Program-made: the position numbers and the translations under genes
In this document: in pieces, positions 1 to 50,213 of the stretch
Numbering within the stretch: the first letter of the stretch is position 1
Layout: each line of letters begins with the position of its first letter
Origin: Gemmatimonadaceae bacterium
Lineage (GTDB): Bacteria; Gemmatimonadota; Gemmatimonadetes; Gemmatimonadales; Gemmatimonadaceae
Reading direction: 5' to 3'
Length of the DNA: 50,213 bases
NCBI GenBank assembly: GCA_017881585.1
Contig: JADGQS010000007.1
Coordinates: forward strand, 1-50,213
The notes under the pieces: generated by a model
Database searches by the model: none
What the model saw: the letters and a program-made list of their open reading frames with translations, nothing else
Told to the model about the DNA's origin: nothing

Positions 1-2
1 TC

Positions 3-932
3 GGCGTGGAACGCACCGGCAAGAAGCGCATCACGCTCGACGGCGTGGACACGCCGCGCCTGACGGACGCACTCGGCGCGCTCCCCTCCGTGTGCTTTTC
101 ACCGGCCGACATCGCCCTGATCGCCGGCGCGCCCGCCGAGCGGCGCCGGTATCTCGACATCGCGCTCGCGCTGAGCTCGAAACGGTACCTCGCCGCGCTC
201 CGCCGGTATCGCGCGGCGCTCGCACGACGCAACGCGGCGCTGAGAGAGGCGGCGCGGCCCGGTGCCCGTTCCTCCAGCGTCGCCGCGTGGGAGCCGGCGC
301 TCGCGGAGCACGGCGCCGTTCTTGTGGGGGAGCGGCGCGCGTGGGTCGCGGAGGGCGCGGCGGAGTTCACCCGGCTGTGCGAGGAGATAGGAGAGCGGGT
401 GCCGATGCAGATCGCGTACGAGTCGCCGCTGGTGGACGTGCCGGACGTGCGCGCCGCGCTCGCGGAGGCGCTGCGGCGCGGCCGCGAGCACGATGCGCGG
501 CGCGGGATCACGCACGCGGGTCCGCATCGCGACGATCTCGCCGTGACGCTCGGCGCCCGGGATCTTCGCCTCGTGGGATCGGCGGGCCAGCAGCGCACCG
601 CCGCGATCGCGCTGCGCCTGCTCGAGGCCGCGACGTTTCGCACGCGCGGCGGCGCGCAGCCGGTGCTCCTGCTCGACGACCCGTTCGCCGAGCTCGACCG
701 CAAGCGCGCGTCGCGCGTGCTCGCCCTGCTCGAGGAGAGCTCCGCGAAGGGGCTCGGCCAGACGATCCTGTGCGTGCCGCGCGAGGACGAGATTCCGCGC
801 GCGTTCACGCGGCTCGAGCGGTGGAGCGTGCGCGACGGCGTGTTCGCATCAGCGGGCGCGCCCGACGGAGCGGGCGTTCCAGTCACGCCGGGCGTTCCAG
901 TCACGCCGGGCGCGCCAGTCGCCGCCCGATGA
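3..932 (+). CDS. recF: RecF, DNA replication/repair SMC-like ATPase (5' end missing)
   Basis: RecF is an ABC/SMC-type ATPase that binds gapped DNA and, with RecO and RecR, helps load RecA. The window starts inside the gene, so the N-terminal Walker A is not visible. Seen here are the RecF-family segments GPHRDDLAVTL, the signature-like GSAGQQRTAAIALRL, and a Walker B with D-loop (PVLLLDDPFAELDRKR). The reading frame is open from base 3; any internal GTG near base 6 is not a real start. The C-terminus ends in an 18-bp tandem repeat encoding GVPVTP, giving a low-complexity tail not usual for RecF. The stop overlaps the next start (ATGA at 929-932), so the two genes are probably translationally coupled. 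The order recF, dciA-like, gyrB supports the call. Confidence 0.93.
   Translation, partial: GVERTGKKRITLDGVDTPRLTDALGALPSVCFSPADIALIAGAPAERRRYLDIALALSSKRYLAALRRYRAALARRNAALREAARPGARSSSVAAWEPALAEHGAVLVGERRAWVAEGAAEFTRLCEEIGERVPMQIAYESPLVDVPDVRAALAEALRRGREHDARRGITHAGPHRDDLAVTLGARDLRLVGSAGQQRTAAIALRLLEAATFRTRGGAQPVLLLDDPFAELDRKRASRVLALLEESSAKGLGQTILCVPREDEIPRAFTRLERWSVRDGVFASAGAPDGAGVPVTPGVPVTPGAPVAAR
872..920 (+). repeat. 18-bp tandem duplication in the recF 3' end
   Basis: The unit gggcgttccagtcacgcc occurs at 872-889 and 890-907. A partial, diverged third copy follows at 908-920. Translated in the recF frame it gives GVPVTP-GVPVTP-GAPV. It lies after the last recognisable RecF motif and just before the stop, so it probably lengthens a disordered tail. 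Confidence 0.9.
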
Positions 933-1264
933 GCTACGAGAAGCGGAAGCCGCGCGCGTTCGGAGACGAGGGGCGGCCTGTGCCGATCGCCGACGTGCTC
1001 AAAGGATTTCTGCGATCGGCGGGGCTCGACGCGCGCGTCGAGCGCGCGCAGGTGCTGGTCGAATGGGCGTCGTTCGTGGGGCCGCAGATCGCGAGCGTGA
1101 CGGAGCCGCGCACGGTGACCGAGGATGGCACGCTGTTCGTGGGCGTGAAGACGCACGGGTGGATGACGGAGCTGTCGATGATGGAGCGCTCATTGCTCGC
1201 GAAAATCAACGCGCGGACGGGCCGCGATCCGATCCGCAAGATCCGGTGGGAACTTCTGCGGTAA
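929..1264 (+). CDS. DUF721 / DciA-like protein
   Basis: This 111-aa protein belongs to the DUF721 family, whose studied members (DciA) load or support the replicative helicase DnaB in bacteria lacking DnaC/DnaI. Typical features seen are the N-terminal basic stretch, the segment VPIADVLKGFLRSAG, then a KH-like core with LVEWASFVGPQIA, TLFVGVKTHGWMTELSMM and the closing IRKIRWEL. The start ATG at 929 overlaps the recF stop. No helicase loader is nearby to test the role. Position between recF and gyrB is the common one for this family. Function as a helicase operator is family knowledge, not shown by this sequence alone. Confidence 0.85.
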   Translation: MSYEKRKPRAFGDEGRPVPIADVLKGFLRSAGLDARVERAQVLVEWASFVGPQIASVTEPRTVTEDGTLFVGVKTHGWMTELSMMERSLLAKINARTGRDPIRKIRWELLR

Positions 1265-3355
<2,091 letters not shown>

Positions 3356-3358
3356 AAG

Positions 3359-3499
3359 CCTTTCCACGGATTTCGCGGATTTAGCAGATCTGCAACTACA
3401 AAAAAGACTTTGGGGGAACCGCAACAGCAAAGCCGTTGCGGTTCCCCCAAAGTCTTTGCCGTTGCCTATCTGCGTATATCCGCGAAATCCGTGGAAAGG
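3359..3499. repeat. Nested inverted repeat between gyrB and the convergent VOC gene
   Basis: Two concentric perfect inverted repeats fill the 147-bp gap between convergent genes. The outer arms are 22 bp (3359-3380 and 3478-3499, core ccacggatttcgcgga). The inner arms are 23 bp (3403-3425 and 3435-3457, core ctttgggggaaccgc) with a 9-nt loop. A short run of T (3500-3504) follows on the plus strand, and an A run precedes the inner arm. It could act as a bidirectional terminator, but it is much longer than needed. A decayed relative of the right half appears at about 32043-32110, which suggests a dispersed element. Confidence 0.85.
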
Positions 3500-3502
3500 T
3501 TT

Positions 3503-4384
3503 TTAGGTCGCGCGAACCCGAACCTTCGTCCCCCACGGATCGCTGACCGTTCCGCCGCTCGTGTCGCGTTCGACCGGGTGACCAGCGGACTCCACGCTGC
3601 TGAGCGCCGCTTGCGCATCTGAGGCCGTCGGCACGACGACTTCCCATTCCAGCAGCCGCGCATCGCCGTCGCTCGCCGCGGGCTGCCCCGCCGCCCATGT
3701 GTTCGTGCCGAGATGGTGGTGGTACCCGCCCGCCGCGAGAAACAGCGCGCCGGGATAATTCCACACCATCTTGTCGAAGCCGAGCCCCGCGTGATAGAAG
3801 TGCGAGGCGCGTTCGATATCGCCGACATGAAGATGCACGTGACCGATCACCGTTCCCTTCGGCAGTCCGGTGAACAGCGCGTCACCGCCCGCCGCCATCA
3901 GGTTTTCAGCGTCGAGCGGATCCGTCGCCATCGCAATCTGACGGTCGGCTGTCTTCCAGTTCGCGCGCGGACGATCGGCATAGACCTCGATTCCGAGCCC
4001 GTCGGGATCGGTCAGGTAGAGCGCCTCGCTCACGAGATGATCGGCCATCCCGACGTGCACGCCGAGCGCGGTGACGTGGCGGAGGAAGCGGCCGAGCACG
4101 GCGCGGTCGGGAACGAGGATCGCGAAGTGATAGAGCCCCAGGAGACCGCGGCGCGGGACCGGCGTGGCGCCGGGCCGCTCGCGCAGCCCGACGAGCATCG
4201 AGTCGTCGCCGTGGGCGCCGAGCCGGGCCATTCCGTCGCTGCGGCTGATGGTATGAAGGCCGATGACGTTTTCGTAGTACGCGACCGAGCGGGCCAGGTT
4301 GGAGACCTGCAGCTTCACCGGCCCGAGCCGCGTCGCCTCCGGGAGCCGGTAGCCCCCCGGCGCGACGCCGTAGTCGAGGCTCAC
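3503..4384 (-). CDS. VOC-superfamily protein, catechol-2,3-dioxygenase-like
   Basis: A 293-aa protein with two vicinal-oxygen-chelate modules (about residues 20-135 and 178-290), as in two-domain extradiol dioxygenases of the CatE type. Candidate metal ligands are all in the second module: His184 in GHVHLHVGDI, a His in YHHHLGTNTW (222-224), and Glu in LLEWEVVVP (247 or 249). This supports a metal-dependent enzyme rather than a binding-only protein. The substrate cannot be read from the sequence; ring cleavage of a catechol is the family default, but glyoxalase-like or resistance roles are possible. The gene starts 12 bp after the stop of the phosphorylase gene on the same strand, so they are probably co-transcribed, though no shared pathway is evident. 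Confidence 0.8.
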   Translation of the reverse strand: MSLDYGVAPGGYRLPEATRLGPVKLQVSNLARSVAYYENVIGLHTISRSDGMARLGAHGDDSMLVGLRERPGATPVPRRGLLGLYHFAILVPDRAVLGRFLRHVTALGVHVGMADHLVSEALYLTDPDGLGIEVYADRPRANWKTADRQIAMATDPLDAENLMAAGGDALFTGLPKGTVIGHVHLHVGDIERASHFYHAGLGFDKMVWNYPGALFLAAGGYHHHLGTNTWAAGQPAASDGDARLLEWEVVVPTASDAQAALSSVESAGHPVERDTSGGTVSDPWGTKVRVRAT

Positions 4385-4396
4385 GCTACCGGCACA

Positions 4397-5773
4397 TCAT
4401 CGCGGCATGGCGCTCGAGCCAGCCACACCGGCGGCGCCGAGCGCCGCGAGCTTCTCGACTCCCGCGGCGGTCACGCGATGCGAGATGAGCGGCAGGCGCG
4501 GCATGTCGCCGTCGCCGACGACGAACGCCGCATCGAGCGCCGCGCGCCCGGCCGCCGCGCATGCCGCGTCGCGTGCGAGGATCGTCGCGAGCGGCTGGCC
4601 GCGCGAGACACGATCGCCCGGCTTCGCGAGGAGCTGGAAGCCCACGGTGGGATCGATCAGGTCCGCCATCTTCGTGCGCCCGCCGCCCATCGCCGTGATC
4701 CCCTTGCCCACCGCGCGCGGCTCCACGCGCTGCACGACGCCGTCGCGCGGCGACTCGTACGGCTCGCGGAGCTTCGCGGCGGGAACGACGAGCGAGGGAT
4801 CGTCGCACACGCCGGGATCTCCGCCCTGCGCGATGACGATCTCGCGAAATTTCTCCAATGCCTTTCCGCTCGAGATCGCGCGCTCCAGCCGCGTGCGCGC
4901 GTCGGCGTGATCGTCCGTCACTCCTCCGAGCACGAGCATCTCGGCACCGAACCGCAGCACCAGCTCGCGCAAATCCGGCGGACCGCCTCCCTTCAACGAC
5001 TGCACCGACTCGATGATCTCGTTGGCGTTCCCGCACGCGATGCCGAGCGGCGAGTCCATGTTCGTCAGCAGCGCCACCACCGGACAGTCGTGACGCGCGC
5101 CGAGGGCGATCATCGTCTTCGTGAGCGTCAGGTGGTCGTCGAGCGCCGGGAGGAAGGCTCCCGCGCCGGTCTTCACGTCGAGCACGAGCCCGTTGAGGCC
5201 TTCGGCGAGCTTCTTGCTCATGATGCTCGACGCAATGAGCGGAATGCTTTCCACCGTCGCGGTCGCGTCGCGCAGCGCGTACAGCATACGGTCGGCCGGC
5301 GCAATCTCGCCCGTCTGCCCCATGAGCACGCAACCGATGCGCTCGACCTGCGCCGCGGCCTGAGACAGCGAGAGGCGTGTATGGAATCCCGGAATCGACT
5401 CGAGCTTGTCGAGCGTGCCGCCGGTATGGCCTAGGCCGCGACCGGAGACCATCGGCACCGCAACGCCGCACGCAGCCACGAGCGGGGCGAGCACGATCGA
5501 TACCTTATCCCCGACACCGCCCACGGAGTGCTTGTCCACGCGACGCATCCTGAGGTGCGAGAGTTCGAGCTTCCGCCCGCTCTCGAGCATTCCCTCCGTG
5601 AGCGCGACGGTTTCGTCGTCGGTCAGGCCGCGGAAGTAGATCGCCATGAGCAGCGCCGACACCTGGTAGTCGGGAAGCGTGCCGGCGGCGAGATCGCGCG
5701 CGAACGCGTGCCAGTCGGCGGCGTCGATGTGACCGCCGTCACGCTTGCGCTCGATGAGGTCGCGCAGCGTCAT
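4397..5773 (-). CDS. Pyrimidine-nucleoside / thymidine phosphorylase
   Basis: Cytosolic enzyme that splits thymidine or uridine with phosphate to the base and (deoxy)ribose-1-phosphate. The 458-aa length fits the DeoA/Pdp family. Seen are the phosphate-binding KHSVGGVGDKVS (81-92) and the family signature SGRGLGHTGGTLDK (110-123), followed by the C-terminal domain with GGGRTKMADLIDPTVGF. The ATG at 5773 begins MTLRDLIERKRDGG, which matches the usual N-terminus; a longer in-frame extension upstream has no family features. Whether it prefers thymidine (DeoA) or is broad (Pdp) cannot be decided by eye, so no symbol is given. A thymidine kinase is also encoded in this window (30958-31575). Confidence 0.95.
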   Translation of the reverse strand: MTLRDLIERKRDGGHIDAADWHAFARDLAAGTLPDYQVSALLMAIYFRGLTDDETVALTEGMLESGRKLELSHLRMRRVDKHSVGGVGDKVSIVLAPLVAACGVAVPMVSGRGLGHTGGTLDKLESIPGFHTRLSLSQAAAQVERIGCVLMGQTGEIAPADRMLYALRDATATVESIPLIASSIMSKKLAEGLNGLVLDVKTGAGAFLPALDDHLTLTKTMIALGARHDCPVVALLTNMDSPLGIACGNANEIIESVQSLKGGGPPDLRELVLRFGAEMLVLGGVTDDHADARTRLERAISSGKALEKFREIVIAQGGDPGVCDDPSLVVPAAKLREPYESPRDGVVQRVEPRAVGKGITAMGGGRTKMADLIDPTVGFQLLAKPGDRVSRGQPLATILARDAACAAAGRAALDAAFVVGDGDMPRLPLISHRVTAAGVEKLAALGAAGVAGSSAMPR

Positions 5774-5857
5774 TGACCCGGCGCGGCCGGAGTGCCTACG
5801 TTCTGGAGCTGGCGAAGGAAAAAACGCCAGAGCGAACAATTTCCGGAGCCGTCGCGC

Positions 5858-6625
5858 ATGTGGACTCGTTGGAGGATGGCCAGCCTGCTGGCCGTGGCGT
5901 TCGCCGCGGGGCCGCGGGCCGGTGCGCAGACCGCGAGCGAACGGATCGCCCAGGGAGACCGCGCGTACGCCGACCTGCAGGCCAGGACGGCGCTCGATCA
6001 GTATCGCCTGGCACTCTCGATCGAACCTAAGAGCTACGAGGCATTGTGCAAAGCGTCGCGGGTCGAAGTGGATCTCGCCGAGGGGCTCGACGCCGGTCCG
6101 GATCATGACTCGCTGCAGGCGAACGCGCAGCGGCACGCGGAAGCGGCGATCGCGGTGAATCCGCGGAACGCCGAGGGCCACTTCGCGCTGGCCCGCGCGC
6201 TCGGCCGCAAGGCGCTCAGCCTTGGCACGATGGACCGCATCCGCTACGCCAAGCTGATCCGGCAGGAGGCGCTGGCGGCGTTGAGGTACGATTCCCTGCA
6301 CGCCGGCGCGATTCACGTGATGGGGAGCTGGAACGCCGAGATCATGCGCGTGAACGGGTTCGAGCGCGCATTCGCCAAGCGGTTCCTTGGCGCCGAGGTG
6401 TTCGGCGAAGCGAACTGGGAGGCGGCTCAGCGGCTGATGGAGAAGGCCGTGCGGCTCGACCCCGACCGGCTGGTGCATCATCTCGACCTCGGCTCGATCT
6501 ACGCGGACCGCGGCGACAAGGCCGGCGCGCGCGAACAGTTCCTGTTTGTCATCCGTGCACCGCTGCGCCAATTCAACGATCCGCTCTACAAGAAGAGGGC
6601 GGCCGAGCGCCTCAAGAAGCTTTGA
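5858..6625 (+). CDS. Exported TPR-repeat protein
   Basis: A 255-aa protein with a Sec-type signal (MWTRWRMASLLAVAFAAG...RAGAQ, cleavage probably after AGAQ) followed by helical TPR-like repeats: GDRAYADLQARTALDQYRLAL, then NPRNAEGHFALARALGRKAL and DPDRLVHHLDLGSIYADRGD. The ATG at 5858 is chosen because it creates this signal peptide and has GGAG nine bases upstream. A start 22 codons earlier would put a charged stretch before the signal. The overall fold resembles bacterial relatives of the RMD/TPR proteins, usually protein-interaction modules. It is divergent from the phosphorylase gene. The target is unknown, but export to the periplasm is a reasonable inference. Confidence 0.75.
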   Translation: MWTRWRMASLLAVAFAAGPRAGAQTASERIAQGDRAYADLQARTALDQYRLALSIEPKSYEALCKASRVEVDLAEGLDAGPDHDSLQANAQRHAEAAIAVNPRNAEGHFALARALGRKALSLGTMDRIRYAKLIRQEALAALRYDSLHAGAIHVMGSWNAEIMRVNGFERAFAKRFLGAEVFGEANWEAAQRLMEKAVRLDPDRLVHHLDLGSIYADRGDKAGAREQFLFVIRAPLRQFNDPLYKKRAAERLKKL

Positions 6626-6647
6626 AGAAACCAGAAAGACCCTTGCA

Positions 6648-6691
6648 GCAACCGTGAAGCAACCGTGAAGCAACCGTGAAGCAACCGTGAA
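6648..6691 (+). repeat. Four perfect 11-bp tandem repeats (gcaaccgtgaa)
   Basis: Four exact head-to-tail copies of gcaaccgtgaa at 6648-6658, 6659-6669, 6670-6680 and 6681-6691 fill most of the gap between the TPR gene stop (6625) and the GAF gene start (6698). The last copy ends six bases before the ATG, where a ribosome binding site would be expected. Copy number may vary between strains and could change translation of the GAF gene; this is inference. Confidence 0.95.
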
Positions 6692-6697
6692 CAGGCC

Positions 6698-9498
<2,801 letters not shown>

Positions 9499-9515
9499 AG
9501 GTTTCTTTCACCGTC

Positions 9516-10076
9516 ATGGCAACCAACGTGGACCTTTCATCGTCGCAACTGCTCGCATTTCCGCGCGCGTCGCTCGGCGCGCTGCGCTCGGCACTCATTC
9601 GTGACACCGGCGGCGCGTTCGCGACGTTCCTTCAAGAGGCGGGCTATGCCGGCGGCGACGCGATCTTCGCGTCGTTCCGCAGCTGGCTGGCGGCTCGTGG
9701 AGCGGGTGACGCCGAGTCGCTCGACGTGGAGACGTACCAGTCGCACGCGACGGAGTTCTTTCGCGAGATGGGCTGGGGCTCACTCGCGATCACGCCGCTG
9801 CACGACGTCGTCGCGATCGTCGATTCGAGCGACTGGGCGGAATCGGATGCCACGGGTGGCCTGCCATATCCTGCGTGCCACTACAGCACGGGGTTGTTCG
9901 CCGATTTCTTCGGCAGAACAGCTGAGGCGCCACTGGCCGTGCTCGAGGTGGAGTGCCGGTCCAGCGGAAGCCACCGGTGCCGGTTTCTGGTGGGATCGGC
10001 CGAGATCATGCAGCACCTGTACGAGCGCATGGCGGCGGGGGCAACGTACGAAGAGGCGGCGGCGGACCTGGCCTAG
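9516..10076 (+). CDS. V4R-domain protein
   Basis: A 186-aa protein whose second half matches the V4R (4-vinyl reductase) small-molecule-binding domain: YPACHYSTGLFADFFGR, then AVLEVECRSSGSHRCRFLV and the helical end EIMQHLYERMAAGATYEEA. The paired Cys in the CRSSGSHRC segment are typical of V4R proteins, some of which bind metal or tetrapyrrole/hydrocarbon ligands. The N-terminal half (residues 1-95) resembles the helical lead-in found in V4R regulators. No output domain is present. It follows ligA by 17 bp and may belong to the same transcript as the GAF protein; a shared sensory role is possible but unproven. The ATG at 9516 is the first start after ligA. Confidence 0.72.
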   Translation: MATNVDLSSSQLLAFPRASLGALRSALIRDTGGAFATFLQEAGYAGGDAIFASFRSWLAARGAGDAESLDVETYQSHATEFFREMGWGSLAITPLHDVVAIVDSSDWAESDATGGLPYPACHYSTGLFADFFGRTAEAPLAVLEVECRSSGSHRCRFLVGSAEIMQHLYERMAAGATYEEAAADLA

Positions 10077-10145
10077 CGATCCGCGGCGAAGAGCGACGGT
10101 ACGAACAGCAACGGGCGACGTGTGAGGGGCGACCGTCCCTTTGTC

Positions 10146-10655
10146 TTACTCGTATTTCGGATTCGGGAGCAGTTCCCCGTCGACGATAATCTCCTTGTCC
10201 CACGGCAGCACGATGGTGCTCTCCGTCTCGAGCCCGAAGAAGTCGGGCTGATAGTCGCCGGTCTTGAAGCTCACCGCAGAGCGGACGTCGGCGGCACCGG
10301 CGTTGAGCACGGAGGCGATCGCCAGACGCATTGTCGCGCCCGATCCGCAGGTCTCATCGACGATCAGCACGTTCTTGCCGCGCACCTCGACGGGAGCGGC
10401 GCCGAACACCGCCGGCGTCTCGCGAACGGTCTCGGCCTGATACCGGCGGCTCACGAGCATCGAATGAAACGGCCGGTCGAGCATCGCGGCGACGGCCGCG
10501 CCCGGCACGACGCCGGCGGTCGCGATGCCGACGACCAGCTCCGGATCGTACTCCCGCGCCACCTTCAGCGCCAACGCCCGCGAGAGCTCGCCGAAGAGCG
10601 GCCAATCGACGTTGAATACGTCCTTCGCTGGACGAGCGGGCTTCTTCTTGGGCAT
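10146..10655 (-). CDS. Phosphoribosyltransferase (type I PRT fold)
   Basis: A 169-aa cytosolic PRTase. The PRPP-binding loop is VLIVDETCGSGATM (96-109) with the acidic pair Asp100-Glu101; the usual second Asp is Glu and the classical TG is replaced by SG, as in hypoxanthine/xanthine-type relatives. A PPi-loop-like segment is VVGIATAGVVPGAAVA (41-56). The C-terminus DYQPDFFGLETESTIVLPWD, with an aromatic base-stacking region, is like XGPRT/HGPRT-like proteins of actinobacteria and archaea. The exact base cannot be assigned. The gene converges with the V4R gene and diverges from the TPR gene. The N-terminal KKKPARPAK tail is basic and probably disordered. Confidence 0.82.
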   Translation of the reverse strand: MPKKKPARPAKDVFNVDWPLFGELSRALALKVAREYDPELVVGIATAGVVPGAAVAAMLDRPFHSMLVSRRYQAETVRETPAVFGAAPVEVRGKNVLIVDETCGSGATMRLAIASVLNAGAADVRSAVSFKTGDYQPDFFGLETESTIVLPWDKEIIVDGELLPNPKYE

Positions 10656-10691
10656 CTTGGAAGGTATGTCGATGTGAGATTCCGGGGTACC

Positions 10692-10703
10692 ACACCAAGG
10701 TGT
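10692..10703. promoter_or_regulatory. Small palindrome (acaccaaggtgt), possible operator
   Basis: A perfect 5-bp inverted repeat with a 2-bp centre lies 37 bp upstream of the phosphoribosyltransferase start and 100 bp upstream of the divergent TPR gene. The position suits a regulator site, but the arms are short enough to arise by chance. The rest of this 148-bp gap is mostly a run of gtctgcc/atccgcc/gtccgcc words (about 10728-10771) like those seen in other gaps of this window. Confidence 0.25.
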
Positions 10704-10727
10704 TAGACACCCGGTAATCGATCGTCC

Positions 10728-10771
10728 GCTGTCTGCCGTCTGCCATCCGCCGTCCGCCGTCCGACCTGTGC
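10728..10771. repeat. Iterated 7-bp words (gtctgcc / atccgcc / gtccgcc)
   Basis: A short stretch made of near-identical heptads (tgtctgccgtctgcc, then atccgccgtccgccgtccg) in the gap between divergent genes. It has no reading frame of its own. It resembles, in style but not sequence, the word islands at 17.1, 22.7, 25.0, 27.1 and 31.6 kb. It might serve as a spacer or have been left by slippage; no function can be assigned. Confidence 0.7.
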
Positions 10772-10803
10772 CAAAATACCCTACCAGCGCGTCTTTCTAG
10801 GAC

Positions 10804-11259
10804 ATGTCATGGATCAGCCGCCTGCTCGGCGGCAAGACGAAGAGCGACGTTCGCCCGCAGCGCCTCGATTATCTTAACGAGGCGCTGGTGCTGGAGCGTC
10901 AGGGTGACTACGACGCCGCGTTGACGTCGTATCGGCTTGCGCTCCGCGACACGCCGAACGACCTGCGCGTGCTGCAGAACATGGCGATCGCATTCTCTCG
11001 CACGGGGCGTCTCGAAGAAGCGGTGCGCGCATACCGGCGCGCACTGGAGATCGATCCGGCGCTCTCGGGCGCACACTACGGACTGGCATTCCTCCTCGTG
11101 AAGCGCGGCGACAATGCCGGCGCGGAGAAGCATCTGCAGGCTTTCCTGTCTCAGCCGCCTTCGGGCGAAGAAGCCGAACGCTGGATCCGCCATGCTCAAG
11201 CGACGCTCGAGCTGTTGCGGAACCCGGCGGGCGGTGTAACGCCGCCTGGCGAGGGGTAA
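10804..11259 (+). CDS. Small TPR-repeat protein
   Basis: A 151-aa protein carrying about three tetratricopeptide repeats (ALVLERQGDYDAALTSYRLA; VLQNMAIAFSRTGRLEEAVR; AHYGLAFLLVKRGDNAGAEK). The N-terminus SWISRLLGGKTK is short, amphipathic and basic and could touch the membrane. There is no signal peptide, so it is probably cytosolic. It ends one base before the GTG of the ParA-like gene, so the two are almost certainly co-translated; a scaffold for, or cargo link to, the ParA ATPase is a natural guess. Family membership is clear; the partner is inferred. Confidence 0.78.
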   Translation: MSWISRLLGGKTKSDVRPQRLDYLNEALVLERQGDYDAALTSYRLALRDTPNDLRVLQNMAIAFSRTGRLEEAVRAYRRALEIDPALSGAHYGLAFLLVKRGDNAGAEKHLQAFLSQPPSGEEAERWIRHAQATLELLRNPAGGVTPPGEG

Positions 11260-11260
11260 C

Positions 11261-12031
11261 GTGGGTCAGATTCTCGCAATTGTCAGTCAGAAGGGCGGAG
11301 TCGGCAAGACCACCACGGCGGTCAATCTCGGAGCGGCGTTCGCGCGCCGCGGACTCAAGACGCTCATCGTGGACGTCGACCCGCAGGGCTCGGTGCGCTA
11401 CGGCGCCGCGCTCAAGAAGGGACACGCCACGCACGGGTTCGCCGATTACCTCAACGGCAGCCGTCCGCTGCGCGACGTCATCCTGCCGACGGCGCTTCCA
11501 TGGCTCCGCGTGATGCTCGTGGGCACGGTGACCGACGCCGCCGATCACTCGGATTATTCACGCCGCATCGCGGAAGGCGACCTCCTGCCGAAGATGCTCG
11601 AGGCGGCACGCGAGCGCTGCGACATCGTCGTGGTGGACACGCCGCCGGGACTCGGGCCCATCACACGCCGCGCGCTCGCGTCGAGCGATCGCGTGCTGGT
11701 CCCGCTGCAGTGCGAGCCGCTCGTGCTGCAGACGACGCCGCAGATCCTGCGCGGGATCCAGGACGTCGTATCGACGCATCCGGCGCTGACGCTGGACGGC
11801 ATCCTGCTGACGATGTACGAGGCGGGCAATGCCGCCTGCGAGCGCACCGAGAAGTACCTGCGCGACCACCTGCCGAAGAGCATGGTGTTCGACCTGGTGA
11901 TCCCGAGGAGCGCCGCGGTGAGCGAGGCGTTCGCGGCGGGACAGCCCGCGGTGCTTCGCGCACCCAGCGACCCGGGGTCGCAGGCGTACATTCACCTCGC
12001 GGCGCTCCTCGCGGAGCGTTTGGCGAAGTGA
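11261..12031 (+). CDS. ParA/MinD-family ATPase (orphan)
   Basis: A 256-aa deviant-Walker ATPase of the ParA/Soj type. The Walker A is KGGVGKTT with Lys11 and Lys16, both required for ParA-type dimerisation. Switch regions are seen in IVDVDPQGSVRYG and DIVVVDTPPGLGPITRRAL. The C-terminus (FAAGQPAVLRAPSDPGSQAY) is typical of Soj-like proteins. No ParB or parS-like gene lies nearby; the gene is flanked by a TPR protein and a lipoprotein, so it may position another cargo rather than the chromosome. The GTG at 11261 begins directly after the TPR stop. The stop overlaps a GTG that starts the lipoprotein gene. Confidence 0.88.
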   Translation: MGQILAIVSQKGGVGKTTTAVNLGAAFARRGLKTLIVDVDPQGSVRYGAALKKGHATHGFADYLNGSRPLRDVILPTALPWLRVMLVGTVTDAADHSDYSRRIAEGDLLPKMLEAARERCDIVVVDTPPGLGPITRRALASSDRVLVPLQCEPLVLQTTPQILRGIQDVVSTHPALTLDGILLTMYEAGNAACERTEKYLRDHLPKSMVFDLVIPRSAAVSEAFAAGQPAVLRAPSDPGSQAYIHLAALLAERLAK

Positions 12032-12840
12032 GAAGTTTGAGAAGGTTCGTGTCGGTGCGAATGATCGCTCCGCTCGCCGTCGTGCTCGCCGCGGTGGTGG
12101 GGAGCTGCACGGAGATCGGCACGAACCCCATGATCGTCACGGCCCTCGAGTTCGACTCGCTTCCGTACCCCGCCGTGGTCGCCGGCGACACGCTCCGCGA
12201 TTCGCTCGGCCGTGCGGCGCCGCTGCACGCGATCGCGTTCAACGCGGCCGGCAGCGTGATCCAGAATCCGTCGATCGCGTATCTCGCGCTCGACTCGGGC
12301 TTGACCATCGATCCGACCGGCATCGTGACCGCGCAGCTGCGCAACGGCACGGTGCGCATCATCGCATCGGTGCCGGGACTGCAGTCGACGGCGCAGACGA
12401 TCGTCGTGTCACGCCGTCCGGACAGCGTGATCGTGACGCCGCCGCTCGTCGACACCCTGGCGTTCACCATTCCCGACAGTGCCGCCCAGAACGTCACGCC
12501 CACCCTCGCGCTCAGGGTGGCGACCCGCGACACGGCCGGTGGCATCGGCGGGACGCAGGGCTGGCTGGTGTCGTATCGCGTGCTGTACCATGGCCGACTC
12601 CTCGCCCTCACGGACACGACCGTCGCGACGCTCTGGAACGGCAACAACCAGCCGGCACTGGTGGACACGACGGCGGCCGACGGCTCCGTGGCGCCCAAGC
12701 TCCGCGTCCGGTCCACCTTGTTGCCGACGACCCCGGATTCGATCACTGTTGTGGCAACGGTCCGATACCGCGGCGCCCCTGTCCCGGGAAGTCCCGTGAC
12801 GTACGTGATCCAGATTCATCCGAAAGTGAAAGCCCACTAA
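12028..12840 (+). CDS. Lipoprotein with bacterial Ig-like repeats
   Basis: A 270-aa predicted lipoprotein. The GTG start at 12028 overlaps the parA-like stop and gives a basic n-region (RSLRRFVSVR), a hydrophobic core and a lipobox ending VVGSC, with Cys27 as the lipidated residue; an ATG at 12061 would remove most of the n-region. The mature part resembles beta-sandwich Ig-like (BIG2-type) domains: HAIAFNAAGSVIQNPSIAYL, then GLTIDPTGIVTAQLRNGTVR. Similar architectures are common surface or periplasmic adhesion-type proteins. It ends one base before the acyl-CoA synthetase GTG. No enzymatic motif is visible. Confidence 0.72.
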   Translation: MRSLRRFVSVRMIAPLAVVLAAVVGSCTEIGTNPMIVTALEFDSLPYPAVVAGDTLRDSLGRAAPLHAIAFNAAGSVIQNPSIAYLALDSGLTIDPTGIVTAQLRNGTVRIIASVPGLQSTAQTIVVSRRPDSVIVTPPLVDTLAFTIPDSAAQNVTPTLALRVATRDTAGGIGGTQGWLVSYRVLYHGRLLALTDTTVATLWNGNNQPALVDTTAADGSVAPKLRVRSTLLPTTPDSITVVATVRYRGAPVPGSPVTYVIQIHPKVKAH

Positions 12841-12841
12841 C

Positions 12842-14647
12842 GTGCCAGGCACACTCACCGAGCTGTTCTTCGAGGCGCTGGACAAGTTCCACCGCGACGA
12901 CGCGTATCAGGTGAAGCGTGACGGCAGGTACCAGCCGATCTCGCACGCCACGGTGCTCGAGCGCGTGCGGCGGCTCGCGCTCGGCTTGCAGGAACTCGGT
13001 CTCGCGCGCGGCGACCGCGTCGCGATCCTCTCGGAGAACCGGCCCGAATGGGCGTTCGCCGACTGGGCCTGCCTCTCGCTCGGGATGGCCGACGTTCCGG
13101 TCTACCCCACGCTGCCCGCCGCGCAGATCACGCACATTCTGGTGAACTCCGGCGCAGCCGCGATCTTCGTGTCGGGCGACGGGCAGGCGGCGAAGGTCGC
13201 GGAGATTCGTGCCGAGACTCCCGGCGTGCAGCACGTGATCACGTTCGGCGGCACGAAGCCGGAGGGAGTGAATCACACGCTCGCGGAGGTCGAGGCGATG
13301 GGCGCCGCAGTGGACACCGCGGAGCGCGGAGCCTCGTGGAAAGCCGGCGCGCTCGCCGTGCAGCCGGGCGACCTCGCGACGCTGATCTACACCTCCGGAA
13401 CGACGGGCCTGCCGAAGGGCGTGATGCTCACGCACGACAACCTCCACTCGAACGTGCGCACCGCCCTGACCGCGCTGCCGTTCACGCTCGAGGATGTCGC
13501 GCTGTCGTTTCTCCCGCTGTCGCACGTGTTCGAGCGGACGTGCGACTACCTCTTCTGGACCGCGGGCGTCTCGATCGCGTACGCCGAGTCGATCGACACG
13601 GTGCCGTTCAACATGTCCGAGGTGGGGCCTACGCTGTGCGTGTCGGTGCCCCGGCTGTACGAGAAGATGTACGCGAGGGTGCTCGAGAACGCGCTTTCAG
13701 GTGGTTCCGCGAAGAAGCGGATCTTCTTTTGGGCGCGCGCGGTGGCGGACGCGTGGGCGGACGAGACGCTCGCGGGACGCGTGCCGAACGGATGGCTCGC
13801 GCTGAAGTACGCGCTGGCGCAGAAGCTCGTATTCAGCAAGCTCAAGGAGCGCACGGGCGGGCGGCTGAGGTATTTCGTGTCGGGTGGCGCGCCGCTCGCG
13901 CCGGAGATCAACAAGTTCTTCTATGCGGCGGGCCTGGTGATCCTCGAAGGGTACGGCCTCACCGAGACCTCTCCCGTGATCTCGTGCAATACACCGGAGG
14001 CCTTCCGCATCGGCACGGTCGGCAAGCCCTTTTCGGGCTACGAGGTGCGCATCGCCCCGGACGGCGAGATCCTCACGCGTGGCCCTCACGTCATGGCGGG
14101 TTACTACAAGAACGACCAAGCGACGAGGGAAGCGATCGATCCCGACGGCTGGTTCCATACGGGCGACATCGGCCTGCTCGACGACGGATACCTGCGCATC
14201 ACCGACCGCAAGAAGGACATCATCGTCACCGCGGGCGGGAAGAACATCGCGCCGCAGCCGATCGAGAACGCGATCAAGACGAACAAGTACGTGAGCCAGG
14301 CCGTGATGATCGGCGACAAGCGCAAGTATCTGGTGCTGCTCGTGGTGCCGAACTGGGACCAGCTCGAGCGGTGGGCCGGACGCAAAAACATCATCTGGAC
14401 GCAGCGTTCGCAGCTGCTCGAGATGCCGACGATCAGGGCGAAGATGGAGAAGGAGGTCGGCAAGCAGACTGCCGGGCTCGCGAAATTCGAGTCACCGAAG
14501 AAGATCGCCCTGCTGGAGCACGACTTCTCGATCGAGCGCGGAGAACTCACGCCCACTTTGAAAGTGAAGCGGCGCATCATTGATCGTGACTACAAGGCGC
14601 TGATCGATTCGTTGTACGCCGACTCGGGGGGCGCGCGGCTCGCGTAG
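12842..14647 (+). CDS. Long-chain acyl-CoA synthetase (AMP-binding)
   Basis: Cytosolic or membrane-associated ligase that activates fatty acids to acyl-CoA via acyl-AMP. The 601-aa length suits the FadD/ACSL group. The AMP-binding P-loop is IYTSGTTGLPKGVMLTH (from residue 182). Further motifs are FLPLSHVFERT, YGLTETSPVIS, GWFHTGDIG and RKKDIIVTAGGKNIAPQPIE. The C-terminal catalytic lysine region lies in LTPTLKVKRRII. The long middle segment (FWARAVADAWADE..., AQKLVFSKLKERTGG) is typical of the AMP-dependent synthetases of the Mycobacterium FadD15 / plant LACS type. GTG start at 12842. Neighbours do not form a beta-oxidation cluster, so a role in membrane-lipid turnover is equally possible. 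Confidence 0.94.
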   Translation: MPGTLTELFFEALDKFHRDDAYQVKRDGRYQPISHATVLERVRRLALGLQELGLARGDRVAILSENRPEWAFADWACLSLGMADVPVYPTLPAAQITHILVNSGAAAIFVSGDGQAAKVAEIRAETPGVQHVITFGGTKPEGVNHTLAEVEAMGAAVDTAERGASWKAGALAVQPGDLATLIYTSGTTGLPKGVMLTHDNLHSNVRTALTALPFTLEDVALSFLPLSHVFERTCDYLFWTAGVSIAYAESIDTVPFNMSEVGPTLCVSVPRLYEKMYARVLENALSGGSAKKRIFFWARAVADAWADETLAGRVPNGWLALKYALAQKLVFSKLKERTGGRLRYFVSGGAPLAPEINKFFYAAGLVILEGYGLTETSPVISCNTPEAFRIGTVGKPFSGYEVRIAPDGEILTRGPHVMAGYYKNDQATREAIDPDGWFHTGDIGLLDDGYLRITDRKKDIIVTAGGKNIAPQPIENAIKTNKYVSQAVMIGDKRKYLVLLVVPNWDQLERWAGRKNIIWTQRSQLLEMPTIRAKMEKEVGKQTAGLAKFESPKKIALLEHDFSIERGELTPTLKVKRRIIDRDYKALIDSLYADSGGARLA

Positions 14648-14658
14648 CGACGGTCGAC

Positions 14659-15285
14659 ATGTTCGTTGAACTTCTGGACAAGCTCCGCTGCCCCAACGCG
14701 CACGAGGATTCGTCCCTTATCGCGACCGCCTCGCGCACGGTCGACCGGCGCATCATCGAGGGGACGCTGGGGTGTCCCGTGTGCCACGCGGAATATGCCG
14801 TGCACAACGGCGCCGTCGAGATCGGCGAACGTGCGCCCGTGTCGATGCTGACGGCGGACGCGCGGTCTCACGAACGAATGATGCGCCTCGGCGCACTGCT
14901 CGGGCTCGACGAGCGCGGCGGACTCTATGTGCTCGATTTCATCAGCGCGTCGTTCATTCGGGAGCTCGCCGCGCTATCGCCGAATTCGCAGTTCATCGCC
15001 CTCACCGGACGCCGTGAGATGGAAGGAGCGGGCATCGTGATCCGCGGCCGAGGCCCGGCGCTTCCGCTCGCGAAAGGATGCGCGCGCGGCATCGCGCTCG
15101 ACATGGCCACTCCGGCGTTGCTCCGCTCGGCGGCCCAGGTTCTCTCAGCGGGAGGCCGGCTCGTCGCGCCGGCGGATGCGATCGTCCCCGATGGCATCAA
15201 GATGCTCGCGAGGGACGACGAGCAGTGGGTCGGCGAACGCGAGGCAGTGCCGGTGCTTTCCGCGATTCGTCGCGCGCCTCGCTAG
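14659..15285 (+). CDS. Trm112-like zinc-ribbon N-terminus plus Rossmann-like domain
   Basis: A 208-aa protein. Residues 1-60 look like the Trm112/YcaR small zinc-ribbon fold: LLDKLRCPNAHEDS, then IIEGTLGCPVCHAEYAV with Cys residues in CPVC. The remaining part resembles a methyltransferase-like Rossmann fold (LYVLDFISASFIRELAALSP; GIALDMATPALLRSAAQVLSAGGRLV) but the usual glycine-rich SAM loop (GxGxG) is missing. Trm112 proteins activate methyltransferases, so a self-contained activator/pseudo-methyltransferase fusion is possible. It starts 11 bp after the acyl-CoA synthetase. The architecture is reported from visible motifs; the function is open. Confidence 0.6.
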   Translation: MFVELLDKLRCPNAHEDSSLIATASRTVDRRIIEGTLGCPVCHAEYAVHNGAVEIGERAPVSMLTADARSHERMMRLGALLGLDERGGLYVLDFISASFIRELAALSPNSQFIALTGRREMEGAGIVIRGRGPALPLAKGCARGIALDMATPALLRSAAQVLSAGGRLVAPADAIVPDGIKMLARDDEQWVGEREAVPVLSAIRRAPR

Positions 15286-15325
15286 GCGAGCGCCAAACGA
15301 ACGCCGAACGAACGCCAAGCGTCCG

Positions 15326-16066
15326 CTACGCGCGGGAGATTCGCAGCTCGTCCACGTTGACGGTTTCGGGCTGCGTCACCGCGAACAGGACCGCCCGCGC
15401 CACATCCTCCGGCCGCAGCATGTCCGCGCGATTCGGCAGATTCGTCCGCGAATCCGGAGCGACGTCGTCCCACAGCGCCGTATCGGTCGCATTCGGCGAG
15501 ACGAGCGTGGCGCGCACGCCGGTTCCTTTCGTCTCCGCGCGGAGAACTTCGTGCACGGCTCGGGCGCCGTACTTGCTGGCGGCGTAGCCGGAGTTGCCCG
15601 GCCAGGCGGAGCGGTCGGCGACGGATCCGATCGTGACGATGTGCCCCGCTTTGCCGGCGAGCATCGCGGGAAGAAACGCGTGAATGAACCGGAACGGCGC
15701 GACGAGATTCACGCTCACCATCGCCTCGAAATCTTCGGTGGCGAGTTCGTGGAGCGGGCCCACGCGGAAGATGCCGGCATCGTTCACGAGAATTCGCGGC
15801 GGGCCGCCGAGTTTGGCGATGATGGCCTGGACTGCGGCGTTCACTGCGCCTGCGTCGCGCAGATCGCAGGGCACGGCGCACGCGGAGGCGCCGAGCGCGG
15901 CGGCGAGCCGCTCGAGGGGTTCGCGGCCGCGGGCGACGAGCGCGACGCGGGCACCGGCCGTCGAGAGCGATCGCGCGACGGCCTCGCCGATGCCGCGCGA
16001 CGCGCCGGTGACCACCGCCGTCACGCCGTCGAGCGGAATGCCGCCGTTCGCGGACGACGCGCTCAT
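15326..16066 (-). CDS. Short-chain dehydrogenase/reductase, sepiapterin-reductase candidate
   Basis: A 246-aa classical SDR using NAD(P)H. The cofactor loop is TGASRGIG (20-27), with NDAG at 95-98 and Asn120. The catalytic set is Ser148 ([11 protein letters not shown]), Tyr161 and Lys165 (GYAASK). Its ATG overlaps the folE stop (ATGA, 16063-16066), so it is the third gene of a PTPS-folE-SDR operon. The pathway context and the C-terminal [15 protein letters not shown] segment, like those of bacterial sepiapterin reductases, make the last step of tetrahydrobiopterin synthesis a reasonable assignment. By sequence alone it could reduce another carbonyl, so the specific role is inference. Confidence 0.75.
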
Positions 16067-16713
16067 CGGAGCGGCTGCGATGGCGTGTATGCGAGACGGA
16101 GGAATTCGTCGCGTGTCTTCGCGTCGTCGCGGAATGAACCGCGCAGGGCCGACGTGATGGTCTTCGAGTTCTGCTTCTCGACGCCGCGCATCATCATGCA
16201 GAGGTGGTACGCCTCGATCACGACGCCCACCCCGAGCGGCTTGAGCACGTCCTGGATGGCGATGGCGATCTGTTCGGTGAGCCGCTCCTGCACCTGCAGC
16301 CGGCGCGCGAACATTTCGACGATGCGCGGCAGCTTGGAAAGTCCCACGATGCGGCCGTCCGGGATGTAGGCGATGTGCGCCTTTCCGAAGAACGGCAGCA
16401 TGTGGTGCTCGCACAGGGAGTAGAGCTCGATGTCCCGCACCATCACCATCGACTGGTGTGCCTCGTCGAAGACGGCATCGCCTATGATCTCGGCGACATT
16501 CATCTCGTAACCGCGCGTGAGCCAGAGCATCGACTCGGCCACGCGGCTGGGCGTCTTGAGCAGTCCCGCGCGGTCGACATCCTCGCCGAGCATGGCGAGC
16601 TCGCGCTTGACCATGTGCTCGAGCTCGATGGTGCAGCCTGCGCGCAGGACGTTCTTTCCCTTCAGCGCGGAGGACCCGTTCCGCTTCGGTTTAGCGCCCT
16701 TCGTACTCGACAT
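16063..16713 (-). CDS. folE: GTP cyclohydrolase I
   Basis: Opens the imidazole ring of GTP to 7,8-dihydroneopterin triphosphate, the first step of folate, biopterin and (in some routes) queuosine synthesis. 216 aa. Zinc ligands are Cys101 and His104 in [14 protein letters not shown] and Cys172 in YHLCMMMRG; the spacing of 71 residues equals that in E. coli FolE. The motifs [15 protein letters not shown] and [10 protein letters not shown] are intact. The gene overlaps the PTPS gene start side by 23 bp (16691-16713) and its stop overlaps the SDR start. Being locked between PTPS and SDR, it probably supplies biopterin synthesis rather than, or besides, folate. Confidence 0.97.
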
Positions 16714-17104
16714 AGTGGTTCTCCGTTTCCCAGAGCCGAAGCCGTGACAGCCGCGCAGGCTTCAGCGCCGGTTCCAGACGGCGCCAGCACGCGATGATGA
16801 TGTTCTCGGAGGTCGGGTTGGTGCCCGCCATGAACGGCACATCGAGGTTGAAATTCTTGTGGTCGACGAGATCGACGTATTCCCGCTCGGCGATCCTCTT
16901 CACGAGGCCGAGGTCGATGACGTAGCCCGTGACGGGGTCGGGCTCGCCGGTCACCGAGACCTCGAGCGAATAGTTGTGCCCGTGCCAGTTCGGGTTGTTG
17001 CACTTGCCGAACAGGCGCGTGTTCTCCTCATCGCTCAGGGCGGGGTTGTGGACCCGGTGGGCGGCGCTGAAGCGCAGCAGGCGGGTGACGGTGACGAGGG
17101 GCAT
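16691..17104 (-). CDS. 6-pyruvoyl-tetrahydropterin synthase, eukaryote-like
   Basis: Converts dihydroneopterin triphosphate to 6-pyruvoyl-tetrahydropterin. 137 aa. Zinc ligands are His16, His41 and His43 (WHGHNY). Catalytic candidates are Cys35 in FGKCNNPNW, Asp81-His82 in [12 protein letters not shown] and Glu126 in LWETEN. These sit at a constant offset of seven from the residues remembered for the human enzyme (Cys42, Asp88, His89, Glu133). The C-x5-HGH spacing separates it from QueD, which has C-x3-HGH. This points to true PTPS activity for biopterin. It is the first gene of the operon with folE and an SDR; a queuosine role is less likely since no queC, queE or queF is adjacent. Confidence 0.9.
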
Positions 17105-17131
17105 ACATCGGATACTAGTTACTGAAAAGAG

Positions 17132-17355
17132 CAGGGGCGAGGGGTGAGACCAGTGGAGAGTGGCGAGGGTGAGTGGGGAGTGGGGAGTGGGGAGGACCGC
17201 AACTGAACTGATCAGATCGAGAAGTTGGGAGATCTCCCAACTTCGCTGCAGGTCTCATCTCTCACGCCTGGCCTCGCCGCTCGCCGCTCCCCGCTCGGTT
17301 CTCCCCACTCCCCACTCACCCTCGCCACTCCCCACTGGTCTCACCCCTCGCCCCT
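17132..17355. repeat. Long imperfect inverted repeat, family A, copy 1
   Basis: The arms at about 17132-17199 and 17296-17355 are nearly perfect reverse complements, differing by one 7-bp word insertion and a couple of substitutions. They are built from words such as gagtgggga, gtggcgag and ggtgagacc. Inside sits a separate 24-bp perfect palindrome (17221-17244, gaagttgggagatctcccaa with cttc). The element ends the divergent region upstream of the PTPS gene. A second copy with the same arm words and a similar spacer lies at 27057-27276. The structure could extrude as a cruciform or act as RNA on either strand. Confidence 0.9.
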
Positions 17356-17356
17356 G

Positions 17357-17647
17357 AACTCGCCACTCCCCGTTCTGACCCTCGTTAAAAGACGAAAGCC
17401 CCATCGGTTTGATGAAGCTTCCGCCCAAAGGAGAACGAAGAGGAGTTTTTGAAGCCCTGTCGAATGTATGAGGCCCTCACCCTGCCTTCCGCCTTCCCGC
17501 CGTGCGGGCGTGACGTCAACAAAGCATATCGGACCCACTCGGAGGACTTATCGGCTCAAAAAGTAAGCCCCTTCGTTCCAGCTGAGAAAGAAAGTAGGTT
17601 GGAGTACATCGAGCGTCAATCAGGGAACACGTAACGGGACGGCCAAA
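17357..17647 (+). other. Non-coding, lower-GC leader of unknown nature
   Basis: This 291-bp stretch between the inverted repeat and the 51-aa membrane gene is visibly less GC-rich than the rest of the window. No conserved protein can be read in it; a short frame from 17449 (TTG, about 61 codons) has no recognisable features. Words such as gacgaaagccccatcgg and cttccgcccaaaggagaacg look like parts of a structured leader, but no known riboswitch class was recognised. It probably carries the promoter and untranslated leader of the gene at 17648. Confidence 0.4.
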
Positions 17648-17803
17648 ATGGACCTTGGAATCATTGCGGCAATTGCCATGCTCGTGTTTTGGGCGATCGC
17701 GACGTTCATGTTCGAGGCGCCGGGATATGTCCACCTGCTGCTCACGGCGGGAGTCTTCCTGCTTATTTGGCGGATAGTGGTGCGAGGGTCGCCGAAAAAG
17801 TGA
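17648..17803 (+). CDS. 51-aa membrane protein, DUF5670/lmo0937-like
   Basis: A small protein with two hydrophobic segments (LGIIAAIAMLVFWAIATF and YVHLLLTAGVFLLIWRIVV) joined by a short turn (MFEAPG) and closed by a basic tail (RGSPKK). This matches the layout of the lmo0937/DUF5670 family of tiny inner-membrane proteins, which often accompany stress responses. The ATG at 17648 is the only start that keeps the first helix. It is preceded by a weak purine stretch. No neighbour is co-directional, so it is monocistronic. Family membership is by pattern, not alignment. Confidence 0.7.
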   Translation: MDLGIIAAIAMLVFWAIATFMFEAPGYVHLLLTAGVFLLIWRIVVRGSPKK

Positions 17804-17811
17804 CTGGGAGC

Positions 17812-17873
17812 TATCAGCTGACCGCTGTCAGTCGATAGCTGTCAGATCGAGGCCTGCAGCCAACAGCCAACAG
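17812..17873. repeat. Word island with agctatcag/ctgtcag repeats
   Basis: Right after the small membrane gene, words gctatcagctgaccgctgtc, gtcgatagctgtcag and cagccaacagccaacag repeat in direct and inverted form. A similar but poorer set (ctgatag, ctgacag, gatcag) lies at 48759-48787. The remaining bases to 18010 contain one half-copy of the gaatgcgggatgcgg word (17933-17947) described for family B and otherwise nothing recognisable. Confidence 0.6.
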
Positions 17874-18010
17874 ACTAGAGGCCATCTCGCAAACCCGGCG
17901 CCTTTGAGTGGAAGAGTGGGGAGAGGCGAGATGAATGCGGGATGCGGAAGTTCACCCCGCTGCATTCCCTCACCACACGCTTCAGCATTGGTTTGTGAGA
18001 CGTGCTCTAG

Positions 18011-18985
18011 TCAGATCTCCCAGTTCGACAGGGCGATTCCGAACTTCGGCGGCCGTTCTTCGTATCCGGCGAGCACCATCCGCAGGTCGGTCCAGCGCAC
18101 GCGCGCGCCGAGTCCGACCAGTCGCCGGTACAGCGACGCGTAGTCCCCCTGCAGCCTGATCGCGACGCGCGCCGTCGCCGTGCGGCGCGCGAGGTCGGCG
18201 AGCTGCACGAATATGTCGTCGAAGGTGCGCTCATCACGCACGACGGCCTTCAGCACGCGCAGCTCCTCGCGCGTGCGGCCCTCCACCAGCGGCGCGGAAT
18301 GACACAGCGCGAAACCCGCGAGCGTGTCGCCCTCGTACATCAGGAGCGTGTCGCCGAGCGAGAGCTCGTGCGTCAGTTCGATCTCGCGCGTGTAGTCGAA
18401 GCCCGGCAGCGTCTCGTGCACGAGTGCGGCACACTCTCGAATCGCGCTGTCGCGCGCAGTCGAGCGCATCGACGACAGGAGGCGCGGCGCGTGCGAAGAT
18501 GTCGCGGCTTCCAGGGTCAGCGTGATCGTGAGCCGCGCCGGCACGAAGCCGAGTCCCGAGTAGAAGCCGATGTTGTCCATCGTGCGCGGCATCGTCTCGA
18601 GGCCGATCACGGTACAGCCCGAGCGTTTCAGCAGTTCCAGGCCGGTGTTCACGATGTTCTTTCCCTGTCCCGCGCCCTGGCAATCGTCGCGCACCGCGAG
18701 CGGTCCCATCCAGCCCTCGACTCCGGAGCGATGCGCGATGTTGAACGCCGCGATCGCGCCGCGCGCGTCGCGCCACAGCATCGCGCCCTCGCCCGCGTCC
18801 GCCACCGCGTACTGCCAGATCGCGGGATTGAGCGGCGGCACGCGCACGCCGACGAGCCCGTCGCGGCGATAGCGTTCCGTGAACGTTTCGCTGAACAGGA
18901 CGTTGAGCGGCGCGATGTCCCCGCGGCCGATCGTGAAGGGCCCCTCGAGCCGCAGGGCGGGCGGGAGGTCGGCGCGCGCCACCAT
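18011..18985 (-). CDS. GNAT-family acetyltransferase, two-domain
   Basis: A 324-aa protein. The first half is a GNAT domain: EGWMGPLAVRDDCQGAGQGK carries the acetyl-CoA loop (Q/R-x-x-G-x-G/A) and NIGFYSGLGFVPARLTITL gives the typical C-terminal part. The second half (about 185-324) looks like a partial second GNAT fold (DTLAGFALCHSAPLVEG). The ATG at 18985 overlaps the last base of the sbcC stop (TGATG), so it is translated from the repair operon. The substrate is unknown; regulation of repair proteins by acetylation would be speculation. Nothing hydrophobic suggests membrane location. Confidence 0.75.
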   Translation of the reverse strand: MVARADLPPALRLEGPFTIGRGDIAPLNVLFSETFTERYRRDGLVGVRVPPLNPAIWQYAVADAGEGAMLWRDARGAIAAFNIAHRSGVEGWMGPLAVRDDCQGAGQGKNIVNTGLELLKRSGCTVIGLETMPRTMDNIGFYSGLGFVPARLTITLTLEAATSSHAPRLLSSMRSTARDSAIRECAALVHETLPGFDYTREIELTHELSLGDTLLMYEGDTLAGFALCHSAPLVEGRTREELRVLKAVVRDERTFDDIFVQLADLARRTATARVAIRLQGDYASLYRRLVGLGARVRWTDLRMVLAGYEERPPKFGIALSNWEI

Positions 18986-21450
18986 CAGCCCTGCGCCCCC
19001 GCGCCGCCGACAGACGCCGCGACCGCACTTTCGAACCCGTCGGCCGGCGCGGCCGCTCCGCGCTGCACCACCGCAGCGCCCGTGTTCTCGTCGTAGCGCA
19101 CCTCGAGCACCTGGTCGAGCCCGTCGCGAACGTTCTCGATGTGCGTGATCAGGATGACCTGCTCGAACCGGTCCTGCAGGCCTCGCAGGAGCTCGACCAC
19201 GTGGTGCCGGCGCGTCTCGTCGAGCGAGCCGAAGATCTCGTCGAGCACCAGGAGCGAGAATGCCTGCCCCGCCCGCTCCGCGATCATCTGCGAGATGGCA
19301 AGGCGGAGGACGAGGTTCGCCATGTCCTCCTCGCCGCCGGAGATGACGGGCTTCGGCACGCCCTCCTCGAGCACCACGATTCGATACTTGTCGTCGAGCT
19401 CGAGTTCCGTGTAGCGCGCGTCCGTCAGCTCGGTGAGGAACGCGCTCGCGAGTTCCGAAAGTTCGGGGCGCATCGCGAAGTTCAGGTCGGTGCGCAGGTC
19501 GCTGTAGGCGCGGTAGAGCTCGTCGTGCAGCCGCTTCTCGGTCTCGAGGGCCTCGAGCTTCTTCTCGGTGCGCTCGAGTTCGTTCCGCGCCGCGAGCGCG
19601 CGGTCGAGCGCGGCGCGGGCAAGCGCCATATCGCTGTTCGCGTTCATCGACGCGAGCGTTTCCGCGTGGAGCTGCGCCGCCGCCGCGGCGTGGTGGTCGC
19701 GCAGCATAACGAACTCCTCTTCCGAGAGCGCGAGCGCGGTGCGCCGCCGCGTGAGTTCGTCGCGCCGCGCCGAGAGCGCGGCGATGCCGCGTGCGACGCT
19801 TTCCTGCTCGCGTCGCAGCGCCGGCTCGCGCTCCACCTGCGTGTTGAGGCGATTGGCCTGCGTGTTCAGCGCGGCGAGCCGTTCGAAATCCTGCTCGAGC
19901 GCGGTGTGGCGCGCGCGATCGTAGCCTCCTGGAATTTCGCCGAGCTCCTTCACGAGCGCGTCGTGGCGCTGCTCCTTCGCGGCGAGCTCGCGTCCAACCT
20001 GCTCGAGCTGCTGCACGCCCATCTGCACGCGCGCGAGCCGGCGCTCGAGCGCGCCGACCTCCTGCTGCAGCTTCCGGCGCTGCTCGTCGAGCGCGGCCAC
20101 GTCTTCCGGCATCGCCTCGAGCTGCTCGAGCCGCGACTTGAAGTACGATCCGTCGGCGCTCACCGTCTCGAGCTGGTTGTCGAGCAGGTCGAGCACCTGG
20201 CGGTAATGGTCTCCGAGCGGCCGCTGGCAGGTGGGACACGTGCCCTCGTCGCCGAGCGCGACGAGCTTGTCGCGCTGGTCCTTCAGTTCGGCGTACTGGG
20301 CCCGAAGCGCGTTGCGGCGTGTCTCCGCCTCCTGCCGGTCGCGCACCCACTCCGTGCGGCGCAATTCGAGCTGCCCCTGCGACTCATCGTGCGCGCGGCG
20401 CCGCGCCTCGAGTTCGCCGGTGACCTGCTCCTCGAGCGCCGGCGCCGCCTGCACGCGTGTGTGCTGCTCTCGCAGCTCCTCGAGCTCGGCGGCGAGCGCG
20501 CGTTCCTGTTCGAGCAGCGCCTGCCGCCGGCCGTCGTGCACCGCGAGGTCGCGCATCCGTGCGAGATCGTTGCCGAGCTCGTGGAACGGCGTGAGTTCCG
20601 CCGCGAGGGGCAGCAATGCTTCACGGGCCGCGGACACGTGCTGCAGCTCGGCGGTGAGCCGCTCCGCGTTGCGCTGAAGCCCCTGCAGCTCGCTCTGCGC
20701 CACCCGAAGGTCGCCCTCGAGCTGCTGCGACTCCTCGCGCTGCCGCTGCGCGTCGATCCACCGCGGCGCCAGCGCGCCCACCTGTGCCTGCAGCCGGGCT
20801 CGCTCGACCTCGACGCCGGCGAGCCGCGCCGTCGTCTCCTCCCGTCGCGCATCCGCGGCAGCGATCTGCGCGGTCACCACCTCCGCGTCGGGCATTCCGC
20901 TGCGCATGCCCGTGATCTCGCTGCGAAGCTCGCGCCGACGGACGTCGGAGAGTTCCTGCGCAGTGCGGAGCTTTTCGTATCCCAGCACGCGCGAGAGGAA
21001 CTGCGCACGCTCGGTCGCGCTGAGCATCGCCATCACCGCCAGTTCCTTCTGGCCGGTGAAATACGTGTTGAAGAACTCCGACCGCGACATGCCGAGACGG
21101 CGCTGCAGAATCTCGCCTACGGTCGTGACGGAGTCCGCGATCGGCTGCGCACTTCCGTCGAGGTACAGCTCCGCCATCGTGAGGCCGCGCACCACGCCGT
21201 AGCGGTGGCCGCCGAGCTCGAAGTCGAGCTCGACGCGCACCGACGCGCGCGGCGCGGCGCGCGAGAAACGAATGGAATCCTTTCCGCCGCGGGCGGTGTC
21301 GCCGCCGTAGAGCGCCCATGCGATGGCTTCGAGGACCGTCGATTTTCCGGCGCCGTTCGGGCCGATGATGCCCGTGAGCCCGGAATCGAATTCGATCTCG
21401 GTGTCCGCGTGCTGGCGGAAGTTCAGGAGGCGGAGGCGGTTGAGTCTCAC
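18985..21450 (-). CDS. SbcC/Rad50-type SMC ATPase
   Basis: Partner of the SbcD/Mre11 nuclease, acting on double-strand ends and hairpins. 821 aa, clearly shorter than E. coli SbcC (about 1050), close to archaeal Rad50. The Walker A is GPNGAGKS (30-37). A Q-loop region FFNTYFTGQKELAVMAML follows. Long coiled coils flank the zinc hook Cys405-Pro-Thr-Cys408. The ABC signature SGGEED starts at residue 704 and the Walker B/D-loop is LLVLDEIFGSLDETRR. The ATG at 21450 overlaps the sbcD stop by four bases. The gene is third in a minus-strand series with nurA-, herA- and sbcD-like genes. Symbol withheld because it sits between the sbcC and rad50 types. Confidence 0.93.
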   Translation of the reverse strand: MRLNRLRLLNFRQHADTEIEFDSGLTGIIGPNGAGKSTVLEAIAWALYGGDTARGGKDSIRFSRAAPRASVRVELDFELGGHRYGVVRGLTMAELYLDGSAQPIADSVTTVGEILQRRLGMSRSEFFNTYFTGQKELAVMAMLSATERAQFLSRVLGYEKLRTAQELSDVRRRELRSEITGMRSGMPDAEVVTAQIAAADARREETTARLAGVEVERARLQAQVGALAPRWIDAQRQREESQQLEGDLRVAQSELQGLQRNAERLTAELQHVSAAREALLPLAAELTPFHELGNDLARMRDLAVHDGRRQALLEQERALAAELEELREQHTRVQAAPALEEQVTGELEARRRAHDESQGQLELRRTEWVRDRQEAETRRNALRAQYAELKDQRDKLVALGDEGTCPTCQRPLGDHYRQVLDLLDNQLETVSADGSYFKSRLEQLEAMPEDVAALDEQRRKLQQEVGALERRLARVQMGVQQLEQVGRELAAKEQRHDALVKELGEIPGGYDRARHTALEQDFERLAALNTQANRLNTQVEREPALRREQESVARGIAALSARRDELTRRRTALALSEEEFVMLRDHHAAAAAQLHAETLASMNANSDMALARAALDRALAARNELERTEKKLEALETEKRLHDELYRAYSDLRTDLNFAMRPELSELASAFLTELTDARYTELELDDKYRIVVLEEGVPKPVISGGEEDMANLVLRLAISQMIAERAGQAFSLLVLDEIFGSLDETRRHHVVELLRGLQDRFEQVILITHIENVRDGLDQVLEVRYDENTGAAVVQRGAAAPADGFESAVAASVGGAGAQG

Positions 21451-22643
21451 GTTTCCTCCGCCGAGGCGCTCAGGTCGCGCGTCGTGCCGACCTGCTCGGC
21501 TTCGCGCAGATAGTGCGCGCCGAGCTCGACGAGGCGGTCGCGATCGATGTCCGACGTGAGCACACGATTGCGCAGGCTCTCGCGCAGCATGTCCGCGAGC
21601 GATGGACGACGCCCCGGAGCGCCACTCGCGAAGGTGCGCAGCACCTCGGGGCGCCGCATGTCGAGATGGAAATGGAGCGCGCGGCGCTGGAACTCGCGGA
21701 GCATCTTGTGGTCGAGTTCGCGTGCTATGTGGCGCGGCACGTCGCGCACGACGAGACGCACGACCTTGCCGTCGATGCCGCCGCTCGTCCGGGCCACGGC
21801 TGCGGCGATCGCCGCGTCGAGATCGGCGGCGGAAAGCCCGCGTCCCCCGATCGGCGGCAGGTCCAGGAATTCACGGGTCACCGGGAGCGGATGGAAGGTC
21901 TGCTTCCCCGTCTCGAGATCGCGCTCGATCATTCCCTTCCCCGGCAGCTTCTGCGCACGCTGCTCCTCGATTTCACCCCAGACGTTCGGACTCGTGTAGT
22001 CGAGCGCGCCGCTGTAGAACGCCTTCGGGCCCATCTTCTTGTAGACGTGAATATCGCCGAGCGCGACGTAGTCCCACGCGGGCGAGCTCACCACGGCAGC
22101 GGGAATCCGCAGGGCCGACCGATCGGAGTGACCGTCGAACTCAGGCATCGCACCCTCGACCTCGCCGTGCATCACGAGGACGTTGAGCCGCGCCGCCGGA
22201 TCCGGCTCGATCGACACGTTCCCCGGCGGAAGGTCCGGAACCGCTAGGATCGACAGCCCGCGATCCGGAAACGTGAATCGCCGCGGCTCACTGTCCACCA
22301 CGTGAATGCCGAGCGGGGCGAAGAGGCGCAGGATGCACAGCGTCTCGCTCGACCGCGGCATGTCGTGATTGCCGGCGACGATGACGACGATCGCGTCGGG
22401 CAGCTCGCGCATGAGCCGCGAGAATTGCGCGAAAGCGTGGAGAATCGCGGGGTTCGTCGGCCGCACCGTGTGAAACACGTCCCCCGCGATCAGCACGAGA
22501 TCCGGACGCAGTTCGATGACGCGATCGATGGCGCGTGTGAACGACTGCGCCACATCCCACTCCCGCTGATTGATGCCGGTGGGAGTGGTGCGCTGGAACT
22601 GCCGGAACCCGAGATGCAGGTCGGAGAGATGAAGGAGGCGCAC
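21447..22643 (-). CDS. SbcD/Mre11-type exonuclease
   Basis: Mn-dependent calcineurin-like phosphoesterase, the nuclease subunit of the SbcCD (Mre11-Rad50) complex. 398 aa. All five phosphoesterase motifs are present: HLSDLHLGF (Asp8, His10), LIAGDVFHT, VAGNHDMPR, VMHGEVEG and VALGDIHVYKKMG. The C-terminal capping and Rad50-binding region follows. A repeat-rich 350-bp gap lies upstream, so this pair probably has its own promoter, separate from the HerA-like gene. The four-base overlap with sbcC ensures coupled synthesis. Confidence 0.94.
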   Translation of the reverse strand: MRLLHLSDLHLGFRQFQRTTPTGINQREWDVAQSFTRAIDRVIELRPDLVLIAGDVFHTVRPTNPAILHAFAQFSRLMRELPDAIVVIVAGNHDMPRSSETLCILRLFAPLGIHVVDSEPRRFTFPDRGLSILAVPDLPPGNVSIEPDPAARLNVLVMHGEVEGAMPEFDGHSDRSALRIPAAVVSSPAWDYVALGDIHVYKKMGPKAFYSGALDYTSPNVWGEIEEQRAQKLPGKGMIERDLETGKQTFHPLPVTREFLDLPPIGGRGLSAADLDAAIAAAVARTSGGIDGKVVRLVVRDVPRHIARELDHKMLREFQRRALHFHLDMRRPEVLRTFASGAPGRRPSLADMLRESLRNRVLTSDIDRDRLVELGAHYLREAEQVGTTRDLSASAEET

Positions 22644-22715
22644 ACACCGAATCTAGCCGTTGCAGACGATAGGGGTCAGAGGCGTAGATCGAGGTGGGAG
22701 CGACGAGATTTGAAC

Positions 22716-22892
22716 CGATGCAGGGTGCAGAAGAGGAATGCGGGATGAGGGGTAAGGGTTGAGATCTGAGTTTGGATTGGGGCACTGGGACCAACAGCCA
22801 CTCCCCACTCCTCTCTACTCCGCATCCCGCAGCCGAACTCATCTCTCGCTACTTGCCCCGCATCCCGCATTCCTCACCTGCACCCTGCATCG
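22716..22892. repeat. Long imperfect inverted repeat, family B, copy 1
   Basis: Arms of 41 bp (22716-22756 and 22852-22892) match at 37 positions; core words are gatgcagggtgcag and ggaatgcgggat. The element fills much of the 350-bp gap between the HerA-like and SbcD genes. Between the arms are loose repeats of ctccccactc and catcccgc. After the right arm a run of ccgatctccccactcccatc words continues to about 22950. A second member of the family is at 31611-31799 and half-copies are at 17933-17947 and 38976-39009. The sbcD promoter must lie in or next to it. Confidence 0.88.
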
Positions 22893-22993
22893 AGCGGGTA
22901 AGTCCCGCACCCGATCTCCCCACTCCCATCTACTCGCACTCCCTCTCTTCCAGAGCGGCGCGGATTCCCGCGCATCGACCCGAGACGGAGCGT

Positions 22994-24943
22994 TCAGAAC
23001 CCGTAGGGATCGTCCGTCGGCGCGGTCTTGAGCGGTGTGCGGGGCTTGGCGTCCACGGGCTCGGCGCGCACGCGACGCTTGAGCTGGCCGCGGAAGAAGG
23101 CCTTCACGTCGTCCGGCTTGGCCTGGATGGTGCGGTTTCGCGCGCGCAGCACTTCCTCCTCGTCCGCCAGCGCGATCGAGTCCTTCACCCACTCGAGAGT
23201 CACCGTGCGGTCGAGCGTGCGCAGGGCGCGAGTGACGGCTTCGTCGAGCGTCTGCTCGACGGCCTGCGGAAAGCGCTCCACTCCCTCGCGGCCCGAGAGC
23301 ACGGCGGGGCGCGGAAAACGCACGAACACCGGTTGCGAGAAGTGCGGATGGCGCACCATGAGCTGGCCCTTCTCGAGCGTGGAGAGCTTCGTGCGCGTCG
23401 CCGGTGAGAGCGTGGCGTACCCCGGCGTCGCGAGTTCGTCGGGGTCCATGCGGCCGAAGAGCGCGGTGCCGCTGTTCCCCACCACGCGGCGGTGCACCTG
23501 CGAACGGAACTGCTGCGCCGCGAAAAGAACGAGCCCGAGATACCGCCCCCGCTCCGCGATGTCGAGGAGCATCGCGCGCACGTAGGTATCCGGCCCGTCG
23601 CTCGGCGCGTACTTGTTCAGCTCGTCCACGAACACGATGACGTGCTCCACTCCGAGATCGCGCTTCTCGAGATGCTCGCGAAGCGTCGATACGATCCGGG
23701 AGAAAATCAGGTCCTGCGCGTCGGCCTCGACGTTCGCGACATCCACCACGTACACGGCGCGGTCTCGGAATTGGCCGAACGGCAGGTCGCTGACGGTGCC
23801 GTCGTCGGTGACGAGGCCGCGGCAGCGCGTGGAGATGTTCGTGAGGCGATTGCGCACCTTTCGAATCGTGGCGACGTGATGCGTTCGCCACGATTCGGCG
23901 TTCTGCTTCTCCATGCCCGTGAGCAGATCGCGGAACCAGCGCTCCAGCTCCCCGAACGACTGCACGCGGTGCACCGCCGTCAGGTACTTCGGATCCGAGA
24001 ATTCCTGGTCGACGACGCGCTCCTTGATGAAATCGATCAGCGCGTCGGCCTTGGCGTCGACGTCGTCCTTGTTGAGCAGCACTTCGGCGTACTGCAGGAC
24101 CTCGCGCAGGCCCCACGTGAGCGGCTTCACGTTGTGCGCGAGCGCATCGTTCGAGCGGAGCGTGTTCAGCGCGTAGCCCTTGGCGGTGTACGGCGCGTAG
24201 TACTCGACGTCCTTGAACGGTTCGGCGGGCACGCCGAGCCGGTCGTACAGCGCGCGGTCCGCGTCGTCGAGCTTCGCGGCGGGCTGGTCGAGGAAGCAGA
24301 GATCGGGCCCCTTCACGTTGAAGCAGACCGCCGCGACGCGGCCCTTCTTCGCGGGGAAGTGCGCGAAAATCGAGGCGAGCAGCCACTCCACGGCGCTCGT
24401 CTTCGTCGCGAGGCCCGAGACGCCGCTGATGTTGAGGTGCGCCGCCTCGGGGCCGAGGAGAAAGTCCGCGTCGAGCCAGACCGGCGACGATGTCGCGCCC
24501 GAGCGATACAGCCCGACGGGGATCCCGGTGCTCGAGCCCGGTGTGAGATACGCATCCATTCTCAGCGCGACCGCGACGTCTTCGTCGCTCGCGAGATGGA
24601 CCGTTCCCATCGAGACGGGCTGCAGCGGCTCTTCCGGCACATGACGCAGCACGGCCGCCGAGTAGAGCCGGATTTCCGTGCGACGCGTCGGTGCACCCGC
24701 GTCGCCACCGGGTTCGCCGTCGTAGCCGAGCACCTCGTGCAACGGCGTCTCGACGTCGGTGTAACCGAATCCTTCGACGACGACGCCGTAGACGACGGGG
24801 AGCACGCCGTTCACGGGCTGCGCGCTCTCGACCCGCACGATGGTTCCGATTCCGACCGGCGAGTCGAGCGCGGTCCAGAAATGGAATTCGTGGGGCGTGT
24901 TGGGCTTGCGCTCAGTGGCGACTACGCGGCCGAGAATTGACAA
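22994..24943 (-). CDS. HerA-like DNA translocase/ATPase
   Basis: HerA-FtsK superfamily ATPase (DUF87/COG0433 type) that in archaea drives DNA into the NurA nuclease during end resection. About 649 aa. An N-terminal HAS-like beta-barrel is followed by the P-loop SGVSGLATKTS with Lys181; a Thr-Lys in place of Gly-Lys is characteristic of this bacterial HerA branch. Walker B is VIVFVDELNKYAP, and the arginine-finger side is LLDIAERGRYLGLVLFAAQQ. The TTG at 24943 is chosen because conserved sequence starts there (SILGRVVATERKP); the upstream ATG at 25027 would read through a repeat. A NurA-like gene lies directly upstream. Confidence 0.85.
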   Translation of the reverse strand: MSILGRVVATERKPNTPHEFHFWTALDSPVGIGTIVRVESAQPVNGVLPVVYGVVVEGFGYTDVETPLHEVLGYDGEPGGDAGAPTRRTEIRLYSAAVLRHVPEEPLQPVSMGTVHLASDEDVAVALRMDAYLTPGSSTGIPVGLYRSGATSSPVWLDADFLLGPEAAHLNISGVSGLATKTSAVEWLLASIFAHFPAKKGRVAAVCFNVKGPDLCFLDQPAAKLDDADRALYDRLGVPAEPFKDVEYYAPYTAKGYALNTLRSNDALAHNVKPLTWGLREVLQYAEVLLNKDDVDAKADALIDFIKERVVDQEFSDPKYLTAVHRVQSFGELERWFRDLLTGMEKQNAESWRTHHVATIRKVRNRLTNISTRCRGLVTDDGTVSDLPFGQFRDRAVYVVDVANVEADAQDLIFSRIVSTLREHLEKRDLGVEHVIVFVDELNKYAPSDGPDTYVRAMLLDIAERGRYLGLVLFAAQQFRSQVHRRVVGNSGTALFGRMDPDELATPGYATLSPATRTKLSTLEKGQLMVRHPHFSQPVFVRFPRPAVLSGREGVERFPQAVEQTLDEAVTRALRTLDRTVTLEWVKDSIALADEEEVLRARNRTIQAKPDDVKAFFRGQLKRRVRAEPVDAKPRTPLKTAPTDDPYGF

Positions 24944-24944
24944 G

Positions 24945-25058
24945 ACGATCGAAGATGGAAGATGGAAGACCGAAGACCCGGTACTAAAGTTACTGCCGTC
25001 GTCCGCCTTTCGTTTTCGATCTTCCATCTTCGATCTTCCATCTTCGATCTTCGATCGT
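24945..25058. repeat. Inverted repeat of gaagatc words, family C
   Basis: This element lies between the NurA-like and HerA-like genes. The left part (gacgatcgaagatggaagat and following, from 24945) and the right part (ending atcttcgatcgtc at 25058) are reverse complements. Both are built from iterated gaagatgga/cgaagatc words. The spacer (about 24980-25014) is gc-mixed with no gene. Related gaagaccgaagac words exactly fill the 31-bp gap between the two ABC-ATPase genes at 47900-47930. The element occupies the expected ribosome-binding region of the HerA-like gene, leaving its start uncertain. Confidence 0.82.
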
Positions 25059-25062
25059 CACT

Positions 25063-26073
25063 CTACGCGCCCACGAGGGCGCGAAGATATTCCTCGCAAT
25101 CGCGTATGCCGTACGCCATGGTGCTCCAGCGTTTGTCGGGAAGCGACACGGGCGCGCGCTCCGCGAGGACCCAGCGGGACACTTCGTCGGCGCGTTCGGC
25201 GCTCCACGACTCGCGGGCGATCTCGACGCGGACCAGCCCGAAGAACGGATCGCGACCGCGCGCGTCGCGCAGCCGCAGGTACCAGCTCGCGACCGTCGTG
25301 CGGCGCGGCGAACGGATTTCGAACGAAGTCGTCCGGGCGCCGGCCTCGAGCCCGGTCACGACCGTGAGCGAGCCGCCGGTCGCGTACAGCGTGCGATGCG
25401 ATTTCACCACGCCGACGGCGAACATGCTCTGCGATGCGCGGCCGGCACCCGAGATGCCGCCGTCGACGAAGAGCGGCTCGGCTTCCGATGCGCACCACGA
25501 CTCCGCGAGCGCGATCTCGAGTTCCTCGCGGCGCCGCTGCACGGCGGTGCGCGCGAGCGCGAGAAGCTCCATCGGATGCCGCGCGAGCGCGGCGTCGCAG
25601 TCTGCGAAGGTGTCGACGATCTCCATTCGGGTGCTGCGCAGCCACTCGAGTTCGCGGGTGCCGATCAGCGAGACGGGCGCATAGAGGGCGCGCGCGATGC
25701 GCGGCGCACCGCGCCAGACGTGCAGGATGCGGTCGCTGCGCCGGCGGACGACGGCCGCGACGGTTCCGTGCACGACCGGCGCGCCGGCGCGTCCGCGCAG
25801 GATGACCTGGCTCGCCTGGATGCCGTCGAGAAACGCGGCGAATGCCGCGACAGGCTCACCGACACTTCGAACGGAAAGCAGATCGCCCTCGATCGAAGCC
25901 GCGGCCTCGAGCCGCGGCGGCGTCGCGTCGGCCGGCGTGAGCTCGAGCGCGGGACCGGCCGACTCGACGATCGAGAGCCGCATTTCGTCACTGGGAATCG
26001 GCGCATTCCGGAGTGCGCGCAGCGCCTCCCGGATGCTTGTTCCGCCCTCGGCCGCATCGTACGTTGAAGCCAT
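25063..26073 (-). CDS. NurA-like nuclease
   Basis: A 336-aa protein called NurA-like because of its gene pairing with HerA and its motifs: an N-terminal strand with a candidate catalytic Asp in PLFVDGGISGAG, and a C-terminal acidic segment DPFFGLVRVEIARES with DEVSRWVL, both typical of RNase H-fold NurA proteins. NurA is a 5'-3' nuclease that works with HerA on double-strand ends. The ATG at 26073 faces the start of a lipoprotein gene, the two start codons overlapping within CATG. Sequence similarity is not strong by eye, so the family call rests partly on neighbourhood. Confidence 0.65.
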   Translation of the reverse strand: MASTYDAAEGGTSIREALRALRNAPIPSDEMRLSIVESAGPALELTPADATPPRLEAAASIEGDLLSVRSVGEPVAAFAAFLDGIQASQVILRGRAGAPVVHGTVAAVVRRRSDRILHVWRGAPRIARALYAPVSLIGTRELEWLRSTRMEIVDTFADCDAALARHPMELLALARTAVQRRREELEIALAESWCASEAEPLFVDGGISGAGRASQSMFAVGVVKSHRTLYATGGSLTVVTGLEAGARTTSFEIRSPRRTTVASWYLRLRDARGRDPFFGLVRVEIARESWSAERADEVSRWVLAERAPVSLPDKRWSTMAYGIRDCEEYLRALVGA

Positions 26074-27046
26074 GCGCTCCCTCTCTCGCGTGCCGCGTGC
26101 CACCACCAAACTCACCGCCGTCATTCTACTCTCGGCGGCGGCGTGCGAGAAGTCAAAACCGGCGAAGAATTCCGCGGACGTGATAGTTCCCGAAGGTGTC
26201 GCCGCGCTGGATCTCGCCGGCAAGCCGCAGATCCTCTTCCAGATCTTCGGCGATCGCGAGAGTCCGCTCATGATGCCGATCGCGGCGATCGTGAAGGGCG
26301 CGATCAAGCCGATCGGGCTCACGCTGAGCGGCTGGAAGCAGCTCGATGCCCAGTACATGGCGGCGGGAACGAAGTATCCGTTCCATGTGGAGGGCGGCGA
26401 CCCGGGCGAATTGACCGTCACGCACGACACGGCGTATTCGCTCCCCGGGTGCAGCGCGGTCAAGCCGATAGCCGTCGTGCAGCTCGCGTTCAAGACGCCG
26501 CACGCCGATCCCACGGTCGAGTTCCTCGCGTCGAGCGGGGCGGCCGTGCCGCCGCGCCCGGAGAGCGGGAAGCTCATGACGTCGGCGGACATCGAGAAGC
26601 TCGCGCGCCGCATCGGTCATGCGGCCGGAATGCGCGCGAACCTCTCGCCGGCGGAACTCGATTCGCTCGACTTCCACGCGCGCATGATCGCGACCGGCGC
26701 ATCCCGGGCGCCGACGATGCTCATCTCGTTCATCGACCCGAACTCAGGCAGCGCGCGGGGCGGCGGATGGACCGGCCACGTGTTCGTCCTCGCCGACAGC
26801 GGCGCGAACGGCTACGAGGCGACCTACATACATGCCGTGAAGGGCGACGCGAGGACCGTGGAGTTCCAGCGGCTGGTGAACCACGTGGACTTCAATGAGG
26901 ACGGAACGGACGAGATCATCGTGGAGGCGTGGAAGTACGGGTCGGGCAGTGATCTCGTGGTATTGAGTTTCAAGGCGGGGAGATGGCAGGAAGTTCTGCG
27001 GGTGCGGCAGGAGTGGTGTCTCGACTCTCCTAAGGACAAGAAGTGA
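26072..27046 (+). CDS. Predicted lipoprotein of unknown function
   Basis: A 324-aa protein with a basic n-region (MRSLSRVPRATTK), a hydrophobic core and a likely lipobox (SAAAC, Cys25). The mature part has no enzyme motif known to me. Its last third contains NHVDFNEDGTDEIIVEAWKY, similar to FG-GAP/EF-hand-like calcium loops (D-x-N-x-D-G-x-D-E), found in surface propeller repeats, here as a single copy. The start at 26072 overlaps the opposite NurA-like start; no better ATG exists, and the signal peptide supports it. The gene is divergent from the repair cluster and ends at a large inverted repeat. Confidence 0.7.
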   Translation: MRSLSRVPRATTKLTAVILLSAAACEKSKPAKNSADVIVPEGVAALDLAGKPQILFQIFGDRESPLMMPIAAIVKGAIKPIGLTLSGWKQLDAQYMAAGTKYPFHVEGGDPGELTVTHDTAYSLPGCSAVKPIAVVQLAFKTPHADPTVEFLASSGAAVPPRPESGKLMTSADIEKLARRIGHAAGMRANLSPAELDSLDFHARMIATGASRAPTMLISFIDPNSGSARGGGWTGHVFVLADSGANGYEATYIHAVKGDARTVEFQRLVNHVDFNEDGTDEIIVEAWKYGSGSDLVVLSFKAGRWQEVLRVRQEWCLDSPKDKK

Positions 27047-27056
27047 GATAGGAGTG

Positions 27057-27276
27057 GCGAGACCAGTGGGGAGTGGCGAGGCTGAGTGGGAAGTGGGGAG
27101 AACCGAGTGGCGAGCGGGGAGCGGAAAGAGCGGCAAGTGAGTGAGAAGAAGAGAAGTGGCGAGATCTCCCCGCTTCTCAGCAGGTCTCAGCTCTCGCCAC
27201 CTTTCTCGCCACTTCCCGCTCGCCACTCGGTTCTCCCCACTTCCCACTCACCCTCGCCACTGGAGACTGGTCTCGC
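27057..27276. repeat. Long imperfect inverted repeat, family A, copy 2
   Basis: Arms of 64 bp (27057-27120 and 27213-27276) match at about 58 positions and consist of the same words as the element at 17132-17355: gagaccagtgg, gtggcgagg, tgagtggg, agtggggaga. The spacer also keeps gagatctccc and gcaggtctca found in copy 1, so the two are homologous over the whole length rather than only similar in composition. It lies between convergent genes (lipoprotein and the Lrp-type gene). A terminator role is possible but does not explain the conserved spacer. Confidence 0.9.
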
Positions 27277-27292
27277 CCCTCGCCCCTGCCGT

Positions 27293-27571
27293 TCACGAAG
27301 AGCCCACGTCCCATCCCTGCTCGAGATCCGCCTTCGAATACGCCTTGAACGCCGTCAACGTGGTGGTCCGCACCAGCCCCGGCACCAGCGGAAACTGCTC
27401 CGTCACGATCTTCGCGATGTCGTCGTACTGCGGAACCTTCACCAGCACGACGAGATCCCACTCGCCGGACACGGAGTAGACGTCCGTGACGCCTTCGATC
27501 GCCGCGAGGTGTTTCGCGCACTGCGGGATGAGACGCGGTTCGGCTTTCACGAGGACGATGGTCGTGATCAT
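27293..27571 (-). CDS. Stand-alone Lrp/AsnC effector (RAM) domain protein
   Basis: A 92-aa protein equal to the C-terminal ligand-binding domain of Lrp/AsnC regulators (AEPRLIPQCAKHLAAIEGV, YSVSGEWDLVVLVKV, ITTIVLVKAE and TEQFPLVPGLVRTTTL). The DNA-binding helix-turn-helix is absent. Such stand-alone RAM proteins (SraA type) form decamers or modify other regulators upon binding amino acids. The ATG overlaps the preceding stop (ATGA at 27568-27571). Co-transcription with an aminotransferase fits amino-acid sensing. Confidence 0.85.
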   Translation of the reverse strand: MITTIVLVKAEPRLIPQCAKHLAAIEGVTDVYSVSGEWDLVVLVKVPQYDDIAKIVTEQFPLVPGLVRTTTLTAFKAYSKADLEQGWDVGSS

Positions 27572-28071
27572 TGGTCGGTGGGGAACGGGGGCACGTTGAG
27601 CAGCCAGACGCCGGCGATGTGGCTCGAGTCGTCGACGTCGAAGATCAGGTCCTGCGCGACGCGCACCGCGCGCACGGAGCGCGCGGCACCGAAGCGAAAA
27701 TGAATCGTGCGTTCGGACGCGTCCGCGTCGGCGACGAGGCGCGTGTCGATCTCCAATGCCGCAACGCCCGGCTGCGACGGCCGCCCGGGAATCGTGACAA
27801 GGCTCGGCACGGCATCCGCCGGCGGTGTCAGTGCGGCCACCTTGCGCACGTCCGGCCACACCGCGACCTCCATGCCGGCGATCCGCCCGCCGCTCACGTC
27901 GAAGATCAGCCACGAGCCGTCCGATCCCTCGATCTCGACCGAGCCGGACATGCCCTGCCCCTTCGCGCCGGCATTCATCGTCGCGGTGAGAATGTCCGTG
28001 TCCGCGTCCCAGCGGTATTCCACGGCAGGCAGTTCCGACGTTCCAGGCTCGACGTGTACCGTGATCTCCAA
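27568..28071 (-). CDS. Two-module DUF2283-like protein
   Basis: A 167-aa protein showing two related beta modules: VEYRWDADTDILTATM with SWLIFDVSGGRIAGMEVAVW, and a second with ERTIHFRFGAARSVRAVRVA followed by DLIFDVDDSSHIAGVWLLNV. The pattern D-x-x-x-D-x-L with a final I-A-G-x-E/W resembles the short DUF2283 family, normally one module of about 60 residues. No function is known for that family. It begins 21 bp after the aminotransferase gene and overlaps the RAM gene, so the three form one operon. Family assignment is tentative. Confidence 0.55.
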   Translation of the reverse strand: MEITVHVEPGTSELPAVEYRWDADTDILTATMNAGAKGQGMSGSVEIEGSDGSWLIFDVSGGRIAGMEVAVWPDVRKVAALTPPADAVPSLVTIPGRPSQPGVAALEIDTRLVADADASERTIHFRFGAARSVRAVRVAQDLIFDVDDSSHIAGVWLLNVPPFPTDQ

Positions 28072-28092
28072 GGCCGGTCTCCGGTTCGAGTC

Positions 28093-29295
28093 TTACGCGA
28101 GATCGCGGAATGCCGCCACCAGCCGTCGCATCGCCTCTTCCACCTGCGCCTGCTCCGCCGCGTACGATACGCGCACCCAGTCCGGCGTGAGGAATGCCGA
28201 CCCGGGCACGATCGCGACGCCCGACTTCTCGAGCAGCTGCGCCGCGAACGCGCTTCCCGCGTCCGCGGCCTTCCCCGCACCCGGCGCGCGCAGGTAGAGG
28301 TAGAACGCACCGTCCGGCGCGAGCACGTGGATACGCGGCTCGGTTCTCAGGATCGCGAGCGCCGCGTCGCGCCGCTTCTCGAACTGCGCGACCATCGCGG
28401 TCACGGCCGCGTCGGCCTCGTCGCGCATCGACAGCGCGGCGAGCGCGGCGTGCTGGCTCACGGTGGCCGCGTTCGACGTCGTGTGCGACTGCAGCGCCGT
28501 CATCGCGGCGGCGACGTTCGCCGGCGAGATCGTCCACCCGATCCGCCAGCCCGTCATCGCGTACGCCTTTGCGACGCCGTTCACGACGATGAGCCGCTCG
28601 CGCGACGGCGCCACGTCGAGTGACGACGACGCAGCCTTTCCATACGCGATCCGCAGGTAAATCTCATCGCTCAGCACCCACCAGCCGCGCTCGTGCGCGA
28701 GCGCGAGGATCGCCCGCAATTCCTCCGGTGCATACACGGAGCCCGTCGGATTCGAGGGCGAGTTGAGCATCAGCCCCTTCGTACGCGGCGTCGCGGCGGT
28801 CTCGAGCATCGCGGCCGTCACCTTGAAGCCGTGCGCCGGGTCGCCCGTCACCGGAACCGGGGTCGCGCGCGCGATCGAGACCATTTCGTAGTAGCTCGTC
28901 CACGCGGGTGTCGGGATGAGCACCTCGTCGCCGGGGCCGAAAAGCGTGAAGCACGCGTTGAACAGCGACTGCTTCGATCCGGTCGAGATCACGACCTCGG
29001 CGGCGGTCACCTTGTCGCTCCCTTTCCAGCGGCGGTTCGCCTCGTCGGCGACGGCCTGCCGGAGCGGGAGGATCCCGTCGACTGCGGTGTACTTGGTCGC
29101 TCCCGCGTCGATGGCGCGCTGGGCGGCGGCCCTTATGAATGCCGGCGTGTCGAAATCGGGCTCGCCGGCACCCAAATCGATGATTTCGCGCCCCGAGGCG
29201 CGCAGCGCTTTGGCCCGTTGCGATACGGCGATCGTCGCCGATTCCTTGAGTTGCGCGACGTTGGCAGAGGGCGTGAAGGCGGGGGCGGACGTCAT
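28093..29295 (-). CDS. Class I/II aminotransferase, aspartate aminotransferase-like
   Basis: PLP-dependent fold-type I transaminase, 400 aa. The Schiff-base lysine is Lys243 in NGVAKAYAMTGWRIGW, with the phosphate-binding Arg in GWRIG. Other family motifs are the substrate loop LGAGEPDFDTP, YTAVDGILPLRQAVA, STGSKQSLFNACFTL, NSPSNPTGSVY and VLSDEIYLRIAYG. It resembles the Ib-type aspartate/prephenate aminotransferases common in bacteria. The residue before the active Lys is Ala where Ser is usual (SKxxxMTG), a mild change. It begins an operon with a DUF2283-like and a RAM-domain protein and is divergent from the DEAD-like gene. Confidence 0.93.
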   Translation of the reverse strand: MTSAPAFTPSANVAQLKESATIAVSQRAKALRASGREIIDLGAGEPDFDTPAFIRAAAQRAIDAGATKYTAVDGILPLRQAVADEANRRWKGSDKVTAAEVVISTGSKQSLFNACFTLFGPGDEVLIPTPAWTSYYEMVSIARATPVPVTGDPAHGFKVTAAMLETAATPRTKGLMLNSPSNPTGSVYAPEELRAILALAHERGWWVLSDEIYLRIAYGKAASSSLDVAPSRERLIVVNGVAKAYAMTGWRIGWTISPANVAAAMTALQSHTTSNAATVSQHAALAALSMRDEADAAVTAMVAQFEKRRDAALAILRTEPRIHVLAPDGAFYLYLRAPGAGKAADAGSAFAAQLLEKSGVAIVPGSAFLTPDWVRVSYAAEQAQVEEAMRRLVAAFRDLA

Positions 29296-29419
29296 TCGGC
29301 TGCGACGCTCGTTTTTTAGGGGTGGAATCCTTGGCGGGACGCATGCGTTCGCTAGATTTGAATCGCGAAGGAACGATATCCACGCGGCGCACGTCGCGCC
29401 ATTGACAACAGAGGCTGCA

Positions 29420-30961
29420 GTGACCGAGACCGAGCGCGAAACGGCAGGAGCCGTTCGCAGCGCCCATGTGGCGCACTTCTTTCCCCCCGATTGGGCCCAG
29501 ACCGCGCAACGCGCGTCGGGCGCGCTCGAACGAGCGGACCGCGAACTCGCGGCTCCGCAACTCATCGTCACCGTGCCAGACTCGGTTGCCGCGATGGCGC
29601 TTGCCCGCGAACTTCGCGCCCTTCCCGCGACGGTCGGACTTCGTGTCGTTCCCGTCACGAACGCGACACGCGGCGCCCGCCTCATCAAGGCGGCGCCTCC
29701 GCAGGTCGTCGTCGGCACACCGGCGGTACTCGCGGAGCTGCTCGCGGCATCGGCGCTGAAGCTCGGCGACGTGCACACCCTGCTCCTCGCCGCCGCGGAC
29801 GAATACGAAGCGCAGGCCGAGCCGCTGGGAGCCCTCATGGCCGAGCTGCCGCGCGGGAGCTCACGAATTCTCACCGCTTCCGCGCCGACTCAGCTCGTGG
29901 AGAATCTCCTCGAGCGCTATTTGCACAAAGCGCGTCGCGTGGTCGTTCCGGTTGTTCCGCCCATTCCGATCGCGCCGGGCACACCGCCCACGATCTACGT
30001 GCGCACCGTGGCGCCGGGCGCGGCGCTCGCGCCGCTGGGTGAGCTGCTCGACGACGTCGATCCGCCGTCCGCTGCGCTCGTCGTCGTCGACTCTCGCGGG
30101 GAGGGCCAGGCGCGCACCGCGTTGGAGGCACTCGGCTATCCCGCGGATTCCGATCTCATCAAGGTCACGCGCGGCGACGTCGCGCTGCACACGGCGCTCG
30201 TCGTGTTCGTCGGGCTGCCCGAGCCGGAGTCGCTGACGGCCGCGCTCAGCGCGCATCCGGCGCGTCTCGTCGCATTGATTTCCTCGCGTCAGATGGACGC
30301 GCTGCGCCAGCTCACCAAGGGCGTGGTGCTGATGCCGTACGAGCGTTCGCGCGCCGCGCGCGCCGCTCGCGAGCGCGAAGAGAACAATCGGAATGCGCTC
30401 CGCGCGGTGCTCGCCGCGGGACTGCCGGCTCGTGAGATCGTCGCGCTCGAGCCGCTGCTGGCGGAGCACGACGGACTCGAGATCGCCGGTGCCGCGTTGC
30501 GTCTGTACGAGCGCGCCGCCGAAGAAGCGGCGACCGCGAAGCTCGCCGGCCGCGAGGAGCTGCGCGCCGAACTGAAGGCGGCTCGCGCCGAGCCGAAGAA
30601 GGCCGATGCCGCGCCCGAGGGACGCGCGCCGCGCAGCTTCGATCGTGAGAAGCCGCGCGGCGAGCGCGACCGCAGTGGGCCTCCGCGCGGAGAACGCTCG
30701 TTCGGCGGCCCGCCACGCGGCGAGCCGCGGGGTGAGCGTTCGTTCGGCGGTCCTCCTCGCGGCGAGCGGTCGTTCGGCGGCCCGCCGCGCGGTGAGCGTC
30801 CGACCAAGACGGGTGATCGTCCCTTCACGCGCGGAGCCCGCGTCGATCGCGGTCCTGCATCTTCGTCGCGCGGTCCGTCTTCCTCGTCGCGTGGGTCGGC
30901 GCCCCCGTCGCGGGGCCCGAAGCGCGATGACAAGGGCCGTCCGCCGCGGAGAGAAAAATGA
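29420..30961 (+). CDS. Inactive-looking DEAD-box helicase relative with RGG-rich tail
   Basis: A 513-aa protein that follows the DEAD-box layout but lacks its catalytic motifs. The GTG at 29420 gives no room for motifs Q and I. Remnants are [13 protein letters not shown] (99-111, motif Ib), ADEYE (126-130, in place of DEAD) and [10 protein letters not shown] (motif III region, SAT lost). A second RecA-like part spans about 195-310. After a helical linker, residues 400-513 are a disordered, positively charged tail with tandem [10 protein letters not shown] units and SSRGP repeats, typical of RNA-binding RGG boxes. It may bind RNA without unwinding it. Its stop overlaps tdk (ATGA), so the two are co-expressed. 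Confidence 0.7.
30673..30810 (+). repeat. Tandem repeats coding for [10 protein letters not shown]
   Basis: A run of about 30-bp units in the 3' part of the DEAD-like gene encodes [10 protein letters not shown] in three full copies and partial ones ([16 protein letters not shown]). Third-codon positions vary among copies, so the protein repeat has been kept by selection or by older duplication, not by very recent slippage. Confidence 0.85.
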
Positions 30962-31575
30962 CCTCCGGCTCGTTTCAGCTGAATGGCGGCTGGATCGAGG
31001 TGATCGCCGGCGTGATGTTCAGCGGGAAGTCCGAGGAGCTCATTCGCCGCGTACGCCGATCGCTGATCGCGAAGAAGCGCGTGCAGGTGTTCAAGTCGCA
31101 TCTCGACGACCGCTACAGCGGCGTGTACGCCGTCGGCTCGCATGACGGGCGCGCGATCGAGGCGATTCCGGTGGATTCCACCGAGCAGATCGCGCTGCGG
31201 CTCAATCCGCTCGCGCAGGTGGTGGCGATCGACGAAGTGCAGTTCCTGGATGGCGGCATCGTCGCGCTCGCGAATTCACTCGCGAACCGCGGCCGCCGCG
31301 TGATCCTCGCCGGCACCGACACGGACTTCCGCGGCGAGCCGTTCGGCCCGATGCCGCAGCTGATGTGCGTGGCGGAAGTGGTCGACAAGCTGCACGCGAT
31401 CTGCGTGCTGTGCGGCGCGCCGGCGACCCGCAATCAGCGATTGATCGACGGGAAACCGGCGCGCTACGATTCGCCGCAGCTGATGGTCGGCGGCGCGGAA
31501 GCGTACGAGGCGCGGTGCCGGAGCTGTCACAAGATCCTGCCGGCGGAGGAGTCGGGCGACCTGAAGCTGTTCTAG
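30958..31575 (+). CDS. tdk: Thymidine kinase
   Basis: Phosphorylates thymidine to dTMP in pyrimidine salvage. A type II (TK1-like) enzyme of 205 aa. The P-loop is GVMFSGKS (18-25). The catalytic/Mg pair is Asp92-Glu93 in AIDEVQFLD. The lasso-like region has the zinc ligands Cys149, Cys152, Cys187 and Cys190. The end [20 protein letters not shown] is typical. The ATG overlaps the stop of the DEAD-like gene. A complementary salvage enzyme, the nucleoside phosphorylase, is encoded at 4397-5773. Confidence 0.97.
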
Positions 31576-31610
31576 GTCGGGTTGAGGAGAGGTGAGAGAG
31601 ACGAGATTTC

Positions 31611-31799
31611 ACCCAATGCAGAATGCAGAGAAGGAATGCGGGATGCGGAGAAGACGCGAGAACCGAGCTGGAATCGGAAGGCAGAAAGGGCGCGGCCTCG
31701 CATGAGCCGCGCCCTTCGTCGTTGCCAAATCCCGCATCCTTCTCATCTCTCAGATCTCCTCCCGAATCTCGCATTCCTTCTCTGCATTCTGCATTGGGT
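31611..31799. repeat. Long inverted repeat, family B, copy 2, with inner GC hairpin
   Basis: Perfect 30-bp arms (31611-31640 and 31770-31799) contain the words aatgcagaatgcagagaagg and ggaatgcg. In the middle is a separate perfect 11-bp hairpin (31686-31696 and 31706-31716, aagggcgcggc / gccgcgccctt) with a 9-nt loop and no T-run. It follows tdk and precedes a convergent gene remnant, so it could end tdk transcription. The arms match those of the element at 22716-22892 in word content. Confidence 0.92.
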
Positions 31800-31819
31800 C
31801 GTGGTCTCGCCCCTCCCCT

Positions 31820-31969
31820 CTATTTCTTGACCAGCACCGACTCAAAGTAGGAAATCGCCCTCGGATCGCCCGACTGCCCGAGCCAGAAGATCGACTGCTT
31901 CCTGATCTTCGGATCCTTGCTGTTCTTGGCAATGTCGAGCAGAGCGGGGATGCCCCATCGACGTGCCAC
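31820..31969 (-). pseudogene. C-terminal remnant of a HEAT-repeat protein
   Basis: Reading on the minus strand from 31969 gives VARRWGIPALLDIAKNSKD, then PKIRKQSIFWLGQSGDPRA and ISYFESVLVKK followed by a stop. The last 40 residues look like the final HEAT/PBS-lyase-type repeat and C-terminus of a larger HEAT-repeat protein (pattern D-P-x-x-R-x-x-A-x-x-x-L-G). Upstream the frame meets a stop at about 32005 and no further repeat can be read in the other frames. It is most simply a gene whose main part was deleted. A short real gene is less likely, given the lack of a start signal. Confidence 0.5.
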
Positions 31970-32042
31970 TGCACCACCTCCGATGAATGCGGGTAATCAA
32001 ACCCTGTTGCATTCACCGGTTGAATCCACCCGAGCCGTCGTG

Positions 32043-32160
32043 GCAGTTCCCCCAAGAGGTGGTATCCGGTAATTGTCGCCCTTCGTCTTCCGTGAAAATC
32101 CGTGGAAAAGCTCTTGAAACCCCGCCGCCGGAGCCGGCCGCCGGAGCCGGCCGCCGGGCG
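32043..32160. repeat. Decayed element copy and GC-rich 13-bp tandem repeat
   Basis: The stretch 31970-32163 holds no gene. At 32043-32060 (cagttcccccaagagg) and 32091-32110 (cgtgaaaatccgtggaaaag) are sequences like the right-hand inner and outer arms of the nested repeat at 3359-3499, in the same order, which suggests a decayed half-copy. From 32124 the unit gccgccggagccg occurs twice in tandem (32124-32136, 32137-32149) with a partial third, just after the end of the pilin operon. Confidence 0.6.
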
Positions 32161-32163
32161 CCG

Positions 32164-34359
32164 TTACGGCGCCGGTCGTCCGCGCAGGTACGAGTAGTAG
32201 CTCTTCACTTGCGCCCACGTCGAGACGTTCACCGGATCGATCTCGTAGTATTTGTTGTCCTGGAATGTCATTGTGCCGGGGAAGAACGCCGGCCGCTTGT
32301 TGGTGAGCTGGCACGGATCGAGCGTTCGTCCCTCGCGCAGTCCGCTGTTGGCGGAGCTCGTATAATGGCTCGAGATCGTCACCTGGATCGTGCCGCCCGT
32401 CTGGAACCAGCAGCCCCCGGACGTGCCCGTGGTACCGGTGGAGTCGCCGGTGGGACAGCTGACCGGCGTCGGGTACAGCGAGGTGTTGTCGCCCGGCTGC
32501 TCCGTTGTCACCGTTCCACGGATCGAGAGCAGGATGGCATGGAGATAGAAATCCTCATTGGGTCCGAAGAACTTCACGATCTTGGCGCCGCCCCAGTCGA
32601 CCACGCGCGGCCTGTTGATCGCGTTGTCCGCAAGCATGATGCTATCGCCCGCGATGATGCCGAGCAGATTGCGGCAGAGCGCGCTGGGCGATGCGGGATC
32701 CTGATCGTAGGTGAGGTCGTCGACGAAGGTGATGTCCGAATCCGAATAAAAGGTCAGGTTTCCGCGGAATACACCGCTCATGTAGATCTTGCTGCCCGAA
32801 CTGTGAATCACGCCTTTCGAGTTTGCGTTGTACGGCGAGGACATCGGCCACTCATAGCCCTTCTCGTTGGCCTGCTTGGGCGTAAGACCGGCACTGTTGG
32901 TGGCCGGCCAGATCGAGAGCGTGGTGCCGGTCCACGGCCGCCAGTGGCCGAGATTCGTGGGAACGGCGACGCAATGCCCGATGGTCGTCGTGACCGCCGT
33001 GATCACGCAGTCGCGAACGACTTCGGAGAACGTCGTGTCTTGCCCGCCGTATTGCTCGGACGCGATGGCACCCCACGGGAGCGAGTCCGGTGACGTGGCG
33101 GACGAATCCTTGTGCCATGTGCCCGTGGGGTCGGTGAACCGCTCCGTGACCAGCAGGTGTGGGTCGCCCGCCGGGTAGCAACGCGCGGCTGGCTGTGCGA
33201 GGATCGCGTCGACGGCAGCCTGGGTCGGATAGTTGCCGGACGTGGCGGCCATCGTCCCGATTTTCGCAGCCGTGATCACGGGATTCGTGCTCGACTGCCT
33301 GATGAGACTGTCGACCCAGACGAGTCTGTGCGTCGAAACCGGAAAGAACTCCTTCTTGCCACCGATCACGTACGTCGAGCCGCACTGGTTGTTCACCACC
33401 AGGTCCGTGAGCGACAGCGATGTCGTGTTGAAGGCGTTGAAATCCGCTCGCAGCCGCGTGGTGTCCTTGCCAAGCGAGAGGTCGAAGAGCCGGAAGAAGC
33501 CCTCGCCGTCGTCGTACAGTCCGTTCGCATTCATGTCGATCGGGATGAACTCAACGCGGGTTCCCTGCTTCGCTCCGCCGCTGGTGCCTGAAACTGGAGC
33601 GATATCGAGGCCGGCGGCAGCCGCGTAGGCCGGCAACTGCGCGAGCTTGGGGATCGACGGATACGGAATGTACTTGTACCCGGCGATGTACCCCTTGTCG
33701 TAGATCGCGTTGCCCGCCGCGCCGCTGACGGTGCCCACGGCGGTGATCGTGTCGTAGTAGTGCGGGCCCGGGCCGGCGCCGACCGACTTCCAGTCGCCGT
33801 TGCTGTGGCCGCGTCCCTTGAGGAACTCACCGGCACCGTACTGGTAGTTGGCCGGCGTGATGTTCGTGAACATCGCGTACCTCGCGAAGCTCTGGGCGAT
33901 GAGATCCAGCCGGCGCACGTACCGCGTGCCGCCGGAATCGTAGGCCTGCGCGATGAGCGTGACGAACTGTCCGAAGCGCCCCGTCGTGTCGCCCGTGTAC
34001 GCGGCGTACAGGTTCACCTTGATGCGCGGAATGGTGTTGCCGGCCGCATCGGTGAGCGAGGCGCCGCTCAGCAGCGTCATCGGATCGCCGTCCGGCAGCA
34101 CCAGCGACGTGTCGTTGGTGATGCGCGACTTGCCGAGGGCGAGCGCCGCCTCGGCGGCGTACCGGTAGTCGCGCTCGCGGTCGTAGTAGCGCGTGAGCAG
34201 CCCGGCGCTGGACGAGAGATAGATGGCGGAGATCGCGAGCCCGGCGAGCGAGAGCGTCATGATCAGCACCAGGATCAGTGCCGAGCCCCTTCGCGCCCGC
34301 GGGACTGCCGGGGTGGCTCGAGTGGAAGAAGCGGCCGGAGTGGTCATGATGGTCCTCAC
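32164..34359 (-). CDS. PilX-like type IV pilus assembly protein (large)
   Basis: A 731-aa protein with an N-terminal membrane segment RRGSALILVLIMTLSLAGLAI preceded by a basic leader, as in PilX_N-type proteins that lack the Glu+5 prepilin site. The long exported part is rich in Gly, Ser, Thr and Tyr with a few Cys, and has no domain I recognise; it includes DMNANGLYDDGEGFFRLFD, which looks like a calcium-loop segment. GTG start at 34359 overlaps the preceding stop (GTGA); an ATG at 34347 is an alternative. It is the last gene of a four-gene minor-pilin operon, the place where PilX/PilY1-like tip factors are usually found. A role in the pilus tip complex is inferred. Confidence 0.72.
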   Translation of the reverse strand: MRTIMTTPAASSTRATPAVPRARRGSALILVLIMTLSLAGLAISAIYLSSSAGLLTRYYDRERDYRYAAEAALALGKSRITNDTSLVLPDGDPMTLLSGASLTDAAGNTIPRIKVNLYAAYTGDTTGRFGQFVTLIAQAYDSGGTRYVRRLDLIAQSFARYAMFTNITPANYQYGAGEFLKGRGHSNGDWKSVGAGPGPHYYDTITAVGTVSGAAGNAIYDKGYIAGYKYIPYPSIPKLAQLPAYAAAAGLDIAPVSGTSGGAKQGTRVEFIPIDMNANGLYDDGEGFFRLFDLSLGKDTTRLRADFNAFNTTSLSLTDLVVNNQCGSTYVIGGKKEFFPVSTHRLVWVDSLIRQSSTNPVITAAKIGTMAATSGNYPTQAAVDAILAQPAARCYPAGDPHLLVTERFTDPTGTWHKDSSATSPDSLPWGAIASEQYGGQDTTFSEVVRDCVITAVTTTIGHCVAVPTNLGHWRPWTGTTLSIWPATNSAGLTPKQANEKGYEWPMSSPYNANSKGVIHSSGSKIYMSGVFRGNLTFYSDSDITFVDDLTYDQDPASPSALCRNLLGIIAGDSIMLADNAINRPRVVDWGGAKIVKFFGPNEDFYLHAILLSIRGTVTTEQPGDNTSLYPTPVSCPTGDSTGTTGTSGGCWFQTGGTIQVTISSHYTSSANSGLREGRTLDPCQLTNKRPAFFPGTMTFQDNKYYEIDPVNVSTWAQVKSYYSYLRGRPAP

Positions 34360-35528
34360 GGATTTGTCACGGTGGATCCCGCGCCGGTCACCGCGGAGTT
34401 GGCTGGGGAGCAGTCCTGCGCAAACACGCCGTACACCCAGGTTCCGGACTTGAACGCAAAATCATCGAACGCATAGGTCGCGGTTCCCTGTGCGACAACG
34501 TTCGCGAGAATCTCCCAGTCCGTCCCCGCGGAGAGACGGCGCTCCACGACATAGAGGCCGACGTCCTGCTCACCGCCCGCCTCGTCGGTGGACGCCGTCC
34601 ACCCTACGCTGATCTTGACGATGTTGCCGGAGCCGTCGACGATCTGCGTGTTCGAAACAGGCGTCGGAGCCGTGGGCGGGTTGCCGCAGATGTTGGCTTT
34701 GAGCTTGCCGTAGTTCAGCAGCGCCGTGCGGTGGTAGATGGTGCGCGTCACGTCGGCCGCGCGCCGCACGTCGCGATAGAGCCCGGCCACCCGCATGTAG
34801 ACCGCGGCGATCGAGTCCTGGAGGTGCGAGGCGGAGTTCCAGTAGAGCGGCAGCGTCGCGTTCGGGATGAGCGAGAGCGCGCCCGAGGAACTCGACTTGT
34901 AATAATGGAAGAAGTAGGCGGTATCGGTCGGAATCCAGAGGTTGTTCGAGACGATCGTGCTGTCGCGATCGTTGACGCGCCGGTAGAGATTGTAGATATC
35001 GCTGCGCCCGCTCGTCGAATCGTGGTACAGGAAATACGAGATCGTCTCGGCGGGAGTCTGGTTTCCATTCGCGTCGTAGTACATGACCGCCGGGTACACG
35101 ACGATCGAGGTCGGCAGTTTCTTCGACCGCGACGGCTCCCACCCCTCCACCGCGAGCGTGTCGGCCTGCGGGTTGAGGTACGTCGCGTTCGGGTCCGTGA
35201 CGAAGCGCGTGACGAGATCCACGTTGAAGGTCACGGAGAACGGCGCCGCCTGCACGATGATCGGCTGGCCCGTCGCGCCGCCCGCCATGCGCAGTTCGCG
35301 GTCGATCGAGTTCTGGGCGAAGCGTGCGTTCTGCAGCGCGTCGAGACGGCCCGCCGACTTGTCCACCGCCATCGTCTGGTTGCGGAAGAACGGGATGGTG
35401 ATCGCGAAGACCATCATCGTGAGCAGGATCGCCATCATCATTTCGACGAGGGTGAAGCCGGCCCGCGAGCGACGGGATCGTGTCGTGGAGGTGGGAGGCA
35501 TGGGTCCGTCCGTTGTCGTGTACCGCAT
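34356..35528 (-). CDS. PilW-like minor prepilin
   Basis: A 390-aa type IV prepilin. The cleavage site is after Gly24 (RSRAG/FTLVEMMMAILLTMMVFAI) with the required Glu at +5 (Glu29). The first 70 mature residues form the usual hydrophobic alpha1 helix; the large globular part resembles PilW, with the marker segment ARFAQNSIDRELRMAG typical of PilW-type pilins. The C-terminal region (about 300-385) reads like a fibronectin-type-III fold (KISVGWTASTDEAGGEQDVG). The ATG at 35528 overlaps the upstream pilV stop by one base (TGATG). Confidence 0.85.
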   Translation of the reverse strand: MRYTTTDGPMPPTSTTRSRRSRAGFTLVEMMMAILLTMMVFAITIPFFRNQTMAVDKSAGRLDALQNARFAQNSIDRELRMAGGATGQPIIVQAAPFSVTFNVDLVTRFVTDPNATYLNPQADTLAVEGWEPSRSKKLPTSIVVYPAVMYYDANGNQTPAETISYFLYHDSTSGRSDIYNLYRRVNDRDSTIVSNNLWIPTDTAYFFHYYKSSSSGALSLIPNATLPLYWNSASHLQDSIAAVYMRVAGLYRDVRRAADVTRTIYHRTALLNYGKLKANICGNPPTAPTPVSNTQIVDGSGNIVKISVGWTASTDEAGGEQDVGLYVVERRLSAGTDWEILANVVAQGTATYAFDDFAFKSGTWVYGVFAQDCSPANSAVTGAGSTVTNP

Positions 35529-35956
35529 CAGAACGCCGCGATGATCGTCGACTTCGTCTTCGGAGCCGTCAGTGTGTTCCCGGTGATCGTCACGGTGACC
35601 GTGATGTAGTCGTTGACGTTGTTCGGGCAACCGGAGCAGCGCAGCACGGTCGTCGTGCGGGTGAAGCCGTTGTAGACGGGATTTCCCACGAACGTCTCGA
35701 CCACGCCGTTGTACGTGGACACGAGCGTGCCGTACGATGTGAACGCCTTGATCTCCTCGACGCGCTGTGTGGCGAGGTCGCTCGCCAGATACTGCATCGT
35801 GGAGTCGGAGGTCGTGTGCTGGAACGTGCTGATGAACTTGCTGAGCCCGAGCATCGCGCCCGAGAGGATCACGACCGCGAGGATGACCTCGATGAGCGTC
35901 ATGCCGCGCCGGGCGGCGCGCGCGACAGCCGGAGCCACTGGTGTGCGTGTCGTCAT
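35528..35956 (-). CDS. PilV-like minor prepilin
   Basis: A 142-aa prepilin. The N-terminus RRG/MTLIEVILAVVILSGAML gives a cleavage site after Gly18, with Met at +1 and Glu23 at +5, all typical of PilV. The protein includes QYLASDLATQRVEEIKAF, a PilV-family feature. Two Cys in RCSGCPNN could form a disulphide. The gene starts inside the preceding stop (ATGA at 35953-35956) and its own stop overlaps the pilW start. It is exported and should prime the pilus tip with the other minor pilins. Confidence 0.85.
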   Translation of the reverse strand: MTTRTPVAPAVARAARRGMTLIEVILAVVILSGAMLGLSKFISTFQHTTSDSTMQYLASDLATQRVEEIKAFTSYGTLVSTYNGVVETFVGNPVYNGFTRTTTVLRCSGCPNNVNDYITVTVTITGNTLTAPKTKSTIIAAF

Positions 35957-36537
35957 TGAGTCATCGCCAGCCAGATTCTTCCGTTCCATTTGTACATCGA
36001 CGTGCGGCCGGTCGACGCCATCAGCGTCACCGCCCGATATTCGTCCTTCACGGCGTCGCGCATGGTCACGTAGATCTCCAAGTCCGTACTGGCCGATCCG
36101 TCGCGGCGGAAGATGACACCCGACAGCGAGCCCACCGTGGAAAGGCCGCTCCCGGTGACCGAGGCCGACGGGATGGTGCCCTTCACGCCGGCCCAGCTGG
36201 GAGTGATGAACTTCGCCCCCTCCGCGAGCGGACGGAACTGGACGAGCTCGCCCGCGTCGATGACGCCGTTGTTGTTGAGGTCCTGCACGATCCGCAGGCG
36301 GTTCCCCGTGAGGTCGAAACTGATAATCACGTCCGACTGGCGCGTGATCGCGTTTCGCTGCGCGGTCTGCAGCAGCGTGCGGACGAGTCGTCCGGCCGCG
36401 TCGGCCCGATAGCGCGCGATGCTGAACTTCGGCAGCGCCCACGTCACGACGATCGCGATGATCGCGACCACCATCAGCAGTTCGATGATGGTGAAACCGC
36501 GCCTCGCCTGCCCCGTGCCACCCCGCCTTCGATGCAT
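35953..36537 (-). CDS. GspH/FimT-family minor prepilin
   Basis: A 194-aa prepilin with cleavage after Gly14 (ARRG/FTIIELLMVVAIIAIVV) and Glu19 at +5. The mature part has the GspH/FimT features QRNAITRQSDVIISFDLTGN, with DLNNNGVIDAGE, a calcium-loop-like segment. The ATG at 36537 is preferred because GGAG lies seven bases upstream; a GTG at 36549 would leave no ribosome site. It is the first gene of the minor-pilin operon (FimT-, PilV-, PilW-, PilX-like, all overlapping). The divergent regulator at 36814 may control it. Its closest relative in the window is the solitary prepilin at 37608. Confidence 0.85.
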   Translation of the reverse strand: MHRRRGGTGQARRGFTIIELLMVVAIIAIVVTWALPKFSIARYRADAAGRLVRTLLQTAQRNAITRQSDVIISFDLTGNRLRIVQDLNNNGVIDAGELVQFRPLAEGAKFITPSWAGVKGTIPSASVTGSGLSTVGSLSGVIFRRDGSASTDLEIYVTMRDAVKDEYRAVTLMASTGRTSMYKWNGRIWLAMTQ

Positions 36538-36705
36538 GTTCGTCTCCACCCCCTATTGAGATGCCCGGTTCAGCCCACAGTCTCAACGCCTTCGCCGCGG
36601 GCCGAGCCTCCACCATCCTTTCCGCCTGATACGGCCCCTCACCTATACTTGAGACGAGCCAGACGGAACGCCAGCATCAACTCGTCACATGCGGCCGCTG
36701 CACTA

Positions 36706-36716
36706 TCACATTGTGA
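36706..36716. promoter_or_regulatory. Palindrome tcacattgtga in the pilin/regulator divergent region
   Basis: The 276-bp gap between the pilin operon (36537) and the regulator gene (36814) contains tcaca-t-tgtga at 36706-36716, an exact 5-bp inverted repeat. Another pair, gtctcaa (36580-36586) and ttgagac (36649-36655), lies closer to the pilin side. Either could be an operator for the AraC-type protein. No clear -35/-10 pair was found on either strand. The gap is more AT-rich around 36700-36770, where the regulator promoter is likely. Confidence 0.3.
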
Positions 36717-36813
36717 CGATTTCTGCTACACTTTCTTCAATTCGCATCCAGCGGAAGGACTGCTAATGTAACGACCGGACTATCACTCCGGTGTGAGAGG
36801 GGTCACCGAAAAG

Positions 36814-37584
36814 ATGGGAATTGTCGCGACTCTGCTCCCGGATGACCGCTGCCTGCAGCGCGTCGTTCACGCCGTGCACGGCCAGCACGTCGTCATCCCC
36901 TGTGGTACCTGGGAAGATGTCTTCGCCGCGTGCGAAGACGAGGCCGTGCACCTCGCGGTCCTCGACCTGTTCGCCGATGGCAAGGCCAACTTCGAGCGCG
37001 TCCGCCAGCTGAAGCTGCGATTCGCGCGCGTCACCCTCGTCGCGTACGTCGCGTTCGTGCCGAACCGCGCGCGGGATCTGTTCGACGCGGGCCGGGCGGG
37101 AATCGACGGCCTCCTGATCGTGGACCAGGACGACTCGCCGCTGCAGCTGAGAAACGTCATCGAGCAGGCCGAAGCGCGCGGCGTGGCGGGCCTGATCCGC
37201 AACCGGCTCGGCTCGCTGCAGCCGCTCGTTCGCGACGCCGTTCTCGTCGCGGTTACGCGCGCCCACATGCGGCTCACCTCCCACCGCCTCGCGGACATCC
37301 TCGCAACGTCGCGCCGCACGCTCGTGGCGAAGCTCACTCAGGACGGCTTTCCCCCTCCGCAGAAGCTGATCAGTTGGGGCCGGCTCGTGGTGGCTTCGCA
37401 GATGCTCGAGGATCGCAACCGGAGTGCCGACAGTGTCGCGCGCATCCTCGACTTCCCCTCGGGCAGCGCCTTCAGGAACACCTGCCAGCGCTACCTCGGC
37501 GCGACGCCTCAGGAGATCCGGGCGAAGGGCGGCGCGAGCTTCGTGGTCGACGCGTTCCTGAGGTCCGTCGGACGGACGGGATAG
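36814..37584 (+). CDS. AraC-type regulator with receiver-like N-terminus
   Basis: A 256-aa DNA-binding protein. Residues about 1-125 resemble a response-regulator receiver fold (HLAVLDLFADGKANFERVRQ, RFARVTLVAYVAFVP, GIDGLLIVDQDDSPLQLR), but the acidic pocket and the phospho-acceptor context are degenerate, so it may not be phosphorylated. The C-terminal 100 residues are an AraC-type double helix-turn-helix (HRLADILATSRRTLVAKLTQ; SVARILDFPSGSAFRNTCQRYLG in two parts). The ATG at 36814 is preferred over a GTG at 36793. It is divergent from the pilin operon and convergent with a solitary prepilin gene, so control of pilins is the natural hypothesis. Confidence 0.78.
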   Translation: MGIVATLLPDDRCLQRVVHAVHGQHVVIPCGTWEDVFAACEDEAVHLAVLDLFADGKANFERVRQLKLRFARVTLVAYVAFVPNRARDLFDAGRAGIDGLLIVDQDDSPLQLRNVIEQAEARGVAGLIRNRLGSLQPLVRDAVLVAVTRAHMRLTSHRLADILATSRRTLVAKLTQDGFPPPQKLISWGRLVVASQMLEDRNRSADSVARILDFPSGSAFRNTCQRYLGATPQEIRAKGGASFVVDAFLRSVGRTG

Positions 37585-37607
37585 GCTCCCCAGGGGGCCG
37601 CGCCACG

Positions 37608-38192
37608 TCACATGTCGGCGAGCTTCCAGGTTCCGTCCGCCGCCATGCGGTAGAACTTCACCTTCGACGTCGCGCCGGTGATCTGCAGCGCGCGCATGTC
37701 GGTGAGCCGTCCCGCCGTGCTGCCGATGTAGACGACCACGTTGCCGCTGGCGGAGCCGTTCGGATAGAACGTGATGGTCGGGTACATGTACGTCTGATTC
37801 AGGTACGTCAGTCCCGGCCCGGTGGCGTAGTACGGAGTGGCGCCGTCGATGGTCGATGGCGGAATCACGAACTGCGCGCCTTCGACCAGCGTCCGGTTGT
37901 ACGTGTACTCGGACGCGTCCGCCACGCCGTTGGAGTTGGCGTCCTCGGTGATCGTCATGAGCCCCTGGTCGTAGACGATGGTCAGGATCATGGGCATGTT
38001 CCGCTGCGTCGCCCGCAGCTGCTGGACGATGAACTGGTTCTGCACCGTGCGCGCGTTCCCGTCCATTCGGTATTTCGCGAAATCAATGTTCGGCAGCGCG
38101 ATCGCGGCGAGCAGGACGATGACCGCGAGCACGATGGACATCTCGATGATGGTCCATCCGCGGCGTGCTTGGGCGTGCAGGCGATTCACCAT
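37608..38192 (-). CDS. GspH/FimU-like prepilin, solitary, Trp at +1
   Basis: A 194-aa prepilin with leader MVNRLHAQARRG and mature N-terminus WTIIEMSIVLAVIVLLAAIA: cleavage after Gly12 and Glu17 at +5 are kept, but +1 is Trp where Phe or Met is usual. The mature part parallels the FimT-like protein at 35953 (QLRATQRNMPMILTIVYDQG; EDANSNGVADASE), so the two are probably paralogues. It stands alone on the minus strand, 23 bp from the end of the convergent regulator gene. The replaced +1 residue may affect methylation or sorting into the fibre. Confidence 0.82.
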   Translation of the reverse strand: MVNRLHAQARRGWTIIEMSIVLAVIVLLAAIALPNIDFAKYRMDGNARTVQNQFIVQQLRATQRNMPMILTIVYDQGLMTITEDANSNGVADASEYTYNRTLVEGAQFVIPPSTIDGATPYYATGPGLTYLNQTYMYPTITFYPNGSASGNVVVYIGSTAGRLTDMRALQITGATSKVKFYRMAADGTWKLADM

Positions 38193-38302
38193 GGAGTAGC
38201 GGGTCTGGCGTTGGACGGTGCGGCCGGCGACGATACCTTGGCGACGCTGAAGGCGAACGTAACGTAACCCCGTCGGTGCGCAAGCGCGCAGGGAGTTTCG
38301 CG

Positions 38303-38920
38303 ATGCTGGTGGTGGGGCTCACCGGAAACATTGGAAGCGGAAAGTCGACCGTGGCGCGCCTGCTCGGAGCGCGCGGCGTTCCCGTGATCGACGCCGACGT
38401 CCTGGCCCGCGAGGCGGTCGCGGCGGGGTCGCCGGCGCTCGCGGCGATCGTCGCGCGATGGGGCGCGGCTGTGCTCGCGACCGACGGCACGCTGGATCGT
38501 GCGGCACTGCGGCGCATCGTCTTCGCGAGCGCACCGGACCGTGCCGCACTCGACGCCATCGTGCATCCGGCGGTCAAGGAGCGTCGCGATTCCCTGCTGG
38601 CCGCGGCGCGTGAACGCGGGGAGCCGGTTGTGGTCTGCGACATTCCATTGCTCTTCGAGGCGGGGCTGGCGGACGACGTGGACGCGGTCCTGCTGGTCGA
38701 CGCCCCACGCGACGTGCGGCTCGAGCGGCTCGTGCGCGACCGCGGCTTGAGCCGTGCCGAGGCGCTCGCGATGATCGACGCCCAGCTTCCGGCGGAAGCC
38801 AAGCGCGCTCGATCCGGTTACGTGATCGACAACGACGGCACGCTCGACACCCTCCGCGTGCGCGTCGACGCAACCTGGCGCTCGATCGAACACGACCACT
38901 TGCCCGACCACTTGCCTTGA
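38303..38920 (+). CDS. coaE: Dephospho-CoA kinase
   Basis: Last step of coenzyme A synthesis: phosphorylates dephospho-CoA at the 3'-OH of ribose. 205 aa. P-loop GNIGSGKS (8-15); the family segments PVIDADVLAREAV, IVHPAVKERR and VVVCDIPLLFEAGL are intact, and the LID-type Arg region RDVRLERLVRDRGLSRAEAL follows. The ATG at 38303 has GGGAG seven bases upstream; earlier in-frame starts would extend into the prepilin leader region. It stands alone. Confidence 0.96.
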   Translation: MLVVGLTGNIGSGKSTVARLLGARGVPVIDADVLAREAVAAGSPALAAIVARWGAAVLATDGTLDRAALRRIVFASAPDRAALDAIVHPAVKERRDSLLAAARERGEPVVVCDIPLLFEAGLADDVDAVLLVDAPRDVRLERLVRDRGLSRAEALAMIDAQLPAEAKRARSGYVIDNDGTLDTLRVRVDATWRSIEHDHLPDHLP

Positions 38921-38975
38921 GAACGCGACGCGCGCGGTCTACGTTTCAGTTCTCGAACGGATGATCGTCCGCTCC

Positions 38976-39009
38976 CGAATCCCGCATTCCTTTTCTGCAT
39001 CCTGCATCG
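38976..39009. repeat. Half-copy of family B element in the gcvH leader
   Basis: The words aatcccgcattcc, tctgcat and cctgcatcgc reproduce the right arm of the family B repeats (22852-22892 and 31770-31799), but no left arm is present. It ends ten bases before the gcvH start, so it forms part of its untranslated leader or promoter. Confidence 0.7.
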
Positions 39010-39018
39010 CTGAGAGCC

Positions 39019-39411
39019 ATGTCGTCCATTCCAGCTGATCTCCGATACACGACCGACCACGAATACATCAAAGCCACATCCGACGCGGGCGTCTTTGCGG
39101 TCGGCATCACGGACTACGCGCAGGGTGAGCTCGGCGACATCGTCTACCTCGAGCTCCCCAAGAAGGGCGCCAAGTTCGCCGCGCACGCGACCTTCGGCAC
39201 GATCGAGGCCGTCAAGGCGGTGAGCGAGCTGTTCTGCCCGGTCGCCGGCGAGGTCGTCGAGGTCAACGCGCGGCTCGACGGCGAGCCGGCGCTGGTCAAC
39301 ACCGAGCCCTACGAGGCCGGCTGGATGATCAAGCTTCGCGTGACCGATGCGGCTTCTGTGAGCGCACTGCTCGATGCGGCGGCATACACCAAGCAGCTGG
39401 CGGGGAAGTAG
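39019..39411 (+). CDS. gcvH: Glycine cleavage system H protein
   Basis: Lipoyl carrier of the glycine cleavage system, shuttling the aminomethyl group from P to T protein. 130 aa. The lipoylated lysine is Lys66 in TIEAVKAVSEL. The family lead-in LRYTTDHEYIK and the C-terminal NTEPYEAGWMIKLRV are present. gcvP is convergent and just downstream. The LipM-like gene at 42802 may attach its octanoyl group. gcvT is not in the window. The start follows a repeat half-element, leaving little room for a standard ribosome site. Confidence 0.97.
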   Translation: MSSIPADLRYTTDHEYIKATSDAGVFAVGITDYAQGELGDIVYLELPKKGAKFAAHATFGTIEAVKAVSELFCPVAGEVVEVNARLDGEPALVNTEPYEAGWMIKLRVTDAASVSALLDAAAYTKQLAGK

Positions 39412-39420
39412 ACAGAAAGA

Positions 39421-39537
39421 CGAGTAATCGGTCGTTGGTGATTGGTTGTTGGTAATTAGCCCCGGCCACGAATCCGTCCAAGCGGATCGCAGCCGGGGCT
39501 GATTACTAAAGACCAACGACCAATGACCGATTACTCG
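39421..39537. repeat. Imperfect inverted repeat between convergent gcvH and gcvP
   Basis: Arms of 46 bp (39421-39466 and 39492-39537) match at about 39 positions. They are made of cgttggt/gattggt and gagtaatcgg words; the tip is a GC-rich stem (agccccggc / gccggggct) with a short loop. The position between two convergent stops suits a bidirectional terminator, although the outer arm is far longer than usual. Confidence 0.9.
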
Positions 39538-39554
39538 CCGTTGGGCCTGCCGGG

Positions 39555-42437
39555 TCACGCACTCTCTGCATACTCCGAGATCGGCGGGCAGGAACAAACC
39601 AGATTTCGATCGCCGTACGCCGACTCGATCCGCCCCACCGTCGGCCAGAACTTCCGCTGGCGCACCCACGGCAACGGAAACGCCGCGCGCTCGCGCGAAT
39701 AGGCGTGCGTCCACGCATCGGAGACCACGGCCTCCAGCGTGTGCGGTGCGTGCTTGAGCGGGTTGTCGTCACGCGGCAGGACGCCCTTCTCGATGTCGGC
39801 CGCCTCGCCGGCGATCGCGATCAACGCGTCGCAGAAACGATCGAGCTCGGCCTTCGGCTCGCTCTCCGTCGGCTCTATCATCAGAGTGTCGTGCACCGGA
39901 AATGACAGCGTCGGCGCGTGGAAGCCGTAGTCCATGAGCCGTTTCGAAATGTCCTCCGCTTCCACGCCGCTGCTCGCCTTGAGCGCGCGCGGATCGACGA
40001 TGCATTCGTGTGCGACGCGGCCGTTCGCCCCGCGGTACAACACCGGATAATGCGGGTCGAGCCGGTGCGCCATGTAGTTCGCGTTGAGGATCGCGATCTT
40101 CGTCGCGTACGCGAGTCCGCCGGCTCCCATCATGTCGATGTACATCATCGAGATCGGCAGGATGCTCGCGCTTCCCCACGGCGCGGAGCTCACCGCGCCG
40201 ATCGCGTGGTCGCCGCCCGTCTTCACCACGACATTGCCGGGGAGGAACGGCGCGAGATGCTTCGCGACGCCGATCGGACCCACGCCCGGGCCGCCGCCGC
40301 CGTGCGGAATGCAAAACGTCTTGTGGAGGTTCAGGTGGCAGACGTCGCCACCGATGTCTCCCGGCCGGCAGAGTCCCACCATTGCGTTCATGTTCGCGCC
40401 GTCGAGGTAGACCTGGCCGCCGTGCGCGTGGATGGTGGCGCAGATGTCCTTGATCGCCTCTTCGAAAACGCCGTGCGTGCTCGGGTACGTGACCATGAAC
40501 GCCGCGAGGTTGGCCGAGTGCTCGGCGGCCTTTGCCTTGAGATCCGCGACGTCGATGTTGCCGCTGGCGTCCGTCTTCACGACCACCACCTGCATCCCGG
40601 CCATCACGGCGCTCGCCGGATTCGTGCCGTGCGCGGACTGCGGAATCAGGCAGACCGTGCGGTGCGTGTCGCCGCGCGACTTATGGTACGCGCGGATCAC
40701 GAGCAGCCCGGTGTACTCTCCCTGCGATCCGGCGTTCGGCTGGAGCGAGACCGCCGCGAATCCGGTGATGCTCGCGAGCGCTGCCTCGAGCCGGCGGAAC
40801 AGCGAGGCGTATCCTTTCGCCTGTGCACGGGGCGCGAACGGATGGATCCCGCCCACCTCGGGCCAGGTGACCGGGAGCATCTCGGCTGCCGCGTTGAGCT
40901 TCATGGTGCAGCTGCCAAGCGGAATCATCGAGTGCGTGAGCGAGAGGTCGCGCGACTCGAGCGTGCGCACATAGCGCAGCATCTCGGTTTCCGAATGGTG
41001 CCGGCGGAACACGGGGTGCGTGCAGAATGCGCTCGTGCGCGCGAAGCGCTCGTCGTAGCGGGCGTCGATGTCGTTCGCGAGCGCGTCGTGCCCGAGCGCG
41101 GGCGCGGTTCCGCCGTTGAACACCGCGAGCAGGTCGTCGATGTCGGCGACCGTCGTGAGCTCATCGAGTGAAACGCCGATGTCACCGCCGTCGAAGTATC
41201 GCAGGTTGATCCGCTTCTTCTCGGCGGCGGCGCGCACCGCAGCCGGCGTCTTGCCGCCGGTTCCCGGTCCGACCCTCAGCGTGTCGAAGAACACGTCGTC
41301 GCGCACCGTCAGCCCGAGCTTGCGCAGGCCGGCGGCCAGCGTCTCCGCGCGATGGTGCACGCGCGTCGCGATGCGCATGAGTCCATCTGGGCCGTGCCAC
41401 ACCGCGTACATGCCGGCCATCACCGCGAGCAGCACCTGCGCCGTGCAGACGTTGCTCGTCGCCTTCTCGCGGCGGATGTGCTGCTCCCGCGTCTGGAGCG
41501 CCATGCGCAGCGCCGGCTTGCCGTGGCGGTCGCGCGACACACCGATGATGCGGCCTGGAATGTGGCGCTTGTGCTCGTCCTTCGCCGCGAAGAACGCCGC
41601 GTGCGGGCCGCCGTACCCGAACGGCACGCCGAAGCGCTGGGAGTTGCCGACCGCGATGTCGGCCCCCCATTCGCCCGGCGGGGCGAGCAGCGTCAGCGCG
41701 AGCAGGTCCGTGGCCACGATCACCAGTGCCCCGGCGGCGTGTGCGGTGGCCGCGAGCGCACGATGATCGCGCACCGCGCCGTCCGAAGCCGGATACTGGA
41801 GGAGGATGGCGCACACGTCCGCGCTGATGTCGAACTTCGCCGCGTCGCCGACGATCACGGTCATACTGCGTGCCGCCGCGCGCGCTCTCACGACGTCGAT
41901 GGTCTGGGGATGGCACGCGGCGTCGACGAGCACGGTGTCCTTGCCGTCGCCCGCGATGCCGTGCGCCATCGTGACGGCTTCAGCGGCCGCGGTCCCTTCG
42001 TCGAGCAGCGACGCGTTCGCGATCGGCAGCGCGGTGAGGTCGCTGACCATCGTCTGATAGTTGAGCAGCGCTTCAAGGCGGCCCTGCGCGATCTCGGCCT
42101 GGTACGGCGTGTACGCCGTGTACCAGCCCGGATTCTCGAGCACGTTGCGCTGAATCACCGCGGGCGTGTGCGTGCCCGAGTAGCCCATGCCGATGAACGA
42201 GCGCCAGATTTCATTGCCGGACATCTCCGCCCGGAACGACGCGAGGGCGTCCTGTTCGGAGCGCTCGGCCGGGACGTCGAGCGCGCCGCGGAACCGAATA
42301 TTGGCGGGAATCACCGCATCGATGAACGCGTCGAGCGAGGGATAGCCGAGGGTGTCGAGCATGGCGCGCACGTCGGCATCGGATGGTCCGATGTGGCGCG
42401 AGACGAAGGAATCGGGCTGCGGTATGGTCTTGGACAC
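39555..42437 (-). CDS. gcvP: Glycine dehydrogenase (decarboxylating), P protein
   Basis: PLP enzyme that decarboxylates glycine and passes the aminomethyl group to lipoyl-GcvH. 960 aa, the single-chain form with both halves fused. The PLP lysine is Lys706 in [17 protein letters not shown], and the glycine-rich loop follows. Other motifs are the N-terminal [32 protein letters not shown] and, in the second half, [16 protein letters not shown]. The GTG at 42437 has AAGGAG nine bases upstream. It is convergent with gcvH. Nothing essential appears missing. Confidence 0.97.
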
Positions 42438-42620
42438 GGATCGAAGCTCCTTCTCGGCGCGACTGAACGCGCCAGTTGATCGCAGGAAAGTCAGATGTCA
42501 ACGCATGAAAACTAATGAGACAGACAAGCGCAGGTACGGAGCGCGATCAGCAGCCACCTCCCAGCCCCGTGCATCGTTCTCTAGATTGCGGTATGTCCGA
42601 ACCTTCAGAGGGCCAACTTT

Positions 42621-42776
42621 ATGTCCTACAGATCCGAAGCCGCGCGGGTCGGGATCAGTTTCGGCAGCGCGCTCGCGATCGCGATTTCGTGGAGCCAGCA
42701 TCACTCCATCATTTGGGCGATCATCCAGGGCTTCTTCAGCTGGCTGTACGTGATCTACTACGCCATTACGCGCTGA
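42621..42776 (+). CDS. 51-aa hydrophobic small protein
   Basis: A short frame starting MSYRSEAARVGISFGSALAI, continuing AISWSQHHSIIWAIIQGFFS and ending WLYVIYYAITR. It shows one or two membrane-embedded stretches and the W-A-I-I-x-G-F-F-S-W-L-Y-V-I-Y pattern that I recognise from small conserved hypothetical proteins in several phyla; no function is known. A second overlapping frame from 42593 reads as charged low-complexity protein and is less likely. It sits 26 bp ahead of the LipM-like gene and may share its transcript. Codon choice fits a real gene: hydrophobic residues are kept throughout. Confidence 0.65.
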   Translation: MSYRSEAARVGISFGSALAIAISWSQHHSIIWAIIQGFFSWLYVIYYAITR

Positions 42777-42801
42777 CCCGCTGAATCGCATCAGGACAAC
42801 C

Positions 42802-43563
42802 GTGCGCTGGCGATTCCTCGACTCGGGCGACCTCGACGGCGCCGAGCAGATGTCGCTCGACGCGGGGCTGATGGACCGCGCGCGCGAGACGGGTGAAGCA
42901 TTGCTGCGGGTGTACGGATGGTCGCGTCCGACACTCTCATTCGGGCGGCACGAGTCCGTGCGCGGCCTGTTCGACCCTGACGTGCTGGAACTCGAAAACG
43001 TGGGCGCGGTGCGGCGACCGACCGGTGGGCGCGTGCTGATGCACCACCACGAGGTGACGTACAGCGTGACGGCGCCCGCTCCGGAGAACGAGCGGTTGAA
43101 GGAGAGCTATCGCCGGATCAACGCGATGCTCATGGCCGCGATCGCGCGGCTGGGCGTGCAGGTGGCCGCGGCTCCAGTTTCAACACCGCGCCGTCCGGGC
43201 GGAGCCGCCTGCTTCGCGGAGCCCTCCGCGGGAGAGCTGGTGGTCGACGGACGCAAGCTCGTGGGGAGCGCGCAGGTGCGTGAGCGCGGCGCGCTGCTGC
43301 AGCACGGCTCCATCCTGATCGACGACGACCAGCCGCGCATCGCCGAGCTCGCGGCGCAGCCGCTGACGCCGGCGCTGCCGGCGGCGACGCTGCGGGCGTG
43401 CCTCGGACGCTCCCCGACGTACGATGAGGTGCGCGACGCGCTCGGCGCCGCGCTCGCGGAGGCGGAGGGCGAGCCGTCGGGGCTCGACGCCGATGAAGCC
43501 GCACGATTTGCCGCGCCGCATCGCGCTCGATTCTCGAGCGCGGAGTGGACGTGGCGCATTTAG
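42802..43563 (+). CDS. Lipoate/octanoate-protein ligase family, LipM-like
   Basis: A 253-aa member of the BPL/LplA/LipB family. Motifs are RRPTGGR (71-77), HHHEVTYSV and the catalytic-lysine region VVDGRKLVGSAQ (Lys152). Cys137 in AACFAEPSAGE lies where LipM-type octanoyltransferases carry their acyl-accepting Cys, followed by the same E-L-V-V-x-G-R-K order; this favours octanoyl transfer to GcvH over ATP-dependent lipoate ligation. The GTG at 42802 is used. gcvH and gcvP lie within 4 kb, so lipoylation of GcvH is the likely task. An LplA-type reaction cannot be ruled out by eye. Confidence 0.82.
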   Translation: MRWRFLDSGDLDGAEQMSLDAGLMDRARETGEALLRVYGWSRPTLSFGRHESVRGLFDPDVLELENVGAVRRPTGGRVLMHHHEVTYSVTAPAPENERLKESYRRINAMLMAAIARLGVQVAAAPVSTPRRPGGAACFAEPSAGELVVDGRKLVGSAQVRERGALLQHGSILIDDDQPRIAELAAQPLTPALPAATLRACLGRSPTYDEVRDALGAALAEAEGEPSGLDADEAARFAAPHRARFSSAEWTWRI

Positions 43564-43597
43564 CCGGATAATGTTGGCCGTGTCTCTACGGAGCCCA

Positions 43598-45265
43598 ATG
43601 CGATTCCACTCGGTCAGGCGCGGCGCGTGCGTGATGCTCGGGGCGGCCGCATTGCTCGCCGGATGTGGAGGAGGCGACGGGTCCGGCGGCGGGACGGTGA
43701 TCATCGGAACCGGCCAGGATCCCAAGACGTTGTTTCCGCCAGCCTCCGACAACATTCAGGCGCGGGTGGTCACCGAGCTGATCTTCGAGCGGCTCGCCGA
43801 TCGTGGAGGCTCGCTCAACACGCTCGGCGATGCGGGCTTCGTACCCCGACTCGCCCAGCGCTGGGACTGGTCGGCTGATTCGCTTCGCGTGACTTTTCAC
43901 ATCGATCCGCGCGCGCGCTGGCAGGACGGTCGCGCCGTATCCGCCGAAGACGTGAGGTTCGGCTTCGCCGTGTTTACCGACACGATCGTCGGCGCGCGCA
44001 CGGGTGCCGACCTGCGCGCCGTGGTCGATTCGATCAGCGTCGGCGACTCGCTTACGTGCACCGTGTGGTTCCGCCAGCGCTCACCCGAACGATTCGACGT
44101 GCTCGTGACGTCGCTGACGCCGCTCCCCGCACATCTGCTGCGGGCAGTGCGGCGCGACTCGCTCGCGCTGTCCGGGTTCGCACGCAATCCCGTCGGCAAT
44201 GGGCCGTTCAAGCTCGTGAATTGGGAGCAGCAGGTGAGGTTGGAGTTGGCGCCAAGCCCATCATACGCCGGCGCACGTCCGGCGCTGGACCGCGTGATCT
44301 GGACGTTCGCACCCGATGCATCAACGCTGGTCAAGCAATTCATGGCCGGTGAGTCCGATTTTCTCGAGAATCTGTCCGTCGATGACGCCGCCGCGGCCGC
44401 CAGGCAGCCGAACCTCCGTGTGATCCGCCTCGGCAGTTTCGGTTACAACTTTCTCCAGTTCAACCTTCGCGATGGCGCGAGCGACAGGCCCCATCCTCTC
44501 TTCGGCAGCCGCACTCTCCGCCGCGCGCTGACGATGGCCCTCGACCGGCAGCTCCTCGTCCGCAGCGTGTTCGACTCGCTCGGGCGCGTGGGCCTCGGAC
44601 CGTTCGTACGCGCCCAATGGTCTGCCGACACGACCATCGCGCAGATCGCGTTTGACCGGCAGCAAGCAGCCCGCCTGCTCGACTCGCTGGGCTGGCACAC
44701 CGGCGCGGACGGCATACGCACGCGCGACGGCCAACCGCTCGCGTTCACGCTCATCGTACCGACATCGAGCAATCCGCGTCAAAGCTTCGCGGTGCTCATC
44801 CAGGAACAACTGCGGATCGCCGGCGTCAAGGTCGATATCGAGAGGCTCGACGGCAACACGCTGGTCGATCGCATCCAGAAGCACGCGTTCGAAGCCGCTA
44901 TGGGCGGACTGGCCGCCACGCCGGCGCCGAGCGGCGTGAAGCAGACGTGGACCGGCGCTGCGGCGCGTGATGGCGGTCTCAACTATGGGCGCTACGAAAA
45001 CGCCGCTTTCGACGCGCAGGTCGACAGTGCCATCTCGGCGGGCGCGCAGGCGAGCGCGAAGTCGCACTACCGCGCGGCATATCAGATCATCGTCGACGAC
45101 GCGCCGGCGATCTGGCTGTACGAGCCGCCGACCCTGGACGGTGCGAGCGCCCGCCTGCAGCTGGGCACCCTGCGCCCCGATGCCTGGTGGATGGGAATCC
45201 CGAGCTGGTCCATCGCGCCAGGCAAGCGGCTGCCGCGCGACGCCGCGCCCGCAAAGACTCCGTAG
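43598..45265 (+). CDS. Peptide-type ABC transporter substrate-binding lipoprotein
   Basis: A 555-aa family 5 solute-binding protein (OppA/DppA type). The signal is lipoprotein-like with the ideal lipobox LLAGC and Cys23; the ATG at 43598 has GGAG nearby and gives a better n-region than the ATG at 43571. Family segments are VTELIFERLADRGG, LAQRWDWSADSLRVTFHIDP with RWQDGRAVSAEDVRFGF, and NPVGNGPFKLVNW. It heads a five-gene transport operon. The ligand is probably a di- or oligopeptide, but family 5 proteins also bind nickel or opines; nothing here decides it. Confidence 0.93.
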   Translation: MRFHSVRRGACVMLGAAALLAGCGGGDGSGGGTVIIGTGQDPKTLFPPASDNIQARVVTELIFERLADRGGSLNTLGDAGFVPRLAQRWDWSADSLRVTFHIDPRARWQDGRAVSAEDVRFGFAVFTDTIVGARTGADLRAVVDSISVGDSLTCTVWFRQRSPERFDVLVTSLTPLPAHLLRAVRRDSLALSGFARNPVGNGPFKLVNWEQQVRLELAPSPSYAGARPALDRVIWTFAPDASTLVKQFMAGESDFLENLSVDDAAAAARQPNLRVIRLGSFGYNFLQFNLRDGASDRPHPLFGSRTLRRALTMALDRQLLVRSVFDSLGRVGLGPFVRAQWSADTTIAQIAFDRQQAARLLDSLGWHTGADGIRTRDGQPLAFTLIVPTSSNPRQSFAVLIQEQLRIAGVKVDIERLDGNTLVDRIQKHAFEAAMGGLAATPAPSGVKQTWTGAAARDGGLNYGRYENAAFDAQVDSAISAGAQASAKSHYRAAYQIIVDDAPAIWLYEPPTLDGASARLQLGTLRPDAWWMGIPSWSIAPGKRLPRDAAPAKTP

Positions 45266-45268
45266 CGA

Positions 45269-46243
45269 GTGCGCCGTTTTCTCCTCGCGCGCGGCGCGCA
45301 GGCTCTCGCAGTCATCGCGCTCGTCGCGACGCTCGCCTTCACGCTCGTGCACCTCGCGCCCGGCGATCCGTTCGCCGCCAGCCTCGACGATCCCACCAAC
45401 ACCGCCGCGCTGCACGCGCAGCAGATGCATCGCTGGGGATACGACCAGCCCCTGCCGGTGCAGTACCTGAAATGGCTCGGCAATCTCGCGCGCGGTGAAT
45501 TCGGCTGGTCGCATTCCCGGAATCGACGCGTGGCCGACGTGCTGCTCGAGACCGTTCCGCGCACATTCCTCCTCATGGGCGCGGCACTCGTCGCCGGCGT
45601 GCTCGCGGGCCTCGCGTTGGGCACGTGGCAGGCCGCGCGCCGCGGAACGCCCGCCGAACGCGCGTCGGGTACGCTCGCGACCGCGGTGCTCTCCGTGCCC
45701 GAGTTCCTCGTCGCGCTGGCGGCGCTCGCGCTTCCCGCAGCACGCTGGCACTGGTTTCCCGTCAGCGGCATCGCGGACCCCGCCATGCACGACTCCATGA
45801 GCGCGATCGGTCGCGCGTGGGACGTCACCCGCCATCTGGTGCTCCCCGCGGGCACGCTGGCGCTGCTCACCGCCGCGGGCGTCTCGCGCTACCATCGCAG
45901 CGCGATGCTCGCCATGCTGCCGGAGGAATTCGTCCGCACGGCGCGAGCGAAAGGAGCCGGTGAGTACACCGCGGTCGTGCGGCACGCGCTGCGCAACGCG
46001 CTCGGTCCACTCATCACGATCGTCGGACTGCTCCTCCCCACGCTGTTCGGCGGCGCCGTGTTCGTGGAAACGATCTTCAGCTGGCCCGGTGTTGGGCGAA
46101 TGATGGTCGAGGCGGTCGGCGGCAACGACTATCCGCTCGTCCTCGCCGGCGTGCTCGTGGGGAGTGTGCTCGTCGTGCTCGGCAGCGCGCTCGCCGACGT
46201 GCTCTCGGCGCTCGCGGACCCGCGCCTGCGGATCGAAGCGTGA
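45269..46243 (+). CDS. Peptide ABC transporter permease (DppB-like)
   Basis: First inner-membrane permease of the transporter, 324 aa with about six transmembrane helices. N-terminal segment LARGAQALAVIALVATLAFTL, then LAPGDPF, a DppB signature. The cytoplasmic EAA loop that contacts the ATPases is PEEFVRTARAKGAGEYTAVV with G at the usual place. GTG start three bases after the substrate-binding gene stop. The stop overlaps the second permease start (GTGA). Confidence 0.94.
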   Translation: MRRFLLARGAQALAVIALVATLAFTLVHLAPGDPFAASLDDPTNTAALHAQQMHRWGYDQPLPVQYLKWLGNLARGEFGWSHSRNRRVADVLLETVPRTFLLMGAALVAGVLAGLALGTWQAARRGTPAERASGTLATAVLSVPEFLVALAALALPAARWHWFPVSGIADPAMHDSMSAIGRAWDVTRHLVLPAGTLALLTAAGVSRYHRSAMLAMLPEEFVRTARAKGAGEYTAVVRHALRNALGPLITIVGLLLPTLFGGAVFVETIFSWPGVGRMMVEAVGGNDYPLVLAGVLVGSVLVVLGSALADVLSALADPRLRIEA

Positions 46244-47046
46244 AGTTCGCCGCCGCGGTCCTCGTGCTGTTCGTGGTCGTGGCCGTCGCGGCTCCGGCGA
46301 TCGCTCCGCACGATCCGCGCGCGACGCCGCAGTCGGAGACGCAAAAGAACCTGCCGCCGTCCGGCGCGCATCCGTTCGGCACCGATCAATACTCGCGCGA
46401 CGTGCTGAGCCGGGTCATTTATGGCGCGCGCGTGTCGCTCGGCGTGGCGGTTGTCGCCGTCATGCTCGCGCTCACGCTCGGCGCGGCCATCGGCGCCGTC
46501 GCCGGGTACGCCGGCGGGTGGACGGACATCATCTGCATGCGCGTCGTCGACGCGATGCTGTCGGTGCCGCGCGTGTTGCTCCTGCTCGTGCTCGTGGCGA
46601 GCACGGGACCGCTCACGGTCGGCGGAATCATCGTGCTGCTCGGTTGCACCGGGTGGCCCGGCACGAGTCGCCTCGTGCGCGGCGAGGTGCGCCTGCTGAA
46701 GGAACGCGACTACGTGCTCGCGTCGCGCGCGACGGGAACGCCCGAATGGCGCGTGTTCGTGTTGCACGTGCTGCCCGGCCTCGTGCCGCAGCTGCTCGTG
46801 ACGGGAACGCTCGCGCTCGCAACGGTGATCCCGCTCGAGGCCGGCCTCTCGTTCCTCGGGCTGGGCGTCCAGCCGCCGACCGCAAGCTGGGGCAACATCA
46901 TCAGCGACGCGGCCGGGCGTCCCGGCGACACGTGGTGGGTCGTGCTCTTCCCCGGCCTGGCGATCGTGTGCACTGTGCTTGCGGTGAACACCATCGGCGA
47001 ACGGCTGCGCGAGCGCATCGACCCGCGAGGGAGGTCGCGTACATGA
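46240..47046 (+). CDS. Peptide ABC transporter permease (DppC-like)
   Basis: Second permease, 268 aa. Features are the N-terminal helix AAAVLVLFVVVAVAAPAIAP, the DppC signature HPFGTDQYSRDVLSRVIYGA, and the EAA loop LLKERDYVLASRATGTPEWR. Near the end, GLSFLGLGVQPPTASWGNII is characteristic of DppC/OppC. GTG start at 46240, four-base overlap with the first permease. Confidence 0.95.
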   Translation: MKFAAAVLVLFVVVAVAAPAIAPHDPRATPQSETQKNLPPSGAHPFGTDQYSRDVLSRVIYGARVSLGVAVVAVMLALTLGAAIGAVAGYAGGWTDIICMRVVDAMLSVPRVLLLLVLVASTGPLTVGGIIVLLGCTGWPGTSRLVRGEVRLLKERDYVLASRATGTPEWRVFVLHVLPGLVPQLLVTGTLALATVIPLEAGLSFLGLGVQPPTASWGNIISDAAGRPGDTWWVVLFPGLAIVCTVLAVNTIGERLRERIDPRGRSRT

Positions 47047-47092
47047 CCCCGAGAGCCGTTGCTCCCATGATCCCTCCGCAGAGGCCGGCGAC

Positions 47093-47899
47093 GTGACCGC
47101 CCCCGTCCTCCTCGACGTACGCGATCTCGTCGTGACGTACGTGTCCGACGCGGGAGCGGTGCGCGCGGTGGACGGCGTTTCGTTCGCCGTGCATGCCGGC
47201 GAGACCGTCGCACTCGTGGGTGAGTCGGGGTGCGGCAAGACGTCCGTCGCGTTCGCCCTGATGCGCGTGATGGCGCCCGGCGCGCGCATCGGCGCAGGGA
47301 GCCGCATCACGTTCGACGGCGCCGACCTGCTCGCGCTCGACGAGCGCGCCATGTGCGACCTGCGTGGCCGGAAGATCTCGATGATCTTCCAGGAACCGGC
47401 CTCCGCGCTCAACCCCGTGATGAAGGTCGGCGCGCAGGTCGCCGAGGTCGCGTTGTTGCACGGCGAGCGATCAAAACGGGCGGCATGGGACCGCGCGGTC
47501 GCCATGCTCGACCGCACCGGGATCGCCGACGCGGCGCGGCGAGCGCACCAGTACCCGCACGAGCTCTCGGGCGGCATGCGGCAGCGCGTGCTGATCGCCA
47601 TGGCCCTGATGATGCGGCCCGCGCTGGTCATTGCCGACGAGCCGACGTCCGCACTCGACGTGACCGTGCAGGCGCAAATCCTCGACCTCCTCCGCGACCT
47701 GCAGCGTGAAACGGGAATGGCGGTGCTGTTCATCACGCACGACTTCGGCGTCGTGGCGGAGTTGTGCTCGCGCGCGATGGTGATGCGCGCCGGGCGGATC
47801 GTCGAGGACGCGCCGGTCGACCGGATCTTCCACGCGCCGGCCGACCCCTACACAGCCGAGTTGCTGCGCGCGGTTCCACGCCTGACGGCCGACCGATGA
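47093..47899 (+). CDS. Peptide ABC transporter ATPase (DppD-like)
   Basis: Cytosolic ATPase, 268 aa. Walker A GESGCGKT (43-50), Q-loop in MIFQEPASALNPVMKVG, signature LSGGMRQRV (from 158), Walker B ALVIADEPTSALDVTVQAQI and the switch His in FITHDFGVV. It lacks the long C-terminal extension with Cys residues that many DppD/OppD proteins carry (their usual length is about 325), so no iron-sulphur cluster is expected. GTG start at 47093, 46 bp after the permease. Confidence 0.94.
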   Translation: MTAPVLLDVRDLVVTYVSDAGAVRAVDGVSFAVHAGETVALVGESGCGKTSVAFALMRVMAPGARIGAGSRITFDGADLLALDERAMCDLRGRKISMIFQEPASALNPVMKVGAQVAEVALLHGERSKRAAWDRAVAMLDRTGIADAARRAHQYPHELSGGMRQRVLIAMALMMRPALVIADEPTSALDVTVQAQILDLLRDLQRETGMAVLFITHDFGVVAELCSRAMVMRAGRIVEDAPVDRIFHAPADPYTAELLRAVPRLTADR

Positions 47900-47930
47900 A
47901 AGAAGACCGAAGACGGAAGACCGAAGGCCG
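47900..47930 (+). repeat. Family C word run filling the dppD-dppF gap
   Basis: The complete 31-bp gap between the two ATPase genes is aagaccgaagacggaagacc with flanking repeats of the same words. These are the words seen in the element at 24945-25058. It replaces the sequence where a ribosome site would be expected (though gaag/ggaag words may serve as one). Confidence 0.8.
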
Positions 47931-48761
47931 ATGAGCGATACTCTCATCTCGGTGAGCCATCTCACGCATGAGTTTGCTGCGCGCCGCACGATGTTCGGCG
48001 CGCCGCAAGCGACGATCAGGGCGGTGAACGACGTGAGCTTCGACATCGCGCGCGGCGAGACGCTCGCGCTCGTCGGCGAGTCCGGGTGCGGAAAAACCAC
48101 GACCGGGCGCGCGATCCTGCGATTGATCGAGCCGACCTCCGGCCACGTGACGTTCGACGGGATCGACGTGCTGACACTCCAACGCGAGCCGCTGCGACGG
48201 CTCCGGCGCCGGATGCAGGTCGTCTTTCAGGATCCCCACACCTCGCTCGACCCGCGGATGAGAGTGGGCCGCACCGTTCGCGAGGGTATCGAGGCGCACG
48301 AACTCGCGGAGGGCGCCGAGGCGGATGCGCGCGTGGCGCGCACCCTCGAGGAGGTCGGGCTTCGCGCGAGCGACGCCGCGAAACTCCCGCACGAGTTCTC
48401 CGGCGGACAGCGCCAGCGCATCGCGATCGCCCGTGCGCTCGCCGTCGAGCCGGAGTTCGTGGTGCTCGACGAGGCCGTGTCCGCGCTCGACGTGACCGTG
48501 CAGGCGCAGGTGCTTGCCCTGCTGATGCAGTTGCAGCGCGATCGCGGCCTCACCTATCTGTTCATCGCGCACAATCTCGCGGTCGTCGAGCGGATCGCCA
48601 CGCGCGTCGCCGTGATGTACCGTGGCCGGATCGTCGAGATCGCGGCGGCCGCGGCGTTGTATTCATCGCCGCAGCACGGGTACACAAAGGCGTTGCTGTC
48701 GGCGGTTCCGGTTCCGGATCCGCGAGTGAAGAAGAAACGCATCGTTTGGGATGGAAACTGA
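47931..48761 (+). CDS. Peptide ABC transporter ATPase (DppF-like)
   Basis: Second ATPase of the peptide transporter, 276 aa. Walker A GESGCGKT (49-56), Q-loop VVFQDPHTSLDPRMRVG, signature FSGGQRQRIAIARAL, Walker B FVVLDEAVSALDVTVQAQV, and switch His in FIAHNLAVV. It ends with YSSPQHGYTKALLSAVPVPDP, typical of DppF/OppF. The segment DEAVSALD has Ala where Pro is usual (DEPVSALD), a neutral-looking change. The stop lies inside a short word island (48759-48787). Confidence 0.94.
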   Translation: MSDTLISVSHLTHEFAARRTMFGAPQATIRAVNDVSFDIARGETLALVGESGCGKTTTGRAILRLIEPTSGHVTFDGIDVLTLQREPLRRLRRRMQVVFQDPHTSLDPRMRVGRTVREGIEAHELAEGAEADARVARTLEEVGLRASDAAKLPHEFSGGQRQRIAIARALAVEPEFVVLDEAVSALDVTVQAQVLALLMQLQRDRGLTYLFIAHNLAVVERIATRVAVMYRGRIVEIAAAAALYSSPQHGYTKALLSAVPVPDPRVKKKRIVWDGN

Positions 48762-48812
48762 TAGCCGTCGCCTGACAGCGATCAGACAACAACCCTCCGC
48801 AATCACCCGCTC

Positions 48813-50213
48813 ATGTCTTCTCCCGTCGCGCGCTCCGAAGTTTTCGCCGACCGCTCCCTCTTCGGCCATCCCAAGGGCCTCGGCCTGCTCTTCCTCACCG
48901 AGATGTGGGAGCGCTTCTCCTACTACGGCATGCGCGCGCTGCTGGTGCTGTATCTCGTCAACGCCCAGCACTGGACCGCCGCGCGCGCGGCGACGCTGTA
49001 CGGCAACTACACGATGCTCGTGTTCCTGACGCCGCTCATCGGCGGATATCTCGCCGACCGAATCATCGGTACGAGACGGTCGCTGGTAATCGGCGGTCTC
49101 ATCATTTCGGCGGGACACTTCACGCTCGCATTGCAGGGCGAGACGGCGTTCTACATCGGTCTCGGCCTGATCATTGTCGGCACCGGCTTCTTCAAGTCGA
49201 ACGTGTCGACGCAGGTCGGACAGATCTACGCCGACGGTGACACGCGTCGCGACGCCGGCTTCACGATTTTCTACATGGGCATCAACACCGGCGCGTTCCT
49301 TGGGCCGATCGTGTGCGGCTATCTCGCCGACAGCCCGAGCTGGGGCTGGCACTACGGGTTCGCCGCCGCCGGCGTGGGCATGGTGCTCGGACTGATCACC
49401 TACGTGTGGGGCCGCGAGAAGTACCTGCCGGGAATCGGGCTTCCGAATTTCGGCGGTGCCGCGGCGACACCGGACGCAGGAATCCCCGTCTCGAACCCGA
49501 TGCACGGGATCGGCGGCGCCGCGGCGGGATGCATGGTCGGCTTCCTCGGCGGCGGATACCTCGGGCTCGCGATGGGCGGCGTGATCGGCGGCGCCCTCGG
49601 GATCGCGATCCTCGGCACGCACGGCGAGGAGCGCCGCCGCGTGTTCGCGATCTTCATCGTCGCGTTCTTCGTGGTGTTCTTCTGGGCCGCATACGAGCAG
49701 GCCGGCAGTTCGATGAACCTCTTTGCCGACCGCAACACGGACCTCACCCTCGGCGGGCTCGTTTCGAAACCGATCCCCGCGAGCTGGTTCCAGTCGGTGA
49801 ACCCCGCCTACATCCTGATCTTCTCACCGGTGTTCGCCTGGATCTGGATGACGCTCGGCAAGCACAAGATGGAACCTTCGACCGCCATGAAGATGGTGAT
49901 CGGACTGTTCCTGCTCGGCACGGGGTTCGTGTTCATGGTGGTCGGAGCAAAGGGCGCGGATCAGGGACTGCGCGTGAGCTGGCTCTGGCTCTGCGCCGCG
50001 TACCTCTGCCACACGCTGGGCGAACTCTGCCTCTCGCCGATCGGGCTCTCGTACGTGACGAAAGTCTCGCCGGTGCGGTTCGCGTCGCTGATGATGGGCG
50101 TGTGGTTCCTCGCCAACGCGGCGGCGAACAAGCTCGGCGGAACGATCGCGGCGATGGTCGAGAAGATCCCGACGCTCACGCAGTTCTACACGATCTTCGT
50201 GGTGTCGTCGTTC
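48813..50213 (+). CDS. POT-family proton-coupled peptide transporter (3' end outside window)
   Basis: Major-facilitator peptide symporter (PTR2/POT). The 467 codons visible include nearly the whole protein; the stop is beyond the window. The ExxER motif is Glu30, Glu33 and Arg34 in LTEMWERFSYYG, needed for proton coupling. The PTR2 signature FYMGINTGAFLGPIVCGYLA and the loop GGYLADRIIGTRRSLVIGG are intact, as is the transmembrane-10 region GELCLSPIGLSYV. A Gly/Ala-rich insertion (GGAAAGCMVGFLGGGYLG) is an extra hydrophobic helix pair, as in longer bacterial members. It follows the ABC peptide operon by 51 bp but has its own spacer. Confidence 0.95.
   Translation, partial: MSSPVARSEVFADRSLFGHPKGLGLLFLTEMWERFSYYGMRALLVLYLVNAQHWTAARAATLYGNYTMLVFLTPLIGGYLADRIIGTRRSLVIGGLIISAGHFTLALQGETAFYIGLGLIIVGTGFFKSNVSTQVGQIYADGDTRRDAGFTIFYMGINTGAFLGPIVCGYLADSPSWGWHYGFAAAGVGMVLGLITYVWGREKYLPGIGLPNFGGAAATPDAGIPVSNPMHGIGGAAAGCMVGFLGGGYLGLAMGGVIGGALGIAILGTHGEERRRVFAIFIVAFFVVFFWAAYEQAGSSMNLFADRNTDLTLGGLVSKPIPASWFQSVNPAYILIFSPVFAWIWMTLGKHKMEPSTAMKMVIGLFLLGTGFVFMVVGAKGADQGLRVSWLWLCAAYLCHTLGELCLSPIGLSYVTKVSPVRFASLMMGVWFLANAAANKLGGTIAAMVEKIPTLTQFYTIFVVSSF

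Follow-up and report, generated by a model that had tools for sequence, protein, structure and literature searches.

Word-built intergenic palindromes in a Gemmatimonadaceae genome form dispersed families associated with S23 genes

STRR is the name given to the heptameric tandem repeats of cyanobacteria. Heptameric repeats have been described as intergenic sequences with a period of 7 that are spread over distant phyla (PMC4679880; PMC4692102), with examples such as three heptanucleotides in Calothrix (PMC4692102) and the heptameric tandem repeats TAACTGA in the Beggiatoaceae and GGGNATC in Xanthomonas and Nostoc (PMC4679880; PMC4692102). REP sequences and REPINs are palindromic extragenic repeats, reported mainly from tandem and convergent gaps (PMC3733652), and each family has a single-copy cognate gene, the RAYT, which is described as immobile by itself and flanked by its own repeats (PMC3116915). 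An enclosed gene is also described for the intervening sequences (IVSs) of 23S rRNA, "selfish" and sporadic elements that are bounded by complementary sequences and contain an S23 gene; the structure solved for an S23 relative shows four-helix bundles assembled into a pentameric ring (PMC4990558). The corresponding family, PF05635 (S23, the 23S rRNA intervening-sequence protein or IVP), resembles Avd of diversity-generating retroelements, and structural alignment suggests homology (PMC10053308). So far, S23/IVP proteins have been known for their odd occurrence within 23S rRNA genes and for their relationship to Avd, and none of the matches listed from the open-licence literature ties them to dispersed palindromes, although this does not prove the absence of such a report. 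The heptameric repeats and the S23/IVP proteins, both unexplained, are two orphan facts that are perhaps one, and our results suggest that intergenic hairpins and S23 genes form a new kind of repeat/gene partnership.

We analyzed a window of 50,213 nucleotides (the whole stretch of DNA under study) from a Gemmatimonadaceae genome that is 90% complete and compared it with congeners, giving 18 genus genomes in all, which are drafts in which some hairpins contain N runs. Two loci, L065 and L067, contain neither G nor C and were treated as masked. The palindromes in this window resemble REPINs in that they are multicopy, extragenic and positioned behind genes, and the RAYT arrangement recurs in a cognate gene that lies between its own repeats (36 of 55 genes) and has kept its site in 14 of the 22 pairs compared. 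However, this gene encodes S23 (PF05635) instead of a RAYT or HUH transposase, with Y1_Tnp unmatched in the source genome, and the arms are long (~50-120 nt) and built of words. As in 23S rRNA IVSs, an S23 reading frame is found within complementary stem arms (again 36/55), whereas the elements of the window are situated between protein genes rather than in rRNA genes and represent several families in each genome; many of their copies lack the gene, and the arms are made of words. The enrichment of tandem 7-nt units between genes is shared with the heptameric SSRs and STRRs; unlike these repeats, which are described as direct, the words form the arms of S23-linked dispersed palindromes. The whole palindrome constitutes an inverted repeat, as in a MITE, and, in contrast to the Avd-containing retroelements, RVT_1 is missing in 17 of the 18 genus genomes.

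The preliminary description of the window had reported low-complexity words in its larger gaps, in most cases arranged as self-complementary arms that are themselves repetitive. Its words and coordinates proved correct and the observation as a whole was confirmed, but the pairing is strong for 7 of the 14 word sites, so that "most" should read about half. When the IR score of each site was compared with those of 100 dinucleotide shuffles in two separate runs, no shuffle reached the score of these seven hairpins in either run. The other seven sites are arrays or weak pairs, with pairing no better than chance at 10.7, 32.1, 38.97 and 47.9 kb (score reached by 14-100 of 100 shuffles) and weak pairing at 17.8 (5-6/100), 17.9 (0-1/100) and 48.8 kb (4-9/100). 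No Rfam family was detected within the window at the gathering threshold.

The CCACGGATTTCGCGGAT hairpin with its inner GGGGGAACnGC stem (3356..3502; IR score 91, 0/100 shuffles; MFE z -18.8; features carry no strand unless one is given) lies in the convergent gap between gyrB (+) and a glyoxalase-like gene (-), as called with a custom script; its word family recurs with a different unit order in the congeners G001 and G016 and is absent in G008. Family A is represented by a palindrome at 17132..17356 (arms 17132-17187 and 17301-17356, 98% identity; 0/100), whose GTGGCGAG/AGTGGGGAG arms enclose an inner GAGAAGTTGGGAGATCTCCCAACTTC and match the arms flanking the S23 genes L286 and L325, and by a second one at 27052..27281 (0/100), in a gap that contains family B-type palindromes instead in G001 and G016. 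Family B comprises a hairpin with GATGCAG..GAATGCGGGATGCGG arms (22716..22892, arms 22716-22775 and 22833-22892; 0/100), which matches the arms flanking the S23 gene L379, a hairpin downstream of thymidine kinase that encloses a terminator-like GC stem at ~31684-31720 (31588..31821; 0/100), and a lone, unpaired arm 5' of gcvH (38974..39009, strand -; chance-level pairing). The two remaining strong hairpins consist of GAAGATC/GAAGACC words (24944..25059; arm identity 94%, 0/100) and of GTNNTTG words around an inner GCCCCGGC stem (39421..39537; IR score 60, 0/100), the latter between gcvH (+) and gcvP (-). S23-borne arms match neither this hairpin nor the one at 3356..3502. Unpaired arrays of CGTCCGC/GTCTGCC heptamers (10720..10765, +; 63 and 70/100 shuffles) and GAAGACC (47894..47931, +; 73 and 80/100) are found in gaps with 99% and 98% identity to G001, respectively, the former array being absent in G016 and G008. 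A CTGATAG/CTGTCAG and CAACAGC array (17804..17874, +; 5 and 6/100) is weakly paired and retained in G001, a CTGACAG remnant (48757..48790; 4 and 9/100) also shows weak pairing, and a CCACGGATTTTC-like arm (32088..32111; 15 and 14/100 for the stretch) stands alone and unpaired.

Across gaps, the words display a sharp period of 7. In a sample consisting of the window, itself chosen in the preliminary description, and every tenth contig (92 gaps, 17,098 bp), we found 250 exact 6-mer self-matches at lag 7, compared to 2 in one dinucleotide shuffle; the strongest lags were 7, 14, 21 and 28, followed by weaker ones at 11, 13 and 22. The excess is seen in the window alone (81 matches; mean 2.0 and maximum 6 in 20 shuffles) and also in the contigs outside it (169 matches; shuffle mean 4.7, maximum 10), so that the signal is not caused by the choice of window. 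The internal repetition claimed for the arms is therefore real, but it is nearly absent, as an exact period of 7, from the hairpins at 3.4 and 39.4 kb (0 and 1 lag-7 matches).

The suggestion that the words recur beyond the window as part of a general, genome-wide system was borne out. BLAST searches of the source genome, with self-matches and separate arms counted, returned 66 matches for family A (17.1 kb hairpin) and 60 for family B (22.7 kb hairpin), and the words constitute dispersed families. Among 22 copies of family A that were read, 19 contain a palindrome with an IR score of at least 44. Its arms align over 95 columns without internal gap in 39 of 44 cases (two end early; the other five, including the tandem run at L285, were left out for low score) and differ in unit number at their outer ends. 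The term "slippage-like" thus does not describe the current change of the arm core, and pure slippage is weakened by the gap-free interior of the 39 arms, with the five low-scoring ones omitted. In only 3 of 36 cases is an arm closest to its partner; arms within a hairpin share an identity of 0.795, hardly above the 0.775 found for permuted partners (p 0.014), so that the arms seem to come from a pool spanning the genome.

Comparison with the congener G001, whose coverage amounted to 922 kb of ~4.1 Mb (22%), was possible for 67 of 247 queried gaps. Of 22 hairpin gaps for which G001 has an orthologue, 17 are paired in both genomes (18 of the queried gaps were family A sites taken as hairpins, and six of these are among the 17). 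Their median identity is 0.66, compared to 0.93 for gaps with a hairpin in neither genome (n=34; p 1.9e-6 for hairpin gaps versus the rest). The hairpins thus keep their place and pairing despite sequence turnover, as had been proposed, and relatives mostly do not show unpaired unique sequence at the same gaps, the five gaps that lack a hairpin in one of the genomes being exceptions. Families are swapped at orthologous gaps (A/B, CTGACAG/B and another word/B), and the interiors of the 17 pairs are inverted in five cases, direct in three and undecided in nine. The inversion of five of the eight decidable interiors supports DNA-level exchange between arms. In 16 of 16 comparisons of orthologous hairpins, the two arms of a hairpin resemble each other more than they resemble those of the other species, and their left/right history has been erased, a count that is biased because hairpins were selected by arm score and comparisons share genomes. 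We also observed a remnant of palindrome deletion, CTTTCCGTGGAAAGG. Visual inspection of the few sites that differ in presence or absence showed no clean insertion with target duplication; as gap content is mostly replaced, empty sites are rare. Gap contents that are swapped and inverted so rapidly among close relatives would also provide the 3' ends of genes with a little-noticed source of variation.

The hairpins favor sites behind genes and, above all, convergent gaps. An MFE z below -3 was obtained for 11 of 21 convergent, 5 of 40 tandem and 1 of 29 divergent gaps in the window and every tenth contig, and for 7 of 14, 4 of 28 and 0 of 22, respectively, outside the window (7 of 213 gaps were left out of the folding). 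In a second sample, picked via family B matches and hence biased toward this family, the convergent preference is weaker (convergent 10/18, tandem 29/67, divergent 8/31). By eye, the hairpin often encloses a terminator-like inner stem. In the gcvH gap of 15 congeners, the words differ between genomes, and the inner GC stem appears constant by eye while the arms vary, with a plain stem only in G005, G009 and G015; its IR score separates S23-bearing from S23-null genomes weakly (p 0.045).

A chromosomal S23/IVP gene, lying between a pair of the same arms, is linked to each of several families: A, B and no fewer than three others. PF05635 has 57 matches in 14 of the 18 genus genomes, and the genes of the source genome lie outside the window. 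Arms with an IR score of at least 44 surround 36 of the 55 genes covered (G008:C96 and G006:C184 were left out), compared to 1 of 117 control genes, all from the source genome (p 6e-22); 19 S23 genes are below this threshold. S23-borne arms match 33 of 43 hairpin gaps of the source genome in a sample biased toward family B, two of the 33 containing the S23 gene itself, and 6 of 11 hairpin versus 8 of 79 non-hairpin gaps in the window and every tenth contig, where the five hairpins lacking a match include those at 3.4 and 39.4 kb. S23 proteins with common arms are more closely related (mean identity 0.71 versus 0.34; 24 of 1317 pairs). Twelve of these 24 pairs represent one site in two species, where arm sharing is plain inheritance, but the difference persists when all 96 pairs whose outer flanks match are excluded, whether or not they share a site (0.57 versus 0.32; 12 versus 1209 pairs, p 9e-8). 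Common arms occur in 1 of 942 pairs with less than 40% identity, and 25 of 44 pairs with at least 60% identity lack them by the same measure. The S23 count follows hairpin density, counted without N runs (rho 0.77, p 2e-4, 18 genomes), in a statistic that ignores phylogeny; the four S23-richest genomes (7-11 copies) are mutually related and contain 17 of the 18 hairpins counted. The S23 site is identical in 14 of the 22 pairs compared, and the S23 gene of one lineage is often fixed at one site while the palindromes turn over. An inverted S23 element was also found, with flanking arms of only ~24-27 nt. Searched with a profile of 16 S23 proteins, the PDB yielded the entries 2gsc and 2rld, with no match to Avd structures at E up to 1; two further weak matches, to designed TIM barrels, were disregarded.

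A RAYT transposase or a retron-like reverse transcriptase had been named as a candidate to look for in the genome. Neither was found in the source genome: the search for Y1_Tnp/RAYT (PF01797), limited to the Y1 family and to a 90% complete genome, gave no match there and matched 5 of 14 control genomes, and RVT_1 is absent from the source genome and present in 1 of 18 genus genomes (0 of 14 of good quality). These results agree with the earlier view that the repeats are not ordinary REP/RAYT elements, and within this scope both candidates were rejected or weakened as drivers.

We consider it rather probable that these dispersed palindrome families are comparable to REPIN/RAYT systems, with S23 as their partner. 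Each family forms its arms from its own words, mostly with a period of 7, and gene-free palindromes are scattered through the genome while an S23 gene lies between the same arms, like REPINs around a RAYT. S23 may bind the hairpin arms and promote annealing or recombination between palindromes at separate sites, whereupon host recombination and hairpin processing could copy, invert, replace or delete them, with neither a reverse transcriptase nor a Y1 transposase apparently needed. S23 would thereby move or homogenize the palindromes, although it could also be a passenger. Within a convergent gap, a palindrome may act as a terminator for both directions, and this function would account for the conservation of position and pairing. 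If S23 is indeed the partner, a ring of four-helix bundles would operate this repeat system in place of a transposase, and it would become possible to interpret intergenic hairpins in several phyla.

That S23 genes are instead selfish passengers settling in existing palindromes, where hairpins make their insertion harmless, appears unlikely to us. The layout of the known 23S rRNA IVSs is comparable (PMC4990558), and S23 lineages often stay at one site during palindrome turnover; however, S23 relatedness tracks the arm family at different sites as well (the 12 pairs with 0.57 versus 0.32 identity), distant S23 proteins hardly ever have common arms (1/942), and S23 number follows hairpin density, phylogeny being ignored. 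It is improbable that the hairpins are ordinary intrinsic terminators for both directions, with arms lengthened by heptamer slippage while selection maintained their pairing, and with S23 present by chance. An intrinsic terminator is a GC stem with a T run behind it at a gene end, and stems at gene ends were observed here. The preference for convergent gaps, the lasting inner stem and varying arms of the gcvH gap (by eye), its plain stem in three congeners and the varying unit number in some arrays fit this idea, but independent slippage cannot yield arms that recur collinearly throughout the genome, nor does it account for wholesale family swaps or for S23 genes between the same arms. Although refuted as a full account by the genome-wide families, termination is likely the selective reason for the persistence of the hairpins.

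The preliminary description had suggested template switching that copies one arm into the other within each hairpin, with the SbcCD nuclease encoded in the window shaping the outcome. Arms that are closer within hairpins (16/16, a result favored by selection on arm score), inverted interiors (5/8) and the deletion remnant CTTTCCGTGGAAAGG speak for such events, but the partner is the nearest family A arm in 3 of 36 cases only, and dispersed families and swaps are left unexplained; we thus give little credence to this process as the main driver, and the SbcCD gene may be there by coincidence. Conventional MITEs or REPs moved by an unrecognized DNA transposase are, in our estimation, more doubtful still. 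Size, palindromic form and intergenic position fit, as does a ~136-bp stretch with 21-nt terminal inverted repeats of 81% identity (17875..18010; IR score 22, 1 and 0/100 shuffles) that is missing from G001. However, target duplications were not seen by eye at this or the other sites read, the source genome has no match to Y1, the one transposase family searched, and the gene between the arms is S23; as a high-copy MITE, the stretch was rejected, its terminal motif occurring in 4 of 272 loci. An assembly artefact at repeats in draft genomes seems very improbable. Some G001 hairpins do contain N runs, but the flanks are syntenic on both sides of differing contents, the ~24-27-nt arms of the inverted S23 element should be spanned by reads, and the gcvH-gap arms differ by lineage across many separate assemblies.

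More broadly, it is possible, if somewhat doubtful, that S23/IVP proteins are dedicated spreading or homogenizing factors of a widespread and hitherto unrecognized class of word-built palindromes in several phyla, and that they act on hairpin DNA with no known transposase or reverse transcriptase involved. In that case, the orphan heptamers of cyanobacteria, Bacteroidetes and Xanthomonas would be arms of such elements, and the S23-bearing 23S rRNA IVSs copies that landed in rRNA genes. Samples of S23-bearing Verrucomicrobia and Nitrospira showed no lag-7 excess, and heptamer enrichment of gaps was also found in samples of Cyanobacteria and Bacteroidota. Among 30 of 101 S23 matches from other phyla, chosen as the best per genome and compared with single genes between gaps (loci L087-L166) as controls, 25 are below the arm threshold of 44, and 5 reach it, compared to 1 of 67 controls, an excess weaker than in the genus; at a score of at least 36, arms surround 10 of the 30 S23 genes and 1 of the 67 controls.

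Word-built inverted repeats, which the preliminary description had placed in most of the larger intergenic gaps of the window, are real and exceed chance, as follows from shuffling, heptamer periodicity and folding. Among the 14 word sites of the window, seven consist of arm pairs that none of 100 dinucleotide shuffles reached, whereas three are weakly paired and four lack pairing beyond chance, leaving about half as arrays without a strong partner. In a sample of 92 gaps (17,098 bp) from the window and every tenth contig, exact 6-mers were repeated 7 nt further on 250 times, compared with twice in one shuffle, at 30 times the coding rate and with no comparable excess at lags 6 and 8; with the window left out, 169 such repeats were counted, whereas 20 shuffles gave 4.7 on average. 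Folding, which covered 206 of 213 gaps over all sets, gave z < -3 for 11 of the 21 convergent gaps of this sample, for 5 of its 40 tandem gaps and for one of its 29 divergent gaps, the one at 17.1 kb (genes were called with a simple home-made codon-score script, with approximate boundaries). The convergent preference was weaker in gaps chosen for family B, the repeat family of the 22.7-kb hairpin (22716-22892), given the respective counts of 10 of 18, 29 of 67 and 8 of 31. The placement of hairpins behind genes suggests that they are kept as putative two-way transcription terminators.

The expectation that the words recur outside the window was borne out, with 60 matches in the same genome for the 22.7-kb sequence and 66, at about 25 places, for the 17.1-kb palindrome (17132-17356; family A), both counts including the sequence itself and separate arms. 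Of 22 family A copies read (two in the window and 20 fetched), 19 form a palindrome with an inverted-repeat score of at least 44, a fixed cut-off; among the others, the arms of L286 enclose a gene for S23, the 23S rRNA intervening-sequence protein (PF05635), and L290 and L292 had been excised around a one-arm match. Independent slippage as the origin of these arms is ruled out by alignment: 39 of 44 possible arms could be placed over 95 columns without inner gaps, two of them shortened, and five were left out for low score, one showing a tandem run. Because the placed arms align in this way, family A consists of copied sequences that are largely fixed and bear an old heptamer pattern. Arms of the same copy are slightly more similar than arms of different copies (identity 0.795 vs. 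0.775, p = 0.014), and the partner arm is the nearest one in 3 of 36 cases. Among 118 family genomes searched, family A is strong only in the window's own genome and its relative G001, with two more being marginal.

The window's contig, C37, belongs to a 3.09-Mb genome of 240 contigs (90% complete), whose closest named relatives in a GcvP comparison (72%) are Gemmatimonadaceae MAGs. It was compared within a set of 18 genus genomes, itself included, all of them drafts and related to each other; some hairpins contain runs of N. In the convergent gcvH/gcvP gap, inspected by eye in 16 of these genomes, most retain a GC stem, and the words of its flanking arms differ between lineages; G005, G009 and G015 have the stem without arms, and G002 has neither. 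Between the own genome and G001, whose flanking DNA is about 94% identical, 67 of 247 stretches could be matched, with 22% of the G001 sequence available for the comparison. Pairing is preserved in both genomes at 17 of these gaps (median identity 0.66), and a hairpin exists in one genome alone at five (three in the own genome, two in G001). Arrays occupy 11 gaps (identity 0.76), and the 34 gaps with neither feature reach 0.93 (hairpin gaps vs. rest, p = 1.9e-6). Whole families are exchanged between the two genomes: A against B at 27.1 kb and L280, a hairpin of the CTGACAG type against B at L066, and another word against B at L032. The gcvH gap and L040:1174, which lie on separate contigs, differ alike, with GTCATTGG-type words in the own genome and GTTAACC-type words in G001, which suggests a lineage-wide change. 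L040:8658 in the own genome looks like a palindrome deletion down to the tips. Relative to their flanks, five hairpin interiors of the 17 pairs are inverted, one of them an S23 element with collinear flanks, three are direct and nine undecidable.

These palindromes are associated with S23 genes. A 772-bp stretch at L036:9017, found only in the own genome, holds an S23 reading frame (23S_rRNA_IVP) between family B arms. PF05635 is matched 57 times in the genus, the matches being spread over 14 of the 18 genomes (own genome 7, G001 10, G008 10, G016 11, rest 0 to 4). Inverted arms within 350 bp score at least 44 around 36 of the 55 S23 genes assessed, compared with 1 of 117 similar-sized genes, these controls being drawn from the own genome alone (p = 6e-22); at a score of at least 36, the number is 41 of 55. 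The arms belong to family A at L286 and L325 and to family B at L036, L379, L380 and L382; L364 and L367 carry the GTTAACCACTAACTGTTGGTCGG arm of the G008 and G016 gcvH gap, L377 the words of the G016 17.1-kb site, L374 and L376 the word of the own L032 and L348 CTGACAG/CAACGGC, with further families beside these. Conversely, 33 of 43 hairpin gaps in the own genome, a sample biased to family B, match an S23-borne arm, two of the 33 containing S23 itself; in the window and every tenth contig, the match extends to 6 of 11 hairpin vs. 8 of 79 non-hairpin gaps. Across the 18 genomes, S23 number correlates with hairpin density in the loci compared (rho 0.77, p = 2e-4, uncorrected for phylogeny): the four S23-null genomes have no hairpins in 57.9 kb, and the others have 18 in 196.4 kb, 17 of them in four S23-rich genomes. 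At L340, L344, L345, L359, L365, L366 and L369, the S23 genes have weak or short word arms (scores 30-43), and these elements may have decayed.

When two S23 genes of different genomes have arms in common, they are also more similar to each other (24 of 1317 pairs; mean identity 0.71 vs. 0.34, p = 7e-15), with arms in common in 19 of 44 pairs at 60% identity or above and in 1 of 942 below 40%. In half of these 24 pairs both genes occupy one site, conserved between two species, which is plain inheritance; once the 96 pairs whose outer flanks match are removed, the 12 pairs left with shared arms have a mean identity of 0.57 vs. 0.32 for 1209 others (p = 9e-8). Of 22 pairs of S23 genes compared within a lineage, 14 share their site, so the gene frequently stays where it is through inheritance, whereas the palindromes become scattered. 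One S23 gene, in an inverted element with short arms, is reversed between collinear flanks (own L049:18288-18960 vs. G001 L296).

Of 29 genomes belonging to other groups, 20 carry PF05635, including Cyanobacteria (5 of 6), Bacteroidota (8 of 10), Verrucomicrobia (2 of 2), one Nitrospira and one Calditrichaeota genome, among others. Among 30 of the 101 S23 matches, taken as the best ones per genome, arms score at least 44 at five and at least 36 at ten, vs. 1 of 67 controls at either level (p = 0.010 at 44); their words include GAGTGCT in Nostoc, GGAAGAA and GGGGACA in Chlorogloeopsis, and GGAGATA in Komarekiella. The Cyanobacteria sample shows the 7-nt signal clearly and the Bacteroidota sample more weakly; it was not seen in the samples of Myxococcota/Deltaproteobacteria, Verrucomicrobia, Nitrospira and Proteobacteria, although Verrucomicrobia and Nitrospira possess S23. 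The closest solved relative of S23, XCC0516 (2gsc), is given as a protein of Xanthomonas campestris in PMC4990558, and heptamer repeats are reported from this species in PMC4692102.

The repeats form families that disperse, swap, invert and are associated with S23. The preliminary description had suggested looking for a retron-like reverse transcriptase or REP-type transposase; RVT_1 is absent from 17 of 18 genus genomes and Y1 transposase has no match in the own genome (90% complete), which argues for a DNA-level process run by host enzymes. Breakage and repair at extruded hairpins, with putative involvement of SbcCD, would yield inversion, deletion and ectopic replacement together. We propose a causal role for S23, which would bind the arms and promote annealing or recombination between palindromes. 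REPIN/RAYT systems work similarly, but a search of the own genome for their defining transposase gave no match, and we therefore do not class the hairpins with them. With 23S rRNA intervening sequences they have in common S23 between complementary ends, but the elements of the window sit between protein genes. Heptamer repeats like those of cyanobacteria, Beggiatoaceae and Xanthomonas are present, but palindromic and gene-linked, a form of which we found no description among the matches listed in the open-licence literature.

Several neighbouring features deserve mention. Adjoining the fast-changing 17.1-kb hairpin, about 200 nt at 17420-17640 (AGGAGAACGAAGAGGAGTTTTTGAAGCCCTG..) are near-identical in the own genome, G001 and G016; they match no Rfam family at the gathering threshold and are possibly an undescribed structured RNA or the leader of a 51-aa ORF (17648-17803). 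This ORF is probably a real small gene because it is conserved in G001 (94%) and G016 (86%). Two long ORFs on opposite strands (25063-26613 and 25697-27046) overlap, neither with a Pfam match. A stretch of about 136 bp (17875-18010), missing from G001, has clean edges and 21-nt terminal inverted repeats (CTAGAG..CTCTAG), with no target duplication seen by eye. At 6647-6691, the 11-mer AGCAACCGTGA occurs in four perfect copies directly before a gene, compared with about one in G001; unlike the hairpins, this is ordinary tandem slippage.
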